From positions 62,001 through 126,000 of the forward strand of contig QCIF01000001.1 in NCBI GenBank assembly GCA_003216835.1: a stretch of 64,000 bases of DNA, read 5' to 3'. The number at the start of each line of letters is the position of its first letter. The first letter of the stretch is position 1. Source of the stretch: Prochlorococcus sp. AG-402-K10. GTDB lineage: Bacteria > Cyanobacteriota > Cyanobacteriia > PCC-6307 > Cyanobiaceae. Under the pieces are notes generated by a model. That model was given only the letters and a program-made list of their open reading frames with translations. It had not been told where the DNA came from and did no database searches. Of this stretch, positions 1-64,000 are shown in pieces. The position numbers and the translations under genes were made by a program.

Positions 1-50
1 TTAAAGAAGAATTTCTATTTAGTTCATTCTATATAGGTCAATAATACTTC

Positions 51-1445
51 ATGAGTATTTCATCATTTCTAACTAAGAAATTTTTAAAGTCGCTTTTTTT
101 TCCGGCGCATAATAGAGGAAAAGCTCTACCAAAAAAATTAATCAAAATCTTGAAAAAGCGCCCTGGGTTTTGGGATTTACCTGAACTACCTGAGATTGGT
201 TCGCCACTGACCAATACGGGATTAATTGCAAAATCGCAAAAAGAACTTTCGAAAAGATTTAAAACAAAAAGATGTTTTTTTGGTGTTAATGGCGCATCTG
301 GGTTAATTCAATCAGGAATAATTGCAATGGCTAAACCTGGCGAATATATTCTTATGCCTAGAAATGTTCATATAAGTGTTATTAAAACTTGTGCCATGCA
401 AAATATAATTCCAATTTTTTTTAATATAGAATTTTCATCAAAGACAGGTCATTACAAGCCAATAACTAAAAAGTGGCTTAAAAAAGTATTTAAAAATGTA
501 GATTTCAAAAAGAAAAAAGTTGTTGGAGTTATTTTAGTCAATCCATATTATCAGGGATATGCTGCAGAAATAGAACCCTTAATTGATATCTGCCATCAAA
601 ATAATCTGCCTGTTTTAGTCGATGAAGCCCACGGTGCTTATTTTCTTTTTTGTCAGAATCTTAATTTACCTAAATCTGCTCTGAAATCAAAGGCTGATTT
701 AGTAGTTCATTCTTTGCATAAGTCACTTAATGGACTGACCCAAACATCAGTACTTTGGTATCAAGGAGATTTAATAGAAGAAAGTCATTTAATCAGAAGT
801 GTTAACTTATTTCAAACTACTAGTCCAAGTTCTCTTTTACTTTCTTCTTGCGAAGAATCTATAAAAGACTGGCTGAATAAAAAAAATCTATCAAAATATC
901 AAAAAAGGATTTTGGAAGCAAAAGCTATCTTCCAAAAATTACTTAGAAAAAACATTCCTCTTATTGCAACTCAAGATCCATTAAAAATAATCTTAAACAC
1001 ATCTAAGATTGGAATCGATGGTTTTACCGCTGATAGTTATTTTTATAAAAATGGACTTATTGCTGAATTACCTGAAATGATGACACTTACTTTTTGCTTA
1101 GGTTTTTCAGACCAAAGTGATTTCATTGCTTTATTCGAAAAAATATGGATGAAATTACTAAAGGAATCTAAACATTTTAAAAAGTTTAAAATGGTAAAAC
1201 CACCTTTTAAATTAATTGAAACTCCAGATATACCTATTGGAGTTGCTTTGAGAAGTAAAACCAATACGATTTTGCTGTCTGAATCCTTGGGTCAAATTTC
1301 TGGCGATATTATTTGTCCTTATCCGCCAGGGATACCATTAATCGTTCCTGGAGAAAGAATAAATCAAAATAGGCTCAATTGGATAAAGAATCTAAGTATG
1401 TATAACAAAGATCTGGTAAATTCTTATATAAGAGTTTTAGAATAG
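51..1445 (+). CDS. Orn/Lys/Arg decarboxylase family PLP enzyme
   Basis: Fold-type I PLP-dependent decarboxylase that probably releases CO2 from a basic amino acid (arginine, lysine or ornithine) to make a polyamine precursor in the cytoplasm. The PLP-domain signature DEAH is at residues 191-194 and the Schiff-base lysine is in SLHKS (K224); the start of the domain has GVNGASG near residue 78. At 464 aa it matches the short cyanobacterial group rather than the roughly 700-aa enterobacterial inducible enzymes. It ends 12 bp before cdsA and is probably cotranscribed with it. The substrate cannot be told from sequence alone. Confidence 0.85.
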   Translation: MSISSFLTKKFLKSLFFPAHNRGKALPKKLIKILKKRPGFWDLPELPEIGSPLTNTGLIAKSQKELSKRFKTKRCFFGVNGASGLIQSGIIAMAKPGEYILMPRNVHISVIKTCAMQNIIPIFFNIEFSSKTGHYKPITKKWLKKVFKNVDFKKKKVVGVILVNPYYQGYAAEIEPLIDICHQNNLPVLVDEAHGAYFLFCQNLNLPKSALKSKADLVVHSLHKSLNGLTQTSVLWYQGDLIEESHLIRSVNLFQTTSPSSLLLSSCEESIKDWLNKKNLSKYQKRILEAKAIFQKLLRKNIPLIATQDPLKIILNTSKIGIDGFTADSYFYKNGLIAELPEMMTLTFCLGFSDQSDFIALFEKIWMKLLKESKHFKKFKMVKPPFKLIETPDIPIGVALRSKTNTILLSESLGQISGDIICPYPPGIPLIVPGERINQNRLNWIKNLSMYNKDLVNSYIRVLE

Positions 1446-1457
1446 TAGAAATCAAAT

Positions 1458-2309
1458 ATGAGAGTAAGAAGCGGATTACTTATAGGAATTTTCGGGCTCA
1501 TTGTTGTTTTATTGGGTGATTGGTATTTCACAATAGCTATTGCATTACTTACTTATTTAGCATTATTAGAATTCTTTAGAATGGCAGAATTTACAGGAAT
1601 AAAACCGGCTACAAAAACTACATTATTTTCATGTTTAATTATTATAACTTCTACTTATCTTGAAACAACAGGTTTAATTGATAAGGAAATAGCTAACTCC
1701 ATTCTGCCAATTTGCTCTGTAGGAATATGTACATGGTTACTGTTACAGCCAAAATCAGGAACTATTTCTGATATTGCAGCATCTATTTTTGGATTATTCT
1801 ATTTAGGTTTTTTACCTAGTTATTGGATCAAATTAAGGGCATTAGAAACTGGCCTAAGTAATTCTGGGGTGACTTTATTATCTAACTTCTCAAATTCTAT
1901 AGGTCTCTATTTAACTTTAACTTCTTGTTTTTTAATTGTAGCTAGTGACATTGGATCTTATTTTATTGGAAAGTCATTTGGGAAAAGGTCACTTTCACCT
2001 ATATCTCCAAGTAAAACTATTGAAGGGCTAATTGGAGGAATATCATGCTCTATATTACTTGCAATTTTCTTCGCATTTGTACTTAATTTAGGTAATCCAT
2101 TGCTAATTGGGATTTTATATGGATTATTAATTTCTCTTATGGCGCTAGTTGGAGATTTAATTGAATCAATGATGAAAAGGGATGCAAAAATAAAAGATTC
2201 TGGAACTTTTTTACCTGGACATGGGGGTATCCTTGATAGAATTGATAGCTATATTTTTACCCCGTCTGTTATCTATTACATTATTATAATTTTTAACTAT
2301 TTTAATTAA
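1458..2309 (+). CDS. cdsA: phosphatidate cytidylyltransferase
   Basis: Makes CDP-diacylglycerol from phosphatidic acid and CTP, the branch point to phosphatidylglycerol in the cytoplasmic or thylakoid membrane. The protein has about seven hydrophobic segments and ends with the CDP-diglyceride synthetase signature: MKRDAKIKDSG followed by LPGHGGILDRID near residues 236-265. The length of 283 aa is normal. It follows the decarboxylase by 12 bp and is convergent with the hydrolase on the other strand; a small hairpin (AACCTAA at 2354, TTAGGTT at 2366) lies between them. Confidence 0.95.
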   Translation: MRVRSGLLIGIFGLIVVLLGDWYFTIAIALLTYLALLEFFRMAEFTGIKPATKTTLFSCLIIITSTYLETTGLIDKEIANSILPICSVGICTWLLLQPKSGTISDIAASIFGLFYLGFLPSYWIKLRALETGLSNSGVTLLSNFSNSIGLYLTLTSCFLIVASDIGSYFIGKSFGKRSLSPISPSKTIEGLIGGISCSILLAIFFAFVLNLGNPLLIGILYGLLISLMALVGDLIESMMKRDAKIKDSGTFLPGHGGILDRIDSYIFTPSVIYYIIIIFNYFN

Positions 2310-2384
2310 TCTTAATACTACATTGATGCATAACAGATGTTAATCATCTCTAAACCTAACTTTATTAGGTTCTCACAAACAATA

Positions 2385-3284
2385 TTATGAACAAAAATAA
2401 TCTTTAATTATTTTACAAGACAATGATGGTAAATCTATATGAGGTAGATGACCACAATTTTGCAAACCTACACAATTTAATTCTTCTATTTTTTTTATTT
2501 TATTAATCTCTTTTTTTCCTAGAATACGATCATTTTCTCCACAAACAGTTTTTATTGGAAGATTCTGGACATATTTAAATGTCCCAGCAAATCCTCCGCT
2601 TTTTGCAAATGATGCCAATGAATGACTCCAACCTATAGAACCTATATGAATTGAAGCAATTTGCTCTTCCATCGGACCAACATCTCTATCAGGGAAAGCA
2701 AATGCTTGCCTGCAAATACTTTTTCTTACTTTCGGCAACCCGAGAAATAAAGCCCCAATTTGATTTAGAGGAAAAGGAATATTCTTAGGTTCTCCAAATA
2801 ATCCAGCAGGAGATAAAAGCATTATTTTATCAATACAATCTGGAATTTCATTAGCTAATTGTATAGCTACAGATCCACCCATAGATGCACCTACAATTTT
2901 TATCTTTTTATTTATTTTTAAGGCCTTAATAATATCAACTAAATGTGTAATTATTTTTGAAGGGGAATATTGCTTAACTGCATATCTTGGAGTAAATCCA
3001 AAACCTAATAAGTCTGGAACTATTACTTGGAAATTTTCTTTTAATAATGAATATATTCTTCTAAACTCAAGAAAACTACTATCAAATCCATGTAATAAAA
3101 TAATAGGACTACCTTTACCTCCTATAACAACAGGGAAGTGAGCAGAATTCCAATCTTCATTTAGTTTTATCCAGCTTACATCGCTTGCTATGTTGAAACC
3201 CAATGGATCTTGAAGAGATATTTTTTCTCGTTCAAAGAAATCAACATTCAATTTATTAAATTTCTCGTAATTAGTGTTAGTCAA
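2385..3284 (-). CDS. alpha/beta-fold hydrolase
   Basis: Serine hydrolase of the alpha/beta fold, substrate unknown. The oxyanion-hole region ILLHGFDSS is near residues 62-70, the nucleophile elbow is G-A-S-M-G (S134), and the late histidine lies in GHLPHIDLP near the C-terminus. At 299 aa with no signal peptide it should be cytoplasmic. It starts 3 bp after the end of the polyol dehydrogenase and 1.1 kb after clpC, so it is the last gene of a clpC-dehydrogenase-hydrolase run. The adjacent dehydrogenase gives no firm clue to its substrate. Confidence 0.85.
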   Translation of the reverse strand: MTNTNYEKFNKLNVDFFEREKISLQDPLGFNIASDVSWIKLNEDWNSAHFPVVIGGKGSPIILLHGFDSSFLEFRRIYSLLKENFQVIVPDLLGFGFTPRYAVKQYSPSKIITHLVDIIKALKINKKIKIVGASMGGSVAIQLANEIPDCIDKIMLLSPAGLFGEPKNIPFPLNQIGALFLGLPKVRKSICRQAFAFPDRDVGPMEEQIASIHIGSIGWSHSLASFAKSGGFAGTFKYVQNLPIKTVCGENDRILGKKEINKIKKIEELNCVGLQNCGHLPHIDLPSLSCKIIKDYFCS

Positions 3285-3287
3285 GAA

Positions 3288-4382
3288 TTATTTAATTATA
3301 ATTTCCTGTTTTTCTAAATTGGTAATAACTTCAACAATATCTTTCTGGTTAATTTCAAAAGGTAAGAAATGGATCTCAGAATCATCTCTAATAGTAAATT
3401 CAGCAATTTTATCTAAATTATTATTTTCAAAAACATTAATTCCCAATTCTGAGATAGTAGTTGGTAAATTTAATTCTTTCATTAATACTAAAAGTTGTTT
3501 TCTTGATTGATGGGCCAATTTATTATTATTTTTCAGTTCTTCCAATTTTAGTTGAAATAATATACCAACTCCAACTATTTCACCATGTAAGAATTTAGGA
3601 GTAGAAATTATCTGAGTAATAGCATTATGAAGTGCATGAGCTGCTGCAGTTCTACATTTTTCTCCGCCAATTCCTCCTATTAATCCAGCAGTTAATCCAC
3701 ATGCTTCTATTGTATTTTGCCAAGAAATACCTTTAGCAGCTTGAGTCTTGCAAGCTTTCTCTCCATCTATAAGCAATTGATCTCTCAATACTCTAGATAT
3801 TTGAATTGCTTGCTGAACTAGACCATCTTCCATTTTTGAACTTGTCAAAGATGATTCATACCATTTTGCTAAAGCATCAGCTATTCCACTAGCTAGGGTT
3901 CTAGTTGGGGCAGTTTGAATAAATGTATGATCAAAAACTAATATCTTTGGACAAGATCTGAGTGTGACATCCTTTATAAATTGACCATTTATGGTATAAA
4001 TATTTGATAATGCTGTCCAACCTGCACATGTAGATGCACTTAAGGGAACTGTAATGCATGGTAGAGAAAAAAAATCTGCTAAATATTTTCCAGCATCAAG
4101 AACCTTACCACCTCCTGCTGCAATAATAGAATCACATTTGTTTCTTTGGATTATATTCTTTATCCTTGATAGATCTTCTAGACAACAGTCAAATTCTAAG
4201 TTGGCAGAATTAACATATAAGTTGTGATCTGTTAAATCTTTGTGTATTTTATTTCTTAAATTATTTGTATGAAAACTTCTACCTAAAATTAGGGGTCTTT
4301 TAGTTAATTTAGTAATTTGAGGGAGAGCTTCTTTCCAGGCATCATTTCCCCTAAATATAATTTCTGGAGAGATAGTTTGCAT
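3288..4382 (-). CDS. iron-containing alcohol dehydrogenase / glycerol dehydrogenase family
   Basis: NAD(P)-dependent polyol dehydrogenase of the GldA family. The nucleotide-binding motif AAGGGKVLD is near residue 90. Metal ligands typical of the family are visible as Asp in ADALAKWYE, His in AAAHALHNA and His in KFLHGEIVGVG. The length of 364 aa is normal for GldA-like enzymes. It sits 15 bp downstream of clpC and 3 bp upstream of the hydrolase. Glycerol or glycerol-1-phosphate are possible substrates by family, but nothing in the sequence decides. Confidence 0.85.
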   Translation of the reverse strand: MQTISPEIIFRGNDAWKEALPQITKLTKRPLILGRSFHTNNLRNKIHKDLTDHNLYVNSANLEFDCCLEDLSRIKNIIQRNKCDSIIAAGGGKVLDAGKYLADFFSLPCITVPLSASTCAGWTALSNIYTINGQFIKDVTLRSCPKILVFDHTFIQTAPTRTLASGIADALAKWYESSLTSSKMEDGLVQQAIQISRVLRDQLLIDGEKACKTQAAKGISWQNTIEACGLTAGLIGGIGGEKCRTAAAHALHNAITQIISTPKFLHGEIVGVGILFQLKLEELKNNNKLAHQSRKQLLVLMKELNLPTTISELGINVFENNNLDKIAEFTIRDDSEIHFLPFEINQKDIVEVITNLEKQEIIIK

Positions 4383-4397
4383 TTCTAAAACTTTTTA

Positions 4398-6926
4398 CTA
4401 GAAATTAGCACCCGCTAGTTCTTGAGAAGATTCTTCAGAAGAAATATTAATTTTAACTTTTTTATTATCATCAATATCAACTAAAGCCTTATCTCCATCT
4501 TTTATTCTTCCAGAAAGAACTTCCTCAGCAAGACTATCTTCAAGTAAACGCATAACAGCCCTTCTTAAAGGTCTTGCTCCATAGGATGGATTATAACCTT
4601 CTTCAACAAGTCTTTCTTTAAAAGCATCAGTAACATCTAACTTTATACCTTTATCTTTTAATCGATCAAAAACTTCTTTTAACATTATTTCAGCAATTTC
4701 TTTGACCTCATTCTTAGTTAGTTGCCTAAATACAATTATTTCATCAAGCCTATTTAAAAATTCAGGTCTGAAGTACTGCTTCAATTCTTCATTAACTAAA
4801 GATTTTATTCTGTTATATTGGCTATCTTCAACCGAGTCTCCTGAAAACTCAAATCCCAAACCTCCTCCTCCTTTCTCGATTACTTTAGAACCAATATTAG
4901 AAGTCATTATTAGTAAAGTATTTTTAAAGTCGACTGTTCTTCCTTTAGAGTCAGTTAATCTACCTTCTTCTAAGAGTTGTAATAATAAATTAAACACATC
5001 TGGATGAGCCTTTTCTACTTCATCAAACAAAACAACTGTATAGGGTCTTCTTCTAACTGCTTCTGTAAGTTGGCCTCCTTCATTAAAACCTACATAACCA
5101 GGAGGAGAACCTATTAGTTTACTTACCGTATGCCTTTCCATGAATTCTGACATGTCTAATCTAATCATTGCTTCTTCACTACCAAAGAAATATGAAGCCA
5201 AAGCTTTAGTTAATTCAGTTTTACCTACACCTGTAGGACCAGAGAAAATAAAACTAGCTATAGGTCTATTTGGATTTTTCAAACCGACTCTAGCTCTTCT
5301 TATGGCTCTTGAAACAGCTTTTACAGCTTCATCTTGCCCAATCAATCTTTGATGAAGCGTTTCCTCCATATTTAGAAGTTTAACGGACTCTGTTTCTGTT
5401 AATTTTTGTACAGGAACTCCTGTCCATGAAGCAACTATATGTGCAACATCTTCTTCACTTACAAGTGGATTATGCAAAGCAATTGAATTTTCCTTTGTAG
5501 TCTCTGAGGCATTATCAGAATTATCTTTTGTGGTAGTTTCTTTTTTGTTTTCTAAAAGCTCTTTAATTTTTGTAGTTAATTCTATCTCTTTCTCTCTTAA
5601 TTTACCTGCTTGATCAAAATCTTGATCTCTTACTGATTCTTCTTTCTGTTTTTGAATTTGTCTTAATTCTCTATCAATTTGTTTTGCTTCTGGAGGAAGT
5701 TTAGAATTTATTAACCTAACTCTGCTTCCTGCTTCATCAATAAGATCTATGGCTTTATCAGGCAGAAACCTATCAGATATATAACGATCCCCAAGATGAG
5801 CAGCTGCCTCTAGGGCCTCGTCTGTAATTTTTAAACGATGATGTTGTTCGTAACGCTCTCTAAGTCCTTTTAAGATTTCAATTGTATCTTCAATAGAAGG
5901 TTCTCCTACCATGACAGGTTGGAATCTTCTTTCCAGAGCTGCATCTCTCTCAATATGTTTTCTATATTCATCAAGAGTTGTAGCGCCAATACATTGAAGT
6001 TCTCCTCGTGCCAATGCAGGTTTAAGAATATTAGCAGCATCTATAGCTCCTTCTGCAGCTCCAGCACCAATAAGTGTATGGACTTCATCAATGACGAGGA
6101 TAACATTTCCAGCTGATTTTATTTCCTCCATTATTTTTTTTAATCTCTCTTCGAATTCTCCTCTATATTTTGTACCTGCAACTAAAAGTCCGATATCAAG
6201 AGTCAAAACTCTTTTATCTTCAAGGATATCAGGGATATCTCCAAGCTGTATTCTTTGTGCTAGTCCTTCTGCTATAGCTGTTTTACCAACACCTGGTTCT
6301 CCTATTAAAACTGGGTTGTTTTTAGTTCTCCTACCTAATATTTGAACTACACGATCAATTTCTGAATAACGACCTACAACTGGATCGAGTTTTGATTCGC
6401 TTGCTAATTTAGTTAAATTCGTACCAAATTCATCAAGAGTAGCAGTTTTTAAATTACCTTTGCTGGAATTAGCTCCTGCGCCAACTTCAGCAGTTTCGCC
6501 TAACATCCTTATCACTTGAGTTCTAACTTTAGTAAGATCAATCCCCAGATTTTCCAGTACTCTTGCCGCAACACCCTCACCTTCTCTGATTAAACCCAGA
6601 AGAAGATGTTCCGTGCCTATGTAGTTATGTCCTAATTGACGTGCTTCTTCAAGTGACAATTCTAAAACTCTTTTTGCTCTTGGAGTGAAAGGTATTTCTA
6701 CTGCTACGAAACCAGATCCTCTACCTATTATTTTTTCAACTTCTATTCTTGAATCTTTTAAATTAACTCCAAGTGACTTAAGCACCTTAGCCGCAACTCC
6801 AGTTCCTTCGCCAATTAATCCCAATAATATTTGTTCTGTTCCAACAAAATTATGCCCTAGCCTTCGAGCTTCCTCTTGAGCAAGCATAATGACTTTTATA
6901 GCCTTTTCTGTAAATCTTTCAAACAT
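4398..6926 (-). CDS. clpC: Clp protease ATP-binding subunit ClpC
   Basis: HSP100 AAA+ unfoldase that feeds substrates to ClpP in the cytoplasm. The order is two N-terminal Clp repeats (about residues 1-145), AAA-1 with Walker A GEPGVGKT near 208 and Walker [10 protein letters not shown], a UVR-type coiled segment ([20 protein letters not shown]), AAA-2 with GPTGVGKT near 560, and a C-terminal small domain with GARPLRR. At 842 aa it has the usual ClpC length and the M-domain size that separates it from ClpB. It is probably the promoter-proximal gene of the run that includes the dehydrogenase and the hydrolase. Confidence 0.98.
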
Positions 6927-7105
6927 CAGAATTTTAGATTCCTATTAATAACCTACCAGTAATATGTCAATATTGTGTTCATAATGAGCTTTTGTGAATA
7001 CCCAAAATGGTATTTTATACACTCAAACTTTACTTTTTTAATGATATAGCCCTTTGTTCTAGTGATTTCTAAGATTCTGGTAATCCGAACAGTAATATTT
7101 TTAAA

Positions 7106-7546
7106 TTAATTCTTTATTAAAAATTTTTCTTTTAAAAGAGCATTCGAGCCATCTTTATAATATTTTTTTCTTATACCTACCGTAAAAAATTGAAAATGAT
7201 TATAAAAATTCTTAGCCTCATAATTATTCTCTGAGACTTCCAATATTAGTTTTTTTATATTTAATGACTTACATATTTTAATTAAATATCTCATTAAATA
7301 AGTACCAAAACCCTTCCTTCTATATTTTTGATTTACTGAGAAATAATTTATTTGAGCCTCATCAATTACTAATTGAATTGCACAAATACCTATAACCTCA
7401 TTTAAGAAAGACAACTTAAAAACTTTTACTCCTTTTTTTTTAAGTTCCTCTTCCCATTGCTTTGCACTCCATAGAGAAATTGTTTTTGAATCTAACTCAA
7501 AACATAATCTAAAATCTTCTTTTGTTATTTCTTTAATAGATAACAT
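7106..7546 (-). CDS. rimI: GNAT N-acetyltransferase, RimI-like
   Basis: Acetyl-CoA-dependent N-acetyltransferase, probably acting on a ribosomal protein N-terminus as RimI does. The GNAT core is clear: VNQKYRRKGFGTYLMRYLI (acetyl-CoA-binding loop RRKGFG near residue 85) followed by the strand LEVSENNYEAKNFY and a C-terminal FFTVGIRKKYY segment, as in RimI. The length of 146 aa fits. It is divergent from lysA, with about 90 bp between the starts. The substrate is inferred from family resemblance only. Confidence 0.8.
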   Translation of the reverse strand: MLSIKEITKEDFRLCFELDSKTISLWSAKQWEEELKKKGVKVFKLSFLNEVIGICAIQLVIDEAQINYFSVNQKYRRKGFGTYLMRYLIKICKSLNIKKLILEVSENNYEAKNFYNHFQFFTVGIRKKYYKDGSNALLKEKFLIKN

Positions 7547-7638
7547 TATTTTTGATCAAAACTCCCTAGAAACACATTAGACTTTAGGCTATTATAAAAT
7601 ATCTGAAAGTTATAGAATATCTCTAAAAAAGTTTAACC

Positions 7639-9012
7639 ATGGAAGAAAAAACTTCATTTTTAAATAATGCAATTAATCTTGAAAGCCCGAATAAAAATAT
7701 AGTACCTATTACTACATCAATAAATAATGATGGGAAATTATCAATTGGTGGATGTTCACTTGAAGATTTAGTAAAAAAATATGACTCCCCACTATATATT
7801 TTAGATGAGATTACATTAAGAAACTCTTGTAGAGCATACAAAAAAGCATTAAAAAAATACTATCCAGGAGAGTCTCTTCCTATATATGCATCTAAAGCAA
7901 ATAGTTCTATATTTATGAGTAACTTGATAGCTTCAGAAGGGTTTGGACTTGATGCAGTATCAGAAGGCGAACTATTAACAGCTTTAAAAGGTGGCGTAAA
8001 AAATGAGAAAATTGTTTTTCATGGTAACAATAAGTCTAACAAAGAAATAGAATTCGCAGTCGAACAAAATATCAAAATAATTGTAGATAATGATCATGAT
8101 TTAGACAGATTAGAAAAAATCTCTAATTCCTTAAATCACGATTTAGAGATAATGTTAAGATTCACTCCTGGTATAGAATGCCATACCCATGAATATATCA
8201 GAACAGGTTCTTTTGATAGTAAATTTGGTTTTGGAATTGAAAACCTAAATAATTTATTTGAAGTTATTAGTAATAAAAAACATCTAAAATTAATTGGTTT
8301 GCATGCACATATTGGTTCTCAAATTTTTGAACTAGAACCTCATAAAGATCTTGGAGAAATAATGATCAATGTTATCTTGGAAGCTAAAAAATTTGGGCAC
8401 GATATCAAAGAATTAAATGTAGGTGGTGGTTTAGGGATCAAATATACTGAAGATGATGATCCACCATCAATTGATGAATGGGTAAAAACAATTTCATTTT
8501 CTGTTATTGAAGCTTGCAAAAAAAACAGTTTAAACTTACCTATATTGATGTGTGAGCCTGGAAGATCAATAGTTTCTACTGCAGGTGTTACAGTTTACAA
8601 GATTGGATCATTTAAAGAGATTCCTGGCATTAGAACATATCTCTCAGTTGATGGAGGGATGAGTGATAATCCTAGACCAATAACTTACCAATCAAATTAT
8701 TCAGCCTGCTTGGTTAGTAATCCTTTAAATAATAGTAGCAGTAAAAAATATACCGTTGCAGGTAAGCATTGTGAATCTGGAGATGTTTTATTTAAGGAGC
8801 TAGAACTAGCAAATTGCAAAACAGGAGATTTAATTTGTGTTTTTGGCACTGGTGCATACAATAATTCGATGAGTTCTAATTACAACAGAATCCCTAGACC
8901 TGCAGCTATAATAGTATCTAATGGTGAAGCAGAGATTATACAAAGGAGAGAGAGTCCTAATGATCTTCTAAAATATGATGTTTTACCTGATCGCTTTATC
9001 AAGCAAAGTTAG
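7639..9012 (+). CDS. lysA: diaminopimelate decarboxylase
   Basis: Last step of lysine synthesis: decarboxylates meso-diaminopimelate to L-lysine with PLP. It is a fold-type III barrel enzyme: the PLP lysine lies in PIYASKANSS (about residue 86), the glycine-rich phosphate site is NVGGGLGIKY, the substrate-site motif is CEPGRSIV, and the C-terminal half has the cofactor and dimer motif CESGDVLF and a GTGAYNNSMSSNYN segment. The length of 457 aa is normal. It begins a tight forward run with cdaA (28 bp gap), uppS, bioB and trhO. Confidence 0.96.
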   Translation: MEEKTSFLNNAINLESPNKNIVPITTSINNDGKLSIGGCSLEDLVKKYDSPLYILDEITLRNSCRAYKKALKKYYPGESLPIYASKANSSIFMSNLIASEGFGLDAVSEGELLTALKGGVKNEKIVFHGNNKSNKEIEFAVEQNIKIIVDNDHDLDRLEKISNSLNHDLEIMLRFTPGIECHTHEYIRTGSFDSKFGFGIENLNNLFEVISNKKHLKLIGLHAHIGSQIFELEPHKDLGEIMINVILEAKKFGHDIKELNVGGGLGIKYTEDDDPPSIDEWVKTISFSVIEACKKNSLNLPILMCEPGRSIVSTAGVTVYKIGSFKEIPGIRTYLSVDGGMSDNPRPITYQSNYSACLVSNPLNNSSSKKYTVAGKHCESGDVLFKELELANCKTGDLICVFGTGAYNNSMSSNYNRIPRPAAIIVSNGEAEIIQRRESPNDLLKYDVLPDRFIKQS

Positions 9013-9040
9013 GTACATTTAAATTACTTTTACTTTTGAT

Positions 9041-9940
9041 GTGAATTTCTGGGGGTTTATAAATTTAAAGTTTTTATTAGATGTCTTATTCGCTATTGGT
9101 TTTGGACTTTTACTATTTTCAAGAGTTAAAGAACAAAGAACTTTATGGCTTTTAAGAGGATATTTATTTTTAGTTTCATTTGCTTGGTTTATTCAAAGAT
9201 ATGCATACCTACCCTTAACTTCAAAATTAATTGATGCGGTAGTACTCGCTTGTTCTCTTTCTTTAGCCATTCTGTGGCAAGGAGAACTTAGAAGATTAAT
9301 GGAGTTATTAGGAACCGGAAGACTAAATGTATTACTAGGCAATCCTCCAAAAGAATTTAGAGCTTCATCAACTACTATTACTCAATTAGTTGAGACCTCT
9401 GGAAAACTCTCTCAGAATAGAAGAGGAGCATTAATTGTTGTAGATTTAGGCAGCGATTTAAGACCCGAAGATTTCTTATTTTCAGGAACAACCATTGAAG
9501 CGCAATTATCAACTGATCTCTTGATCAATCTATTCGCAACAGATACTCCCCTTCACGATGGAGCCGTTCTTGTTAAAGGAAATAAAATAATATCTGCTGG
9601 TGTGATACTTCCTTTATCTAGACAAGGAATAAGTAGATATGGAACAAGGCATTTAGCGGCATTGGGTATTACTGAAAGATTTGACAGATGTATATGTATT
9701 GTAGTCTCTGAAGAGACTGGTACATTATCATTAGCAAACCAGGGTAAACTTGAAAGACCAATAACTAGTAGTAGATTACAAGAGCTTCTTATAAACTTGA
9801 TTGGGAATCAGAATTATTTAGGGGCATCAAAATCATCAGTCAATAAAACAACTTCATCGCAAAAGACAAACTCAAATGATAGTATTACCAATATTACAAA
9901 TAAAAAGAAGTCAGAAAGCCTTTCTAACATAAAAGAATAA
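9041..9940 (+). CDS. cdaA: diadenylate cyclase CdaA
   Basis: Makes cyclic di-AMP from two ATP at the membrane. N-terminal hydrophobic segments (about residues 10-80) are followed by the DisA_N/DAC catalytic domain with the DGA motif in DTPLHDGAVLV (about 168-178) and the RHR-type motif in RHLAALGITE (about 205). The last 40 residues are Ser/Asn/Lys-rich and probably disordered. The start is GTG. It lies 3 bp before uppS. c-di-AMP usually controls potassium and osmotic balance, but no target is visible here. Confidence 0.93.
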   Translation: MNFWGFINLKFLLDVLFAIGFGLLLFSRVKEQRTLWLLRGYLFLVSFAWFIQRYAYLPLTSKLIDAVVLACSLSLAILWQGELRRLMELLGTGRLNVLLGNPPKEFRASSTTITQLVETSGKLSQNRRGALIVVDLGSDLRPEDFLFSGTTIEAQLSTDLLINLFATDTPLHDGAVLVKGNKIISAGVILPLSRQGISRYGTRHLAALGITERFDRCICIVVSEETGTLSLANQGKLERPITSSRLQELLINLIGNQNYLGASKSSVNKTTSSQKTNSNDSITNITNKKKSESLSNIKE

Positions 9941-9943
9941 TCA

Positions 9944-10747
9944 ATGAGTTCAAAAAAAATAATTAAAGAAAGAAATTTAGAATTATCTAAAGAGATAGAT
10001 AAGCAAAGAATCCCTCAACACATAGCAATAATTATGGATGGGAATGGTAGATGGGCAACTAATAAAGGCTTGCCAAGATCGTTTGGACATAATAAGGGGG
10101 TGAGTGTATTAAAAGAAATAATAAAGGCATCTAAAAATTTAGGTTGTAGAGTTTTAACAGTTTTCGCATTTTCAACAGAGAATTGGACACGACCTAGTAA
10201 AGAAGTTGATTATCTTATTAATCTATTTGGTAAAGTTTTAAGTAAAGAAATAGATGAAATACATTCAGAATCAATAAAAATCAAGTTCATCGGAGATCTA
10301 TCTCCTTTTCCTGATAGTTTAAAGTTAATCCTCCAAAGTGCAGAATCTCTTACTCAAAATAATACAGATTTCATATTAAACGTTTGTGTAAATTATGGAG
10401 GTAGGCAAGAAATTGTAAAAGTAGCTAAAGAAATAGCCCTAAAATCACTTAATGGTGAAATAAAAGCAAGTGAAGTAAATGAAGAATTATTTAATTCAGA
10501 GTTATTAACAAAAGGCCTCAAGGATCCTGAATTGCTAATTAGAACTAGTGGAGAAAAAAGGATCAGCAATTTTCTTTTATGGCAATTAGCATATTCTGAA
10601 ATTTATATAACAGATGTATTGTGGCCAGATTTTAATGAAGTGGAATTTCTTAAAGCAATAATTGATTACCAATCTAGGAATAGGCGTTTCGGCGGTATAG
10701 AATCATTACCAAATGAATCTTTTGAAGATTCTTACTGTTCTTACTAA
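9944..10747 (+). CDS. uppS: isoprenyl (undecaprenyl) diphosphate synthase
   Basis: cis-Prenyltransferase that extends farnesyl diphosphate with isopentenyl diphosphate to the lipid carrier for peptidoglycan. The signature IAIIMDGNGRWA has the catalytic Asp near residue 30, then FAFSTENW near 88 and the IPP-site RTSGEKRISNFLLWQ near 205. The length of 267 aa is typical. It is packed between cdaA (3 bp) and bioB (6 bp), so cotranscription is likely. Confidence 0.96.
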   Translation: MSSKKIIKERNLELSKEIDKQRIPQHIAIIMDGNGRWATNKGLPRSFGHNKGVSVLKEIIKASKNLGCRVLTVFAFSTENWTRPSKEVDYLINLFGKVLSKEIDEIHSESIKIKFIGDLSPFPDSLKLILQSAESLTQNNTDFILNVCVNYGGRQEIVKVAKEIALKSLNGEIKASEVNEELFNSELLTKGLKDPELLIRTSGEKRISNFLLWQLAYSEIYITDVLWPDFNEVEFLKAIIDYQSRNRRFGGIESLPNESFEDSYCSY

Positions 10748-10753
10748 CTAAAA

Positions 10754-11761
10754 ATGATTAAATCGAATAATCAGATATTTAGTGAAATTAGATTTAATTG
10801 GGATAGAAAAGAGATTTTAGACATATTAAATATGCCTTTGATCAATTTAATGTGGGAGTCTCAAAATGTTCATAGAAAATTTAATAAATATCAAATCCAA
10901 TTAGCATCACTTTACAGCGTAAAAACTGGAGGATGTGAGGAAGATTGTTCATACTGTAGCCAATCAATATACAGTGCAAGTGAAATCAAAAGTCATCCAC
11001 AATTTGAAGTGGAAGAAGTTTTAGAAAGAGCCAGAATAGCTAAAAAGGAGGGGGCAGAAAGATTCTGCATGGGTTGGGCATGGAGAGAAATTAGAGACGG
11101 CAAATCATTTGAATCCATGTTAAAAATGGTCAAGGGTGTAAAAGATCTAAAGATGGAAGCATGCGTAACAGCAGGAATGCTTACCGAAGAACAAGCCTCA
11201 AAATTAGCCGAAGCTGGTTTAACAGCCTATAATCATAATCTTGATACTAGTCCAGAGTATTACCAAAATATTATTACTACTAGAACCTATCAAGATAGAT
11301 TAGATACAATCAAAAGAGTCAGAGATGCCGGAATCAATGTATGTTGCGGCGGCATAATTGGATTAGGAGAAACAAATGGTGATAGAGCATCTTTATTAGA
11401 AGTTCTTTCAAATATGAACCCACACCCGGAGAGTGTTCCAATTAATTCATTAGTAGCTATTGAAGGTACTGGTCTAGAAGACAAACAAGAAGTTGATTCT
11501 ATTGAAATGATTAGGATGATAGCCACTGCAAGAATTCTTATGCCTAAAAGTAAAATAAGATTAAGCGCAGGAAGAGAAAAGCTATCAAAGGAAGCTCAAA
11601 TTTTATGTTTTCAATGTGGTGCAAATTCTATTTTTTATGGAGATGAATTACTGACCACCTCAAACCCATCCTTTCAATCTGACAAGAAACTTCTCAAAGA
11701 AATAGGGGTCTTAGTTAATAAAGATTTTGAAACTTCTGAAACAAAATGTTCTTCTTTATGA
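10754..11761 (+). CDS. bioB: biotin synthase
   Basis: Radical-SAM enzyme that inserts sulfur into dethiobiotin. The SAM cluster motif is CEEDCSYC (CxxxCxxC) at about residues 56-63, with the downstream HNLDTS and [10 protein letters not shown] segments typical of BioB. The length of 335 aa is normal. Its stop overlaps a possible ATG of the next gene (ATGA at 11758), which supports translational coupling with trhO. Confidence 0.97.
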
Positions 11762-12690
11762 AAGATAAAAAATTCCAAATAATTTCTCTTTATTCTTTCT
11801 TCCCATTTACTGAAAATTTAATTATTGAGCTCAAAAATAAATTTTTGAATATTGAGAAAAATAATGATCTAACAGGTTTATTAATTTTTGCAAATGAAGG
11901 AATTAATGGGACTATATGTGCAGAAGAAAAAGTTATTGAAAGTGTTTTAGAAATAATCAAAATATATTCCGGCCCTAATGAATTAAACCTTAAAGTAAGT
12001 TTTTCAGAGACGAAAGTCTTCAAAAAATTAAAAATTAAAATCAAGAAAGAAATCGTAACTATGGGTGTTCCTAAAATCAATCCATCAAAAGACGCTGGAA
12101 CTTATATTGACTCATTTAAATGGAATAAATTAATCGAAGATGACAATACAATAGTCATTGATACTAGGAATCACTATGAAGTGTCTTTAGGAAGTTTTAA
12201 AAACTCGATCAATCCAAATACAAGAAATTTTAGTGAATTCCCTAAGTGGGTAGATGATAATCTAGAAAAATACTTAGGAAATGGAAAACCTAAAAATATA
12301 GCTATGTTTTGTACTGGAGGAATTAGATGTGAAAAGGCTACTAGTTTATTAAGAAATAAAGGCTATAAAAATATATACCACTTAAAAGGCGGGATTCTTA
12401 AATACTTGGAGGATACTTCAAAAAGAGAAAGCTTATTTGAGGGTGAATGTTATGTTTTTGATAAACGAGTAGCTTTAGATTATGAATTAAAAAAAGGTTC
12501 CTACTCCATATGCCATGCATGCGGGATGCCAATTTCTGTAGAGGATCAAAAAAAAGATGAATATATAGAAGGTATCCAATGTCATTTCTGCGTTAACCAA
12601 TTTAGTGATGAGGATAGAAAAAGATTTGAAGAGAGACAAAAACAGATCGATAAATCAAAAAAGAAAAAGCAAATAATCTATAAAAATTAA
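11758..12690 (+). CDS. trhO: tRNA uridine(34) hydroxylase, rhodanese family
   Basis: TrhO/YceA-type enzyme that hydroxylates U34 of certain tRNAs with molecular oxygen. It has an N-terminal acylphosphatase-like region, a rhodanese domain with the active-site loop [11 protein letters not shown] (about residue 185), and a C-terminal tail with CHACG and CHFC pairs that probably bind zinc. I chose the ATG at 11758, overlapping the bioB stop as ATGA; an upstream ATG at 11746 would add four residues. The previous gene, the 12-bp gap after it and common direction suggest one operon. Confidence 0.9.
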
Positions 12691-12702
12691 TTACTAACAA
12701 GT

Positions 12703-13203
12703 ATGAAAGTAGAAGAATTAGAAAAATTAGCTTTTTCCTTGGGACTATTAATTAAGATTCAAGTTAGGGAAGCTTTTGGATTATGTTTTTTTAGAATTGT
12801 AATAGCGCAGCAAAATAATAACATCGTAAAGATATGGGGAGAAATGAAAGGTTGGACTTATTTAAATAAACAAGGCATTCAGCTTGATACATTGAAAATT
12901 GCAAGTAACTCTCCTCCTTTTGTCTCGGAATTAATATGGGCAACAACTATGGCTTGGGCAATTGAAAAAAAATCAAGCAACAAAGCAAGACTTTTAGCCA
13001 TTTTCGATAGTGAAGGATATAGCAAAAAGCTTGTAAGATACTTCAAGTTAATAGGATTTAAAATTGTAAAAGAAGTTGGTTCTAACCCAGTAGATCTTTT
13101 TTTGAGGTTGGTTTGGGGAGGTGCAGGGACACTTATGACAGGAGAATGTATTCCTATATTGAAAAAACTTAAAAAGAAACTTTCTTTAATTGAAGAAAGT
13201 TAA
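12703..13203 (+). CDS. conserved cyanobacterial protein, possible GNAT-like fold
   Basis: A 166-aa protein whose function I do not recognise. It begins with MKVEELEKLA; the middle part KARLLAIFDSEGYSKKLVRYFKLIGFKIVKEVG resembles the last alpha-beta elements of GNAT acetyltransferases, but no clear acetyl-CoA loop is visible. The end has a Gly-rich WGGAGTLMTGEC segment. It is the last gene of the forward run from lysA (12 bp after trhO) and overlaps the end of lipA on the other strand by 4 bp. Confidence 0.75.
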   Translation: MKVEELEKLAFSLGLLIKIQVREAFGLCFFRIVIAQQNNNIVKIWGEMKGWTYLNKQGIQLDTLKIASNSPPFVSELIWATTMAWAIEKKSSNKARLLAIFDSEGYSKKLVRYFKLIGFKIVKEVGSNPVDLFLRLVWGGAGTLMTGECIPILKKLKKKLSLIEES

Positions 13204-14099
13204 CCAGCATGATAACTACTTCTAACTAAGGGACCAGAAGATATTTTCTTGAATCCTAATTCCTTAGAGAAGCGATATAAATATTCAAACTCTGATGGAT
13301 CCCAATATTTCTGAACTGCCAAATGATTTAATGAGGGCCTTAAATATTGGCCTATTGTAATTTGATCACAATCTATTTTTTTAAGATCATAAATTGTACT
13401 TTTTATTTCATCCAATGTTTCCCCAAGACCTAACATAATCCCCGATTTAGTTTGAATATGAGGAGCAAAATCTTTTGACTTTTTTAGTAAACTTAGTGAT
13501 TTTTTATAATTGGCACCTCTCCTAACTTCTTTTTGAAGTCTTTCAACAGTTTCAAGATTATGATTAAAGCAAATTGGATCTTTTTCTAAAATCATCTTCA
13601 ATCTTTCGGTCTGTAGATTATTAGTTTCATCAAAATTTTTACCTCCTCCCCATAAATCAGGAGTCAAAACCTCTATTTTTATAGTTGAATCAATTTTTCT
13701 AATCTCATTAATTGTGGATATAAATAAATTTGCACCATGATCAGGAAGATCATCTCTAGCTACAGATGTTAAAACAACATATTTCAAATTCAGTACTTTT
13801 ACTGCTTCAGCAACTTTAATGCATTCATCAATATTAATTGAACTAGGTCTACCTTTATTTACCTGACAGAAAGCACAAGAACGAGAACATATCGATCCGC
13901 CTAGTAAAAAAGTGGCTGTTCCTGAGGCATAACATTCTGCTCTATTTGGACATCTTGCTTCTTCACAAATAGTATGAATATTTGATTTTTTGATAAGTGT
14001 TTGTATTTTTTCGAACTCTGAGGCTTTACTAATAGGAAATTTTATCCAAGAAGGAAGTCTTAAAAATTTATCTTGCTTGATTAGATTATTTTGTCTCAT
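13200..14099 (-). CDS. lipA: lipoyl synthase
   Basis: Radical-SAM enzyme that inserts two sulfurs into protein-bound octanoate to form the lipoyl cofactor of 2-oxoacid dehydrogenases. It has both iron-sulfur cluster motifs: the auxiliary cluster CEEARCPNRAEC (about residues 44-55) and the SAM cluster CSRSCAFC (about 72-79); the C-terminal RSSY motif is RSSYHAG. The length of 299 aa is normal. It starts 2 bp after recR, probably as one unit. Confidence 0.97.
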   Translation of the reverse strand: MRQNNLIKQDKFLRLPSWIKFPISKASEFEKIQTLIKKSNIHTICEEARCPNRAECYASGTATFLLGGSICSRSCAFCQVNKGRPSSINIDECIKVAEAVKVLNLKYVVLTSVARDDLPDHGANLFISTINEIRKIDSTIKIEVLTPDLWGGGKNFDETNNLQTERLKMILEKDPICFNHNLETVERLQKEVRRGANYKKSLSLLKKSKDFAPHIQTKSGIMLGLGETLDEIKSTIYDLKKIDCDQITIGQYLRPSLNHLAVQKYWDPSEFEYLYRFSKELGFKKISSGPLVRSSYHAG

Positions 14100-14101
14100 T
14101 T

Positions 14102-14701
14102 CTAATTTAGTTTTGTTCTTCCTTCTAAGGCCCTTGCAAGTGTAACTTCATCTACATATTCAAGTTCACTTCCCATTGGGAGGCCATAGGCAATCCTCGT
14201 AACTTTAGTAAAAGGGGATAACAATTTTCCAATATAAAGACTTGTTGTATCTCCCTCAACACTTGGGGTCAATGCCAAAATAATCTCATCTATTTCAGAC
14301 TTACTAACTCGTTCTACTAGGCTTCTTATTTCTAAGAGTTCAGGACCAACAGAATCCATTGGAGATATTAAACCACCAATAACGTGGTAGACACCTTTAA
14401 ATTCTCTAGCACGTTCTAAAGCAAGCAAATCTTTGGTTTCTGCTACTACACAAATTAGTTTTTTGTTTCTTCCATCATTTCTACAAATTTCACATTCTTC
14501 TTCTGAAGTCAAATTGAAGCATTTTTTACAACGGCCAACATTACTATGAGCTTCTAACAAGGCCTTTGAGAAATCCCTTATTGAGCTTTCAGGTTGTTTT
14601 AAAATAAATAGAGCTAATCTCTGAGCTGTTCTTGGACCAATCCCTGGAAATTTCTCAAAATGACCAATTAATTTTGAAAGTGGTTTGGTATAGGTTGTCA
14701 A
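14102..14701 (-). CDS. recR: recombination protein RecR
   Basis: Gap-repair mediator that works with RecF and RecO to load RecA. Domains in order: helix-hairpin-helix [14 protein letters not shown] (about residues 18-31), C4 zinc finger CKKCF...CEIC (about 58-74), Toprim domain starting [16 protein letters not shown], and a C-terminal Walker-B-like [20 protein letters not shown]. The length of 199 aa is typical. It is upstream of lipA by 2 bp and divergent from the PsbP-like gene. Confidence 0.97.
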
Positions 14702-14805
14702 AATGAAACTATTTCTAGGAACAATTTAGACGCAAAATTCTGAATTGCCATAATTGTTTGCTTTTAATGTCTTATTATATTTTCAGTTAGTAATATCAAA
14801 CAACA

Positions 14806-15363
14806 ATGAAAAATATTAAATTTAAACCTTTCAAATATTTATTTTTAATTTTTTTGTGTTTCACACTTAGTGCCTGTAGTGGAGGTCTCAATGCAGGATT
14901 AGAAGCTTATCAAAGCCCAGATGGAAGATATGCCTTTTTATACCCAACAGGTTGGACTAGAGTAAAAGTAAATGGAGGGCCTGAAATTATTTATCATGAT
15001 TTAATTAACAGTAATGAAACATTAAGTTTAGTTATGTCCGATGTAAATAATGAGGTGCAATTAGAGCAATTAGGGACTCCAAATGAAGTAGGTCAAACAT
15101 TACTAGAGAAGGTGATAGCTCCTGAAGGTTCAGGAAGAGAGGTAAAACTTATTAATGCCAACAAGAGGGAGACATCTAATCATATTTTCTATGATTTAGA
15201 ATATGAATTAAATTTAAATGAACAAGACAGGCATGAACTCGCTACTGTAGTAATTGATAGGGGAACATTATATACTTTTGCTGTAGGAACAAACGAAGAA
15301 AGATGGAACAAAGTTGATGGAATGTTTACCAATGTTATTGAATCATTTAACTTCTTAATATAG
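14806..15363 (+). CDS. PsbP-family lipoprotein
   Basis: Thylakoid-lumen or periplasmic lipoprotein of the cyanobacterial PsbP (CyanoP) family, associated with photosystem II assembly. The signal peptide ends with the lipobox LSAC (Cys24), followed by the hallmark YQSPDGRYAFLYPTGW and, near the end, the FAVGTNEERW and VIESF segments. The length of 185 aa fits CyanoP. It is a single gene, divergent from recR and convergent with the ABC exporter. Confidence 0.9.
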   Translation: MKNIKFKPFKYLFLIFLCFTLSACSGGLNAGLEAYQSPDGRYAFLYPTGWTRVKVNGGPEIIYHDLINSNETLSLVMSDVNNEVQLEQLGTPNEVGQTLLEKVIAPEGSGREVKLINANKRETSNHIFYDLEYELNLNEQDRHELATVVIDRGTLYTFAVGTNEERWNKVDGMFTNVIESFNFLI

Positions 15364-15378
15364 TTTATAAAATTTAGC

Positions 15379-17151
15379 CTAAATCCCTAATTGAACATTC
15401 CATAAATCTGCGTATATACCCCTCTTATCTAATAGATTTTTATGTTTTCCGCTCTCAACTATTCTACCTTTATCAATAACAATAATATTGTCGGCATTTT
15501 TTATCGTGCTTAATCTATGAGCAATTACTATAGTCGTTCTTTCTTTTGTTATTTTAGATAATGATTTCTGAATTAAAGCCTCTGTTTCATTATCAACTGA
15601 AGCGGTAGCTTCATCTAATATTAATATTGGAGCATCCTTTAAAACAGCTCTTGCCAAGGCAATTCTTTGGCGTTGACCGCCTGAAAGCCTTTGCCCCCTT
15701 TCTCCTACTATAGTCTTGTAACCATCTGGCAATTGTTCAATAAATTTATGGGCTTCAGAAATCTTTGACGCCTTAATGACATCTTTAAAACTTGGATTAT
15801 TAGAACCATAAGCAATATTTTCTTTTACAGAGCCATGAAATAAATAAGTGTCTTGACTAACTAAGGATATACATTTTCTTAAATCCTTCAAATTAATTTC
15901 TTTAATAGAAATACCATCTAAGGAAATTAACCCACTATTAATATCATAAATCCTAAGGAGTAGTTTTATTATTGTACTTTTGCCGGAACCTGTTAAACCA
16001 ACAATACCTAATGTTGAGTTACTTACAATTTTGAAATTTATGTTTTTTAAAGTTAAATCTCGTCCAGGATAATTAAAATTTACATTATTAAAAATTATTT
16101 TTCCTTTGGTATCTTTAGGTTCAATTTTTATTTTCCCATCTTTTATTTTTATAGGCGTATCTATAAGATCAATAACTCTATCTATTGATGCCATAGATCT
16201 CTGAAAATCATCTAAAACATGTCCCAAAGTAGTTAAAGGCCATAATAGTCTTTGTGTAATAAATACTAAAAAACTATAAGTACCTACATTAAGTGTCTTA
16301 TTCCAAGTTTGGAAACCTCCAATTAATAAAATTGCAATAAAAGCAAATAATATTGCAAATCTTATAAGGGGGATAAAAGCTGAAGATAATTTTATTGCAG
16401 CCTTATTACTTCTTTGATAAGCGAGACTTTCTTTATTTAATCTATTAAGTTCCCATTTCTCTTTAGTAAAACTTTTTATAGTCAGTATTCCGCTTAAATT
16501 ATTATTTAGTCTTGAAGCCAACATACCAGCTTTATTTCTTACATCTTTATATTTTGGAGCAAGCTTCCTTTGAAATTTAATTGATCCTAAAAATATGATT
16601 GGGATGGGAAAGAAAGCAAATAAAGCAATTTTTGGAGCAACAACAATCATCGTGCCACCAATTATTAAGACAGTTATAAATAACTGAATAATCTGATTAG
16701 CCCCTTGGTCTAGAAACCTCTCAAGTTGATTTATATCGTCATTCAAAATAGATAATAGCCTTCCAGTATTATCGCTTTCAAAAAAGTTCATATCTAACTC
16801 CTGTATATGCTCATAAGCTTTAATTCTTAATTTATGTTGCGAAAGCTGAGCCAAATTTCTCCATAAAACCGAATATAAATATTCAAAGGAAGATTCACCA
16901 GACCAAACTATTCCTGATGCAAATGCAAGGAAAATTAATTGCGCTGGAACTTCTTTTATACCAAAACCAGCAATCCATGAATTCTGTTCTTTTACGACTA
17001 TATCCACCGCAAGACCAATTATTACAGGAGGTGCTAAATCTAATATTTTATTAAATATGGAACTAAAAAAAGCAAAAAATAGTAATTTTCTTTCATCAAT
17101 AAGATTTAAATAAAGTCTAACTATTGGGTTTTGATTTTTACTAGCTCTCAT
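15379..17151 (-). CDS. ABC exporter, fused permease-ATPase (MsbA/multidrug type)
   Basis: Half-transporter of the type-IV ABC exporter family: about six membrane segments (residues 20-310), then the nucleotide-binding domain with Walker A GLTGSGKST (about residue 387), Q-loop SLVSQDTYLF, signature LSGGQRQRIALARA and Walker B ILILDEATASVD, H-loop IAHRLSTI. At 590 aa it would work as a homodimer in the cytoplasmic membrane. Lipid or hydrophobic substrates are typical; the substrate is not visible. The DEAD helicase and a small gene lie just upstream. Confidence 0.92.
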   Translation of the reverse strand: MRASKNQNPIVRLYLNLIDERKLLFFAFFSSIFNKILDLAPPVIIGLAVDIVVKEQNSWIAGFGIKEVPAQLIFLAFASGIVWSGESSFEYLYSVLWRNLAQLSQHKLRIKAYEHIQELDMNFFESDNTGRLLSILNDDINQLERFLDQGANQIIQLFITVLIIGGTMIVVAPKIALFAFFPIPIIFLGSIKFQRKLAPKYKDVRNKAGMLASRLNNNLSGILTIKSFTKEKWELNRLNKESLAYQRSNKAAIKLSSAFIPLIRFAILFAFIAILLIGGFQTWNKTLNVGTYSFLVFITQRLLWPLTTLGHVLDDFQRSMASIDRVIDLIDTPIKIKDGKIKIEPKDTKGKIIFNNVNFNYPGRDLTLKNINFKIVSNSTLGIVGLTGSGKSTIIKLLLRIYDINSGLISLDGISIKEINLKDLRKCISLVSQDTYLFHGSVKENIAYGSNNPSFKDVIKASKISEAHKFIEQLPDGYKTIVGERGQRLSGGQRQRIALARAVLKDAPILILDEATASVDNETEALIQKSLSKITKERTTIVIAHRLSTIKNADNIIVIDKGRIVESGKHKNLLDKRGIYADLWNVQLGI

Positions 17152-17174
17152 AAAATTACAATTAATTTTTTCTG

Positions 17175-17456
17175 TTATGAATTAAGATTTTCTTGGGTTT
17201 GTAATTTACATTTTGTTTTTGCATCTTTATGACTTGCAGTTTTTATAAATTCTTCGTAGTAACATTGACAAGTTATATTTGCAATCTCTTCACTATATTC
17301 CATTTCTGCATTTAACATCTCCTCTTTGACACTCTGAAGACAAAATAATTTTATGATTGAATTTTGTTTCGTTTGGGCTAAATAATGACTATTAAAAGAA
17401 TCAAATAGAATAATTAGATTCATAAAAAAAAAGAATTTATATTTGCTCGCTTTCAT
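17175..17456 (-). CDS. small secreted or membrane-anchored cysteine-containing protein
   Basis: A 93-aa protein I do not recognise. It starts with Lys-rich residues and a hydrophobic stretch (FFFFMNLIILFDSF) that looks like a signal or anchor, then a polar part with five cysteines, including C-Q-C in ITCQCYYEEF. It lies between the helicase gene (9 bp upstream) and the exporter (23 bp downstream), on the same strand. Small size leaves some doubt, but spacing and strand support a real gene. Confidence 0.6.
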   Translation of the reverse strand: MKASKYKFFFFMNLIILFDSFNSHYLAQTKQNSIIKLFCLQSVKEEMLNAEMEYSEEIANITCQCYYEEFIKTASHKDAKTKCKLQTQENLNS

Positions 17457-17465
17457 TCTCTATGC

Positions 17466-19247
17466 TTAGTTTCTTACTTTAATTTTTTTTAATTTATTTT
17501 TAGTTTCTCTATGTAGATCTTTAGGTAAATCAACTAAACTATAATCATTAAAAATCTGTACCTTGCCTATTGATCTACCTTTTATATTGGTGGAGTTGCA
17601 GATTGAAGATATAATATTTGCCACTCTAACTCCATCAAATTTACCAAAATTAAACTTATATGTTTCAAAAGAATCATTTTGATAATTATTTCTTCTATTA
17701 GAATTTCTAGAACGATTATTAGCATTTCTATTTGATCTATTGCGGTCAGTATTATTTTGTTTATAAATCCAAGAATCATCTTCATTAACAAAAAATGATT
17801 TATTTCCTATTACTAAATTAATAGCTGCAATAGCAATACTAGATTCATTCATAGAGTGTTTTTCTTTTAAATTATCTAATACATCAATAATTAAAGCTTT
17901 ATTTTCTTCATTGTCTTCTTGATTTAAAGAGCTCTCATTAAGATTCTCGATAAGTTTCTCCATCCTTTTTTCATTAATTATTTTATTACTTGGAATATTA
18001 ATTTCTTCAATCTTAGTGCTTGTTGAGTTCTCTAAGTTTCTTAGAAAATATTTTTCTCTTTGGTTAACAAATAAAATCGCCTCTCCAGATCTCCCTGCTC
18101 TTCCTGTTCTTCCAATTCTATGAGTATATGTTTCCTTATCAAAGGGGAAATCGTAATTAACAACAAGTTTTATCCTCTCAACATCTAAACCTCTAGCTGC
18201 TACATCAGTTGCGACGAGGATATCAATAAATCCTTTTTTTAATCTATCTACAGTATTTTCTCTTTGATTTTGAGGAATATCTCCATTAAGAACAGCGACA
18301 CTATGTCCTGAATTTTCTAGAGCTTCAGCTATTGAGGTAGTAAGTAATTTTGTCCTTACAAAAATTATTACTCCCTCGTTATTAAGTTCTAAGATTCTTT
18401 TTAAAGCATCTAGCTTATGATGCCTCTGAACATATAGAAATTTTTGCGCAATTAATTGTGTTTCTTTTTTGACACTTTTGATTAATATTTCGGCAGGATC
18501 ATTTAGATATTTTTTTGCTATCTTTCTAATCTCATTAGGCATTGTTGCTGAGAACAATACCATCTGTTTATTTTGGGGAAGTTGATCTATTATCCATTCA
18601 ATATCTTCAAGGAAACCCATATTTAACATTTCATCGGCTTCATCTAAAACAAGACAACTTATACTGTTAATTTTTAAAGTGCCCTGCCTTATGTGATCCA
18701 TTATTCTGCCAGGGGTTCCAACTACTACATCAACTTTTCTTTTCAATGCAGAGATTTGATTTCTGTAGTCTGTGCCTCCATATATGGCAACTGTTTTAAA
18801 GTTACTAATTTCAGAACTATAACTTTTAAAAGAATCTGCCACTTGGGTTGCCAACTCTCTTGTAGGAGTCATAACTAAAACCTTGGCATTTAATTCTTTA
18901 TTATCTGTGAGTTTTTCTATTAATGGTAATGCGAAAGCCGCTGTCTTACCTGTTCCAGTTTGAGCTTGACCTAATAAGTCTCTACCTAACATTAGTTCAG
19001 GAATAGCAGCTTTTTGGATAGGCGTTGGATTTTCATATCCTTTATTTCTTAAGGAATTTAAGATCGATTTATTAAAACCAAAATCTAGAAAACCATTCTC
19101 ATTATTATTCCCTTTTGATGATTCAAATGGTTGAGATTCAATACCTATTTTTTTATCTAATTTATTTGAATCAAAAGATAATATCTCATCCTTTGGAAAT
19201 TTTTCATCTGCATTATCAACTGAGTGATTATCTTTTTTTAGCGCCAT
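17466..19247 (-). CDS. deaD: DEAD-box ATP-dependent RNA helicase (CsdA/DeaD type)
   Basis: RNA helicase that probably helps ribosome assembly or mRNA turnover, often cold- or redox-induced in cyanobacteria. Helicase motifs: AQTGTGKT (I, about residue 95), PTRELATQ (Ia), LDEADEML (II), FSATMP (III), and HRIGRTGRAG (VI, about 370). After an Asn/Arg-rich linker (RNRSNRNANNRSRNSNRR), the last 70 residues look like a DbpA-type RNA-binding domain (FDGVRVANIISSICN). The length of 593 aa fits. Confidence 0.94.
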   Translation of the reverse strand: MALKKDNHSVDNADEKFPKDEILSFDSNKLDKKIGIESQPFESSKGNNNENGFLDFGFNKSILNSLRNKGYENPTPIQKAAIPELMLGRDLLGQAQTGTGKTAAFALPLIEKLTDNKELNAKVLVMTPTRELATQVADSFKSYSSEISNFKTVAIYGGTDYRNQISALKRKVDVVVGTPGRIMDHIRQGTLKINSISCLVLDEADEMLNMGFLEDIEWIIDQLPQNKQMVLFSATMPNEIRKIAKKYLNDPAEILIKSVKKETQLIAQKFLYVQRHHKLDALKRILELNNEGVIIFVRTKLLTTSIAEALENSGHSVAVLNGDIPQNQRENTVDRLKKGFIDILVATDVAARGLDVERIKLVVNYDFPFDKETYTHRIGRTGRAGRSGEAILFVNQREKYFLRNLENSTSTKIEEINIPSNKIINEKRMEKLIENLNESSLNQEDNEENKALIIDVLDNLKEKHSMNESSIAIAAINLVIGNKSFFVNEDDSWIYKQNNTDRNRSNRNANNRSRNSNRRNNYQNDSFETYKFNFGKFDGVRVANIISSICNSTNIKGRSIGKVQIFNDYSLVDLPKDLHRETKNKLKKIKVRN

Positions 19248-19384
19248 TTTAAATGCCCAATTATCTTCTGATCAGGCATTCAACAAATATCTAAATAAAC
19301 TTAAATTGTTGACTAGCCTTACAGAGCCGAATTATTAATCTAACATCTTAAGGTTATAATCTTACTGATTTCTCAAAATAAGAT

Positions 19385-21088
19385 TTAATTTAAATAATAA
19401 ATATCAAGAAATTTCTTCGCTCTTGTAATTGCAGTATAAAGTAATCTTCTTTCAAAGTTATCTCTACAAAAGATATTTTCATTATCATTTTTTATTTTCT
19501 TATTATATTTATTTCTTTTAGATTTTTGCGACCACAAAATGCTTACTTTTTCAGATTCACTTCCTTGAGATTTATGAATGGTAAGAGCTATTGCTGGTAC
19601 TACATTTTCTAAATTAGAAGGATCAATTAATTCAACAATTTCTTCATTATTATCATTAAATCGTCTAAAAAGATATTTCCTTTCATTTTTTAAGCCTATA
19701 AGGACACCGATATCTCCATTTGACAAGCCAAGTTCATTATTGTTTTTAGTGCACATAATTGGAACTCCCTCGTCAAGAGTTTTAAGGTCATATGGTTTTT
19801 TCTGACCAAAAATAACTTCATTCAAATATTCAACGCTCCATATACCAGTATTTTTTTCACATAAAATCAAGTGACTTTGCAAATCTAGTAATATCTTTCT
19901 CACTAGATTGTTTTCATTAAGCAATAAATTATCAATGCCATCATCAAATATATATTTTTTTTTACTTAAATTTGAAGTTGAATGATTTAATTTATTTAGA
20001 TAAGTCTTAATTGAATTAAAAAGATTTTGAGGAATATCATTTTCTGTACTTTTTGTAAAAGTAACTTCTTTGGATTTATTATCTTTTTCTAATTCTTTAA
20101 TCTTTTTATTAAGCAAAGAATCATCATTCTTAAATATTAAACTACTAATTAATTCGATATCTCCACTATTTCTAAAAGTTTTATTTAAATTTACTACACA
20201 AGATTTAATTAAACTATTATCAGAATATTCAAATAAATAATTCCAGATCGAACAATTATTAACTGGGGACAATTGATTTTTATCTCCAACTAATATAATT
20301 TTGCAGTCCTTCGCCAGTAAACTGAAAACTGATTCAATCAAATCTATATTTACCATTGACATTTCATCAATTATGAAAATATCTATTTCTTTTAGTTTAA
20401 ATTTCAACTTAAGCGATTTATTTTGAGAATTTAAAATCCATCTATGTAAAGTTTGAAATTCTATTTGATCTAGAAATTCAGTAAATGAAATATTTTTTTG
20501 AACATTAAGAGATTCTTTTAGACGAGCTGTAGCTTTTCCAGTTGGAGCGGATATGCCTATATTTAAAAAATTATCAACTTTCAAGAGCTCCAATATCAAA
20601 TTTATTATTAAAGTTGTTTTGCCTGTTCCTGGACCTCCTTGAAGGAAAACTAAGTTTGAATTCTTAAATATATTTTTAATTTGATCTGTTTTATTATCAT
20701 CTTCATCACTTATAGAATCTATTAAAACACCAGTATCTATTTTTTTTAAAAAGTAATTAATAACTCTATCTATCTTGCCTGACCATTTTGCTAGAGATAG
20801 TTTTCTATCGTCTAAAACAAATGGAGAATTTAGAGAATCTATCAGCCCTAAATCTTTTAAAACTTCTATATGTTTTTTTGGCCAGCCATCCTCTAACAGG
20901 TCAAATATTATTGAACAATTATCTATATCAATAATAGTTTCACCATTTTTTTCAAACTCTAATAAAATTTTTATTGTATCTTTTACGAAGTTGCCATATT
21001 TTTTCTCATTAAATTTAAAAATACCTAAGATTAAATTAAATACATGATCATATTGGAACTTCTCAATATCAGTAGATGTTTTACTCAT
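19385..21088 (-). CDS. recD: exodeoxyribonuclease V alpha subunit RecD
   Basis: Helicase subunit of RecBCD, which processes double-strand DNA ends. Walker A is GGPGTGKTTLI (about residue 155), Walker B IIDEMSMV, and the late helicase motif LTIHKSQGSE near 517. The length of 567 aa is a little short compared with the Escherichia coli protein of about 608. It starts 2 bp after recB; recC-methyltransferase-recB-recD form one reverse run. Confidence 0.93.
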   Translation of the reverse strand: MSKTSTDIEKFQYDHVFNLILGIFKFNEKKYGNFVKDTIKILLEFEKNGETIIDIDNCSIIFDLLEDGWPKKHIEVLKDLGLIDSLNSPFVLDDRKLSLAKWSGKIDRVINYFLKKIDTGVLIDSISDEDDNKTDQIKNIFKNSNLVFLQGGPGTGKTTLIINLILELLKVDNFLNIGISAPTGKATARLKESLNVQKNISFTEFLDQIEFQTLHRWILNSQNKSLKLKFKLKEIDIFIIDEMSMVNIDLIESVFSLLAKDCKIILVGDKNQLSPVNNCSIWNYLFEYSDNSLIKSCVVNLNKTFRNSGDIELISSLIFKNDDSLLNKKIKELEKDNKSKEVTFTKSTENDIPQNLFNSIKTYLNKLNHSTSNLSKKKYIFDDGIDNLLLNENNLVRKILLDLQSHLILCEKNTGIWSVEYLNEVIFGQKKPYDLKTLDEGVPIMCTKNNNELGLSNGDIGVLIGLKNERKYLFRRFNDNNEEIVELIDPSNLENVVPAIALTIHKSQGSESEKVSILWSQKSKRNKYNKKIKNDNENIFCRDNFERRLLYTAITRAKKFLDIYYLN

Positions 21089-21090
21089 TA

Positions 21091-24000
21091 CTAAAAAAGG
21101 TTATCTAAATAATTAATTCTGTTTAAAGGTGCTTTGTTAATAAAAATTCCCGGAGATATATCTTTAGAATTTGATTTTTCAAATAATTCAAAATCTGGCA
21201 ATCCCTTTAAAAACAAATAAATATATCCTCCTAGATGTAGATTTGGTTGATAGTTTTTAAATCTCCACTTTAATAATCTATGTAATGCTAATAAATAAAG
21301 ATGAGATTGCAATGGATAATGATGTTTTATCATTTCATCTCTCATATTTTCATAGTTATAGTTTCTAGGCAAACAATCACTGTTATCACTTCCAGAAATG
21401 AAATTACTTTTCCAATCAATTACCCACCATTTACTATCTTCTAATGTATTACCTACTGGAAAAACACAATCAATACATCCTGAATGAAAGCCTTTATTCA
21501 TAATTTGTAGATCATTTATTTTTTTTGCATATTCTTCACCAAATTCATATTCCTGATCTAAAAGAAAGCATTTTGATATATCGTGAGAATTTAAATTTCT
21601 ACCTTGGTAAGAAAAAGTTAAATCATATCTAACCTCTTTAAGTAGGTTTTCACTTGGAATATCAACTAGTTTCTTGTTTTGTAGTTCACTCCCTAAAGAT
21701 ATATTTATAATTCTTAAAATCGCATCTTTTACTTTCAAAGCCAAAGAAGTATCGATTTGATGAAAGTTCAATTCTTCAACAATTAAATCAATTAATTCTT
21801 GAGTATTATCGTTTCTAAATTCAAATCTTTCTATTATTTTATGCAAACAAGTCCCAGCAATAGTTCCTTTTGGAAATTCACTTAAGGGGTTTGGATAAGA
21901 AAAATAATTAGGATAATTATTTGATTTATTAAAATTAGAATTTGGTTTAATATTGATAATTGATATTTTATCTTCATAATCCTTATATTGATTAATGGCT
22001 GCTTCAGTTTTTTTATCTTTTCGTATCCATGAAGAATAACTTGAATAAGAAATTAATTGATCAGAAGTAATTTTTCTAGATATTTTATTATTAATTTTAT
22101 CTATTTTCCAAAGATTATTATTTAATCCGTTAATTTGATACTTAGCAAAAATTTCTTTAACTTTTTCTTTCTCTATTCTGTCTTCAAAAGTAGACTTATA
22201 AATATTAATGTTTTCCAAATTAGAGAGTAAATCATTATTTAAAATATTATTTCTATCTTCTAAATCATTAAAAACTATAAGCTTATATTTGCTCCTTGTA
22301 AGGGCTACATAAATTAACCTCTCACTCTCTTTAAATAAATCTATTTCTTCTGTTAATTTAAATTTCTCAACCTTAGCGTAATTATTAGAAATATTAATGT
22401 ATATGTTTCTATCAATATTTGATTTCCAAATAGGTCCTTTAATTTTATTTGATTTATTAGAAATATTAGAGAGATATGGACATAAGACTATATCAAATTC
22501 AAGACCCTTACTACTATGGATAGTTGAAAGATTAATTCCATTTTGATGATTATAATCTTTCGTCAAAAAGTCTTCCCCATTACAAATTCTTAAAGAATGA
22601 TCTAACTGATTTTTATACCAGTTAAAAACTTTATTGAGATTAAAATCATTATTGATTAATTCTTTTTCAATAATTTCTGAAAGTTGAAATAAATTTGAAT
22701 TTAAATCTGAATCTCGGATAATCGAGGATGACTTATAATTTAAAAGAAGTTCATTGACAATATTTAAAAACCCTTTTACTCTTAGGTCCTGAGACCAGGA
22801 AACACATTTATTAATTAAAATTTCTAACTTATTACTAATTCCATCATCAACTAATTCTTCTAAATCAATTTCTATAAATTTTGAAGCAGCCAACAAAGTT
22901 ATATTTTTATAAAGCCTAGGATGCAATAAACAATCAATGAAGATAAATAATAGATTACTAGCTTCTGTATCAAAAATATTTTGTTTATTTTGAATTTTAC
23001 ATGGTATATTGAACTGATTTAATTTATTTTTCAAATCTAAGCATTGCGAATTATTTAAGGTAAGAATCGCAATTTTGTTAATATTAATTTCTTTATTATT
23101 TAAAATAAAATTAACTATGTAACTAGTTACAAGATCCTCTATATCAATCTCTTTTTTTGAGAATTCTACAATTTCAAATACATCCTTAAATTCCAATTCT
23201 GAATTAATATTTTCATTAATTCTAGAGTTTAATTTCCTATAGTTTAGTTTTGATTCTTTAAGTCCATTCTTATAAAGTATATTAATCACTTCCAGTAACT
23301 TTTTTGATGATCGATAATTATCCGTAAGACTAAAAACTTCGATTGCTTTAGACCTTGCATCTAAGTAAGTTTCAATATCTCCACCTCGAAATTTGTAGAT
23401 CGCTTGTTTTGGATCCCCTACACAAAGCAAAAAATGATTTTCTGAATTAAAGAACTTTTGTATTAAATTCCACTGAATATTATCTGTATCTTGAAACTCA
23501 TCTACTAAGACACATTTAAAGCGATTTTGAATTTGAGATAGAGTACTATTATTACTAATATCTGAATATAGATATGTATTTTCTATTGTCTTTATAAGAT
23601 CATTGAAGTTAAAAATAGAAAGCCTTTTCTTTAATTCAATTAATTTTAAATAAGCTAATTGGGTAAAGATTCTTACAAATTCGGAATAGATACCTTCTTT
23701 TATTTTATAAATTTTATCTTGTAGTAAATTAAATTTTGTAAAATCTATTTTTAAATTATGTTTATTAATTTCTTTAGATATATTTTCTTTATAAAAATAT
23801 TTAAATAAAAGATCTTCTTTAGAAATATCATGAAGAAGTCTAATGATATCTTTTGAATCAAGCCTTTTGTTAATATCATCAATCCAAGAAATGATTTGAT
23901 TGAACTTATCATTTCGTGGTTTTGATGCATATATTTGACTTTTACCACCACAGGCCTTAATTAATTTGCCCAACTCAATAAGTTGCAAAAATAATTCTTT

Positions 24001-24726
24001 ACCTTGCTTATTCCATTCAAGACAAAACTCATTCCAATTAAAATACAAAAATTCATTTAAATAACTTGTTATATCAATATTCTTATATCTATTATTTATT
24101 TGAATTTTACAAATATTTTCTTGATCTAAATTTTTTAAAATTTCTACAAAAAATGACTTATTGATTCTACTCCCAAACCTAGAACTTATTTTTTTTTGGC
24201 TAACTGCTGAAATTAGTTCTGGATGAAGATTTAGAAAATCTTCGATCCACAAATTATCTATTACATCTTTATAAAAATTATCTATATTATTCTCAATGTA
24301 GGAATCCTGAGTTAAACCAATTTCAACACTATATTCATCCATAATATTATTACAGAAAGAATGGAATGTAGTTACTTTTAACTTATAAATTTGATTAACA
24401 AAATTATCAATTTCAAATATAATTTTTTCCTTAGATTGTTCCTTCTCCTTAAATTTCAGATACCAATCCAGAAGTGTATTATCTATCTCAATTCCATTAT
24501 AATTTTGCAAAAATAATTTTAATTTATTAAATCTTGAAAGTATTTTATCTCTTAATTCAGAACACGTATTTTTTGTAAAACTTAATAAGAGTATCTCATC
24601 TGGTTTAATTTTTTTCTCCAAAACATTTCTTAAAACTATGTGAGCCAAAGTAAAACTTTTGCCAGTTCCTGCGCTTGCTTCTACTAATTTAAACTTATTA
24701 TCTAATTTGATTTGATTAATATCCAT
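21091..24726 (-). CDS. recB: exodeoxyribonuclease V beta subunit RecB
   Basis: 3'-5' helicase and nuclease subunit of RecBCD. The UvrD-like helicase begins at the N-terminus with EASAGTGKSFTLA (Walker A, residues 16-28), Walker B LVDEFQDTD, and motif V LSTIHSSKGLEFD. The C-terminal PD-(D/E)XK nuclease is visible as GCIDCVFP and WVIDWKSN (about residues 1085-1115). At 1211 aa it is near normal size. It lies between a small methyltransferase-like gene and recD, all on the minus strand. Confidence 0.95.
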   Translation of the reverse strand: MDINQIKLDNKFKLVEASAGTGKSFTLAHIVLRNVLEKKIKPDEILLLSFTKNTCSELRDKILSRFNKLKLFLQNYNGIEIDNTLLDWYLKFKEKEQSKEKIIFEIDNFVNQIYKLKVTTFHSFCNNIMDEYSVEIGLTQDSYIENNIDNFYKDVIDNLWIEDFLNLHPELISAVSQKKISSRFGSRINKSFFVEILKNLDQENICKIQINNRYKNIDITSYLNEFLYFNWNEFCLEWNKQGKELFLQLIELGKLIKACGGKSQIYASKPRNDKFNQIISWIDDINKRLDSKDIIRLLHDISKEDLLFKYFYKENISKEINKHNLKIDFTKFNLLQDKIYKIKEGIYSEFVRIFTQLAYLKLIELKKRLSIFNFNDLIKTIENTYLYSDISNNSTLSQIQNRFKCVLVDEFQDTDNIQWNLIQKFFNSENHFLLCVGDPKQAIYKFRGGDIETYLDARSKAIEVFSLTDNYRSSKKLLEVINILYKNGLKESKLNYRKLNSRINENINSELEFKDVFEIVEFSKKEIDIEDLVTSYIVNFILNNKEININKIAILTLNNSQCLDLKNKLNQFNIPCKIQNKQNIFDTEASNLLFIFIDCLLHPRLYKNITLLAASKFIEIDLEELVDDGISNKLEILINKCVSWSQDLRVKGFLNIVNELLLNYKSSSIIRDSDLNSNLFQLSEIIEKELINNDFNLNKVFNWYKNQLDHSLRICNGEDFLTKDYNHQNGINLSTIHSSKGLEFDIVLCPYLSNISNKSNKIKGPIWKSNIDRNIYINISNNYAKVEKFKLTEEIDLFKESERLIYVALTRSKYKLIVFNDLEDRNNILNNDLLSNLENINIYKSTFEDRIEKEKVKEIFAKYQINGLNNNLWKIDKINNKISRKITSDQLISYSSYSSWIRKDKKTEAAINQYKDYEDKISIINIKPNSNFNKSNNYPNYFSYPNPLSEFPKGTIAGTCLHKIIERFEFRNDNTQELIDLIVEELNFHQIDTSLALKVKDAILRIINISLGSELQNKKLVDIPSENLLKEVRYDLTFSYQGRNLNSHDISKCFLLDQEYEFGEEYAKKINDLQIMNKGFHSGCIDCVFPVGNTLEDSKWWVIDWKSNFISGSDNSDCLPRNYNYENMRDEMIKHHYPLQSHLYLLALHRLLKWRFKNYQPNLHLGGYIYLFLKGLPDFELFEKSNSKDISPGIFINKAPLNRINYLDNLF

Positions 24727-24738
24727 ATCTTTATTTGA

Positions 24739-25212
24739 TTAATATTTGACCTCATTTTTATAAAGTAAATAATTTTTAAATTTATTGTTTAAATATTGCT
24801 CTTCTAAAACAATCTTGAATTTAATTATCAAAGCCAAACTTATTGATAAACATAAATAATAAATAGATAGCTTTGTTATAAAAAAGCCAACGGAAATAAA
24901 TAGTAAAGAATAGTACATAGGATGTCGAGTAAATCTATAAATCCCTGTAGTAACGAGATTGCTATTGGTTATAGGTCTTGGGAAAGGGGATAAATTTCTA
25001 CCTAAGTCTTTAATTGCAAATAACATTATGATGGAAGCGATTATGATAATTAAAATCCCCATAAAATAAGATATATGAGTAACTTGAATTATTTGTTTTT
25101 TTGGAAGTAATTCCCATTGAAAAAAGTGGAGAGCAATAATAAAGAACTGTAAAAAAACAAGTATTAGTTCATAAGCAGCTTTTAAAAAAACTTTTAACTT
25201 AAATTTAGTCAT
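24739..25212 (-). CDS. isoprenylcysteine methyltransferase-like membrane protein
   Basis: A 157-aa integral membrane protein with about four hydrophobic segments. The C-terminal part has the ICMT/PEMT family pattern LVTTGIYRFTRHPMYYSLL followed by LEEQYL, where S-adenosylmethionine binds in this family. The methyl acceptor is unknown in bacteria of this group. It sits between recC (3 bp upstream) and recB (12 bp downstream), an unexpected place for a membrane enzyme, and is probably cotranscribed with them. Confidence 0.8.
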   Translation of the reverse strand: MTKFKLKVFLKAAYELILVFLQFFIIALHFFQWELLPKKQIIQVTHISYFMGILIIIIASIIMLFAIKDLGRNLSPFPRPITNSNLVTTGIYRFTRHPMYYSLLFISVGFFITKLSIYYLCLSISLALIIKFKIVLEEQYLNNKFKNYLLYKNEVKY

Positions 25213-25215
25213 TAT

Positions 25216-28200
25216 TTATTTCTTTAATGCCTCAATTAGAGGAGCATATAGTCTGAATGATAATTCATCAAAATTACTATTTCCAAAAAAGAAATCTGGT
25301 TCTTTTTTATCCCCAAAACAAATTTGCATTTCGATATTATGTCTTTCTCCTTTAGAGAAAGTTTTGTTACCACTCCATCTTTCTGAAAAAGCTTTTTTCT
25401 CATTTTTTGCTTTTATTTTTGCTTCTACATATCTATAAGTACTTTCTGGAGGAAGAGGCAAACATTTTTCAGAATAATTCTTAAAAAGATTTATGTAGTC
25501 CTCCAAAATTAAATTTGAATCAATTGTTCCTGGTGATTGAATAATTTGAGATTTATATTGATTTTCTGTTCTAAAAATTACTTTAGTCTTTTTTATATTT
25601 TTCTTTAAAGAAGAAATAAATAGTAATTTTATCCAAGCCTCTGACAAACGCCTTAAACTTAGTTTCGCATGAATTAATTCAATGACGGTGTCATCAGCAA
25701 TGAAATATTCTTCTTTATTTGAATTGGATTTAACGTAAATTCTATAAATTTTATTATGTTGACTTAAATGTGCAGAAAGACTACTTACTAACTCTTTAAT
25801 TTCATTTTGTTTTGCAAAAATACTATTTTTGGGTGTAATAATTCCATTTTCAACCAATTTATCATTAATATTCAAATTTTTTAAATCATCAATAATGTTA
25901 TCGCCATCAATCTCTAATTCCTGGATTACCTTATTTATTAATTGTGACTTCTGCAAATTGCTTACATACTCCTCATCTGCATGATGCATAAATATTCGCT
26001 TGGGAGAGATATTTATTTTATTAAGCCAATAGTTTTGTGGAGTTTTGAACCAATATATTAATTCTGATAATTTGTAATTTTTAATATCGTATTTTTTTTC
26101 TTTCCAATCTATATTGTGTATTAACGAATAATGACTTTTAATAAACTTAGAACTATAAAGATCAATAATTTCTTGTTTATTTAAATCATAAGTTTTGATT
26201 ATTAGTTCTCTTTGGCCTTGGGTTAAAAAACTATCAAAAAAAGAAATTAACTCTTTTATAGGAAAAGAAACATCTAATTTTTTATTGTCTTTATCATTCT
26301 TTACCCAAGTAACTATAAATTTCTCTCTACAGGAAATTAACAACTCTAGAAAAAAATATTTTTCTCTTTCAAAAACTGATGGATCACCTAGGTGATATTT
26401 ATTATTTAATAAATTAATATTTTCATTCTTTGATAATTTGGGATAATAAACACTATTCATGTCAATTAGAAAGATAACCTTATGTGGAATGAGCCTTGCA
26501 TTCTCAATGTCACTTACTAGAATCTTATTGATACGAGATTGACTTTGATATTGAGCCTTATTTATGCATGAAATTAATATCTCTCTGAAAACATTTAACA
26601 AAATAAGATCATCAGTTATTAAAGTTATTGTGTTATTATCAAGAATTCTATTTATTTCACTTATTTCTAAATTGAAATTTGCATTAGAATCAGCAATATT
26701 TTTTAATATAAACTTTATCTTTTCAACCCAACTTAAGTAAGAAAAAGATCCCCTAAGCAAATTAATATATTTTTTCAACTGAAGTAATATTTTAACCCAT
26801 TTATTCAAATCCAAACTTATATTTTTTGGGCTAAATGGTTTCAGATTAAACGTACTTAAATTGTCTTCTTTATCATAAATTAAGCCTAAAATAATTCTAT
26901 TTATAGACCACTCTAGGGTATTTTTTTCTTCACCTAATCTTTCATTGGCATCTAATCCCCAATGAAAACCTACTTGGGTAAGTAACAAAATAATTTCATC
27001 CTTCTCAGTAAAATGAAAATCAAAAATGTTCTGAATTGCTTTTTTAGAAAGAAGATAGTCTATTTTTTCAAGTGAAATTTTCTCATTTGCTATTTCAGTG
27101 ATTTCAATTAAAAATTTATATATCTCTGAAGAATCATCATTATCCTCATCAATAAAAAAATAAGGTATCTTTTCACCATTAATTAACTCATTATTAAAGA
27201 TATACCTTAGATAAGGTTTAATTTGATTGGTTTGTGGAGATAAAACAGCAATATCACTATATTTAATATTCTCGGAAGACTCCAGTATTTCTATTATTTT
27301 TTTTCTTAAAAATTCTAATTGACTTAATTGATTAAAATGCTCAACAAGTATTATTGAATCATCCTTTTCACTTAATATAAAATTTTTGTTATTATTATCA
27401 ATTAGTCTTTTTTGTATTTGATTAAGCAGAGAAGAACCATTCTTCTCAGAAAAATTAATTGTTGGATCAATATATATTAAATTATTTTTTAAATTTATAT
27501 CTTCTTGATAAATATTGTCCTCAATTAATTTCTGAAAATTAGCTCCAAATTTACCAAAAATTTTTTCAATATTTGTATTTTTTAAATTGAATTTACTTTG
27601 AAAATCATCAAATTCCAACTCTCCCTCAAGACAATTTATTCTATTCCATAAATCATCTCCTACAGATAATAAATATAAATTTACTTTAGTAAATTTTGAA
27701 AGTTCTGAATAAAAATTAATATGAAGTTTAGATAAATTATTATCCGAAATAATATAAATTTGATTTGGTATCTTACCTTGAAATTCTTTAAATTTTCTTA
27801 AATTATTTATTACTTCAATCATGTATAAACATGAAGGTTTTTCAGGTATTTTTTTCTCTACTAATTTAAATAAAATAGGTTGCCAAAATTGATTTGACTT
27901 TAAATTCTTAAAAAGATTTAGCGAATTTATTTCATATCTACTCCATTCAGCAATCATTTCAGGTCTAAAAATAAGATAATCAATAAAATTATTCGTTATC
28001 TTTTTTGTCAGATTATATATATCTCCATCCAGTGTCTTTTTATTATCCAAATATTTATTAATCCAATTGCTAAGTGGCAATGATTCTTTAAAGCTATTTA
28101 ATTCTTCTAAGGAATCAATAATGCCCCATTTAATTGACTCAAAATTCCATAAGCCCATATCAATTTCAGGAAAAAAATTTGTCAATAATGACTCTGTATA

Positions 28201-28398
28201 ACTTGATATTGTCTTTAATTCGTAAAGAGCACTTATTTGGTTTTTTATGGTTATTTGTTCCCTTAACCACTGACCCAAAAAGTAATTAGGAACAGCTATT
28301 TCTAATTGCTCAGTAATAAAAGGGGGACATGTTTTTAATTCTTCTGCTAACAGATCACTAATTACTTCAATTTTGTTTGATTTATAAATATTGAGCAA
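25216..28398 (-). CDS. recC: exodeoxyribonuclease V gamma subunit RecC
   Basis: Subunit of RecBCD that holds the split DNA strands and scans for the Chi sequence. It is recognised by its size (1060 aa), its position before recB and recD, and conserved RecC segments such as the N-terminal VAVPNYFLGQWL-like part (IAVPNYFLGQWL, about residue 48), ADSNANFNLE and the late YVEAKIKAKNEKKAF. RecC has helicase-like folds without working ATPase motifs, and none is visible here. It starts 17 bp after ycf54. Confidence 0.9.
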   Translation of the reverse strand: MLNIYKSNKIEVISDLLAEELKTCPPFITEQLEIAVPNYFLGQWLREQITIKNQISALYELKTISSYTESLLTNFFPEIDMGLWNFESIKWGIIDSLEELNSFKESLPLSNWINKYLDNKKTLDGDIYNLTKKITNNFIDYLIFRPEMIAEWSRYEINSLNLFKNLKSNQFWQPILFKLVEKKIPEKPSCLYMIEVINNLRKFKEFQGKIPNQIYIISDNNLSKLHINFYSELSKFTKVNLYLLSVGDDLWNRINCLEGELEFDDFQSKFNLKNTNIEKIFGKFGANFQKLIEDNIYQEDINLKNNLIYIDPTINFSEKNGSSLLNQIQKRLIDNNNKNFILSEKDDSIILVEHFNQLSQLEFLRKKIIEILESSENIKYSDIAVLSPQTNQIKPYLRYIFNNELINGEKIPYFFIDEDNDDSSEIYKFLIEITEIANEKISLEKIDYLLSKKAIQNIFDFHFTEKDEIILLLTQVGFHWGLDANERLGEEKNTLEWSINRIILGLIYDKEDNLSTFNLKPFSPKNISLDLNKWVKILLQLKKYINLLRGSFSYLSWVEKIKFILKNIADSNANFNLEISEINRILDNNTITLITDDLILLNVFREILISCINKAQYQSQSRINKILVSDIENARLIPHKVIFLIDMNSVYYPKLSKNENINLLNNKYHLGDPSVFEREKYFFLELLISCREKFIVTWVKNDKDNKKLDVSFPIKELISFFDSFLTQGQRELIIKTYDLNKQEIIDLYSSKFIKSHYSLIHNIDWKEKKYDIKNYKLSELIYWFKTPQNYWLNKINISPKRIFMHHADEEYVSNLQKSQLINKVIQELEIDGDNIIDDLKNLNINDKLVENGIITPKNSIFAKQNEIKELVSSLSAHLSQHNKIYRIYVKSNSNKEEYFIADDTVIELIHAKLSLRRLSEAWIKLLFISSLKKNIKKTKVIFRTENQYKSQIIQSPGTIDSNLILEDYINLFKNYSEKCLPLPPESTYRYVEAKIKAKNEKKAFSERWSGNKTFSKGERHNIEMQICFGDKKEPDFFFGNSNFDELSFRLYAPLIEALKK

Positions 28399-28415
28399 TT
28401 TATTAGTTGGTTAGA

Positions 28416-28733
28416 TTACTCAACTTTAAATGGATCAGATATTTCTGCACTAGGACATTCGAATTCCCCCACAGCAACAAACTCTAAACGAAGCTTTAAG
28501 AAAGTTATAAATTTTTTATCCTTAGATATAACAGCCGCTGGAAGAGCAGGAATCTTTGCCGTTAAATCATTAAATTGAGTGGTTTTTAAAAAAGATGGAT
28601 TTTTTAAAAGCCAAAAATCTATTTCTTTATTATTTTCCTTATAATTCCTCTCCCTCTCTTTCAAAATTTCTTCAAGTGGTTCTTCAACTGTTAAAAACTT
28701 TTCACTTGCTGCGACGAAGAAATATGTTGTCAT
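28416..28733 (-). CDS. ycf54: Ycf54, Mg-protoporphyrin IX monomethyl ester cyclase subunit
   Basis: Small cyanobacterial and plastid protein needed for the oxygen-dependent ring-E cyclase of chlorophyll synthesis. The 105-aa sequence shows the family hallmarks: MTTYFFVAASEKFL at the start, EEPLEEILKERERNY, KEIDFWLLKNPSFL, and FITFLKLRLEFVAVGEFE near the end. It lies between pdxJ (18 bp upstream) and recC (17 bp downstream) on the same strand, so it seems to be read as part of that unit. Confidence 0.9.
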   Translation of the reverse strand: MTTYFFVAASEKFLTVEEPLEEILKERERNYKENNKEIDFWLLKNPSFLKTTQFNDLTAKIPALPAAVISKDKKFITFLKLRLEFVAVGEFECPSAEISDPFKVE

Positions 28734-28751
28734 TTTGAAATTTAATTTAAT

Positions 28752-29468
28752 TTAATTTAATGAAATAAGGGACTTCATTTCACGAACAGACTTTTCTAAA
28801 CCTACCGCTAGAGCCCTTGCAACAATACTATGGCCAATGTTTAACTCATTAATATTGTTAATAGATGCAATCTTTTTTACATTTTGGTAATTTAGTCCAT
28901 GTCCAGCATTAACAACTAGTCCAATATCATTTGCTGAATAAGTAGATTCTATAATTTTTTGGAGTTCTTTATATTGATCCTCTCCATTTAAATCTGCATA
29001 TTTACCAGTATGTAATTCTATAAAATCAAACCCTATTTCTTTTGAATAATTAATCTGTTCGCTTACTGGATCAATAAATGCACTCACTTTTATATTTGAA
29101 TCTTTTAAAGATTTAACAAAGTTATTAAGATGTTTTACATTATTTTTGACATCCAAACCTCCCTCTGTTGTAACTTCTTCTCTTTTTTCGGGTACAAGCG
29201 TTACATAATCTGGAAGGACCTTTTTAGAAATCTCTAACATTTCTTCTGTAGCAGCCATCTCCAAATTGAGTTTTGTTTTAATAGTTTCTTTAAGCATAAA
29301 TACATCTCTATCTTGAATGTGTCTTCTATCTTCTCTTAAGTGAACTGTTATTGAATCTGCTCCTCCTAATTCTGCTAAGAAAGCAAATTGAACAGGATCT
29401 GGCTCAATTGTCCTCCGAGCCTGCCTGACATTCGCAATATGATCTATATTCACTCCTAAAGTAGCCAT
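28752..29468 (-). CDS. pdxJ: pyridoxine 5'-phosphate synthase
   Basis: Last step of the DXP-dependent vitamin B6 pathway: condenses aminoacetone phosphate with deoxyxylulose phosphate. The TIM-barrel protein begins LGVNIDHIANVRQAR and has the conserved ADSITVHLREDRRHI (about residues 35-49), LVPEKREEVTTEGG and NAGHGLNYQN. The length of 238 aa is normal. It is the first gene of the reverse run that leads into ycf54 and recCBD and is divergent from plsC. Confidence 0.96.
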   Translation of the reverse strand: MATLGVNIDHIANVRQARRTIEPDPVQFAFLAELGGADSITVHLREDRRHIQDRDVFMLKETIKTKLNLEMAATEEMLEISKKVLPDYVTLVPEKREEVTTEGGLDVKNNVKHLNNFVKSLKDSNIKVSAFIDPVSEQINYSKEIGFDFIELHTGKYADLNGEDQYKELQKIIESTYSANDIGLVVNAGHGLNYQNVKKIASINNINELNIGHSIVARALAVGLEKSVREMKSLISLN

Positions 29469-29563
29469 AATTTCAAAAGATCTTAGTTTCTGGACAATCT
29501 AGTAACCGCCCAATAATAGCCAATTAAAAATTACAAACCTATAAATTATTAATATATAGTAAA

Positions 29564-30244
29564 TTGAACTTGAAGATTAAATCGATAGATATTGGTCATG
29601 GAATTAATCCCTTATTGGGTTATATAGCAATGTTTGTTACACAAGATATTGTTATGAATGTTTTTTTTAGTGAAAAGAAAATAATTAAAAATAGTTTTTC
29701 TATCCCAAAGAATTCTTCAGTTATTCTTGCCCCTACACATAGATCTAGATGGGATGGATTAGTCCTCACTATGGCTATGGGTAGAAGAGTAACTAAAAAG
29801 GATTGTAGGTTTATGGTTACAAAATCTGAAATGAGAGGAATACAAGGTTGGTTTTTAAAGAGATTAGGTTGTTTTTCAATAAATCAATTATCTCCTTCTC
29901 TCTCAACATTGCGATATGCAGTAAATCTAATCAAAGAAAAAAAGCAACTTGTTGTTTTCCCGGAAGGAAAGATTAATAAAAATGGAAAAAAACTAGTCCT
30001 CAAAGAAGGAGTTTACAGATTAGCAAGATTAGCAACAAAAAAAACAAATTCCATAACAATAATTCCCATTGGCATTGCCTACAACAAAGTTTCCCCTAGA
30101 TTTAGAGGGAAATTTTCTTTATGCTTTGGTGATCCTTTATTTATTAATGACAATCTAAATTTATCTATTAAAGAATTTAATAACATTTTGCATAAAAAAA
30201 TGATGAAGGCTGAAAAGATAGCATTAGATAATGTCGGTCGATGA
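29564..30244 (+). CDS. plsC: 1-acyl-sn-glycerol-3-phosphate acyltransferase
   Basis: Membrane-associated acyltransferase of phospholipid synthesis that makes phosphatidic acid, the substrate of CdsA. The catalytic H(x)4D box is HRSRWD (about residues 58-63) and the glycerophosphate-binding motif is FPEGKINKNGK (about 133). The start is TTG at 29564; an in-frame TTG also lies two codons later, so the exact start is uncertain. At 226 aa the size is normal. It is divergent from pdxJ. Confidence 0.88.
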   Translation: MNLKIKSIDIGHGINPLLGYIAMFVTQDIVMNVFFSEKKIIKNSFSIPKNSSVILAPTHRSRWDGLVLTMAMGRRVTKKDCRFMVTKSEMRGIQGWFLKRLGCFSINQLSPSLSTLRYAVNLIKEKKQLVVFPEGKINKNGKKLVLKEGVYRLARLATKKTNSITIIPIGIAYNKVSPRFRGKFSLCFGDPLFINDNLNLSIKEFNNILHKKMMKAEKIALDNVGR

Positions 30245-30271
30245 AGCCATAATCAGTTACTATTAAATTTA

Positions 30272-30865
30272 ATGAATCACAAGAATATGAGATTTTTAAA
30301 ATTCATCCCAGTTTTTTTTGTATTTTTTGGAATTTTGCCCTTAACAGGTTGCTCTAATTCCGAAAATAAAGATTTAAGAAATAATAAGGTTATTTCAAGT
30401 GATAATAAAAAGCCTTCAATCGAAAGTAAAGATGCAAAAAAGTATAAGATTCTATCAAATAGTAATAAAAACCTTACAATTGCTAATGTAAAAGCTTATT
30501 TAAAAGAGGGAGATAACTTAATAGCAAATGGTGATTTCGAGAAAGCTAAAACAAATTATGACCTCGCAAGGAATCTAGCTAAACAACTTTCAGGATTTTA
30601 TAGAGATCTGAATGGTTCATTTAGAGGTTTAGATGCCAGAATCCCATTAGAAATGGAGAAGAAAGGAAGAGAATCCATAAAAGCCTGGGCAGAATCTAAT
30701 GCAAGATTATCTGCCCTTTATACAAGAAAACAGCAACCCGAAGTAGCAGTACCATTACTTGTTGAAATAATTAGATTAATGTCTCCTAATAGCCCACAAG
30801 GTAAAGAAGCATATGATAGTTTACTTAAACTAGGCTTTGTTAATACATCTTATAAAGGTTTTTAG
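30272..30865 (+). CDS. lipoprotein of unknown function, helical repeat-like
   Basis: A 197-aa secreted lipoprotein: the signal peptide ends with the lipobox LTGC (Cys27), followed by a Lys/Asn-rich linker. The mature part (about residues 70-190) is helical, with a TPR-like look (LKEGDNLIANGDFEKAKTNYDLARNLAKQ and VPLLVEIIRLM). I do not recognise a specific family. It starts 27 bp after plsC and is followed by bolA. The start could also be the second ATG, five codons in. Confidence 0.75.
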   Translation: MNHKNMRFLKFIPVFFVFFGILPLTGCSNSENKDLRNNKVISSDNKKPSIESKDAKKYKILSNSNKNLTIANVKAYLKEGDNLIANGDFEKAKTNYDLARNLAKQLSGFYRDLNGSFRGLDARIPLEMEKKGRESIKAWAESNARLSALYTRKQQPEVAVPLLVEIIRLMSPNSPQGKEAYDSLLKLGFVNTSYKGF

Positions 30866-30875
30866 AATATATATC

Positions 30876-31106
30876 ATGATTACAAAAACAGAAGTTATAA
30901 ACTTAATTACTAGAAAAATACCAAACTCGGAAGTTTTGGTTGAGAATTTAAAAGGTAATGATCATTTACAAGTAACTGTAATCTCTTCTGAATTTAATGG
31001 ATTATCATTAGTTAAACAACATCAGCTAGTTTATTCTGCTCTAAAAGAAGAATTAGCCTCAGAGGCTATTCATGCACTTGCATTAAAAACAGAAACACCT
31101 AATTAA
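30876..31106 (+). CDS. bolA: BolA family protein
   Basis: Small BolA protein that pairs with CGFS monothiol glutaredoxins to bind [2Fe-2S] clusters. The 76-aa product from the ATG at 30876 has the family core, with [24 protein letters not shown] carrying the conserved H in KQHQ. A longer reading from 30837 would overlap the upstream lipoprotein and is not needed. The partner glutaredoxin starts 2 bp downstream, a conserved functional pairing. Confidence 0.92.
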
Positions 31107-31108
31107 TT

Positions 31109-31432
31109 ATGCAAAATTCAACTAAAGATAAAATTCAAAATTTAATTGAATCTAATCCACTTATGGTTTTCATGAAAGGAACTAAATTAATGCCTCAATG
31201 CGGGTTTTCCAACAATGTGGTCCAAATCCTTAACTCTTTGGGAGTCGAATTTAATACATTTGATGTCTTAAGCGATTACGAAATAAGAGAGGGAATTAAA
31301 GAATATTCAAATTGGCCCACAATACCTCAAGTTTATTTAAAAGGAGAATTTCTAGGGGGCTCAGACATTCTGATCGAAATGTACAATTCTGGAACTTTAA
31401 AGGAAAAAATAGAAATTGAATTAGCCTCTTAA
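31109..31432 (+). CDS. grxD: monothiol glutaredoxin, CGFS type
   Basis: Grx4-type iron-sulfur cluster carrier. The active-site motif CGFS is at about residues 31-34 in [12 protein letters not shown], and the glutathione-binding [17 protein letters not shown] lies near 72-88. The length of 107 aa is normal. The 2-bp gap after bolA suggests coupled expression; the two proteins are known to form a complex in other bacteria. Confidence 0.96.
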
Positions 31433-31481
31433 AACAATTAGTAAGTATAAATACTGACATTAGTTAATAAAAATTAATATT

Positions 31482-31751
31482 TTAAAACTTTTTTTTATCA
31501 AAAAATCCTTTATTTTCATCTCCCTCTGGATCAATAAAACTTGAGGGATCTAGTATCCATCTTTCTATTAATCTTTCTAATTTCTCCTGATCTCTTTGCT
31601 CTAAACTATTGCAATTCCTTAAGGCTTGGAGATAACCGTCGCTATATAATTTGAGATCTGATGGCGTATGGAAACGAGTAACCAAGTCTTGGCAACTATC
31701 GCAAATTGATTGAAAATGACGAATTGCTTTTGGATTTTCAAATGATGTCAT
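31482..31751 (-). CDS. conserved cyanobacterial small protein (DUF6761-like)
   Basis: An 89-aa soluble protein with a pattern common to cyanobacteria: FENPKAIRHFQSICDSCQDLVTRFHTPSD region, then LYSDGYLQALRNCNSL and LERLIERWILDPSSFI. I believe it belongs to a cyanobacteria-restricted uncharacterised family, but assign the family number with caution. No membrane segment or signal is seen. It is a single reverse gene, between grxD and the divergently read response regulator. Confidence 0.7.
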   Translation of the reverse strand: MTSFENPKAIRHFQSICDSCQDLVTRFHTPSDLKLYSDGYLQALRNCNSLEQRDQEKLERLIERWILDPSSFIDPEGDENKGFFDKKKF

Positions 31752-31841
31752 AATTCGATAAAATCTTATTTTTATTTAGCATTTGTTATACCTTATTAAG
31801 GATGATAAAAAATTGCCTGGCCCAACAGTAATTAAGTAAGA

Positions 31842-32579
31842 ATGCAATCAACTGAGCAAATCTTAGCTTCAACTCCTGGCAGTTCTCAATTGCCTTCTAG
31901 CTCTCAAACTCCTTCGAGAGTTCTTGTTGTTGAACCTCACCCCACACTAAGAACTGTATTAGTCCAAAGACTTCGTCAAGATGGTCATCTAGCTGCTGCG
32001 GTTGGATCCGCTGCAGAAGCAGTTGATTTATGCAGGGAACAGTCACCTGACTTACTGGTAAGTGCAGAGATCCTTGAACAAAATACGGCTATGAGGTTGG
32101 CTCATCAACTTGGATGTGCAGTTATTGTTCTAACTGCAAGATCCGGTGTTGAAGCATTAGTGAATTTGTTAGACGAAGGAGCGGATGATGTCCTTAGAAA
32201 ACCTTTTGGTCTAGAAGAGTTAGCAGCGAGATGCAGAACTCTCTTGAAAAGAGGGAGAATAGGGTTGCAAGAAAAAGTTGAAGTTGGCCCATTAGAAGTT
32301 CATCTACTTTTAAGACAAGTTACCCTCAGCGAAAAGCCCGTAGAATTAAGCCCAAGAGAGTTTGCATTACTTTGCGCTCTACTTATGCCTCCAGGTATGG
32401 TAAGGAGCCGTCAAGAGCTGTTAAGGATGGCATGGCCTCCATTCAGCGGAGGGCCAAGATCAGTAGATACTCAAGTGCTCACATTACGAAGAAAACTAGA
32501 GCAGGCAGGCTTGGGTGAAGGCGGAGGAATAACTACGGTAAGGCAACAAGGCTATAGATTTAGCATAGATAATATCTAG
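31842..32579 (+). CDS. OmpR-type response regulator with a degenerate receiver
   Basis: DNA-binding regulator with an N-terminal receiver domain (about residues 26-138) and a C-terminal winged helix (about 148-243; LSPREFALLCALL, RSVDTQVLTLRRKLE, TTVRQQGYRF). The receiver lacks the normal acidic pocket: the usual double Asp is E31-P32, and the phospho-accepting Asp is A75 in LLVSAEILE. The conserved Thr and Lys remain (LTARS, LRKPFG). It is therefore probably controlled without aspartate phosphorylation. No kinase gene is nearby. The GC content looks higher than in its neighbours. Confidence 0.88.
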   Translation: MQSTEQILASTPGSSQLPSSSQTPSRVLVVEPHPTLRTVLVQRLRQDGHLAAAVGSAAEAVDLCREQSPDLLVSAEILEQNTAMRLAHQLGCAVIVLTARSGVEALVNLLDEGADDVLRKPFGLEELAARCRTLLKRGRIGLQEKVEVGPLEVHLLLRQVTLSEKPVELSPREFALLCALLMPPGMVRSRQELLRMAWPPFSGGPRSVDTQVLTLRRKLEQAGLGEGGGITTVRQQGYRFSIDNI

Positions 32580-33082
32580 ATTAAGAAGGCAATAAGCTCA
32601 CCAACAATCATTAATAAAGAAAGTAATGTTAGCAACCTATATGTCCACAAAGGAGAAATATATGAAATACCTTCAACATTAAGCCCAGTTTTTTTAGAAA
32701 TTAAGAATAGAAATTCCTCGAAATTCTCCAACCTTTGAGGTAAAAGAAAATTTTCATCTTTATTAGTAACGAAGTAATATACCTTACTCCCCTGGCTAGT
32801 GGGCAAAGCTTTGATGAACTTTATATCTGTCCAACAAATTTCCCAATTTTTTTTTCCAAAGGTTTTAGAAAGGAAGCTAGATTTATATGTGATTTTCTGA
32901 TTACTAGTTTCTACATAATCATTTGTGATATTAACAATTGAAAATAGTCCCAAGACAAATAATATTAATGAAATTATTTTGAATTCTTCATTTGAAATGA
33001 ATGGCAGAGGGATTGTAAGTGCTAAATATAATGAAATCAATGAAGTTTTTACAACTAAAAGATTATTAAACTTTTCTATCAT
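32576..33082 (-). CDS. membrane protein of unknown function
   Basis: A 168-aa protein with two hydrophobic segments at the N-terminus (about residues 10-50), a soluble middle part (about 55-145, with KNWEICWTDIKFIKALPTSQ resembling bacterial PH-like domains) and one hydrophobic segment at the C-terminus. I do not recognise the family. It starts 15 bp after crtH on the same strand and overlaps the end of the convergent response-regulator gene by 4 bp. Confidence 0.65.
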   Translation of the reverse strand: MIEKFNNLLVVKTSLISLYLALTIPLPFISNEEFKIISLILFVLGLFSIVNITNDYVETSNQKITYKSSFLSKTFGKKNWEICWTDIKFIKALPTSQGSKVYYFVTNKDENFLLPQRLENFEEFLFLISKKTGLNVEGISYISPLWTYRLLTLLSLLMIVGELIAFLI

Positions 33083-33097
33083 CTTTTTTAAACTGGA

Positions 33098-34639
33098 CTA
33101 GTCCGGCAACTTAAATCTATTGATATTTAGTTTTGAGCCTATTTTATGAGCGCAAGCATAACCACTAAAAGCGACTGCATTTAGACCTTGACCAGGGAAA
33201 CATGAATCCCCTACGCAATAGAGGTTTTTAATATTGGTAGTATTAAATGGCATAGGAAGAAGACCAAGTAACTTTTTATTAGGAATTGGTCCATAGCTAC
33301 CTTGAAATCGTCCAAGAAACTTTCTATGAGTTTTAGGAGTCCCAACTTCTTTATGATCAATATTTTGGTCAAGATTAGGAATTATTTTAGAAATCTTTTC
33401 TATAAGAAATAAAAAATAATTTTCTTTCTTAAGAAGATATTCTTTCCTTGATAGGTTTTCCCATTCATTTATTGATGATGGAGTAAATGCATGGATAATA
33501 TGTTTGTCTTCTGGAGCTAAAGAGGCATCTAGCAAGGTAGGGATAGAAATAAAAATGACACCTTTTTCATTCTCTAATTCATCCCAATTCTCAACAATAA
33601 TATGATGACAATTAAAGTTTCTACTTATTAAGCTTTTTTCAACGCCAAGATGAATTGAGACAAAAGAAGGGGAAGGTTTATAAGTTTCGGACCACTTATA
33701 TTCACTTTTAGGTACATATTTTTTATCAATTAATCCTTTGTTATTATTAAGTCCAAAAGTATCCCATCTAGTTGAATTTGATACGATAATATTTGAGTAA
33801 ATTTCTTCTCCATTTGATAGCTTTACTCCTATTGCCTTTTCATTTTTTAAAAGTATTTCAGTCACATTTGCTTTATAACGAATCTTACTTCCTAAATCTT
33901 CAATTCCAGAAACTAACTTCTCTGCTATCTTTCCCACTCCACCTTTTGGATAATTTATACCTCCAGCATGTCTATCAGTAAAAACCATTCCTGCATTTAT
34001 CATAGGAGTTTTCAGAGCTGGCATTACTGACCAACAAAAACATTCAATATCAATAAATTTTAAAAGTTCTGTATCCTTAATAAACTTTCTTGCAACATCT
34101 CCTGCATTTATTGGCAACCATCTAGCTAAGCCTAAACAGGATAGTGGGGCTTTTAAGAAAACCTTAAAAAGATAGCTAGGATCTTCTATGGATAATAATG
34201 GCATAGAATCTAAACAATTAAAGACCTTTGCACAAGTTCCATAAAATTTCCTTATCCCTTCTTTTTCTTTAGGGAAACGATCTGATAATTTTCTAATAAA
34301 TTCTTCATATTCCCTATCAACAGAAATACTAAAATTGTTTGGCAAATGATACTCAAGTTGAACAGGGTCCGGAATAGTTTCACATTTCTCATTTACATCT
34401 TTTAGAGCACGAGTTAATAAATTTGTATATCCTTTTTCTCCAAAACCAAAGATCATTGATGCCCCAACATCAAATGTATAACCTTTTCTCTTAAAAGAAC
34501 CCCCACTCCCTCCAGGAATAATATATTTTTCCAAAACTAGAACTTTTGCTCCCTTAGCAGCTAATTGTGATGCTGTTACTAATCCTCCTATTCCAGAGCC
34601 AATAATAATTGCATCAAAATTTTCTTTATTAGATATCAT
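33098..34639 (-). CDS. crtH: prolycopene (carotenoid) isomerase CrtH
   Basis: FAD-dependent isomerase that turns poly-cis-lycopene to all-trans-lycopene in the oxygenic-phototroph carotenoid pathway. The Rossmann motif IIIGSGIGGLVTASQL is at about residues 11-26, followed by EKYIIPGGSGGSF; the C-terminal GDSCFPGQGLNAVAFSG is a hallmark of the CrtISO/phytoene desaturase family. The length of 513 aa fits CrtH. It follows trmFO by 32 bp, same strand. Confidence 0.93.
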   Translation of the reverse strand: MISNKENFDAIIIGSGIGGLVTASQLAAKGAKVLVLEKYIIPGGSGGSFKRKGYTFDVGASMIFGFGEKGYTNLLTRALKDVNEKCETIPDPVQLEYHLPNNFSISVDREYEEFIRKLSDRFPKEKEGIRKFYGTCAKVFNCLDSMPLLSIEDPSYLFKVFLKAPLSCLGLARWLPINAGDVARKFIKDTELLKFIDIECFCWSVMPALKTPMINAGMVFTDRHAGGINYPKGGVGKIAEKLVSGIEDLGSKIRYKANVTEILLKNEKAIGVKLSNGEEIYSNIIVSNSTRWDTFGLNNNKGLIDKKYVPKSEYKWSETYKPSPSFVSIHLGVEKSLISRNFNCHHIIVENWDELENEKGVIFISIPTLLDASLAPEDKHIIHAFTPSSINEWENLSRKEYLLKKENYFLFLIEKISKIIPNLDQNIDHKEVGTPKTHRKFLGRFQGSYGPIPNKKLLGLLPMPFNTTNIKNLYCVGDSCFPGQGLNAVAFSGYACAHKIGSKLNINRFKLPD

Positions 34640-34671
34640 TTTAAATCTTTAAATAATTCATTTTAATTAAT

Positions 34672-36075
34672 CTAAACAGATAAATGAACTTTTTTAAAAG
34701 ATTTATCCAATACTTTTTTAAACTCATGTAATACCTCAAGAGATCTCTCTTGATAAGCTTTGTATCTTAATTTTTTCTCTTTTATTTTATTATTTAATTC
34801 TGGTACCAAGCCAAATGAAGCCGGCATTGGTTGAAACTTATTTTTCTTCTGATTTGACATCATTTCATTCTTATTACTAATGAAGTTCATTAAAGAACCA
34901 ATAATTGATTCGTTAGGGAAAGTTACTGGACTTTTATTTTTTGCTAATAAGGAAGCATTTATTCCTGCCAACAAACCTCCTGCAGCGGCTGCAGCATAGC
35001 CCTCGGTACCTGTTATTTGGCCAGCCGCTAGAAGAGTTTCTCTTTTCAAGAATTGAAGTGTTGGCAAAAGTAATTTAGGGGATTCTAAAAAAGTATTTCT
35101 ATGCATTACTCCAAAACGTACGAAATCAGCTTTTTCTAAACCCGGAATCATTCTAAATATTCTTTTTTGTTCTGACCATTTGAGATTAGTTTGAAAACCA
35201 ACCATATTTAGTAATTTCCCTTCAATATCTTCTTTTCTTAATTGAACAATTGCATGTGGCCTTTTTTTTAATCTATTTTCTCTATCAAATAAATCTCCCC
35301 ATTCTGGATTCCACAAACCAATTGATTTCAGAGGACCATATCTCATTGTATCAATACCTCTTCTAGCTATCTCTTCAATGGGTAAGCAAGCTTCGAAAAA
35401 ATTTGCAGATTCTTTTTCAAAATCTTTTAAGTTAGCTTGCTCTCCTTCAATCAGTTGGGTCCTAAAATTCAAGTAATCTTTTTTATTCATAGGGCAATTA
35501 AAGTATGCCGGATCGCCTTTATCGTATCTACTTGCCTTAAAAGCAATATCAAAGTTTATTGAGTCACCATAAATAATTGGACTTGCCGCATCAAAAAAAT
35601 GGCACGAATCAATACCAGTAAATTTTCTTATTTGAACAGCAAGTTCGTTTGAAGTTAGTGGACCTGTGGCAATTATGCTAATTGTTTCTTTATTTGGAAG
35701 ATCTAATTGTTCAATTCTCTTTATTTCAATTAGAGGATGAGCTGATAAAGTCTCTGTCAGGAAATTACTGAATTTAGATCTATCTACAGCCAAAGCACCC
35801 CCAGCAGGAACTGAAAATTGATCAGCAGTTTTAATAATCAAAGAATTAAAAGTTCTTAACTCTTCTTGCAACAGTCCTGAGGCTCTATCTGGACTTAAAG
35901 CTCCAAAACTATTACTGCACACCAATTCTCCAAATTCTCCAGTGTGATGTGCTGGAGTTGACAAGGAGGGTCGCATTTCAATTAATTTAACTGATATCCC
36001 AGCATTAGCTATTTGCCATGCAGCTTCGCTACCTGCAAGGCCAGCTCCAATTACAATTACCTCTTTGTCAAACAA
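34672..36075 (-). CDS. trmFO: methylenetetrahydrofolate-tRNA-(uracil-5-)-methyltransferase TrmFO
   Basis: Folate- and FAD-dependent enzyme that makes ribothymidine at position 54 of tRNAs. It begins [16 protein letters not shown] (residues 8-23, FAD-binding) and has the family segments [30 protein letters not shown] and a C-terminal [11 protein letters not shown]. The length of 467 aa is normal. It is the first gene of the trmFO-crtH-membrane protein run. Confidence 0.95.
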
Positions 36076-36104
36076 TTAAATAATTAAATTATTATTTAAT
36101 TTTT

Positions 36105-36203
36105 TTATTTAAGTCCAGCCCTTTTATTTACATCAAGCCCAATGAAAAGCGCCCATATAGCAGCAGCGAATATTGGTAATAAAACAATAGAGAGTCTTAA
36201 CAT
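36105..36203 (-). CDS. psbY: candidate photosystem II small subunit PsbY
   Basis: A 32-aa single-membrane-span protein starting MLRLSIVLLPIFAAAIWALF. The N-terminal pattern of basic residue, aliphatic run, LLP and AAxWALF looks like PsbY (Ycf32), a peripheral small PSII subunit, though it is shorter than the usual 36-40 aa. It lies upstream of trmFO, same strand. A one-helix protein this short offers little for proof, so the call rests on the motif and the organism. Confidence 0.55.
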   Translation of the reverse strand: MLRLSIVLLPIFAAAIWALFIGLDVNKRAGLK

Positions 36204-36381
36204 TTTTTTTAAATAGTGTTATTTAATAAATATATTACCTTTTAACTGCAAATAAAGAGAGAATTTTTAATTTTTTATTTCATAAGTTAAGAATTGTATT
36301 TCAATTGTTCAAGTTAGGATAATAAGTTGTTTTTTTTACCTTAAAAAGGGATAATTTTTAATGTACTCAATTTTACGAAAT

Positions 36382-36453
36382 GGGTCGCTAGCTCAGCGGT
36401 AGAGCATCCGGCTTTTAACCGGCTGGTCCTGAGTTCGAATCTCAGGCGACCCA
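36382..36453 (+). tRNA. tRNA-Lys (UUU)
   Basis: A complete 72-nt cloverleaf: acceptor stem GGGTCGC paired with GCGACCC, D arm GCTC/GAGC, anticodon loop CTTTTAA giving anticodon UUU, T arm CTGAG-TTCGAAT-CTCAG and discriminator A. CCA is not encoded in the tRNA end. No repeats of its 3' end were noticed downstream, so it does not appear to be used as an integration site in this window. Confidence 0.95.
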
Positions 36454-36938
36454 CATTTAAATAAATTGAGTTCATTATTAGAAATTAATTAAAAATAATA
36501 AGCTAAAGATACAGTCAATTAAAATCTTATTTAATAATGCGAACTGAAATTTTTTGATTATCTTTCCAGAATGCAGAAGATAATTTTTTACGACAAATCA
36601 ATTTTGCAAATATTAAAACAAAGCAAATTTATATAGTTTTTATCAAGTTTATTTATAAAAAGAAAAGAGATAATCGGTCAATAATCCGCTTAAAATTTGG
36701 AGATAAAGTTACAGCATTGAATTGAATATCAAAGTAGCACTAACAAATGAAGAATTAATTGAATTACATTCATAAAAAAGATTACTAAAAAGAGAATAAA
36801 TAAACATATTTGTGTCATATCTGTTAAAAAATTAGCTAAATAAAGATAAAAGCCTGAAATTTAATAAAGAACTTTAAAATACTTCACAAAGCTTCATAAA
36901 ACCTGTTACAATCATTTACATAGTTTATTTCTCTTATT
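36454..36938. other. gene-poor spacer after tRNA-Lys
   Basis: About 485 bp of very AT-rich sequence between tRNA-Lys and the hli gene. I see no ORF with coding character, no strong terminator and no tRNA-like repeat. It begins the low-density part of the chromosome that leads to the island. Confidence 0.5.
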
Positions 36939-37046
36939 ATGACTCCTGAAGCAGAACGTTTTAATGGTTGGGCGGCAATGTTAGGTTTCGTTGCAGCTGT
37001 TGGCTCATATGTCACTACTGGACAAATTATTCCCGGTTGGTTCTAA
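36939..37046 (+). CDS. hli: high-light-inducible protein (Hlip), short form
   Basis: A 35-aa one-helix protein of the light-harvesting-like family, thought to bind chlorophyll and protect photosystems in the thylakoid under stress. The sequence MTPEAERFNGWAAMLGF followed by VAAVGSYVTTGQIIPGWF has the family ExxNGxxAMxGF chlorophyll-binding pattern with R7-F8-N9-G10 and the usual TGQIIPG end. It is shorter than the typical Prochlorococcus Hlip of 40-70 aa, but all key residues are present. Confidence 0.88.
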   Translation: MTPEAERFNGWAAMLGFVAAVGSYVTTGQIIPGWF

Positions 37047-37127
37047 GTATTTATCACTGAAAATACTGAAAGCGGTGGTTTAAAATATATATAGTTTTGA
37101 CCCACCGAAACAAAATTAATAGCAATT

Positions 37128-37239
37128 ACAAAGGTCCTCCTGAGGATTTGGCAAAGCAAATGTTCGCTAGGTCATGATAGTAATAATTGCTTTAAGTACT
37201 GCGTATATATCAACTGGTAAAACAATTCCTGGATCTTAA
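37128..37239 (+). pseudogene. possible remnant of a second hli gene
   Basis: Just downstream of the hli gene, an ATG at 37174 opens a 21-aa ORF ending STAYISTGKTIPGS, which resembles the end of Hlip proteins (SYVTTGQIIPGWF). The matching N-terminal half is not in frame: the bases before it read EDLAKQMFARS and then stop. I take this as a decayed hli copy. It could also be a chance match, since only about 13 residues are compared. Confidence 0.3.
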
Positions 37240-37420
37240 AAAAAAAGATTATTGATTTATTTCTTATATAAAAAATATAAACTTTTTATTTATTTAAGTA
37301 ATTATCAATTCTTTTTTTTTTACAAGAGTACGAATCTAATTATTAGAAACAATATACAATAAAAAAATCAATCATAATGTTTTTTTATTGTATATTTATG
37401 CATTTCTAGATTTATTATAT

Positions 37421-37579
37421 TTAATTAATGGAATAAAAACTCTTTTTTATTCGAGATGAATCTTTATCAAGGGTATCTAAGCATGTTGAACATAACAAAT
37501 GTCCTTTTTTTATCCAAAATGTTTTAGTTGATCTTTCTATATCCTTTTTACAAATTAGACATTTAAATATTGGAGTCAT
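37421..37579 (-). CDS. small zinc-ribbon-like protein
   Basis: A 52-aa ORF too short for usual tracks. It starts MTPIFKCLICKKDIERS and has a second pair in LLCSTCLDTL, giving CxxC-x(19-20)-CxxC, a plausible zinc ribbon. The rest is basic. I do not recognise it. There is no clear neighbour on the same strand, so it would be a single gene. Confidence 0.5.
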   Translation of the reverse strand: MTPIFKCLICKKDIERSTKTFWIKKGHLLCSTCLDTLDKDSSRIKKSFYSIN

Positions 37580-37880
37580 TTGGATAATTAGATTAAAGAA
37601 TTATTTTACTAATAATTTATATAATTATTTTTACTGTGCATTACCAAACTTTAAAAATAAATTCAAAAAATATAGATTAAGTTTATAAATAATAAAGTTT
37701 TAAGAAAGTAATTACATAAGTAGAAAATTATCTATCAAATTACGAGATAAAGGTTCTTCCAGGTAGGGTAATATTAGAAACAAAAAATAATTCAAAAAAA
37801 AAAAAGAGACCTACCTATAGGCAGGTCTTATAAAAGTGTGTAAGATTTTCTAAACTAAATTTAGAGAAAGCGATTAAATC
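37580..37880. other. spacer with porin terminator
   Basis: About 300 bp of AT-rich sequence. The only structure I see is the inverted repeat at 37807-37829, described separately as the terminator of the porin gene that ends at 37881. Confidence 0.5.
37807..37829 (-). terminator. Rho-independent terminator of the first porin
   Basis: Read on the minus strand, a GC-rich stem (AAGACCTGCC with a short loop and GGTAGGTCTC) is followed by a run of T (the A-run at 37795-37806 on the plus strand). It lies about 50 bp after the porin stop. The second porin has a nearly identical terminator, which suggests the pair arose by duplication. Confidence 0.8.
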
Positions 37881-39131
37881 TTAGAATTTAAATGTTGCCT
37901 CTAAACCTACTGCTGTTCTGTCTATCCAAGTAGTACCAGCATCATCAGGCATTGCGAAAGCGAAGCCTCCGGTTACTTCCATAGAATCGTTTACATCGTA
38001 TGTGTAATAGATTTCTGCAAATTCTCCAAGAGGATCAGCGTTACCATTAGAAGCCCAGAATTCTGAAGACTTAATTGCTGCAGATAAGACACCGTTACCA
38101 GTTTGATGGTCAACTCCGAGGTGGAGTTCATTAATGTCTTGAGTACCTGTTCCTGTAACGGTTATATCAATAGTTCCATATGTGGCACTAAATGTTGTTG
38201 TACCATCATTAGGTGTCCAGTAACCTCCAAGGGTAAAAGTGTTAGCTTCGATTTCAGACCATCCTGTACCTGTACAAGTATTTAAGCCTGTATAAAAGGT
38301 ACAAGCCTCATCTGCATCAACATAGACAAGACCTAATCCATAATTTTCTGCGTCATAACCAGCTGATACAGTTAGTACATCATTTCCCTCTTTTGTAAGA
38401 AAACCACTACTAGAGCTTCCACTTAGACCAATAATACTTGCTGAAGCATTCCAGCCATTATCCCAAGTACGAGCAACCGCTACTCCAGTTCCAGTAACAC
38501 CCATATCCCAAGAGAAATTTGCACTTGTCATACCACCGGCCTGACCTGCCATCACGAACCTATCAGAGTACTTAGAAGTACTAGTTGGCATGAAATCATC
38601 ATTATCTAATTTAGGTCCAAAAGCTAATTCATACTCTCCTAAAGGCATCGCATAATACAAAGAGTCAACAGTTAATGTATCTCCTTGAGCATTAGAGTTA
38701 TCTGTAACAAAATCAACTGTGCCAAATACACCGTTTCCAGCTTCAATTCCGACATAAAGATTATCCTCTCCTGTAAAAGAAGTGTTCAAATCAAGATCGT
38801 AAGCGTAAGTAGATGTAAGTGCTTCAGTAGTACCAGAATTCTCAGTAGAACCAATTTGGAAATGAGCTGAACCGCTTAATGTTGTTGTTTCTGAGAATGA
38901 ACCATCATGGCTGTGTCTATTACCTAGTCCTTCTCCACCAGCGATTAAAGTACCTTCAATTGATTCTTCATCATTATCAAAAGAATTAGCAAATTCAATA
39001 CTATCTACATCAGAGTAGTTTGAAACGTCATTGAGATTTATCTCAGTTGCATTAGCAGCTAAAGGAGCTAACAAGCCTAATGCAGTAGGCGCTAAAAGCA
39101 AGCTTTTAAAAAGCTTCATAAAATTCCTCAC
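37881..39131 (-). CDS. outer-membrane porin, first of a tandem pair
   Basis: A 416-aa exported beta-barrel protein. The signal peptide is MRNFMKLFKSLLLAPTALGL... ending LAANA; the mature part is rich in alternating polar/aromatic strands and Gly/Thr/Asn, and the chain ends in Phe (EATFKF), the usual signal for Bam-dependent outer-membrane insertion. Unlike larger cyanobacterial Som porins, no SLH domain is seen. It is similar to the neighbouring 390-aa protein in the signal peptide, the FSETTT segment, LDLNTSFTGEDNL and STKEGND-like segments. Prochlorococcus has such porin pairs among its most abundant proteins. Confidence 0.8.
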   Translation of the reverse strand: MRNFMKLFKSLLLAPTALGLLAPLAANATEINLNDVSNYSDVDSIEFANSFDNDEESIEGTLIAGGEGLGNRHSHDGSFSETTTLSGSAHFQIGSTENSGTTEALTSTYAYDLDLNTSFTGEDNLYVGIEAGNGVFGTVDFVTDNSNAQGDTLTVDSLYYAMPLGEYELAFGPKLDNDDFMPTSTSKYSDRFVMAGQAGGMTSANFSWDMGVTGTGVAVARTWDNGWNASASIIGLSGSSSSGFLTKEGNDVLTVSAGYDAENYGLGLVYVDADEACTFYTGLNTCTGTGWSEIEANTFTLGGYWTPNDGTTTFSATYGTIDITVTGTGTQDINELHLGVDHQTGNGVLSAAIKSSEFWASNGNADPLGEFAEIYYTYDVNDSMEVTGGFAFAMPDDAGTTWIDRTAVGLEATFKF

Positions 39132-39223
39132 ACAGAATATTCATATTAATAATAACAAAAAACTTAAATAAAGTAAGTTTTGACTGGACAAATCATGCAC
39201 AGGCACATATTCAGAAAAAAAAA

Positions 39224-39245
39224 AGACCTACCAATAGGTAGGTCT
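39224..39245 (-). terminator. Rho-independent terminator of the second porin
   Basis: Perfect 9-10 bp inverted repeat (AGACCTACC, loop of 4, GGTAGGTCT), with A-runs on the plus strand at 39215-39223, so the T-run is on the minus strand; a shorter T-run lies on the other side too. It is about 42 bp after the porin stop and upstream of the first porin. Confidence 0.8.
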
Positions 39246-39286
39246 TTTTAACGTGTGTAAGATATTTCTAAATTAAATTAATAAAA

Positions 39287-40459
39287 TTAGAAGCTGAATG
39301 AAGTCTTAACTAAGATACCTGTTTGGTCAGCAGCAGTGCCAGCCATTTCTTTGGTGTATATGACAGGAGTAATTGTCATACCGTCGTTAACAGGGTAGTT
39401 GTAGAAAACTTCATACATAGCAGTTTCTTCTTCGCCATCTGTGATAGCACCTGTACTACCTAATGCAACACCAAGTGTTCCTGGACCAACTTCATCCCAC
39501 TGAAGACCAACAAAATATTGTGTTGAATCTTTAGCTGTTGTTGGATCACCCCATTCATAACCAAAACTTATTGAAGGTGCAGAACCACTTGATTCTGGAG
39601 TCCAGTAAGCGTTAAGTCCCATGAATGTAGTGTCATCAGTTCCTTCAACGCTTGCATAAGTTAAAGATGCACCGTAAGTTTCGTCGGTATATGTAAGCTG
39701 AGCACCGTAAGAATCATTTCCTTCTTTAGTAGATAAACCGCTAGTAGAAGAACCGTTTCCTGTATAACCAAGAGCAGCAGTAAATCCATTACCGATGTCA
39801 AAGCTTGCACCAGCAGCAGTTCCAGCGCCTGCGTCTAGGGCTGAAGAAGCAAGTCCACAGTCATCCATTGTGTCTGTAGGTGAGCCGTACACACAAGCTG
39901 TATTGTAAAGAGAACTACCATCTACGCTGTCACCAACGAAGAGAGTTGTCTTGTCACCAACAGGGAAAGTATAAGAAATACCGTCAACAATAAGGCCGTC
40001 GCCATTATCATTAAGATCTAACTCATCAAAAGTCAGAAATGTTGTGGTAGAAGTAGATCCGGCATTACCAGCATCAATAGATACGTCTAATGAATCTTCA
40101 CCAGTAAAACTTGAGTTTAGATCCATTTGGAAACTATATGCAGCTGAAAGCTGCTCTTCGCCGTGTCTATTCTCCATAGAACCGATTACGAAGTCTGCAT
40201 TAAATGATGCAGTTGTTGTTTCTGAGAAAGAACCAGCTTCAAAATTATTGATTCTTGTTTCTAAGCCATCTACACGGCTATTAGTAATAGCAAGCTGTTC
40301 AGAATTGAATTCGCTGATGCTCTTAACTTCTTTTGATGAAGAATAGTCAGTAAAGTCAGCGATGTTAAGCTCATTAGCTGTTGCAGACATAGGAGCAAGA
40401 AGTCCTAATGCAGCAGGAGCTACAAGCAAGCTTTTAAAAAGCTTCATAAATTTCCTCAC
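39287..40459 (-). CDS. outer-membrane porin, second of a tandem pair
   Basis: A 390-aa paralogue of the adjacent porin, with a nearly identical signal peptide (MRKFMKLFKSLLVAPAALGL, cleavage after about residue 28). After a short coiled stretch (LAITNSRVDGLETRINNFE, residues 55-73) that may help trimer formation, the barrel region starts at FSETTT and ends with the aromatic terminus VKTSFSF. Each porin has its own terminator, so they can be expressed separately. The solutes passed are unknown. Confidence 0.8.
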   Translation of the reverse strand: MRKFMKLFKSLLVAPAALGLLAPMSATANELNIADFTDYSSSKEVKSISEFNSEQLAITNSRVDGLETRINNFEAGSFSETTTASFNADFVIGSMENRHGEEQLSAAYSFQMDLNSSFTGEDSLDVSIDAGNAGSTSTTTFLTFDELDLNDNGDGLIVDGISYTFPVGDKTTLFVGDSVDGSSLYNTACVYGSPTDTMDDCGLASSALDAGAGTAAGASFDIGNGFTAALGYTGNGSSTSGLSTKEGNDSYGAQLTYTDETYGASLTYASVEGTDDTTFMGLNAYWTPESSGSAPSISFGYEWGDPTTAKDSTQYFVGLQWDEVGPGTLGVALGSTGAITDGEEETAMYEVFYNYPVNDGMTITPVIYTKEMAGTAADQTGILVKTSFSF

Positions 40460-40646
40460 ACGAAATTATAAGTACACCCTTAATATAGTGTATTTACCAA
40501 CACTAAATCAAGTATAAATTGCTACTTTTTTATTTTTTGTGCCAGTTTTATATCCTGTACAATTAAAATTCTCAATATATAATGAGATGAATAACTTCTG
40601 TATTATTGATTAGTAATTTATCATTTTAAAAATTTTTTTATTAAGA

Positions 40647-40814
40647 TCAATCTAGCTTTTTAGCAATTTTAAAGGATACCTCCTTAGTCTTATATTTCTT
40701 TCGTTTATTACCTCCTATAGTGTCCACATACCATCCAGAGGCTAATCTAGTATCAATTTCTTCGTAACTTTCATTACGATTCAATTTTTTCAGAGATTTC
40801 TTTTTATAGTCCAT
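40647..40814 (-). CDS. small basic protein of unknown function
   Basis: A 55-aa ORF starting MDYKKKSLKKLNRNESYEEI and containing SGWYVDTIGGNKRKKYKTKEVSFKI. It is Lys-rich, with no membrane segment. I do not recognise it, but similarly charged, SGWYVDT-like small proteins are common in Prochlorococcus. It has a full ATG start and normal codon use. Confidence 0.5.
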   Translation of the reverse strand: MDYKKKSLKKLNRNESYEEIDTRLASGWYVDTIGGNKRKKYKTKEVSFKIAKKLD

Positions 40815-41046
40815 TTTTATTTATTAGGATGAAAACCCTTTTTATGAATATAGCATTAAAAAAAAAATCAACTCAATATATATAAAATTAAAAATTTATA
40901 GAAATTAATCTTAAATTCAAAATAATAAAGTTTAAATTTTCTTCAATTCTTTAGAAAAAAGAAAAATAAGCAAGTTTTAACCTCAACAAAAAAAATTATT
41001 AGTTATATTTTTTGAAAATTAATTAACCTGAGGAGCACAAGGTAAA

Positions 41047-41151
41047 ATGACTCAATTTAATTTAATAGTGAATTCTTTACCGAGGGATTTACTAGAATTT
41101 ACATTTTTTATAATAGTAGGATTTACTGCCGGATCTATAGGATTGATATAA
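41047..41151 (+). CDS. single-span membrane microprotein
   Basis: A 34-aa ORF (MTQFNLIVNSLPRDLLEF then a hydrophobic stretch FFIIVGFTAGSIGLI). A good ribosome-binding site, GAGGAG, lies about 10 bases before the ATG (41030-41036). The single helix with GxxAGxxG spacing would allow tight packing in a membrane. Function unknown. It is read toward the tRNA-Pro gene. Confidence 0.55.
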   Translation: MTQFNLIVNSLPRDLLEFTFFIIVGFTAGSIGLI

Positions 41152-41318
41152 GAAAAACTATATTAATGTTATAAAACTGAAAATTCACTCTTTAATATTT
41201 GAGAAATTATCTAATACTAAATCATATGGTGGTAATAAATTCAAACCAAAAAAAATCTTTTAGATATTTTGCGATTTAGTCTTTTATTAAGTTCTTTAAT
41301 GAACTATGATCTTATTAA

Positions 41319-41392
41319 CGGGGCGTGGCGCAGCTTGGTAGCGCGGGTGCTTTGGGAGCACTAGGTCGCAGGTTCGAATCCTGTCGCCCCGA
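41319..41392 (+). tRNA. tRNA-Pro (UGG), integration target of the island
   Basis: Complete 74-nt cloverleaf: acceptor CGGGGCG/CGCCCCG, D arm GCGC/GCGC, anticodon arm GGTGC-TTTGGGA-GCACT with anticodon UGG, T arm GCAGG-TTCGAAT-CCTGT, discriminator A. Its last 46 bases (41347-41392, from the anticodon stem to the 3' end) are repeated directly at 42955, 51112 and 56780. The intact gene lies at the left edge of all three segments, as expected when integrases use the 3' end of a tRNA gene as attB and restore it on insertion. Confidence 0.97.
41347..41392 (+). repeat. att core copy 1, within tRNA-Pro
   Basis: 46-bp 3' part of tRNA-Pro starting GTGCTTTGGGAGCACTAGG. It is the reference copy for the three downstream direct repeats and the presumed attL core of segment 1. 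Confidence 0.92.
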
Positions 41393-41435
41393 TCAGTTAT
41401 ACCAATGGATTATAAATATTTGAGTTAGTCTTATA

Positions 41436-41500
41436 TTGAGAAAGGGTAGCTCTAGGGGTAGCTAGGGTTATGTACTTTGTATATACTTGTGCCTTACTTT
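41436..41500 (+). repeat. cassette left-end motif A (tandem GGGTAGCT)
   Basis: The 8-bp word GGGTAGCT occurs at 41444 and 41456, exactly 12 bp apart, preceded by ATTGAGAAA and followed by TATGTACTTTG and GTGCCTT. The same order is found after att core 3 (51223-51290). It starts about 50 bp inside the att core, where tyrosine-recombinase arm sites are usually found. Confidence 0.65.
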
Positions 41501-41510
41501 TCTCCTATAT

Positions 41511-41605
41511 ATAGACAAGAAATAATCTAAATATCAATAATTCCAGAGTTCTCTCCTTCTAATAGGCGCAAGTAATAAGCATCTCAATTGAGAGATTAGT
41601 GTATA
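41511..41605 (+). repeat. 95-bp block repeated at 57465
   Basis: From AAGAAATAATCTAAATAT through CTCCTTCTAATAG and CAAGTA.TAAG to ATCTCAAT the sequence closely matches 57465-57541 and beyond, in the same direction. A shorter match (ATTCCAGA.TTCTC.CCTTCTAAT) is also near 60475. It suggests that region 3 keeps pieces of the same element family. Confidence 0.6.
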
Positions 41606-41701
41606 CATATCAAAATAACTTGATATTGATATGTTCTTATTCTTTATTTTCCCTCATTAGTTAGATGATATAAATGATATATATATATTCCTACTTACTT
41701 C

Positions 41702-42667
41702 ATGAGCATTTTTAAGAAAGTTCTCATTGGATCTTCTCTGTTTGCTTTAACAGCTTGTGGTTCACCCGCCGTTAGATTAAGTGGTGCAGGAGCCACATTT
41801 CCTTCAAAAGTCTATACAAGATGGTTTTCTGATTATGCCAAATCTGGAGGGACAAAAGTTAATTATCAGGCAGTAGGGTCAGGTTCCGGCAGAAAGGCTT
41901 TTATTGATGAAACTGTAAATTTTGGAGCTTCAGATGATCCCATGAAAGATTCTGATATAAAAAAAGTTACTAGAGGACTTGTTCAAATACCTATGGTGGG
42001 TGGAACTATTGCTTTTGGATATAACTATGATTGCGATCTGAAATTAACACAAGAGCAGGCTGTTCGAGTTGCAATGGGAATGATTAAAAATTGGAAGGAA
42101 TTAGGATGTAAGTCAGGCAAATTAACTTGGGCACATCGTTCCGACGGTTCAGGTACCACTAAAGCTTTTACCAATTCTATGGAGGCTTTTTCTAAAACTT
42201 GGAATTTAGGTACTGGTAAATCTGTTAAATGGCCTTCGGGAGTTGGAGCAAAAGGTAATTCTGGGGTAGCGGGTGTTATACAAAATACGCCCGGAGCAAT
42301 TGGTTATGTTAATCAATCATATATAAAAGGAAATGTTAGAGCAGCAGCTTTACAAAATCGTTCAGGTCAGTTCATTGTCCCAAGTTTAGAATCTGGTGCA
42401 ATAGCTTTAAACGGAATTAGGCTTGATGAAAACTTAGCTGGTATAAATCCTAACCCTAAAGCTAAAGGAGCTTATCCAATAGCAACATTAACTTGGATAC
42501 TTGCTTATGAAACAGGTAATGGGAGGAATACTGAGGCAATTAAAAATACATTCTATACATTGCTCAGCGATGAATATCAATCCAAAGCTCCTGCGCTAGG
42601 TTTCGTTCCTTTGAAAGGGGAAATTCTCAAAAAATCAATTGATGCTGTTGGAAGAATAGGTAGGTAA
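41702..42667 (+). CDS. pstS: phosphate ABC transporter substrate-binding protein PstS
   Basis: Periplasmic high-affinity phosphate-binding lipoprotein. The signal peptide ends LTAC (lipobox Cys19). Phosphate-site segments are clear: SGAGATFPSKVYTRW (about 27-41), GSGSGRKAF and FGASDDPM, and SDGSGTTKAF (about 147-156). The length of 321 aa is normal. No pstCAB or phoB-type gene is nearby, so it must work with a transporter coded elsewhere or add to an existing binding protein. It is the only clear cargo of a 1.6-kb cassette flanked by tRNA-Pro 3'-end repeats. No obvious Pho box was recognised upstream. Confidence 0.95.
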   Translation: MSIFKKVLIGSSLFALTACGSPAVRLSGAGATFPSKVYTRWFSDYAKSGGTKVNYQAVGSGSGRKAFIDETVNFGASDDPMKDSDIKKVTRGLVQIPMVGGTIAFGYNYDCDLKLTQEQAVRVAMGMIKNWKELGCKSGKLTWAHRSDGSGTTKAFTNSMEAFSKTWNLGTGKSVKWPSGVGAKGNSGVAGVIQNTPGAIGYVNQSYIKGNVRAAALQNRSGQFIVPSLESGAIALNGIRLDENLAGINPNPKAKGAYPIATLTWILAYETGNGRNTEAIKNTFYTLLSDEYQSKAPALGFVPLKGEILKKSIDAVGRIGR

Positions 42668-42749
42668 TTTAGAACTAACAAGCCAAGTAAGAAGGAATAT
42701 CTTTATCCATTAAAAAAGATGGTTTTATCACTCCAATTTTATATCTACT

Positions 42750-42954
42750 TTCCTAAAAAACTATCAATTAACCGAACTAGTTAAAACAGGGCACTATGTC
42801 GTGGAGGGGGTAGCTAGGGGGGTAGCTAAGGTTACGTATTAACTATATACTTGTACGTACTTTGTGCAATATGCTGTCTCAAACTCGTTCCACTAACATC
42901 AATAGAATCTAGTTATAGCAAGGGAATATTGGATAATCTCAAATTAACAAAGGA
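42750..42954 (+). repeat. cassette right-end block B
   Basis: About 205 bp homologous to 56573-56779. It contains CGAACTAG...GCACTATGTCG (42773-42801), the tandem GGGTAGCT words at 42808 and 42820 (12-bp period), GGTTACGTATT, GTCTCAAACTCGTTCCACT and ends CAAAGGAG directly against att core 2. The shared end with segment 3 is the main evidence for one cassette family. Confidence 0.7.
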
Positions 42955-43000
42955 GTGCTTTGGGAGCACTAGGTCGCAGGTTCGAATCCTGTCGCCCCGA
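42955..43000 (+). repeat. att core copy 2 (46-bp tRNA-Pro 3' end)
   Basis: A perfect direct copy of tRNA-Pro bases 41347-41392. The 5' part of the tRNA is missing, so this is not a gene. It separates segment 1 from the integrase-bearing segment 2. The bases before it (CAAAGGAG) match those before copy 4. Confidence 0.95.
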
Positions 43001-43030
43001 TTGGGTTTTCAGCGAATGACAAAATAGCTA

Positions 43031-43099
43031 GTGCGAAACTGGTGCGAAAATATTTGAACATTACAGTACAAAAAATATAATCAGAAATCGTTTTCGCAC
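43031..43099 (+). repeat. left arm-type sites of segment 2 (GTGCGAAA)
   Basis: The word GTGCGAAA is at 43031-43038 and 43042-43049 (11-bp period) and once inverted at 43092-43099. The same tandem, with the same flanking AACNNG spacing, is at the other end of the element next to the integrase start. These are likely binding sites for the arm-binding domain of the element's own recombinase. Confidence 0.65.
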
Positions 43100-43266
43100 G
43101 TCTTTTATATATATAGAAAATTTATGTTGAAAAACTCCAAATCCGTGTAATCATAAGAGTTAACAGACGGATGCAGTAGAACAAAAACGCACCTCGTTTC
43201 TAGTCTGTCTTCCTATGTGACTCTATAAGTACGAGTCGGTGTTTTTATCCCAAGTAAGTTTCTTTT

Positions 43267-43536
43267 ATGGCAAATAACAGACCTCCATATATAAAAGGTA
43301 AGAAAGTTACCGCCCCTAATATGACTAGGCACGACTCTTATGGTTGTGCATTGGACTTGATTGCTTTCACAAATAATGGTGAAGCAAGTATTAATTGGGA
43401 AGGAAACATGGAGAACGATACTGTTTATTTGGCATATCAAGAGCTGAAGGGAAATAAAACGCTAAGCCATGAGCTTAAAAAACAATACCGATCTTCAGCG
43501 AAGATCAATCCGACTAAATACGTCCCCGCCTGTTAA
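43267..43536 (+). CDS. hypothetical protein, first gene of segment 2
   Basis: An 89-aa soluble ORF starting MANNRPPYIKGKKVTAPNMT and containing INWEGNMENDTVYLAYQELK. I do not recognise it. It is the first gene of the rightward module, after about 270 bp of att-associated sequence. It overlaps the next ORF by 68 bp in another frame, so one of the two starts may be wrong. Confidence 0.5.
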   Translation: MANNRPPYIKGKKVTAPNMTRHDSYGCALDLIAFTNNGEASINWEGNMENDTVYLAYQELKGNKTLSHELKKQYRSSAKINPTKYVPAC

Positions 43537-43789
43537 AGAAAGGGTTTTTACTGAACAAGCACAACAACTTTTAGGAGTTGGCAGAACTTTCCTAATGGAA
43601 AAGAAGGCCAATGGCGAATTTCTAGTTGGAGTGCATTGGGTTTATTCATCAGGACGACCAAAAAGTCGCATTTTATGGGATATCCCTGCAATACAGCAAT
43701 GGCAAGAAGATCAAAGTAAGAAAAACTTTGAAGCTGCTGAAAAAGCTGCTGCTGATATAGAAACCTTCGCAGAAATGGGGGTTGCTTAA
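43469..43789 (+). CDS. excisionase-like / DNA-binding protein candidate
   Basis: A 106-aa protein. Residues 27-80 (VFTEQAQQLLGVGRTFLMEK, ..GVHWVYSSGRPKSRILWDIPAIQQW) have the pattern of a winged-helix excisionase or AlpA-like protein: a helix-turn-helix followed by a Gly-hairpin and an ILWD-x-W segment. The tail is Ala/Glu-rich. The first 20 residues overlap the previous ORF, and the true start may be later. An excisionase would fit an integrative element that keeps flanking att copies. Confidence 0.55.
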   Translation: MSLKNNTDLQRRSIRLNTSPPVKERVFTEQAQQLLGVGRTFLMEKKANGEFLVGVHWVYSSGRPKSRILWDIPAIQQWQEDQSKKNFEAAEKAAADIETFAEMGVA

Positions 43790-44086
43790 GTGACAGATTT
43801 TGACTTTGGCGAATTTATTAGCCTTGAACAAATTGGAGCTGCAAATAAGTTGCTTAGTTTATCCCTAAATACTCAGGATTTACCTTCTGACTTTTTGATG
43901 ATGAACACAGGGCATTCTTATTACCATCAATACCAGAAATGGCTTGCTAAGTATGAGCTAGCCATACATTGCATTACTGGTCTGGAACTATATATGTGTG
44001 AGGAGTTAGCTCAAAGATCTATCGAAAATTATATTACTGATGTTTATAGAGAAGAATTAACGAGGAGCCTAGATAATGACAAATAA
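43790..44086 (+). CDS. hypothetical protein of segment 2
   Basis: A 98-aa acidic protein with a GTG start directly after the stop of the previous gene (TAAGTG), which suggests translational coupling. Residues 37-80 (SDFLMMNTGHSYYHQYQKWLAKYELAIH region) look helical. No family recognised. It overlaps the next gene by 11 bp. Confidence 0.6.
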   Translation: MTDFDFGEFISLEQIGAANKLLSLSLNTQDLPSDFLMMNTGHSYYHQYQKWLAKYELAIHCITGLELYMCEELAQRSIENYITDVYREELTRSLDNDK

Positions 44087-44423
44087 AAAAAGCCCTGACC
44101 CCAATCAAGACTTTTCTAATATTTCTATAATAACTGCCGATCAAATAAAGGCAGAATCACAGAAATTAATAGAAGATTATTGTAATTTTTTCCAAAAAAA
44201 TCCTGATGAAGCAATGGCTGCTCTAGTGCAAGATGTATGCGTACATTCGACAGTATTAGCACAGTTACAGCAGGCAATTTTAGTTAAGAATGGGCAACTC
44301 CAAAAGGTTATTGATAACCAACAAAAGGTTATTCAAAAACTAGAGGATGCTGCAAAGGTAAGAACTTCTCAAATCAGTAAAAGACTTGAAAAGTTAGAAG
44401 GTTATCAAGAAAGAGGAATGTGA
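44076..44423 (+). CDS. coiled-coil protein of segment 2
   Basis: A 115-aa protein whose C-terminal half (LVKNGQLQKVIDNQQKVIQK onward to EKLEGYQ) is a long amphipathic helix with a duplicated VIxxQQKVI pattern, probably a coiled coil. The N-terminal 40 residues are polar. It overlaps the previous gene by 11 bp and ends 4 bp before the zinc-ribbon gene. Function unknown; a role in replication or assembly is possible from position only. Confidence 0.6.
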   Translation: MTNKKSPDPNQDFSNISIITADQIKAESQKLIEDYCNFFQKNPDEAMAALVQDVCVHSTVLAQLQQAILVKNGQLQKVIDNQQKVIQKLEDAAKVRTSQISKRLEKLEGYQERGM

Positions 44424-44427
44424 GGTT

Positions 44428-45009
44428 ATGCAATATTCATCAAGAAAGAACCCTTGTCCAGTATGTGGACGCAATAAGGATTCCGATTGCCGTTGGAATG
44501 ACGAGGTTATGTTTTGCCATGTTGGAACAAACTTCGCACCTCCTTCACATTTAAAAGTTGGAGAAACTTTAGTTGTTAATGGTATTGAGTGGGCATTAGT
44601 TAAAACTGATGCGGGTCACTCTGGAAGGGCTCATGTTTTTAAACCGCACCGACCACTAGAAAAAAGTTTTAATTATTCTCCTCACATATATAAGGAGACA
44701 AAAGCTAAAAAAGACGAACTTTTTAGGATTGCTGTTGGTGCGTTTGAAGATTATTTAAAAGTTAGTAAAGCAGCTCTTGGGTGTAATTTTCAGCAATGCA
44801 CTTTAGAGGAACTTAGAGAATATAAAAAGTTAATCGAAAGGGCAGTAGAAGAAGGAAAAGAAATTAGGCAAATAATGTTAGATATGCAGCGAAATGATAA
44901 AAGGTACAGCGACTACATAGAGCTAATAGATCAAAGAAATAAAGAAATTAACAACTTAAAAAACGAAGCCGACAATTTTTGTTGGGCACATCTTGGAGAA
45001 ATCGAATGA
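44428..45009 (+). CDS. zinc-ribbon protein, primase-type N-terminus
   Basis: A 193-aa protein with an N-terminal zinc-binding motif: C10-x2-C13-x7-C21-x8-C30 followed by H31. This CPVCGR...FCHVG pattern resembles the zinc ribbons at the front of primases in phages and plasmids. The rest is helical and ends in a predicted coiled coil (IDQRNKEINNLKNEA). No Toprim or primase catalytic motifs are seen. It is followed by the ATPase in ATGA overlap, so the pair may act together as primase-like recruiter and helicase. Confidence 0.7.
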   Translation: MQYSSRKNPCPVCGRNKDSDCRWNDEVMFCHVGTNFAPPSHLKVGETLVVNGIEWALVKTDAGHSGRAHVFKPHRPLEKSFNYSPHIYKETKAKKDELFRIAVGAFEDYLKVSKAALGCNFQQCTLEELREYKKLIERAVEEGKEIRQIMLDMQRNDKRYSDYIELIDQRNKEINNLKNEADNFCWAHLGEIE

Positions 45010-46295
45010 CAATGAAGCATCTAGATTATGACTTGCCTCCAGAAGATCAGGCGAAGACATTAAAGCTATTACATAAAGATGTTTTAGCTCCTGATTCTAT
45101 TGAAAGTAAGTTAGACACTATAGAAATAGAAGTTTTTAAACTATTTCAGCCAGAGTGCAAGATTAAACCTCTAGACAGAATCATTCACATGAGAGATTTT
45201 TGTCAGAAAAAAGGTTTAAAACTTACTGATACTGAGATAAGGCAGAAAATTTGGCAGGGCAGAAGGCTTATGGAGGGAGCTGTAGAAAGTTATAAAACTA
45301 ATCAATGGATAGATTGTCCAGAAGAAACTTGGGCATGGGAAGGAATTATTATGAGTGCTGATGCTAATTTGCTGATATCACTCCCAAAATGCGGAAAAAC
45401 TACATTAATAATTGATCTTATTGCTTCGTGGTCTAGAGGTAATGACGAGTTTTTAGGACAAAAACTAATTGGTAAATGTCCTAATGTTGTGATCGTAGGA
45501 ACTGACATGACAACAAGTCGTTGGATGCCTTTACTTTATAGATTTGGATTGGCTGAAAAAGGCTCTACAAAATATAAATGTCTTGAGCCGATCGTAGAAT
45601 TATTTGCAGCAAATAACCCTTTGCACCTAACGCAAGAAGGTTTAGAAAGAATTGCTGAAGTAGCTAGAAACAATAAGGGAGCATTATTTCTTTTTGATAG
45701 TTTTGCCAAGTTAGTTGCTCCTCTAGGACTTAAAGAATCTTCTGAGGATATAGCCCATCCTTTGGCAGATTTACAAGAAGTACTAGCTCCTTATCAATGC
45801 ACTTCTATAATTATCCATCACTCAGGAAAGACTAAAGAAGATAGTCCAGTACTAGCCTCTAGAGGGTCTACTGCGTTAACTGCTGCGGTTAGTCAGATTA
45901 TTAGCCTTAGTTGGTTTAAAAGGGAAGAGGACAGGCAAGATAAAAGAATATTGATGAGAACGCAAGGCAGGGCTGAAGATGTACAACTTTTAATGAGTCA
46001 AGACACTTCTGGTTGGATGTTGGAAGGTAATGTAGCTGACGAAGTAAAAAAAGAAGAATATAGTAAAAAATTAGATAAATTAACTGATAATCAGGCTGAC
46101 GTTTTGGAATATGTCCAATCTGTTAATGGTCTGGAGGTTACTGCTGCTGATGTACAAAATGAGTTAAATATAGCCACAAGATCAGGAGTGAGAATATTGC
46201 AGGCTTTAAGTAAAAAAGGCTTTTTAATACAAAATAAGTCCACTAATCCAGAATCTAGAGGCTCAGTTTTAACTTTTAAAATTAAACCTCTTTGA
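45006..46295 (+). CDS. RecA/RepA-like AAA ATPase, probable replicative helicase of the element
   Basis: A hexameric-helicase-type ATPase. Walker A is SLPKCGKTTLI (about residues 119-129), Walker B is LFLFDSFAKLV, and a later IIIHHSGKTKED plus STALTAAVSQI segment matches the RepA (RSF1010) and archaeal RadA-like pattern. A C-terminal winged-helix-like domain (ADVQNELNIATRSGVRILQAL) follows. I prefer the ATG at 45006, which overlaps the previous stop as ATGA and has GGAG 8 bases upstream, giving 429 aa; a TTG at 44979 would add nine residues. The iteron-like region lies directly downstream. Confidence 0.85.
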   Translation: MTMKHLDYDLPPEDQAKTLKLLHKDVLAPDSIESKLDTIEIEVFKLFQPECKIKPLDRIIHMRDFCQKKGLKLTDTEIRQKIWQGRRLMEGAVESYKTNQWIDCPEETWAWEGIIMSADANLLISLPKCGKTTLIIDLIASWSRGNDEFLGQKLIGKCPNVVIVGTDMTTSRWMPLLYRFGLAEKGSTKYKCLEPIVELFAANNPLHLTQEGLERIAEVARNNKGALFLFDSFAKLVAPLGLKESSEDIAHPLADLQEVLAPYQCTSIIIHHSGKTKEDSPVLASRGSTALTAAVSQIISLSWFKREEDRQDKRILMRTQGRAEDVQLLMSQDTSGWMLEGNVADEVKKEEYSKKLDKLTDNQADVLEYVQSVNGLEVTAADVQNELNIATRSGVRILQALSKKGFLIQNKSTNPESRGSVLTFKIKPL

Positions 46296-46645
46296 GGTCT
46301 GTGAGGCCATGTGTTTTGTGAGGTTAGTGAGGGCAGTTTTATATCTAACCGCACAAACCTCACTAACTGCATGGTGCACAAACCTCATTAGGGTTAACTA
46401 ACTGCACAAACCTCACAAACCTCATTAATTAATATTTAGTAAATAAGATTATGTTACGAAATTGTAATATTTAATTAGAGGCAAATAGGCTGTAATTAGT
46501 GCAATTTAAGGCTTTTTAGAGGACATTTAATGTTAATAGAAACAATATAAAAACAAATACAGATAAGACGTTAATTACACCAGTTAAATATCAACTAATA
46601 GACAGTAATTTAGCTCAAAATTATATAAGTTAAATAAAAAATATT
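46296..46645. other. noncoding region with iterons, candidate replication origin
   Basis: 350 bp without a gene. The first third holds three perfect GCACAAACCTCA copies (46351, 46376, 46404), an 11/12 copy at 46413, and an inverted repeat GTTAGTGAGG/CCTCACTAAC (46323-46332 and 46358-46367). The remainder is AT-rich. Iterons plus an AT-rich tract next to a helicase gene are the usual layout of a small replicon origin. It also contains the promoter region for the capsid operon, so a regulator-binding role is an alternative. Confidence 0.5.
46351..46424 (+). repeat. iteron-like GCACAAACCTCA array
   Basis: Direct repeats of the 12-mer GCACAAACCTCA at 46351-46362, 46376-46387 and 46404-46415, and a one-mismatch copy at 46413-46424. 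Spacing is 25, 28 and 9 bp. They are in the same orientation. Confidence 0.75.
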
Positions 46646-46777
46646 ATGCGTAGACCGCATAAACCAGAGAACGAAACATCTAAACGACTTAAGTCAGAGG
46701 ATGCTTTGCAATCTGCACAATATCGGAGATACCTCCGAGAAACATTAGAGGATTTACATGGCCACTACAGAGACTAA
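46646..46777 (+). CDS. small charged protein overlapping the capsid gene start
   Basis: A 43-aa ORF starting MRRPHKPENETSKRLKSEDA and ending LEDLHGHYRD, rich in Arg, Glu and Asp. Its last 20 bases overlap the start of the protease-capsid gene in another frame, which could couple the two translations. Function unknown. The ORF might be a leader rather than a stable protein. Confidence 0.4.
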   Translation: MRRPHKPENETSKRLKSEDALQSAQYRRYLRETLEDLHGHYRD

Positions 46778-48368
46778 ACCTTATTTTCGTTTCCTTAGTA
46801 TCGAAGACGAGGAAATTAAAGACGACATTCTGACAATGAGTGTCTCCTCTGAATATCCTGTAAAACGAGGATTCGGAGAAGAAATACTAGAACATTCTCC
46901 AGAGGCAATCGATTTAAAGAGATTTAATGACAATGCACCCATACTCTGGAGCCATAATGTTTCTGAGCAAGTTGGAGTTATAGAACGAGCTTATTTAGTA
47001 GATAAAAAATTAAAAGTAGATATGCGTTTTGGTAATTCTGCCAAAGCCAAAGAAATAGAGGCTGATGTTCGTCAAAAAATAATTCGTAATGTCTCGATCG
47101 GATATGCAGTTCACGAAATGGAAGAAAGAGAAGGCTCTTTTGTTGCGACAAGATGGGAGCCGTTAGAGGCCTCATTTGTCTCGGTCGCAAGTGACCCCAA
47201 TGTTGGAGTCCACCGCTCAATTCAAAACACTATTCCTACTAAACAAATGGATTCAACTAACACTCAAGCAATTTCTACTATTAACAATGGTTGGGATGAG
47301 TACCAAAGAGAAGCTGATCAGTTTTCTATTGTTAATGCAATTAAAGCTCAAGCCTCTGGAGATTGGTCACAAGCAGGCCGTGAAAGAGAAATTGGCCAAG
47401 AATTATGTAGAAAACACGGCCAAAGAACAGCGACAGGAATTTTAGTTCCAAATCAATCTTGGCAAAAAAGAACTTTTGTCACTTCTTCTGGAAGTGCAGG
47501 CGGAAATATTGTTGCGACAGATGTTTTGGAAGATCAGTTTATTGATGCACTAAGACCATTCTCAGCAGTAATGGAAGCAGGGGCGACAATGATCACAGGA
47601 TTACAAGGCAATGTCTCCATCCCTAAAAGAGCAACATCTTCAACCGCAGCATGGTTCGGAGCTGATGACGCAGACAGTTTAAGTGAAACTACAGGAAGCT
47701 TCGGAACTGTTGCTATGACTCCAAAAACTATCGGAGTTTATAGTAAGTTTTCAAGATTAATGCAGTTGCAAAGTACTCCTCAAATTGAGCAATTAATAAG
47801 AACTGATTTCTTAGAATTAATAGGCTCTGGAATAGACTCAGCAGCAATCGCAGGCTCTGGAAGTTCCTCGCAGCCTACAGGCATCCTTTCTCAATCAGGC
47901 ACAGCAGTTTTGGCTCTTGCTACTAACGGAGCGGCTTTATCACTTGATAATTTATTAACACTCAAAAAGAATGTAGCTGCTGCAAATGCTGATGATGGCA
48001 CAAGCTGTTATTTAATAAATCCAAAAGTTGAGTCTGCTTTAAGTCAGCTCAAAAACTCTGATGGTTTATACCATTTAAATCCTTATGAGTTACCACTAGG
48101 AGAGCAAAGATTTGCAGGCCGCAGAATGTTAGTCAGCACAAATGTTCCATCAAACTTGAGCAAGGGTTCTGGCAGTAACTTAAGTGCAGCAATCTATGGA
48201 AGATTCTCTGATTTATTGATTGGCCAATGGTCAGGAATAGAAATTGAAACTGACATTTATTCTGATTTTGCGAAGGGAACTGTAGGAGTTAGAGCACTCG
48301 CAACTATAGATATTGCTGTTCGTCATGGCGAATCATTTAGCCTAGTTAAAGACGCAATCGCTGCTTAA
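46758..48368 (+). CDS. prohead protease-major capsid protein fusion (HK97 fold)
   Basis: A 536-aa fusion of two head proteins. Residues 1-160 are a prohead serine protease: catalytic His66 in PILWSH, Ser113 in NVSIGYAV, and SDPNVG closing the domain. After a linker of about 60 residues (the likely scaffold or delta domain, with a probable cleavage region near 205-230), residues 235-536 form an HK97-type major capsid protein (ITGLQGNVSIPKR, TAAWFGAD, SETTGSFGTVAMTPKTIGVY, LVSTNVPSNL). It is the only structural gene in the element. Capsid size could therefore be set by the element itself while packaging and tails come from a helper. Confidence 0.93.
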   Translation: MATTETKPYFRFLSIEDEEIKDDILTMSVSSEYPVKRGFGEEILEHSPEAIDLKRFNDNAPILWSHNVSEQVGVIERAYLVDKKLKVDMRFGNSAKAKEIEADVRQKIIRNVSIGYAVHEMEEREGSFVATRWEPLEASFVSVASDPNVGVHRSIQNTIPTKQMDSTNTQAISTINNGWDEYQREADQFSIVNAIKAQASGDWSQAGREREIGQELCRKHGQRTATGILVPNQSWQKRTFVTSSGSAGGNIVATDVLEDQFIDALRPFSAVMEAGATMITGLQGNVSIPKRATSSTAAWFGADDADSLSETTGSFGTVAMTPKTIGVYSKFSRLMQLQSTPQIEQLIRTDFLELIGSGIDSAAIAGSGSSSQPTGILSQSGTAVLALATNGAALSLDNLLTLKKNVAAANADDGTSCYLINPKVESALSQLKNSDGLYHLNPYELPLGEQRFAGRRMLVSTNVPSNLSKGSGSNLSAAIYGRFSDLLIGQWSGIEIETDIYSDFAKGTVGVRALATIDIAVRHGESFSLVKDAIAA

Positions 48369-48699
48369 TACTTTACAGAGGCAGTTAAGTTATGGGTGTT
48401 TCTTTTCTCTAGCTTCTTCCATAGTTCGGGCATAGTAGAACGACTTTTCTGCCTCTAATATTTAATTCTCAATAAGGAATCTATAGACCATATTTCACAC
48501 CCTATATATGGAAAATAGGTTCTTTTTTTCGCTTGGGTAGTGGTGTATTTCGAGCCCCAAATTTCCATCAGGCAGCTCATCCACATATAGTGGACACTTC
48601 CAATTCTCAATAAGGCGATTTAAGCCGATTTAAGGCAAAAAAAGGGCATATTATACCGCATTTACTTAGTTGTCACTTACTTTCTCATTAATCTCGAAA
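48369..48699. other. noncoding region between capsid and HTH genes
   Basis: About 330 bp. It holds an interrupted inverted repeat AGAGGCAG (about 48376) and CTGCCTCT (about 48450), two copies of AATTCTCAATAAGG (about 48465 and 48601), a short GATTTAAG repeat, and the left half of a 12-bp inverted repeat, ATATAGTGGACA (48585-48596), whose partner lies after the HTH gene. It could include the capsid-gene terminator, an operator, or a packaging site; I cannot choose. Confidence 0.4.
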
Positions 48700-48958
48700 A
48701 TGACTGTAAATTTGAAACCTATTAATGTAAAACTTACAATTTCTGAGGCTGCAAGAGCATTAAATTACAGCTCCAGATCGCAGCTCTATAACCTCATTAA
48801 TCGAGGCTATTTAAACAATTATTTATGGGTCGATAATAAGGGCAGAAAATATTTAGAAATGCACCCTGTCGGTCGAAAATCACTAAAACAATATTTGCTT
48901 GGAATTATAAAATGGAGATCAGATTGCGTACATTTGAAAAGTTAACTGTCCACTATAT
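48585..48958. repeat. 12-bp inverted repeat flanking the HTH gene
   Basis: ATATAGTGGACA at 48585-48596 and its exact reverse complement TGTCCACTATAT at 48947-48958 bracket the HTH gene. The right copy lies between two AAAAGTTAAC words. The arrangement suggests operators for the enclosed regulator, although other roles are possible. Confidence 0.55.
48700..48945 (+). CDS. small helix-turn-helix protein (excisionase/MerR-like)
   Basis: An 81-aa protein. VKLTISEAARALNYSSRSQLYNLINRGYL (about residues 10-38) is a clear HTH of the type found in phage excisionases and MerR/HTH_17 proteins. I chose the ATG at 48700 rather than the TTG at 48670. It sits at the convergence of the two modules and is bracketed by a 12-bp inverted repeat, so it could be the regulator or the excisionase of the element. 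Confidence 0.65.
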   Translation: MTVNLKPINVKLTISEAARALNYSSRSQLYNLINRGYLNNYLWVDNKGRKYLEMHPVGRKSLKQYLLGIIKWRSDCVHLKS

Positions 48959-49025
48959 TAAAAGTTAACGCTAAACAAAATTCGACCATTTGGACGGCTC
49001 TCGTGAGCCTATAAAAAAGAACCTA

Positions 49026-49778
49026 TCAATATTTGATTGCTAGAGCCCAATGCGGATATATGCCATAAGATTTTTCTCTCAATAATTGTAATTTTCTAGA
49101 ATTTATTTTTATTACTATTCCATCAGTAGGAATATTTGCAAAGAGTTTTTTAGACTTCCATGCTTTTCGAAAAGTCTCTATTTGAGAAGTCCGATTTGCT
49201 TGATAACTTTCAAGTACGGAGAAGCCCAATTTCCTAAGGTAATTGAGACTTTCGTATTGGTTGCAGTTGCCGTTGATGATCTGGAAGGCTGCAAACGTGA
49301 TTTTTGGATTGGGTTCGTAACTTTTACTCCTGAGATACCCACTTGCGATTCTTTGACTAAATGCGGGCTCTTCTTCTTTGGTAAATAATTCTCCACGAAC
49401 CACAAAACTTGATCTAATGTTGATTTCTTTGGGGATACTTTTAATTGTTTTGATTTTTTGTGAAATATCACTTCCTTTCCTCGATATAGCTTTTTCTAAT
49501 TTGCCATTTATATATTTAATAGCAACTGCACATCCATCAACTTTTGGTTCGACTATCAATCTTGTATCGGGCAATAAACCTTCTAAAAACTCTGAAATTT
49601 GATCTTTAGGCAATGAAGGCAGAGGCAATGCTTTTTTATTAGTAAAGTAATCACACTTAGGGTCTATTCTTAAAAGATTTCTTTCTAGTTGGTCAAACTG
49701 TTTATCTGTAATCAATGCACGGCCTGCACGATATTCGTCATCAAAATATTTAATTTTTTCTTCTAAAGAACTTGTCAT
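49026..49778 (-). CDS. minimal NAD+-dependent DNA ligase-like protein (adenylation domain only)
   Basis: A 250-aa protein that matches only the N-terminal nucleotidyltransferase part of bacterial LigA. The nucleotide-binding lysine is in the KVDG motif (K79), followed by RGELF (motif III), DGIVIKI (motif IV) and HWALAIKY at the very end (motif V). OB-fold, zinc, HhH and BRCT domains are missing, against about 670 aa for whole LigA. A partial Ia-like YFDDEYRAGRALITDKQFD region is retained at the N-terminus. Its ATG overlaps the integrase stop by 4 bp (49775-49778), so it is translated with the integrase. It may self-adenylate but need a partner for ligation. Confidence 0.88.
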   Translation of the reverse strand: MTSSLEEKIKYFDDEYRAGRALITDKQFDQLERNLLRIDPKCDYFTNKKALPLPSLPKDQISEFLEGLLPDTRLIVEPKVDGCAVAIKYINGKLEKAISRKGSDISQKIKTIKSIPKEINIRSSFVVRGELFTKEEEPAFSQRIASGYLRSKSYEPNPKITFAAFQIINGNCNQYESLNYLRKLGFSVLESYQANRTSQIETFRKAWKSKKLFANIPTDGIVIKINSRKLQLLREKSYGIYPHWALAIKY

Positions 49779-50968
49779 GCTGCTAACTGTTTTGCAAATT
49801 TTTCATGAGTTCCATCAGGAATAAATCTTGCATAGTTTTTGTCATGAGTTTCTTTTAGATGACCCATCACAAGAGCAATATCTTTAGTATTTAAATTTAA
49901 TTCAACACTTCTTGCGTGGCTAATTTTTGCGTATCTATGTCTAAAGCTATATGGCACAATTTCTTCTCCTAATTTAAGTGCCTCTTTTTTAAATTTAAGC
50001 CATGTTTTGCTTCTTTCTAAATGTTTTCGAAGACCATTAGATGCTGATTTACCTAATGATGGTAATTCCTCATTATTTTCTATTCTTTCTTGTAATTTCC
50101 AATCAATATAACCTTGTCCATCTTTTACATATAAGGGAGCTAATTTTCTAGGTTCTGTTTTATCTCCTTTAGTACCTCCTTTAGACTTTCTATACATACA
50201 CCACAATTCTTTTTCTTTAATACCTTTTTTAACTACTAAATATTTAAGTTCAATAGGTCGTAAACCATAGACAGCCAATAATTGATAAGCAAACTGCCAT
50301 GCAGGGTTTTTTTCTGATGCTATTAGTTGCAATATTTGTTCTTCATATAAAGCAAAACCTATTCTTTTTTCTTTCTTAACTGCGGAAAGTTTTACAGGTG
50401 CATAAATATTAGATAATTTCCCTCTAAGAATTGCCCATTCTAAAAAATTAATCAAAGATGCTCTTTGAATGTTCCACATTCTGGCTCCAGTTTCCCATTG
50501 CTCTAAAGCTCTCAACATTAATTCTTCTCCATCAACTGGTTTCTTTTTGGAGGTCAATAACCTTTTAGTATGATTTAAAACTGGTAGATAAGATTTTTTA
50601 AAAGTCTCATCACTTGGCCTAAAACAAAATTTTCTAAAATCTTTAAATATTTCGTCAAAATTAATTTCTGTCTTTGAGCTTGCAGTATTAACTATTTCGC
50701 AAGACTTAGCTAATGACCCTTTTCCTAAATCAGAATAAAAGTTTTTATATATAAGCCTTATTCTTGGCAATGCTTTTGCAAAACCTTTTTGACTCCATTC
50801 ATATTCCAAAATTCTAGATTGATATATTCCTTGTTCTTTAACTTCTAACTTTATTGAGCCTCTTGAGTTTGTTACATACCATGGGGCTCCCTCGTGCATA
50901 TCAGCTCGCATTAAGTCTCTGCATGACCTTTCCCAACTCTTTTTATTTACTGTCTGTGGCACTAGCAC
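49775..50968 (-). CDS. int: tyrosine recombinase (integrase) of segment 2
   Basis: Site-specific recombinase that most likely inserts the element at tRNA-Pro. In the 397-aa protein an N-terminal arm-binding/SAM-like part (to about residue 200) is followed by the catalytic domain: R237 in YGLRPIEL, a lysine in the RKSKGG beta-hairpin (about 261-264), YSFRH with Y340 in place of the usual His and R343, H370 in MGH, and nucleophile Y379 in NYARF. The start is GTG (50968), beside GCACTAGGTC, which matches part of the att core. The gene lies 143 bp from att core 3 and is read inward. Confidence 0.93.
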   Translation of the reverse strand: MLVPQTVNKKSWERSCRDLMRADMHEGAPWYVTNSRGSIKLEVKEQGIYQSRILEYEWSQKGFAKALPRIRLIYKNFYSDLGKGSLAKSCEIVNTASSKTEINFDEIFKDFRKFCFRPSDETFKKSYLPVLNHTKRLLTSKKKPVDGEELMLRALEQWETGARMWNIQRASLINFLEWAILRGKLSNIYAPVKLSAVKKEKRIGFALYEEQILQLIASEKNPAWQFAYQLLAVYGLRPIELKYLVVKKGIKEKELWCMYRKSKGGTKGDKTEPRKLAPLYVKDGQGYIDWKLQERIENNEELPSLGKSASNGLRKHLERSKTWLKFKKEALKLGEEIVPYSFRHRYAKISHARSVELNLNTKDIALVMGHLKETHDKNYARFIPDGTHEKFAKQLAA

Positions 50969-51111
50969 TAGGTCTTAAACTATTACCATTGTGCGAAACC
51001 TGTGCGAAAAAGTCAACCTCTAGTGAACATATACGAACAATACGAAACGATACTATATTACTACTACTCAGGTTATGACTATAAATCTCAGTAATAGCTT
51101 ATTTTGGGTTA
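50969..51111. promoter_or_regulatory. right end of segment 2 with GTGCGAAA arm sites
   Basis: Between the integrase start and att core 3. The word GTGCGAAA is at 50991-50998 and 51002-51009 (11-bp period), the same words, period and orientation as at the left end. A weaker pair ATACGAA is near 51035-51055. It probably combines the integrase promoter with its arm-type binding sites. Confidence 0.6.
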
Positions 51112-51157
51112 GTGCTTTGGGAGCACTAGGTCGCAGGTTCGAATCCTGTCGCCCCGA
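51112..51157 (+). repeat. att core copy 3 (46-bp tRNA-Pro 3' end)
   Basis: Perfect direct copy of the 46 bases at 41347-41392, with no 5' part of the tRNA. It marks the right boundary of segment 2 and the left boundary of segment 3. Confidence 0.95.
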
Positions 51158-51179
51158 CTCTTAAAAACCAAGTCATACT

Positions 51180-51206
51180 AGCGAGTCTCCTAACTCGCTT
51201 TTTTAT
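51180..51206 (+). terminator. Rho-independent-like hairpin just inside segment 3
   Basis: AGCGAGT (51180-51186), loop of six, ACTCGCT (51193-51199), followed by TTTTTA. It would stop rightward transcription 20-50 bp after att core 3. No rightward gene runs into it, so it may simply insulate the cassette. Confidence 0.7.
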
Positions 51207-51222
51207 TGCTTACTGTCTCAAA

Positions 51223-51290
51223 TTGAGAAAGGGGAGCTGTAGGGGGAGCTCACAGGATGTACTTTGATGTAGTTAGTGCCTTTGAACGAT
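51223..51290 (+). repeat. cassette left-end motif C (tandem GGGGAGCT)
   Basis: GGGGAGCT at 51231 and 51243, 12 bp apart, after ATTGAGAAA and before GATGTACTTTGATGTA and TAGTGCCTTTGAACGA. It corresponds to motif A of segment 1 and is nearly identical to copy D. Confidence 0.65.
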
Positions 51291-51338
51291 CAAAAATGAA
51301 AATGTCAAACTATAACTTGTGCGTTTTATAGAGTAATT

Positions 51339-52403
51339 TTATTCATATGAATATGAATCCATAACTTCAATAATTTCTTCGACTTGATATTCATCTAACC
51401 GAAAGTATTCGGTTTGAGGAATCCTATCTTCTTTATATAAATCGTGAAGTTCTTTTTCTACTTCTTTGTAATTGGAACATGATATTGAATACACAAGTTC
51501 ATCAGCCTTAAGTTCATTCAACCTTCTATCTAAATCTTTAGTGATACCAATTTTAAAAATATCTTGATTCCTCAAGAAGTAAACATAACCTATTGAATCG
51601 TAATCAAAATCATCGTCTTCCTCAGAATCAGGATGTTCATGATAAAAGGCCTCTGTCGCAGTAGACATGTAGTTTTGGAAAGATTCTTTATATTTTTTTG
51701 AGTAAAAATATATTTTTTCCCATTCTTCCCACCTTACGAAAATTGATTTATTAAACACTCCAGGTTGTTTATTTTCTATATTACTTTTCCAAAAATCATA
51801 AACTTCATGAAAGCTTTCAGCAATTTTAAAACATTTCCAATATTTTTCTATTAGTTCTTTCCATATAATGTAAAGCTTATGCTTTGTTTTAGATAATAAT
51901 TTGTTCGGATTCCTTTCAAAGTCAATTTTGAAACTATTATATTTTTGATTGAGATCATTAATATGCTTTAGCTCATCATCTAAATAGAGAACTTCCTCTT
52001 TAAAAGAACTTCCTTGAAACTCATCACTAACTTTAATTGCAAATAATTCATCAAATTTTATTGGAGCCAGCTCGTTATCAATAGATTCTAAAAACTCTTC
52101 TATTTCTTCTCGATCATCTCTGCTTAAATATTCTTCAAGAGATTTGCTCAATTCTTCCTTAAGTTTTTTCTGTTCATAGAGCAAACTCATGCAATCTTCA
52201 CAAGATTCATAAATTCTTTTATCTGTTTCAACTGCTTCTTGATTTCTATTTTCCCATTCATTTCTAATTTCTTCATCAAGAAGACTAGGGTCTGCCTCTG
52301 TGAATGGTTCATATAAAGAAGCAATGATAACCCCCTTATGATTTCTTACTATTTGATTTCCAAGCCAACATCTAAACTCTTGATTTTCGTTTAATTCATT
52401 CAT
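51339..52403 (-). CDS. T5orf172/MUG113 (GIY-YIG-like) domain protein with N-terminal helical domain
   Basis: A 354-aa protein. The last 90 residues (about 265-350) match the T5orf172/MUG113 group, related to GIY-YIG nucleases: GYVYFLRNQDIFKIGIT, an Arg after DLDRR, and the end RIPQTEYFRLDEYQVEE. The N-terminal 250 residues are acidic and helical. A segment FWKSNI...RWEEWEKIYFYSKKYKESFQNYM (about 205-245) resembles the C-terminus of the 231-aa protein two genes upstream. No signal or membrane segment. A DNA-processing or defence role is only a guess. Confidence 0.7.
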   Translation of the reverse strand: MNELNENQEFRCWLGNQIVRNHKGVIIASLYEPFTEADPSLLDEEIRNEWENRNQEAVETDKRIYESCEDCMSLLYEQKKLKEELSKSLEEYLSRDDREEIEEFLESIDNELAPIKFDELFAIKVSDEFQGSSFKEEVLYLDDELKHINDLNQKYNSFKIDFERNPNKLLSKTKHKLYIIWKELIEKYWKCFKIAESFHEVYDFWKSNIENKQPGVFNKSIFVRWEEWEKIYFYSKKYKESFQNYMSTATEAFYHEHPDSEEDDDFDYDSIGYVYFLRNQDIFKIGITKDLDRRLNELKADELVYSISCSNYKEVEKELHDLYKEDRIPQTEYFRLDEYQVEEIIEVMDSYSYE

Positions 52404-52540
52404 AAAAAATGTACAGAGTTTTTTTTTATAATTTTAGATCGACTGTCAATCGTTAATGAGATTAGGTAGATGTTAGTCAAATAATTAACCTATAAACTCC
52501 CCAAACCTAATAAAGGAATAATTAGGTCTTTTTAAAGATA

Positions 52541-53293
52541 CTATTCTTGCTTAGCCTTTTCGATTATCTGTTTGTTGACTTTATCTACAAGTTCTGGGGT
52601 TAATCTAAAGTATTCAGTCTGTGGAATCCTATATTTTTTAAATTCTTTATGTAAATCTTTTTCAAGAGCTTCATAATTAACGCACCTAACACTATTAATG
52701 ATTTCATCTGCTTGCAATTCTTTCATTCGTCGCATCAAATTATCTGTGATGCCAATTTTATAAATATCATCGTTTCTAATAAAATAAACAAAACCAATTT
52801 TCTTAGATTTATCCACTATCCCAAAATATTCATATGGATCTTTGCCATCAATCTGGCAATCTTTTGGCCATAAATCTTGTTCTACTAAAACTTTGTAAAA
52901 GATATTTTCATCACTAAGATAATCTTTCAAAAATTCCACTGAACTATTTATCTCTTGCATAAATAATTCCGAATCATTTTCTATTCGTTCTAATTCTTCT
53001 AATTCTTCCTCACTAGCTTTAATTCCTTTTTGTGTATTTGTATATTGTTTTTTAACCTTGCCAACATTATCCATCATTAAGCTCATTGCTTTACTAGATA
53101 CTGATATTTCCGGCTTAATTTTTATAAGGTAATCATCATCTTTGGCTACATACTTAAAAAAAATCACAAACTCTTCAAATGTGAGATATTTTTTTATGAA
53201 AATTCTCTTAGAAGGAATAATTTCATCAATAACAGTTTGCCAATATCTTTTCTCCCATAAAACTTCAAAACTTTTTTCATCTTTTTTAGACAT
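52541..53293 (-). CDS. second T5orf172/MUG113 domain protein
   Basis: A 250-aa paralogue by its C-terminal domain (GFVYFIRNDDIYKIGIT, DNLMRRMKELQADEI, KYRIPQTEYFRLTPELV; about residues 165-245), with about 60 percent identity to that domain of the neighbour by eye. The N-terminal part (Lys/Glu-rich, coiled) differs. It starts 247 bp upstream of nothing obvious on the plus strand and is followed by the 354-aa gene, same strand. Function unknown. Confidence 0.7.
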   Translation of the reverse strand: MSKKDEKSFEVLWEKRYWQTVIDEIIPSKRIFIKKYLTFEEFVIFFKYVAKDDDYLIKIKPEISVSSKAMSLMMDNVGKVKKQYTNTQKGIKASEEELEELERIENDSELFMQEINSSVEFLKDYLSDENIFYKVLVEQDLWPKDCQIDGKDPYEYFGIVDKSKKIGFVYFIRNDDIYKIGITDNLMRRMKELQADEIINSVRCVNYEALEKDLHKEFKKYRIPQTEYFRLTPELVDKVNKQIIEKAKQE

Positions 53294-53370
53294 TTTTAGA
53301 AATTGAATTTCCTCATTAATTCAGAATAGCTGTAAATAATAAAAATAAACTTTTGATTGTAGAAGCTAGT

Positions 53371-54066
53371 TTATACTGAGGGACTTTCGATAGCAGCTAT
53401 TAAATTTTTAAGAAAATCTCTTCTTTTATTTTGAGTCTCGAAGTAAAGTCTTTGCATTTCAATCCATTTATTTTCATCATCTTTTTTAGGAATACTTTTG
53501 CTTCCACCACTAAAGATTCTTTTTGACCAGAAAGACCAAGCATCTCTTCTATTTCCACCAATTTTAGTGAGGGTAAAGTAGGAGGACAATATACTTTCAA
53601 AACAAGCATTTAGTTCTTTAGGGTACTTAGCTAAATCTTCCGTTCTCGCCCAAGGATGTGGTTTTGGAGCCCACTGGTTTGAACTTTTTAAACCTGCCCA
53701 AGAGTCGATCATCCAATCAGTAGTCTCACATTTAAAGAACTCTTGTTCTAAAGTTATTGATCTCAAATCTGGATTTAATTCTATAAATTCACTATCGTCA
53801 TCATCTAAAAACGAAGCCATTAAACCATTTAAAAGGTTTACTGGATTGCACCATTGTTTTGTTTCCTCAATCTGATCTCTAACATCATTTGGGTGAAAGG
53901 AATTCAGCATTTCCTCTAATTCTTCATCCAATTTAGATAGCCTATTTACTATTGAACTAAGTTCTTCATAAGTGAATAAATCTGAGTTAACTTCATAAAT
54001 CATCTTTAATTGATAAGAAAAAAAAACGTGTCTTAATCTCTCAAGTTTAAATCTAATGTCAATCAT
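53371..54066 (-). CDS. hypothetical protein sharing a domain with the T5orf172 neighbour
   Basis: A 231-aa soluble acidic protein I do not recognise. Its C-terminal segment (AWSFWSKRIF...KWIEMQRLYFETQNKRRDFLKNL, about 180-225) resembles the middle of the 354-aa T5orf172 protein (FW..I, W.E...IYF..K, F.N). This suggests that a standalone domain plus the separate T5orf172 gene correspond to the two parts of the fused neighbour. The similarity is weak and judged by eye. Confidence 0.55.
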   Translation of the reverse strand: MIDIRFKLERLRHVFFSYQLKMIYEVNSDLFTYEELSSIVNRLSKLDEELEEMLNSFHPNDVRDQIEETKQWCNPVNLLNGLMASFLDDDDSEFIELNPDLRSITLEQEFFKCETTDWMIDSWAGLKSSNQWAPKPHPWARTEDLAKYPKELNACFESILSSYFTLTKIGGNRRDAWSFWSKRIFSGGSKSIPKKDDENKWIEMQRLYFETQNKRRDFLKNLIAAIESPSV

Positions 54067-54080
54067 TTCATCGACCTACT

Positions 54081-54170
54081 TGGTATGAGGCACTAGTTCG
54101 CTCGAGGGGGAGCTGTAGGGGGAGCTCACAGGATGTACTTTGATGTATTTAATGCCTTTGAACGACCAAC
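54081..54170 (+). repeat. motif D: right-end/left-end junction scar
   Basis: CGACCTACTTGG...GCACTAGTTCG (to 54100) matches the start of right-end blocks B and E. Then GGGGAGCT at 54107 and 54119 (12-bp period) is followed by GATGTACTTTGATGTA.TTA.TGCCTTTGAACGA, which matches left-end C almost exactly. The att core that should lie between a right and a left end is absent. Confidence 0.6.
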
Positions 54171-54220
54171 TTCATTAATTACTAGAAAGAACCTATTCTT
54201 ATTCTGAGATCTTTAAAAAA

Positions 54221-56518
54221 TTATCCCATCTCGTTAATTGCTATCTCAAGTTTTTTAAGATCATCCCTGTATTCATCTGAATCTATGTATCCAAGTTCCA
54301 AACTAGAGCTCAAAGCCGCTTTAAAAATTCTTAAGTACTCCTTACCAATAACACTAAGTACGCCACGATAAATATGATGATTTCCGCTTGACAACTCATT
54401 CCATGCAACATTTGTAATAAGTAATAATGCAATTTGTTTTGGCTTCATTTGATTTACACTAATACTGTATTTTGCTCGGTCAGCATCTTTAGCCATACGC
54501 AAAGCTGATAACTTACAAGAATCCCCAAATATGAATTTATTACACTTAAAAAAGTAAGATATTTCTTCAGATATCCATCTCACTTCTGCAGGAGCAAATT
54601 TATACCTTAAGAATGATTGAATACAGCTAAGACTAACAGGATTAGATGTTAGGAATCTTGTATCGTGCTTTACTTCATTAACTCTTTTAGGCTCTGTAAT
54701 ATCCTTATACAATTTTTCTTTTAACAACTCATCTTTTGCTTCTCCTGGTAGATCTTCTAGAACAGAAAGTATAAATCTTTTTTGTTCTTCAATAGGCAAT
54801 CCATCATAATCATTATCAAAAACAGAAACTATAAATCTTCTTTGTTCTTCAATAGACATTCCATCATAATCATTATCTAAAACAGAAACTATAAATCTAT
54901 TGCCCTCACTAATTAATTTATCTTCTATATCATCATCAATCTCAAAATCATCATGCAGCTTTTCTAAGTCAGAGCCGTCGTATTCGCAATTATAATTCTC
55001 AAAATCGTTTAGCAAAGTGTAGAACTCCTTATAAAACTTCTTACCCTTAAAAAAATCTAAGATCTTATCGTAAGCCTCTTTAGAATAAATTACTTTAAAT
55101 CTTAAGTGAGGATTCCAATCTGGGTCTTGGATGATTTCCAACTCTAGGTAAAGATCTGCAACATACGAAATAAGAGTTTTAAGACCATCATATTGGGACT
55201 TCAAGAGCCCAGACTTATAAAGGGCTTCATACGAGATATCTTTATAAGCCTCTCCAGACCCGTATCCCTCCCATTTTTTTCTGCCAAATTCAAGTCTTGC
55301 TATTTCAAGTCTGCTTTCTATATCTATTTCATTCCATCTCTTACTACCAATATAGGAAGCATATGACATGCGGGAATCTATTTTACTTTGATCTATCTCA
55401 TCTAAATTTGAATCTTGCTCTTTAAGATTTGGATCTATTAATTCTTCTTTTACTGATTCATCTTTTGGTTCTCCAGCTTCCTTTTCTGTTAGTTGAGAAG
55501 TTTCTTTTCCCATTAATATCTCTAGTGTTCCTTTTTTGAAGTCATCTACTGATGCAATTAAACAACCTGTGGTAGCAACTCCTTTAAACATCCAATTTGC
55601 TGCTTCTTTATGTAAAGATGGTTGAGGTTCTTCAGATTTTACAGAACAACAGTACCAAGGATTTAATATCCAGAGGCAATCACTTTCATCCCACCTTATA
55701 GAGAAGAGGGAATAGATTTCTTGATGATTTGCTCTCGGAGTTGATTCTGTAAATGAGAAAACATAAAAATATATTATTTTTGTGGAGTATTTTTTGTTCA
55801 CATAAGTTGCGACTTTAATAGTATCTGAAGGTAAGGAACTCTCTAGATTATTAAAGTTAGTTGATTCACAAAAATCATCTGAATCTGGTTCTTTTCCATC
55901 ATTTAAAAAACGTAACCCATAATAAAAAGCCTGCACCTCGTCATAATAAGAATGTTCTATTTGATAAGTTTCTTTTTTTCCTAAATTTAATAACTGTTCC
56001 TTTTTACGTTGAAATTCTTCTTCTTTACGTTGAAATTCTTCTTCAGTTATTATGACTTGATCTTTTTTTACATTAAGACCTGGATCCACCTTATTAAGAC
56101 CTGAATCCACCTCATTAAGACCTGGATAAATCCCACTTCGAATAGCCGAATCAGCAGTTGGAACAATGCACAAGGAAAGACCAGTTATTTTTCCCTCATC
56201 TACAGAAGCATAAGCAACTCCAAGTAAATTAGACTTATCGCCTTGAGCCATGATAAGGCAATCAGTATGACCATATGCGGGGCAGACTCCTAATTCGGCA
56301 TACACAGGACTCTTAGTTTTTTTTATTACTTCAAGTTTTGGTCTGATATATTCGATAAACTCATCTTTTGAGTTCATATCGGTTAAGACTTTTTGTGAGG
56401 AGTATGAGAAGTCTTCCGACAAAAACGATTCAAACTCAGACGAATCAAGAGTGTGCATCATTCTCGCATAGATACTCAAAGCTTCCTTTTCTGTTAGTTG
56501 AGAAGTTTCTTTTCCCAT
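54221..56518 (-). CDS. large repetitive protein of unknown function (possible fusion)
   Basis: A 765-aa acidic soluble protein. Residues 1-115 look like a SnoaL/NTF2-like domain (IYARMMHTLDSSEFESFLSEDF and later VYAELGVC). Then follow short repeats: GLNxVD three times (about 134-150), EEFQRK repeats, and a 20-aa unit with DNDYDG...IEEQ.RFI.SV repeated in tandem (about 560-610). The 13-residue opening MGKETSQLTEKEA recurs at about residue 335 in LEILMGKETSQLTEKEA, with 41 bp of identical DNA (55475-55515 and 56480-56520), so the ORF may join two genes that had the same 5' end. Function unknown. Confidence 0.7.
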   Translation of the reverse strand: MGKETSQLTEKEALSIYARMMHTLDSSEFESFLSEDFSYSSQKVLTDMNSKDEFIEYIRPKLEVIKKTKSPVYAELGVCPAYGHTDCLIMAQGDKSNLLGVAYASVDEGKITGLSLCIVPTADSAIRSGIYPGLNEVDSGLNKVDPGLNVKKDQVIITEEEFQRKEEEFQRKKEQLLNLGKKETYQIEHSYYDEVQAFYYGLRFLNDGKEPDSDDFCESTNFNNLESSLPSDTIKVATYVNKKYSTKIIYFYVFSFTESTPRANHQEIYSLFSIRWDESDCLWILNPWYCCSVKSEEPQPSLHKEAANWMFKGVATTGCLIASVDDFKKGTLEILMGKETSQLTEKEAGEPKDESVKEELIDPNLKEQDSNLDEIDQSKIDSRMSYASYIGSKRWNEIDIESRLEIARLEFGRKKWEGYGSGEAYKDISYEALYKSGLLKSQYDGLKTLISYVADLYLELEIIQDPDWNPHLRFKVIYSKEAYDKILDFFKGKKFYKEFYTLLNDFENYNCEYDGSDLEKLHDDFEIDDDIEDKLISEGNRFIVSVLDNDYDGMSIEEQRRFIVSVFDNDYDGLPIEEQKRFILSVLEDLPGEAKDELLKEKLYKDITEPKRVNEVKHDTRFLTSNPVSLSCIQSFLRYKFAPAEVRWISEEISYFFKCNKFIFGDSCKLSALRMAKDADRAKYSISVNQMKPKQIALLLITNVAWNELSSGNHHIYRGVLSVIGKEYLRIFKAALSSSLELGYIDSDEYRDDLKKLEIAINEMG
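54740..54900 (-). repeat. 60-bp tandem coding repeat
   Basis: About two and a half units of a 60-bp direct repeat inside the 765-aa gene, coding for D-N-D-Y-D-G...IEEQ(R/K)RFI(V/L)SV(F/L). The units are in frame and nearly identical in DNA, which points to recent expansion and likely length variation among strains. Confidence 0.75.
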
Positions 56519-56572
56519 TACTCAAAAATATTTATTTAAGTTAAAGAGCTAATTGACCCTTATTGTAGATTG

Positions 56573-56779
56573 ACTTTCCAAAAAAACTCTCAATCACCGA
56601 CCTAGTTAATACAGGGCACTAGGTCGGATAGGGGGGAGCTAGAGGGGGAGCTAGGGTTACATATTTAGTATATAAATGTATATACTTTGTACGATATTGA
56701 GTCTCAAATTCGTTCCACTCACTTGGTCATAAACTAGTCATAGCTTGATTTTATTGGTAATTCTTAAATGATCAAAGGA
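56573..56779 (+). repeat. cassette right-end block E
   Basis: Homologous to block B at 42750-42954. It begins TTTCC, carries a perfect inverted repeat CGACCTAG (56598-56605) and CTAGGTCG (56619-56626), then GGGGAGCT at 56633 and 56645 (12-bp period), GGGTTACATATT, GTCTCAAATTCGTTCCACT and ends CAAAGGAG before att core 4. Confidence 0.7.
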
Positions 56780-56825
56780 GTGCTTTGGGAGCACTAGGTC
56801 GCAGGTTCGAATCCTATCGCCCCGA
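56780..56825 (+). repeat. att core copy 4 (46-bp tRNA-Pro 3' end, one mismatch)
   Basis: Direct copy of 41347-41392 with one change (CCTATCGCC for CCTGTCGCC). It marks the right end of segment 3. It is the only diverged copy, which fits with it being the oldest attachment scar, farthest from the intact tRNA. Confidence 0.93.
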
Positions 56826-57263
56826 TTGACTTCTCACGATTCTTAAATATCCTCTGGGCGATCTCTGGGCGATCATTTGCTATACCTCGCATATCTTTGC
56901 TGTCCGCATCGCCCGCTATATTTACGATCTTGGCTTAATTAATTACATAAAAAAGAGATTGACTCCATTCCTAAAATCAATCTCTTTAACTTATTCAATC
57001 GCTAGTAATTTGTTTCTAATAGGCTGGCTGCTTATGCAGTTTTGTTAATTTCTCTGGTGGACTATCAATCATTTCTGATTCCTCCATTCGGTTAATAAAA
57101 TATTAGTCAATCTAATTTATGTTGTATATCCGTAGTTATGCTGATTTTTTATGGACTTTCCTAATAGCTATTCTTTAAAAAAATACTACTGAAATTTAAT
57201 TAATAGAATTTCACACAAAAAAAAAGACTCTAATGAGTCTTTTAATTCAAATTTATAAAAAAT
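56826..57263. other. post-island spacer with tandem GGGCGAT words and hairpins
   Basis: About 440 bp. CTCTGGGCGAT is repeated at 56852 and 56863 (11-bp period), 26 bp after att core 4, in the position where arm sites lie in the other segments. It is followed by a block (about 56875-56940, with GCATCGCCCGCTATATTTAC) that recurs at 57560-57615. A hairpin AAAGAGATTGA/TCAATCTCTTT spans about 56948-56990. A 23-aa reverse ORF at 57016-57087 has no ribosome site and is not called. The strong terminator at 57218-57245 is listed separately. Confidence 0.5.
57218..57245 (-). terminator. terminator of the 45-aa membrane protein gene
   Basis: On the minus strand AAAAGACTC, loop ATTA, GAGTC and then a run of nine T. 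It is about 20 bp after the stop of the small gene at 57264. The stem also has T after it on the plus strand, so it could work in both directions. Confidence 0.8.
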
Positions 57264-57401
57264 TTATTGATCAGTGTCAAGTTTACTAAAGTTTGGTCCA
57301 AGAATAATCCCTATAAGGGCAAAAAGACCCATAAAAGCACCTCCTACGGCAGCTGCAGAAGGATTGAAACCACCGATAGTGATTGTAGTTAATAAATCCA
57401 T
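57264..57401 (-). CDS. small membrane protein of unknown function
   Basis: A 45-aa protein: MDLLTTITIGGFNPSAAAVG then GAFMGLFALIGIILGP and a polar tail SKLDTDQ. The single Gly/Ala-rich hydrophobic span resembles the small photosystem-type or stress proteins of picocyanobacteria, but I cannot assign it. It has its own strong terminator, which supports a real transcription unit. Confidence 0.6.
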   Translation of the reverse strand: MDLLTTITIGGFNPSAAAVGGAFMGLFALIGIILGPNFSKLDTDQ

Positions 57402-57460
57402 TGATTAAAAAACAAATTTCTTGCAATCATACAGAATTTTAGAGAAAAATATGCCTAATA

Positions 57461-57615
57461 TAAACAGGAAGAAATAATCTAAATATAAATAATTCCAGAT
57501 TTCTCTCCTTCTAATAGCTGCAAGTAGTAAGAATCTCAATCGAGCGATTATATAGCGATTATCTGCTATACCTTGCTGCACTTTGCATATTGCATCGCCC
57601 GCTATATTTACCATC
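57461..57615 (+). repeat. composite repeat: 41511-like block joined to post-att4-like block
   Basis: 57465-57541 matches the left part of segment 1 (41511-41605). It is followed by AGCGATTA at 57543 and 57554 (11-bp period) and then by TCTGCTATACC...GCATCGCCCGCTATATTTACC, which matches about 56875-56940 after att core 4. So two pieces that are 15 kb apart at the island are adjacent here. I read this as an older, decayed boundary without a core. Confidence 0.55.
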
Positions 57616-57871
57616 TTGGCTCAGTAACCTGCCATCCTGATGTAATCAATTTTTGGTACTCTTTGCGAGCATCATCTATTTTAATTTCTTTTCTTGTTTT
57701 CATAAGTGGTGGTTTATCTCCATTTGCACCAACAACAATTCCACTATCAACAAACATATAATCAAAAAACTTATCCTTATTATTTTTATTCTTAGTAAAA
57801 CGTCTTACCTCAGTCCAGTTGGGGCATATTAACCATGCTTCCTCAGTAACCTTTCTAGTATCTCTATCCAT
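57608..57871 (-). CDS. DUF1651-like protein
   Basis: An 87-aa protein of the picocyanobacteria-specific DUF1651 type: WLICPNWTEVRRF, YMFVDSGIVVGANGDKPPLM, KTRKEIKIDDARKEYQKLI and GWQVTEPRW at the end. The function of the family is unknown; it is frequent in flexible islands. The ATG at 57871 is preferred over an upstream TTG at 57877. A paralogue is at 58740. Confidence 0.8.
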   Translation of the reverse strand: MDRDTRKVTEEAWLICPNWTEVRRFTKNKNNKDKFFDYMFVDSGIVVGANGDKPPLMKTRKEIKIDDARKEYQKLITSGWQVTEPRW

Positions 57872-57881
57872 CAACAAGATG

Positions 57882-58001
57882 CTACTGATATTTATTGAGT
57901 AATCGATTATAAATTATAAACAATACTATTACTCCACCTATGCCATACATAGCATGGGATGGATCATGATGATTCTGCCAAAGCTCCTGTAAAAACTCCA
58001 T
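57882..58001 (-). CDS. membrane microprotein, family M1
   Basis: A 39-aa protein: MEFLQELWQNHHDPSHAMYG then a hydrophobic span IGGVIVLFIIYNRLL. The first 12 residues (ME.L.ELWQN) and the leader AAGGAGTAATTTTATATG match those of three other small genes nearby (58131, 60423 and 60778 starts, all minus strand). Function unknown; the set may sense or modify membrane complexes. Confidence 0.6.
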   Translation of the reverse strand: MEFLQELWQNHHDPSHAMYGIGGVIVLFIIYNRLLNKYQ

Positions 58002-58014
58002 ATAAAATTACTCC

Positions 58015-58131
58015 TTATGTATTGAGTAACCATAAACCATATAGAAAAGCTATCGACAATGATAGTACTAACCCACCTACACGAATAACTGTAGTTGGTT
58101 GATTATTCCAAAGTACCTTAAAATCTGCCAT
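58015..58131 (-). CDS. membrane microprotein, family M2
   Basis: A 38-aa protein: MADFKVLWNNQPTTVIRVGG then LVLSLSIAFLYGLWLLNT. It has the strong leader AAGGAGTAATTTTTTATGG and lies 13 bp upstream of the family M1 gene on the same strand, so the two are probably cotranscribed. The shared pattern is F(K/L).LW.N and GGLVL.LSI.F.YG. Confidence 0.6.
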   Translation of the reverse strand: MADFKVLWNNQPTTVIRVGGLVLSLSIAFLYGLWLLNT

Positions 58132-58365
58132 AAAAAATTACTCCTTATTTATATTAAATAGTAATTATTATCTAATTAAATATCTAGAGTAATTATTCTC
58201 TAATTTATTGATTTATAGAATATTTTAAAAAGTATCGCTAATTGCAGTTGGCTAATAGTAAAACAACTAAGGGTATTTCTACTCGAGTAAAAGTGCTTTG
58301 TGGTTGTCACGACTATCTTTTATTATTCAAACATCTAAAAATCAATTAAGAGCTTTGAAGATCAA

Positions 58366-58464
58366 ATGCAAAATGATCAAAGGGTTTTATTTCGTATTGC
58401 ACTTGCTCTAAACGTGCTTATGTTGCTGATAATAATATATCTAGGCGTCTATCCAATAAAGTAA
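58366..58464 (+). CDS. membrane microprotein MQNDQRVL type
   Basis: A 32-aa ORF: MQNDQRVLFRIALALNVLML then LIIIYLGVYPIK. Its first 24 bases differ by one base from those of the 79-aa gene read at 60005 on the other strand, and the proteins match over the whole hydrophobic helix. It may be a truncated paralogue or a microprotein in its own right. Confidence 0.5.
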   Translation: MQNDQRVLFRIALALNVLMLLIIIYLGVYPIK

Positions 58465-58584
58465 ATAATTTCACCAACAAATGTACTTGATACAAGTAGA
58501 TGTTAGATCGACTTTAAATCAACACCATTATGCGATTAAATTTAATTAAATTAGCTTTTTATGCCTTTATATCGCATTATTTAA

Positions 58585-58740
58585 ATGTATATATTTGCAA
58601 CTTCTATGATTAACTTCCCTTTATTTGTAGAAGGTTTATTACTTCCTTTATTAGCTTTAGGTGTATTTGTTATTTATAAGAGATCAAAAAGAAAGAAGAA
58701 AGCATTTCAAGCACCACCTTCTCATCAGCTACCTAGCTAA
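58585..58740 (+). CDS. small membrane protein with basic tail
   Basis: A 51-aa ORF; the hydrophobic span is MINFPLFVEGLLLPLLALGV followed by FVIYKRSKRKKKAF and a Pro/Ser tail. The start could also be the internal ATG eight codons later. Its stop overlaps the ATG of the next gene (TAATG), which suggests coupled translation with the DUF1651-like protein. Confidence 0.6.
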   Translation: MYIFATSMINFPLFVEGLLLPLLALGVFVIYKRSKRKKKAFQAPPSHQLPS

Positions 58741-58982
58741 TGGCTAAATCTTATTGGTTAATTAATTCAAACAGGTCAGAGATTAGAAGGTTTATAAAAA
58801 ATGATAAGAGTATTGATTTACCTGTCGAGTATATGTTTATTGACTCTGGAGAAATAGTCGGAGTATTAGGGGAAGAACCGCCTGAAATGACAACAACAAT
58901 TTCTGTAGATATAGATTTAGCAAGAGAAATATATGAAAGATTACTTTATCAGGGATGGACAAAAATTGAACCTTCTTGGTAA
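58740..58982 (+). CDS. DUF1651-like protein, second copy
   Basis: An 80-aa protein with the same pattern as the copy at 57608: YWLINSNRSEIRRFI, VEYMFIDSGEIVGVLGEEPP, IDLARE...LYQGWTKIEPSW. It starts on the last base of the preceding stop codon. Function of the family unknown. Confidence 0.8.
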   Translation: MAKSYWLINSNRSEIRRFIKNDKSIDLPVEYMFIDSGEIVGVLGEEPPEMTTTISVDIDLAREIYERLLYQGWTKIEPSW

Positions 58983-59289
58983 TTAGTTCCCATATTATGG
59001 GGGAGGTCTCTTTTGATATAGCGTGCAAGCATTAACCGTTTGATTTAATCTTCTGCTTCTTCAAAGGCTCTTAATTTGTCTACAATTTTTGTGAAAAGTC
59101 CAACCGATTGCTTTTTTGGATTTAGGGGCTATGTGTTAACTGTTCTTAAATGGCTGTTTTTCTTCCAACCCCTAGCTAGCACTAGGTTTATTGAATGTGA
59201 TTAAATCTATTAAGTATTGCCTATTATTTTATAAGAAAACCTAATAATAGTTATAGGCTATATAAGAAATTAGTAGAGGGTTCTAAAAA
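58983..59289. other. spacer with a possible gene fragment
   Basis: About 307 bp. On the minus strand near 59047-59130 a frame reads NPKKQSVGLFTKIVDKLRAF and ends EEAED before a stop, but has no start codon, so it may be the tail of a decayed gene. GCACTAGGT at 59179 echoes part of the att core. Nothing else was found. Confidence 0.35.
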
Positions 59290-59352
59290 ATGAAAAGGTT
59301 ATTTGAGTTATTGGATACTTTTATAGCTATTTTAAGAGAAGTAATCAAATAA
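59290..59352 (+). CDS. very short amphipathic ORF
   Basis: A 20-aa ORF, MKRLFELLDTFIAILREVIK, in an otherwise empty stretch. It would form an amphipathic helix. There is no clear ribosome site, and chance occurrence is likely at this size. Confidence 0.2.
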   Translation: MKRLFELLDTFIAILREVIK

Positions 59353-59566
59353 TATAGGTCTTATTTTTCATATCTTTATGACATATTAAATAGCATCTTC
59401 AAATCTAATCTAGGGGAATAATTAACAAGGAAAAACAACTATTATTAGATACCCCTTGTCTATCCTTCTGGAACATATAAACCTAATTTTTACAATTTAG
59501 ACGGCTGTGATTTTTAACAGGAAAAAACTTATAAGTGAGTTAAAACATTAGAAACACTAAGGCTTT

Positions 59567-59761
59567 ATGAATATCAATAAGGAATTAAGTGGTTTAAATA
59601 GAAGAATCCAAAGACTGAGATCTAAGAAAAATCCAACACCTTTGAGAATGAAGGTTCTAAATCAATGGGAAATAAAAGAGGAACAAGACATTAATAACGA
59701 TTATTGTTTGATGGTTCGTATTGAAGAAAAGAAGCCAGATTTATTTAGTTCAAGATTATAA
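59567..59761 (+). CDS. small basic hypothetical protein
   Basis: A 64-aa protein rich in Arg and Lys: MNINKELSGLNRRIQRLRSK followed by a PTPLRMKVLNQWEIK segment. No membrane span. Not recognised. It is convergent with the next gene, with 4 bp between the stops. Confidence 0.5.
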   Translation: MNINKELSGLNRRIQRLRSKKNPTPLRMKVLNQWEIKEEQDINNDYCLMVRIEEKKPDLFSSRL

Positions 59762-59765
59762 ATAA

Positions 59766-60005
59766 CTAATTTCTTATACCTACTGCTTCTTTTTGTTCCG
59801 CTAGTCGTTTTTTTAGAATTGCATAAGCTTGTGAAGCCCATTCTCGAGAATTATCAAAATCAACATCTAATAGATATTCCAACTTCTTTTTAAGTGATTT
59901 GCTTATTTTAATTACTTCTTCTATGCCTAGATAAATTATTACCAGAACCTTAGTTACGTTTAGTGCAACTGCTGCTATCTTTAAAACTCTTTGATCATTT
60001 TGCAT
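59766..60005 (-). CDS. membrane protein MQNDQRVL type, longer form
   Basis: A 79-aa protein: MQNDQRVLKIAAVALNVTKV and LVIIYLGIEEVIKI, then a soluble helical part ending KRLAEQKEAVGIRN. The ATG at 60005 has GGAAGG 5-10 bases upstream and is preferred over a TTG at 60017. The first 30 residues are closely similar to the 32-aa ORF at 58366. Confidence 0.6.
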   Translation of the reverse strand: MQNDQRVLKIAAVALNVTKVLVIIYLGIEEVIKISKSLKKKLEYLLDVDFDNSREWASQAYAILKKRLAEQKEAVGIRN

Positions 60006-60309
60006 TTGGCCTTCCAATTTCTTAATTAAGTTTTAGTTGTTTGAATAAATGACCCTGAAACGGAACGATGCTTCAAGGTCATTTATGTTGAGAGTAAGAA
60101 GTATGCAAGACATCAATCCCCATTAATGTCTTTCTCTCTGGCTGGATAGATTCGATACCTGAACTATCCAATTCCAGTAAAACTAGCAGAGGTTAAATAT
60201 ATATCTGGCAAATGTTTTGGGGATCATACATAAGTCAGCCGAGCATATTTATTTTTTGGTAGTTGTAAGCTCTTAATTACTTAGGATTACTACTTAATAT
60301 ATTGACTAA
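60006..60309. other. spacer in the microprotein region
   Basis: About 300 bp holding only the 15-bp inverted repeat at 60045-60086. No ORF with a plausible start and ribosome site was seen. Confidence 0.4.
60045..60086. repeat. 15-bp inverted repeat (hairpin)
   Basis: ATAAATGACCCTGAA and TTCAAGGTCATTTAT, 14 of 15 positions paired, loop of 12 bases. It could be a terminator for a rightward transcript, an operator or the core of a small RNA. No T-run directly follows. Confidence 0.45.
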
Positions 60310-60423
60310 CTATATAAAAAAAATTATCGACACTATTAGTGCTAACCCACCTGCACCAACTAACACACCTAAACCAAGAACTGCAGGTTTTTGATTCTGC
60401 CAAAGCTGCTTAAAAAATTCCAT
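60310..60423 (-). CDS. membrane microprotein, family M3
   Basis: A 37-aa protein: MEFFKQLWQNQKPAVLGLGV then LVGAGGLALIVSIIFFI. Leader AAGGAGTAATTTTTTATGG is identical to that of the family M2 gene. The start MEFF..LWQN and GGL.L..SI.F define the family. Confidence 0.6.
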   Translation of the reverse strand: MEFFKQLWQNQKPAVLGLGVLVGAGGLALIVSIIFFI

Positions 60424-60664
60424 AAAAAATTACTCCTTATATATATACTAATTATTTTCTAATTAAATATCTATTATTCCAGAATTCTCCCCTTCTAATC
60501 GTTCAATATACTCCTCTATTTTGTTCAATTTAGCTTTATTTTCACTATCTACTAAACCAGTTTGAAATAATGAAAAGCTCCTAATATTGCAGGAGTATCA
60601 GCCTAGGCTCCAATACTTAAAATTAAACTCCAATAATGAGATTTAATTTTCAATGTTAGAAATA

Positions 60665-60778
60665 CTATTTATATATTGAGTAACCATATATAAAAACTAT
60701 GGACAATATTAGTACTAACCCACCTAAACCAAGAACTGCAAGCTGGTGATTCTGCCAAAGCTCCTTAAAATCTTCCAT
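60665..60778 (-). CDS. membrane microprotein, family M4
   Basis: A 37-aa protein: MEDFKELWQNHQLAVLGLGG then LVLILSIVFIYGYSIYK. The leader AAAGAGTAATTTTTTATGG differs by one base from the others. Closest to M2 and M3 by eye. Confidence 0.6.
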   Translation of the reverse strand: MEDFKELWQNHQLAVLGLGGLVLILSIVFIYGYSIYK

Positions 60779-60989
60779 AAAAAATTACTCTTTATATATA
60801 TAATAATTTATCCTTCAGATTCAGCATAAACATCAAAAGGAGTCGCACCCTTTAGCTTTAATCGCTATCAGAACTACTATTCTCAGGATTATCTTCTTTA
60901 TCTATTTTCTCTTCTTTGTTGTCCCACTAACTAATGCTAACCCTCTCCTAATAATTTATTTCATCTCTCTTTCTTTTTTGATAAATGGA

Positions 60990-61730
60990 TCAGTTGATTT
61001 GATTGAGAAACTTTCTACTCCTTTCATGACTAGCATTTGAAAAGAAAACTTCTGGAGAAGAGATTTCTAAAATCTTTCCTGAATCAATAAATAAGACCTG
61101 ATCACTTACTTCCTTAGCAAATTTAATTTCATGTGTTACCACAATCATAGTCATCCCTTGATCAGCAAGCCTTCGCATTGCATCAAGCACTTCATTAATA
61201 CGCTCAGGATCCAAGGCACTAGTGGGCTCATCAAATAATAATAATTCAGGTTGTAAGGCTAAAGATCTTGCAATAGCAACTCTTTGTTGCTCACCACCAC
61301 TAAGTTGACCAGGGTACTTTTTTGCATGAGATTCTATTCCCATTTGACAAAGTAAATTGATCCCATACTCTTCTGCTTCTTTTTTATTACGTTTTTGAAC
61401 CTGGATCGGAGCAAGTGTTATATTTTCTAAAATTGATAAATGGGGAAACAAATTAAATTGCTGGAAAACCATCCCAACTCTACGTCTAACTTTTTGAATT
61501 TTTCTTTCGTCCGAATCTGGTCTAATTTTTATACCTAAAACATTTAATTCACCTTTATCAAAAGTCTCGAGACCATTTATGGTCCTAATAAGTGTACTTT
61601 TCCCTGATCCCGATGGACCCATAACTACGAGAACTTTGCCTTGATCTAGGGTAAATGAAACTTTATTAAGAGCAAGAATACCTTTGGCATATGATTTAGT
61701 GAGATTTTTAGCGGTAAGGATTGGCTTCAT
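60990..61730 (-). CDS. aapP: amino-acid ABC transporter ATP-binding protein
   Basis: ATPase of a polar/general amino-acid importer. Walker A GPSGSGKST (about residues 38-46), Q-loop VFQQFNLFPH, signature LSGGEQQRVAIARSLA, Walker B ELLLFDEPTSALDPE and H-loop VVTHEI. The length of 246 aa is typical for GlnQ/AapP. It follows the two permease genes on the same strand, 10 bp after the nearest one. Confidence 0.94.
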   Translation of the reverse strand: MKPILTAKNLTKSYAKGILALNKVSFTLDQGKVLVVMGPSGSGKSTLIRTINGLETFDKGELNVLGIKIRPDSDERKIQKVRRRVGMVFQQFNLFPHLSILENITLAPIQVQKRNKKEAEEYGINLLCQMGIESHAKKYPGQLSGGEQQRVAIARSLALQPELLLFDEPTSALDPERINEVLDAMRRLADQGMTMIVVTHEIKFAKEVSDQVLFIDSGKILEISSPEVFFSNASHERSRKFLNQIN

Positions 61731-61740
61731 AGAGATAAAA

Positions 61741-62772
61741 TTAATATCCTTTATTAATTGTCAGTTTTTGCTCAAGTTTTTTTGAAACAAATGCCATAAT
61801 TGTGCAAAAAAGCCAGTAAACGGAAGCTAACCAAATATATACTTCAATATATTGTCCTATGAATTCTGGATTGGCAAGAATACTCCTACTTACCCCAAGT
61901 AATTCCATCAAACCTAAGATAGACATTAAAGATGTATTTTGAAAAAGCCCAATTAACTGGTTTGTAATAGCTGGCAAAGCAACTCTTAAGGCTTGCGGAA
62001 TAAGTATGAAAATATTGATTTGATGTTTGTTTAAGCCAAGACTTTTAGCAGCTTCTATTTGATTATTAGATATAGACTGTAATCCCCCTCGAATATCTTC
62101 AGCTATATATGCTGAGACAAAAAAAGTAAAAGCTATTATAGCCCTCCAGACACGATCAATTTCTAAACCAACAGGTAGAAATAAAGGTATTAACAATTGT
62201 CCAAAAAAAAGTACGGCGATAAGAGGAACAGCTCTCATTACATCGATATAAAAAGAACTTAATTTCTGAATTAAAAAAATTGAACTTCTTCTGCAAAGAG
62301 CTAATAATATACCAATTGGCAAAGAGAAAAGAATACTACAAGAAGTTATAAGAATTGTTAGGGTTAATCCACCCCAATGACGTGTCATTACTGGATTTAA
62401 GCCCAAACCACCATTTAGCAAATAAATTCCTAAAGGTACTGTTCCAATCCATCCAAAAATTAAATTTTTACGTAGCCAATTCCATTTGGGCCCATAAACT
62501 GTAATAAATGTAATAGATAAAAGGCTGAAGAACCAAAGAGTAGGTCTCCATTGCTGATCAGGTGGAAAGCTCCCAAATGCATATAAATTAAGATTTGATG
62601 TTACAACTTTCCAATTTGAATTTATAAAAATCCAAGTTAAAAAATTAAAAATTAATGAAATTGAAATCACAAAAAATATAAAATTGCAGAAATTATATTT
62701 TGATTTTGATAATAAAAATTTTTTAATTTTTATAAATGAATTTGTATTTAAATTAGGATTTATATTATTCAT
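61741..62772 (-). CDS. aapM: amino-acid ABC transporter permease (AapM/NatH type)
   Basis: A 343-aa inner-membrane permease with about eight hydrophobic segments. The EAA loop that docks with the ATPase is QIEAAKSLGLNKHQINIFILIPQALR (about residues 235-260). The extra N-terminal membrane part, compared with about 220 aa for GlnP-like permeases, is typical of AapM/NatH. Together with the next gene it would form the channel heterodimer. Confidence 0.9.
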   Translation of the reverse strand: MNNINPNLNTNSFIKIKKFLLSKSKYNFCNFIFFVISISLIFNFLTWIFINSNWKVVTSNLNLYAFGSFPPDQQWRPTLWFFSLLSITFITVYGPKWNWLRKNLIFGWIGTVPLGIYLLNGGLGLNPVMTRHWGGLTLTILITSCSILFSLPIGILLALCRRSSIFLIQKLSSFYIDVMRAVPLIAVLFFGQLLIPLFLPVGLEIDRVWRAIIAFTFFVSAYIAEDIRGGLQSISNNQIEAAKSLGLNKHQINIFILIPQALRVALPAITNQLIGLFQNTSLMSILGLMELLGVSRSILANPEFIGQYIEVYIWLASVYWLFCTIMAFVSKKLEQKLTINKGY

Positions 62773-62779
62773 TAATAAT

Positions 62780-63673
62780 TTATATCCTTGATTTCATTAT
62801 TGATTTATCAATGATGCCCATTACTTTTGTTATTAATAAATTAAGGATTAAAAAACTGAAAATTAAAATTATAAAGCACTCTACAGCTCTTCCTGTTTGG
62901 TTTATAATCGTGTCATTTATTGCATATATATCTGCATACCCTATGGCTATTGCGAGTGTACTATTTTTTGCAAGATTTAGATATTGACTCGTAAGTCCTG
63001 GAATAAAGGCTGGTAATGCTTGAGGTATTATTATTTTAATAAATCCTTGTTTTTCAGAAATACCTAAACTTCGAAAAGCTTCCCATTGACCTATAGGGAC
63101 AGACTGAATTCCACCTCGAATTACTTCTGCAATAAACGCGCTTGAAAATATGCTTAAACCAAATAATAATGCTGAAAACTCTGAAGATAAATTAAGTCCA
63201 AATAACTCTATCCCTTTATTAGAAATATTAAGTAAATTACTTATATTCAAAAAAGAATTATTTCTGATTCCCAGAAATCCAACAAAATACCAACACATAA
63301 GTTGAATTAAAAGTGGAGTTTGTCTAATAACTGTAATGTATCCAGCCGTAATGACTCTAAAAAATGAATTTTTTCCTACTCTTAAAAAACCTATTAAAGT
63401 TCCAAAACAAGTTGCTAAAACAAGAGATGAAATAATAACTTTCAAGCTATTCATCCATCCCATAAAAAGGGCCCAAGCATAACTGTCCGAAGGACTATAG
63501 GGCAAAGGATGTTCTGCCAAAGAAAAGCTTGCTGGCTTTGTTAACCAATTAAAATTGAATCCTATGCCTGTTCTTGTAAGATTTATGATTAAATTATTAA
63601 TTAATATCCCTAAAAAACCAAGCACAGCAAACACCAAAAGAATCTGAAAAAATATTTTTTTATTTTTACTCAT
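62780..63673 (-). CDS. aapQ: amino-acid ABC transporter permease (AapQ/NatG type)
   Basis: A 297-aa inner-membrane permease. The EAA loop is QWEAFRSLGISEKQGFIKIIIPQALP (about residues 198-223), following AEVIRGGIQSVPIG; the late segments contain SQYLNLAKNSTLAIAIGYADI, typical of the AapQ side of the heterodimer. It lies between the binding-protein gene and aapM, with 7 and 19 bp gaps. Confidence 0.9.
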   Translation of the reverse strand: MSKNKKIFFQILLVFAVLGFLGILINNLIINLTRTGIGFNFNWLTKPASFSLAEHPLPYSPSDSYAWALFMGWMNSLKVIISSLVLATCFGTLIGFLRVGKNSFFRVITAGYITVIRQTPLLIQLMCWYFVGFLGIRNNSFLNISNLLNISNKGIELFGLNLSSEFSALLFGLSIFSSAFIAEVIRGGIQSVPIGQWEAFRSLGISEKQGFIKIIIPQALPAFIPGLTSQYLNLAKNSTLAIAIGYADIYAINDTIINQTGRAVECFIILIFSFLILNLLITKVMGIIDKSIMKSRI

Positions 63674-63692
63674 TCCTCAATATATTTTGCAA

Positions 63693-64000
63693 TTAATTAA
63701 ATGGTGGAGAGATATGTAAACCACCTTTATTATAAATTTCATTCAATCCTCTTGGAATAGGAACATCACTATCTCTCCCAAGATTTCTATCATATATTTC
63801 ACCATAATTTCCAGTAGCTTTTATAACATTAACTACAAAGTCATTTCTTAATCCGATTTTCTCTCCTAAGCCCCCATCAACTCCAAGAAATCTTCTTAAT
63901 GATTTTAATTGTGGATTATTTTTTGCGAGCTGAACCTTATCAGCAATATTTGATTGGGTTATACCTTTCTCTTCAGCAGCAAACAAAGCAAAAACTGTCC
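63693..64000 (-). CDS. aapJ: amino-acid ABC transporter substrate-binding protein, C-terminal part
   Basis: The C-terminal ~100 residues of a periplasmic binding protein; the start lies beyond the right edge. Segments NPQLKSLRRFLGVDGGLGEKIGLRNDFVVNVIKATGNYGEIYDRNLG and ending GGLHISPPFN match AapJ/NatF-like general L-amino-acid binding proteins. Order AapJ-Q-M-P is the usual one for this importer. Confidence 0.85.
   Translation of the reverse strand, partial: TVFALFAAEEKGITQSNIADKVQLAKNNPQLKSLRRFLGVDGGLGEKIGLRNDFVVNVIKATGNYGEIYDRNLGRDSDVPIPRGLNEIYNKGGLHISPPFN

Follow-up and report, generated by a model that had tools for sequence, protein, structure and literature searches.

Matched end words on integrase-less cassettes at a Prochlorococcus tRNA-Pro gene: putative addresses for integrases acting in trans

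Introduction

What moves genomic islands that carry no recombinase of their own? This question is raised by a tRNA-Pro gene in a 64-kb stretch of Prochlorococcus DNA (the window), after which copies of the tRNA 3' end alternate with unrelated genes. Tycheposons, described by Hackl et al. in 2023, are reportedly tRNA-associated tyrosine-recombinase elements of Prochlorococcus. The original prediction for this locus went further and proposed recombinase-less cassettes that swap cargo between common ends.

Results

A putative array of elements behind tRNA-Pro

The tRNA-Pro(TGG) gene was located at positions 41319 to 41392 of the forward strand by ARAGORN and Rfam. Repeat comparison showed that its 3' end (41347-41393), the integration core, recurs on the same strand at 42955-43001, 51112-51158, and 56780-56826 (core repeats 2 to 4), the four 47-nt copies being 98 to 100% identical. 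The locus thus shows a tycheposon trait in Prochlorococcus, elements inserted at the 3' end of a tRNA gene whose terminal repeat is duplicated. The region is probably an array of integrative elements, mostly small nonautonomous cassettes.

As predicted, segments 1 (41394-42954) and 3 (51159-56779), both given on the forward strand, lie between such repeats, and Pfam analysis of their encoded proteins revealed no recombinase. Their cargo is unrelated. Segment 1 encodes a PstS-like phosphate-binding protein of 321 residues (41702-42667, forward strand, Pfam). Segment 3 encodes, on the reverse strand, two T5orf172/MUG113 proteins of 354 and 250 residues (51339-52403 and 52541-53293, Pfam) and two proteins of 231 and 765 residues (53371-54066 and 54221-56518) without matches in Pfam, PHROGs, or PADLOC; a terminator-like hairpin followed by a T-run (51180-51204, forward strand) separates its core from its left arm. 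The ends of the two segments are nevertheless alike, on the right (42750-42954 versus 56576-56779; 76.6% identity over 205 columns, E = 1.4e-41) as well as on the left (41428-41495 versus 51215-51282; 79% over 72 columns, E = 3.2e-12).

Segment 2 (43002-51111, forward strand) is a satellite-like element with its own tyrosine integrase (397 residues, 49775-50968, reverse strand; phrog_1, E = 7.2e-11). It also encodes an excisionase-like protein (106 residues, 43469-43789; weak phrog_539 match, E = 2.3e-4), an AAA_25 ATPase (438 residues, 44979-46295; Pfam), and a head-protease/major-capsid fusion (536 residues, 46758-48368; Pfam and PHROGs) on the forward strand, and an NAD-dependent DNA ligase adenylation domain (250 residues, 49026-49778; Pfam and PHROGs) on the reverse strand. 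A tyrosine recombinase, a tycheposon trait, is thus present in segment 2 and absent from segments 1 and 3, and we therefore do not class the latter two as autonomous tycheposons.

Each element carries one tandem word at both ends

Each segment end harbors a tandem direct repeat with a period of 11 to 12 bp, and the repeated word is specific to the element and identical at its two ends. In forward-strand coordinates, the word is GGGTAGCT in segment 1 (two copies at 41444-41463, right pair at 42806-42828; period 12), GTGCGAAA in segment 2 (43031-43049 and 50990-51009; period 11), and GGGGAGCT in segment 3 (51231-51250 and 56632-56654; period 12). The claim of common ends for segments 1 and 3 therefore holds for the surrounding chassis and fails for the words (GGGTAGCT versus GGGGAGCT), while the integrase-bearing segment, with its third word, does have distinct ends as proposed. 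After the last repeat follows the left arm pair of a further element, CTGGGCGATC (56852-56874, forward strand, period 11); no second copy was found in the window plus the next 20 kb.

Only nine GC-rich exact 8-mer tandems of period 11 to 12 occur in the 64 kb. Zones adjoining a tRNA repeat make up 1.7% of the window and hold seven of these tandems; one more is an internal copy of the segment 3 word. Since Markov-1 sequences (n = 20) contained 0.3 such tandems on average and at most one, the end-word tandems are not due to chance. In our best reading, the words are putative arm-type integrase sites that serve as addresses, and cassettes with a matching word would be moved in trans.

The internal GGGGAGCT copy (54105-54126) lies in a junction (54068-54169, forward strand) consisting of a right-end-like flank, the arm pair, and a left-end flank. 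Judging by this copy, segment 3 is probably a composite of two cassettes.

Matched words recur across the genus

Searching the genus genomes with the right-end block returned it in 107 of 266. Survey loci were picked by a match to this block or to the integrase, not at random. Seventeen integrase-less cassettes with GGGTAGCT or GGGGAGCT and differing gene content were found elsewhere, so that these ends do surround other cargo. They are not ordinary tRNA flank either: the elements directly 3' of tRNA-Pro vary between strains, and one genome pair is distinguished by an insertion exactly after tRNA-Pro. The idea of cargo-swapping cassettes on common ends was borne out with respect to the varied cargo; instead of a single end class, we found about 22 words on few chassis types.

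An integrase open reading frame was absent from 206 of the 237 intervals in these neighborhoods. The tandem was detected at 166/237 left and 145/237 right interval ends, compared with 12/930 and 13/930 interior windows, and was undetected at one or both ends in 117 intervals. Where both ends had one (120 intervals), the word was the same in 102 and mismatched in 18; 1,000 permutations gave a mean of 14.4 matches and a maximum of 26. The distance from right arm to core was constant within a class. Neighboring cassettes shared a word in 1 of 35 cases (permuted mean, 3.65), but 110 of 1,000 permutations were equally low, and avoidance of the same word is not significant.

Alternatively, the cassettes could move by homologous recombination between tRNA repeats, chassis, or arms following chromosomal DNA uptake, with integrases playing a minor part. 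Repeats and chassis do supply homology, the internal junction of segment 3 resembles a cross-over between two arms, and replacing cargo or ends requires some homologous or illegitimate exchange. Such recombination leaves unexplained why the same word stands at both ends and why words track integrase N termini (see below), and an internal arm was seen in merely 1 of the 102 word-matched intervals, segment 3 itself, with no composite among the rest. We consider this explanation quite improbable.

Words covary with the integrase N terminus

If the words are addresses, segments 1 and 3 would need different integrases, since their words differ, and the segment 2 enzyme would fit neither. Indeed, its GTGCGAAA arms are unlike those of both cassettes, which makes it an unlikely mover of either. 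Integrases associated with GGGTAGCT (L093 and L089) and with GGGGAGCT (L095 and L090) were found in other genomes, and a further one (L094, 1997-3421) goes with GGGGCGCT. Seven of the about 22 cassette words were without an integrase in the genus set.

Seven of eight integrases tested matched PHROGs integrase families, and the R..H-x-x-R, GH, and Y motif regions of a tyrosine recombinase catalytic domain are discernible in their alignment. Pfam matches were absent or under the cut-off, and a full-length model showed weak likeness to XerH and Cre (best E = 0.016). The N-terminal stretch is predicted to form a helix, three strands, and a helix; a PDB fold search with this domain alone returned no significant match, and PDB sequence searches gave nothing useful.

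Three integrases (L110, L108, and L123) have bodies that are 95 to 97% identical, N termini that are 37 to 55% identical, and three different words. Conversely, L090 and L095 share 46% of their bodies, 94% of their N termini, and one word. Across 7 same-word and 124 different-word pairs, the word followed the N-terminal ~50 residues over the body (P = 2.7e-4), and 0 of 5,000 label permutations reached the observed association. These figures are for exact word labels, picked by eye with the alignments already known and used in place of a shared-8-mer definition; under that looser definition, the association was not significant (P = 0.06). In 19 of 22 decisive cases, the closer word belonged to the nearest relative by N terminus; exact-word recovery gained only slightly (18/48 by N terminus versus 16/48 by body). 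The word also correlates with the body (partial correlation, 0.391 [0/2000], versus 0.453 for the N terminus), and for L099 and L097, which share a word, N-terminal identity was not elevated (0.50 and 0.51). L106, in which an integrase N terminus is fused to a cargo-like C-terminal part 98% identical to a cassette protein in L137, was treated as an integrase in the partial correlation and in a 66/89 count, and was excluded from both word-definition tests and the nearest-relative test.

The tandem words might instead be sites for another protein, such as a regulator, a packaging protein, or a replication initiator binding iterons. Tandem repeats can be operators or iterons, and in autonomous elements the right pair sits at the integrase start. 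The words are nevertheless found at both ends, at class-specific distances, and shift with the integrase N terminus while the body stays 95 to 97% identical. Furthermore, integrases of other genera have the same layout, with a tandem near the integrase start in 19 of 21 cases versus 42 of 500 control windows. We regard sites for another protein as very improbable. A search of genome contigs gave seven loci, every one from Prochlorococcus.

Taken as addresses, the words would work as follows. A cassette would consist of a copy of the tRNA 3'-end core, left and right ends with one tandem arm word, and varied cargo. Integrases would be carried by larger and less numerous elements, including some satellites, bearing the same word, which their small N-terminal domain would read. 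Any cassette with the right word would then have its arms bound by an integrase present in the cell, which, acting in trans, would excise the cassette or integrate it at tRNA-Pro. To change words, an integrase would have its N-terminal domain swapped or altered along with its own arms, and cargo would pass between words when both ends are replaced. We think this explanation as a whole is probably correct.

Near-identical cassettes have different neighbors

From 43 near-identical cassette pairs we removed 6 with an integrase and 3 same-place duplicates. The neighbors were unlike in 31 of the remaining 34 pairs (10 cassette families), which argues for independent movement of integrase-less cassettes. 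In a filled/empty genome pair (G022/G011), the common cassette is 98.7% identical, compared with 80.9% over 1,730 bp of chromosomal flank. Homologous cargo occurred under different words in 44 of 3,721 pairs; one 3.8-kb cargo block lies in two end pairs, which by local alignment are diverged relatives with different words.

These observations bear on the possibility that the cassettes are decayed remnants whose integrase was lost in place, with inherited words and little or no movement in trans. Cis-mobilizable elements (CIMEs) that lost their integration genes and kept attL/attR are known (PMC5704250, partial text), L106 is a plausible decay step, and many intervals have one or no recognizable arm. 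Against this stand the changed neighbors, the cassette of G022/G011 that is far more alike than its flank, and the homologous cargo under different words, so that decay in place seems unlikely to us. A tblastn search for leftover integrase in 89 integrase-less cassettes gave matches in only eight; two of these hit L106 in its cargo-like part, and six hit the first 21 to 52 residues of stop-to-stop frames. Those residues are largely untranslated leader.

From the matched words, the covariation of word and N terminus, and the changed neighbors, we infer movement in trans by address-matched integrases; we likewise infer direct binding and a between-cell vehicle. Since enzymes of other strains bear matching addresses, borrowed integrases probably shuttle cassette genes between cells.

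Relation to known systems

In the partial texts available, a tycheposon is described as carrying a tyrosine recombinase (PMC10872708), and tycheposons share with our elements the tRNA site, tyrosine recombinases, cargo and satellite forms, and the genus (PMC10872708, PMC11389934, PMC12416821). Matched arm words, N-terminal swaps, and integrase-less cassettes moved in trans are absent from these citing papers' descriptions as far as the partial texts go, and the original definition may include some of them; the novelty of address-matched cassettes relative to tycheposons is therefore provisional.

Cassettes 1 and 3 have the CIME trait of retained attL/attR without integration genes. According to the partial text of PMC5704250, CIMEs resemble them in this and in tandem accretion at one site, and differ in that here one cargo has several end words, near-identical cassettes have differing neighbors, and matching integrases reside on other elements and in different genomes. 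A CIME would also move in cis only, through accretion with an intact neighbor, from which the differing neighbors would set these cassettes apart. Arrays of small recombinase-less cassettes moved by an integrase elsewhere, a movement that is putative here, are likewise formed by integron cassettes and CALINs; in the partial text of PMC11389934 they use attC and one integrase family, IntI, unlike the tRNA 3'-end core, arm-bearing tyrosine integrases, and many words seen here. Arm-binding-domain tyrosine recombinases of the lambda, Tn916, and HPI types share the predicted helix-three strands-helix followed by core-binding and catalytic parts, and accessory sites beside the core; the description in the partial text of PMC8138268 has no large word set exchanged among close relatives or used by integrase-less cassettes.

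We are evenly divided over a broader proposal, a distributed cassette economy in Prochlorococcus and related genera with at least about 20 arm words, swappable ~50-residue integrase domains, integrases on satellites and other elements that bring word-matched, integrase-less cassettes to a single tRNA site, and cargo that switches addresses. If words are addresses, several genera could have words such as GCCAACAAAT in common, and the code could be decipherable residue by residue. What moves integrase-less islands becomes a question testable word by word. The cassettes are a candidate route by which nutrient-uptake, arsenate-resistance-like, and defense-like genes spread without mobility genes among very abundant ocean phototrophs. 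They would also offer a naturally occurring code of protein-DNA recognition, in which domain swaps have already taken place, and possibly an orthogonal integrase set for genetics in these organisms.

Viral sequences

Scanning viral contigs with the integrase alignment revealed no relatives, and at E = 1e-5 the L095 integrase had no relative in the phage collection. Two arm patterns matched 8 and 10 stretches. As a search of these stretches for tRNA core motifs found a single partial one, in L166, the matches are probably chance rather than carriage. Cyanophages do carry pstS, with 71 to 74% DNA identity.

Tandem words at the ends of the tRNA-Pro segments

The 47-nt 3' part of tRNA-Pro(TGG) (41319-41392) recurs three more times in the window, at 42955, 51112, and 56780, and these copies delimit three segments. 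The cargo of segment 1 is a PstS-like gene. Segment 2 encodes an integrase along with a weakly excisionase-like protein, an AAA ATPase, a ligase domain, and a fusion of protease and capsid protein. In segment 3, two genes code for T5orf172 proteins, and the products of two others matched no family. The original prediction that segments 1 and 3 share their ends around different cargo was borne out, with 76.6% identity over 205 columns at the right ends and 79% over 72 columns at the left ends.

We scanned the window for GC-rich exact 8-mers recurring at short period and found that nearly all of these tandems adjoin tRNA repeats. The same word was present at the left and right end of each segment (GGGTAGCT in segment 1, GTGCGAAA in segment 2, and GGGGAGCT, with one additional internal copy, in segment 3), and a CTGGGCGATC pair lies immediately past the last tRNA repeat. 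Nine tandems with a period of 11 to 12 bp were detected in the 64 kb: seven beside a tRNA repeat, an eighth at the internal site of segment 3, and a ninth within a coding region at 43731. Twenty Markov-1 control sequences gave a mean of 0.3. Arm sites and an N-terminal arm-binding domain are described for tyrosine integrases (PMC8138268), and the tandems, spaced at set distances from the recombination core, resemble such arm-type sites.

Among 102 intervals with matched ends (see below), segment 3 alone harbors an internal copy of its own word. Left of this copy, the sequence is similar to the right-end flank (score 34 versus a shuffled maximum of 26) and, right of it, to the left-end flank (68 versus 28). 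Segment 3 therefore looks composite, as expected if two GGGGAGCT cassettes had recombined through their arms with loss of the intervening core.

Three further features were seen around the array. The small RNA Yfr11 (Rfam RF02363, E 2.5e-11) maps to 56948-57093 on the minus strand, directly right of the last core repeat and within the CTGGGCGATC-arm element. An 82-nt stretch of segment 1 (41517-41598) is found again, at 90% identity, at 57469-57550 in a remnant past the last repeat, which suggests cargo-side DNA common to elements with different words. About 8.5 kb past the window (L008, near G000:C1:134503), a decayed junction joins a degenerate core straight to right-end-type sequence, with no arm.

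Integrase-less intervals with matched ends across the genus

The right-end block was present in 107/266 genus genomes, probably a lower bound because three candidates were scored per genome. From the window and 120 neighborhoods, some overlapping, picked around right-end-block matches and integrases, we recovered 254 intervals between successive tRNA-Pro cores, or 237 once near-identical ones were removed. Of these, 166 carried a tandem on the left and 145 on the right, compared with 12/930 and 13/930 interior windows of the same size; 120 intervals had them at both ends, 46 at the left only, 25 at the right only, and 46 at neither. The left and right words were the same (at least 7 nt) in 102 of the 120; 1,000 permutations averaged 14.4 such intervals and never exceeded 26. 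In 206/237 intervals, searching frames of 300 codons or more with a profile detected no integrase open reading frame (ORF). The matched intervals comprise 89 without an integrase (median, 1,969 bp) and 13 with one (median, 8,231 bp). Labels assigned by eye gave about 22 words among the 89 (overlapping labels merged), 6 receiving none.

Core and left arm are about 28, 51, or 72 nt apart. A hairpin followed by a T-run separates core and arm in 66/67 ends of the ~72-nt class and in 0/12 and 0/23 of the other two; ~72-nt left ends thus probably carry in a terminator for the tRNA upstream of the insertion.

A core-like 11-mer (GCACTAGGTCG, at least 9/11) was also found upstream of the right arm, mostly by 14 to 16 nt, in 52/102 matched right ends (11/13 with an integrase), in 0/102 left ends, and in 0/495 interior windows; examples in the window lie at about 42785-42796 and 56614-56625. 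It is possibly a second core-type site or a site of integrase autoregulation.

The word and the integrase N terminus

In integrase-bearing elements, the right arm pair lies at or close to the integrase gene start. Judged from sequence comparisons, the word follows the integrase N terminus. The integrases of neighborhoods L093 and L094 (1997-3421) both share 92% identity with that of L095, and the three proteins differ around residues 29 to 50 and have three different words; the L094 word was predicted from its L106-like stretch in this region and then found. Similarly, the L110, L108, and L123 integrases have bodies 95 to 97% identical, N termini 37 to 55% identical, and three words, while L090 and L095 share one word, with N termini 94% and bodies 46% identical. 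Within arm classes, N-terminal minus body identity averaged +0.174 for same-word pairs (n = 7) versus -0.101 for different-word pairs (n = 124; P = 2.7e-4; 0/5,000 label permutations as strong). After 16 integrases of other genera were added, the nearest relatives by N terminus and by body differed for 28 of 48 scored integrases, and the closer word belonged to the N-terminal relative in 19 cases and to the body relative in 3, the other 6 being ties (P = 4.3e-4).

However, the P value was 0.06 when word identity was defined more loosely, a word-body correlation persisted with the N terminus held fixed (0.391), the same-word pair L099/L097 showed no N-terminal excess, and the exact word was recovered by the N terminus in 18 and by the body in 16 of the 48. 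AlphaFold models the N-terminal stretch with modest confidence as three strands between two helices; searching the PDB for the fold of this domain gave no significant match.

Cassette words beside integrases of other genomes

The segment 1 word GGGTAGCT accompanies an integrase in L093 (both arms) and L089, and the segment 3 word GGGGAGCT does so in L095 and, with both arms, in L090. Within the genus set, by-eye comparison located an integrase next to 15 of the ~22 cassette words and none next to AGCGATTA, GGGCTCT, GCGGTCA, GGGCGATC, TCACGCAA, GTGGTCA, and GTGCCCA; an automatic, rather lax rule (8-mer and period in common) gave a partner to 66/89 cassettes. In the window's own genome (94.6% complete), only the segment 2 integrase and one weak match (a 386-codon frame) were detected. 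G022 (99% complete, one contig) harbors four matched integrase-less cassettes in L046, and its integrase search returned one weak match (E 1.3e-9) and none at 1e-20. Cassettes can thus reside in genomes that yielded no matching integrase. The simplest account would be an address code read by the integrase N terminus and used in trans by integrase-less cassettes. Integrase-less elements (CIMEs, CALINs) are already known, as are phage satellites and tycheposons that bear cargo; we found no description of a matched word code with domain swaps in the open-licence literature, and because the search covered open-licence papers only, its novelty is provisional.

Two further loci stand apart. In L098, upstream of 7010, the arm word AGAGCCCCTCC approximates the reverse complement of cassette word GGGGCTCT. 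In L106 (1390-2781, GGGGCGCT arms), a cargo-like protein is fused in frame to the N-terminal part of an integrase, perhaps an autonomous element on its way to becoming a cassette.

Changed neighbors and cargo

In genome G011, a GGGGAGCT cassette directly adjoins the tRNA; in G022, an integrase-less element of 3.1 kb, which has a duplicated core, lies between the tRNA and this cassette. The two copies of the cassette are 98.7% identical over 3,017 bp and the upstream flanks only 80.9% over 1,730 bp. Among 43 near-identical interval pairs, 34 lacked an integrase and came from different genomes. No neighboring alignment exceeded 128 bp in 31 of the 34, and the other 3 had a neighbor of more than 1 kb in common. 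The 34 pairs are not independent, since they are drawn from 10 cassette families, 9 of which show at least one changed context. Integrase-less cassettes thus appear to have moved.

The coupling of cargo to word is loose: 44/3,721 different-word and 9/195 same-word pairs have a homologous ORF in common. A ~3.8-kb block with genes for an ArsR-family regulator, GAPDH, an MFS transporter, and a PstS-like protein is 85 to 98% identical per 100 columns between two three-genome groups and is flanked by AGCGATTA ends in one and GGGCGATC ends in the other. Its PstS shares 87% identity with the one encoded by segment 1. These end pairs are diverged relatives of one chassis, and their right ends align with 172 identities against 71 mismatches plus gaps. 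An integrase-less cassette with this gene set, inferred to be arsenate-resistance-like, lies in L041 (10653-14816), with relatives in L043, L062, L073, L079, and L180.

Arms of the GGGTAGCT or GGGGAGCT type occur in 17 cassettes without an integrase, which together hold 38 ORFs of at least 80 amino acids. The 25 run against Pfam matched pstS, T5orf172, a HupE/UreJ protein, an Mrr-type nuclease, an autotransporter domain, a TPR protein, a DUF1330 protein, and AIG1-like and other GTPases, with an exonuclease; the remainder of the 25 had no Pfam match.

Related integrases in other genera

Related integrases were found in 187/400 family genomes, genus members included. In 20 neighborhoods from other genera, a tandem lay within -100 to +330 nt of the integrase domain start for 19/21 integrases versus 42/500 random windows of the same size. 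The start-proximal word was repeated at the opposite side of the retrieved sequence in L217 only; a second such match, in L207, was rejected as part of another tandem. GCCAACAAAT was present in four of the other-genus neighborhoods (L200, L201, L202, and L204).
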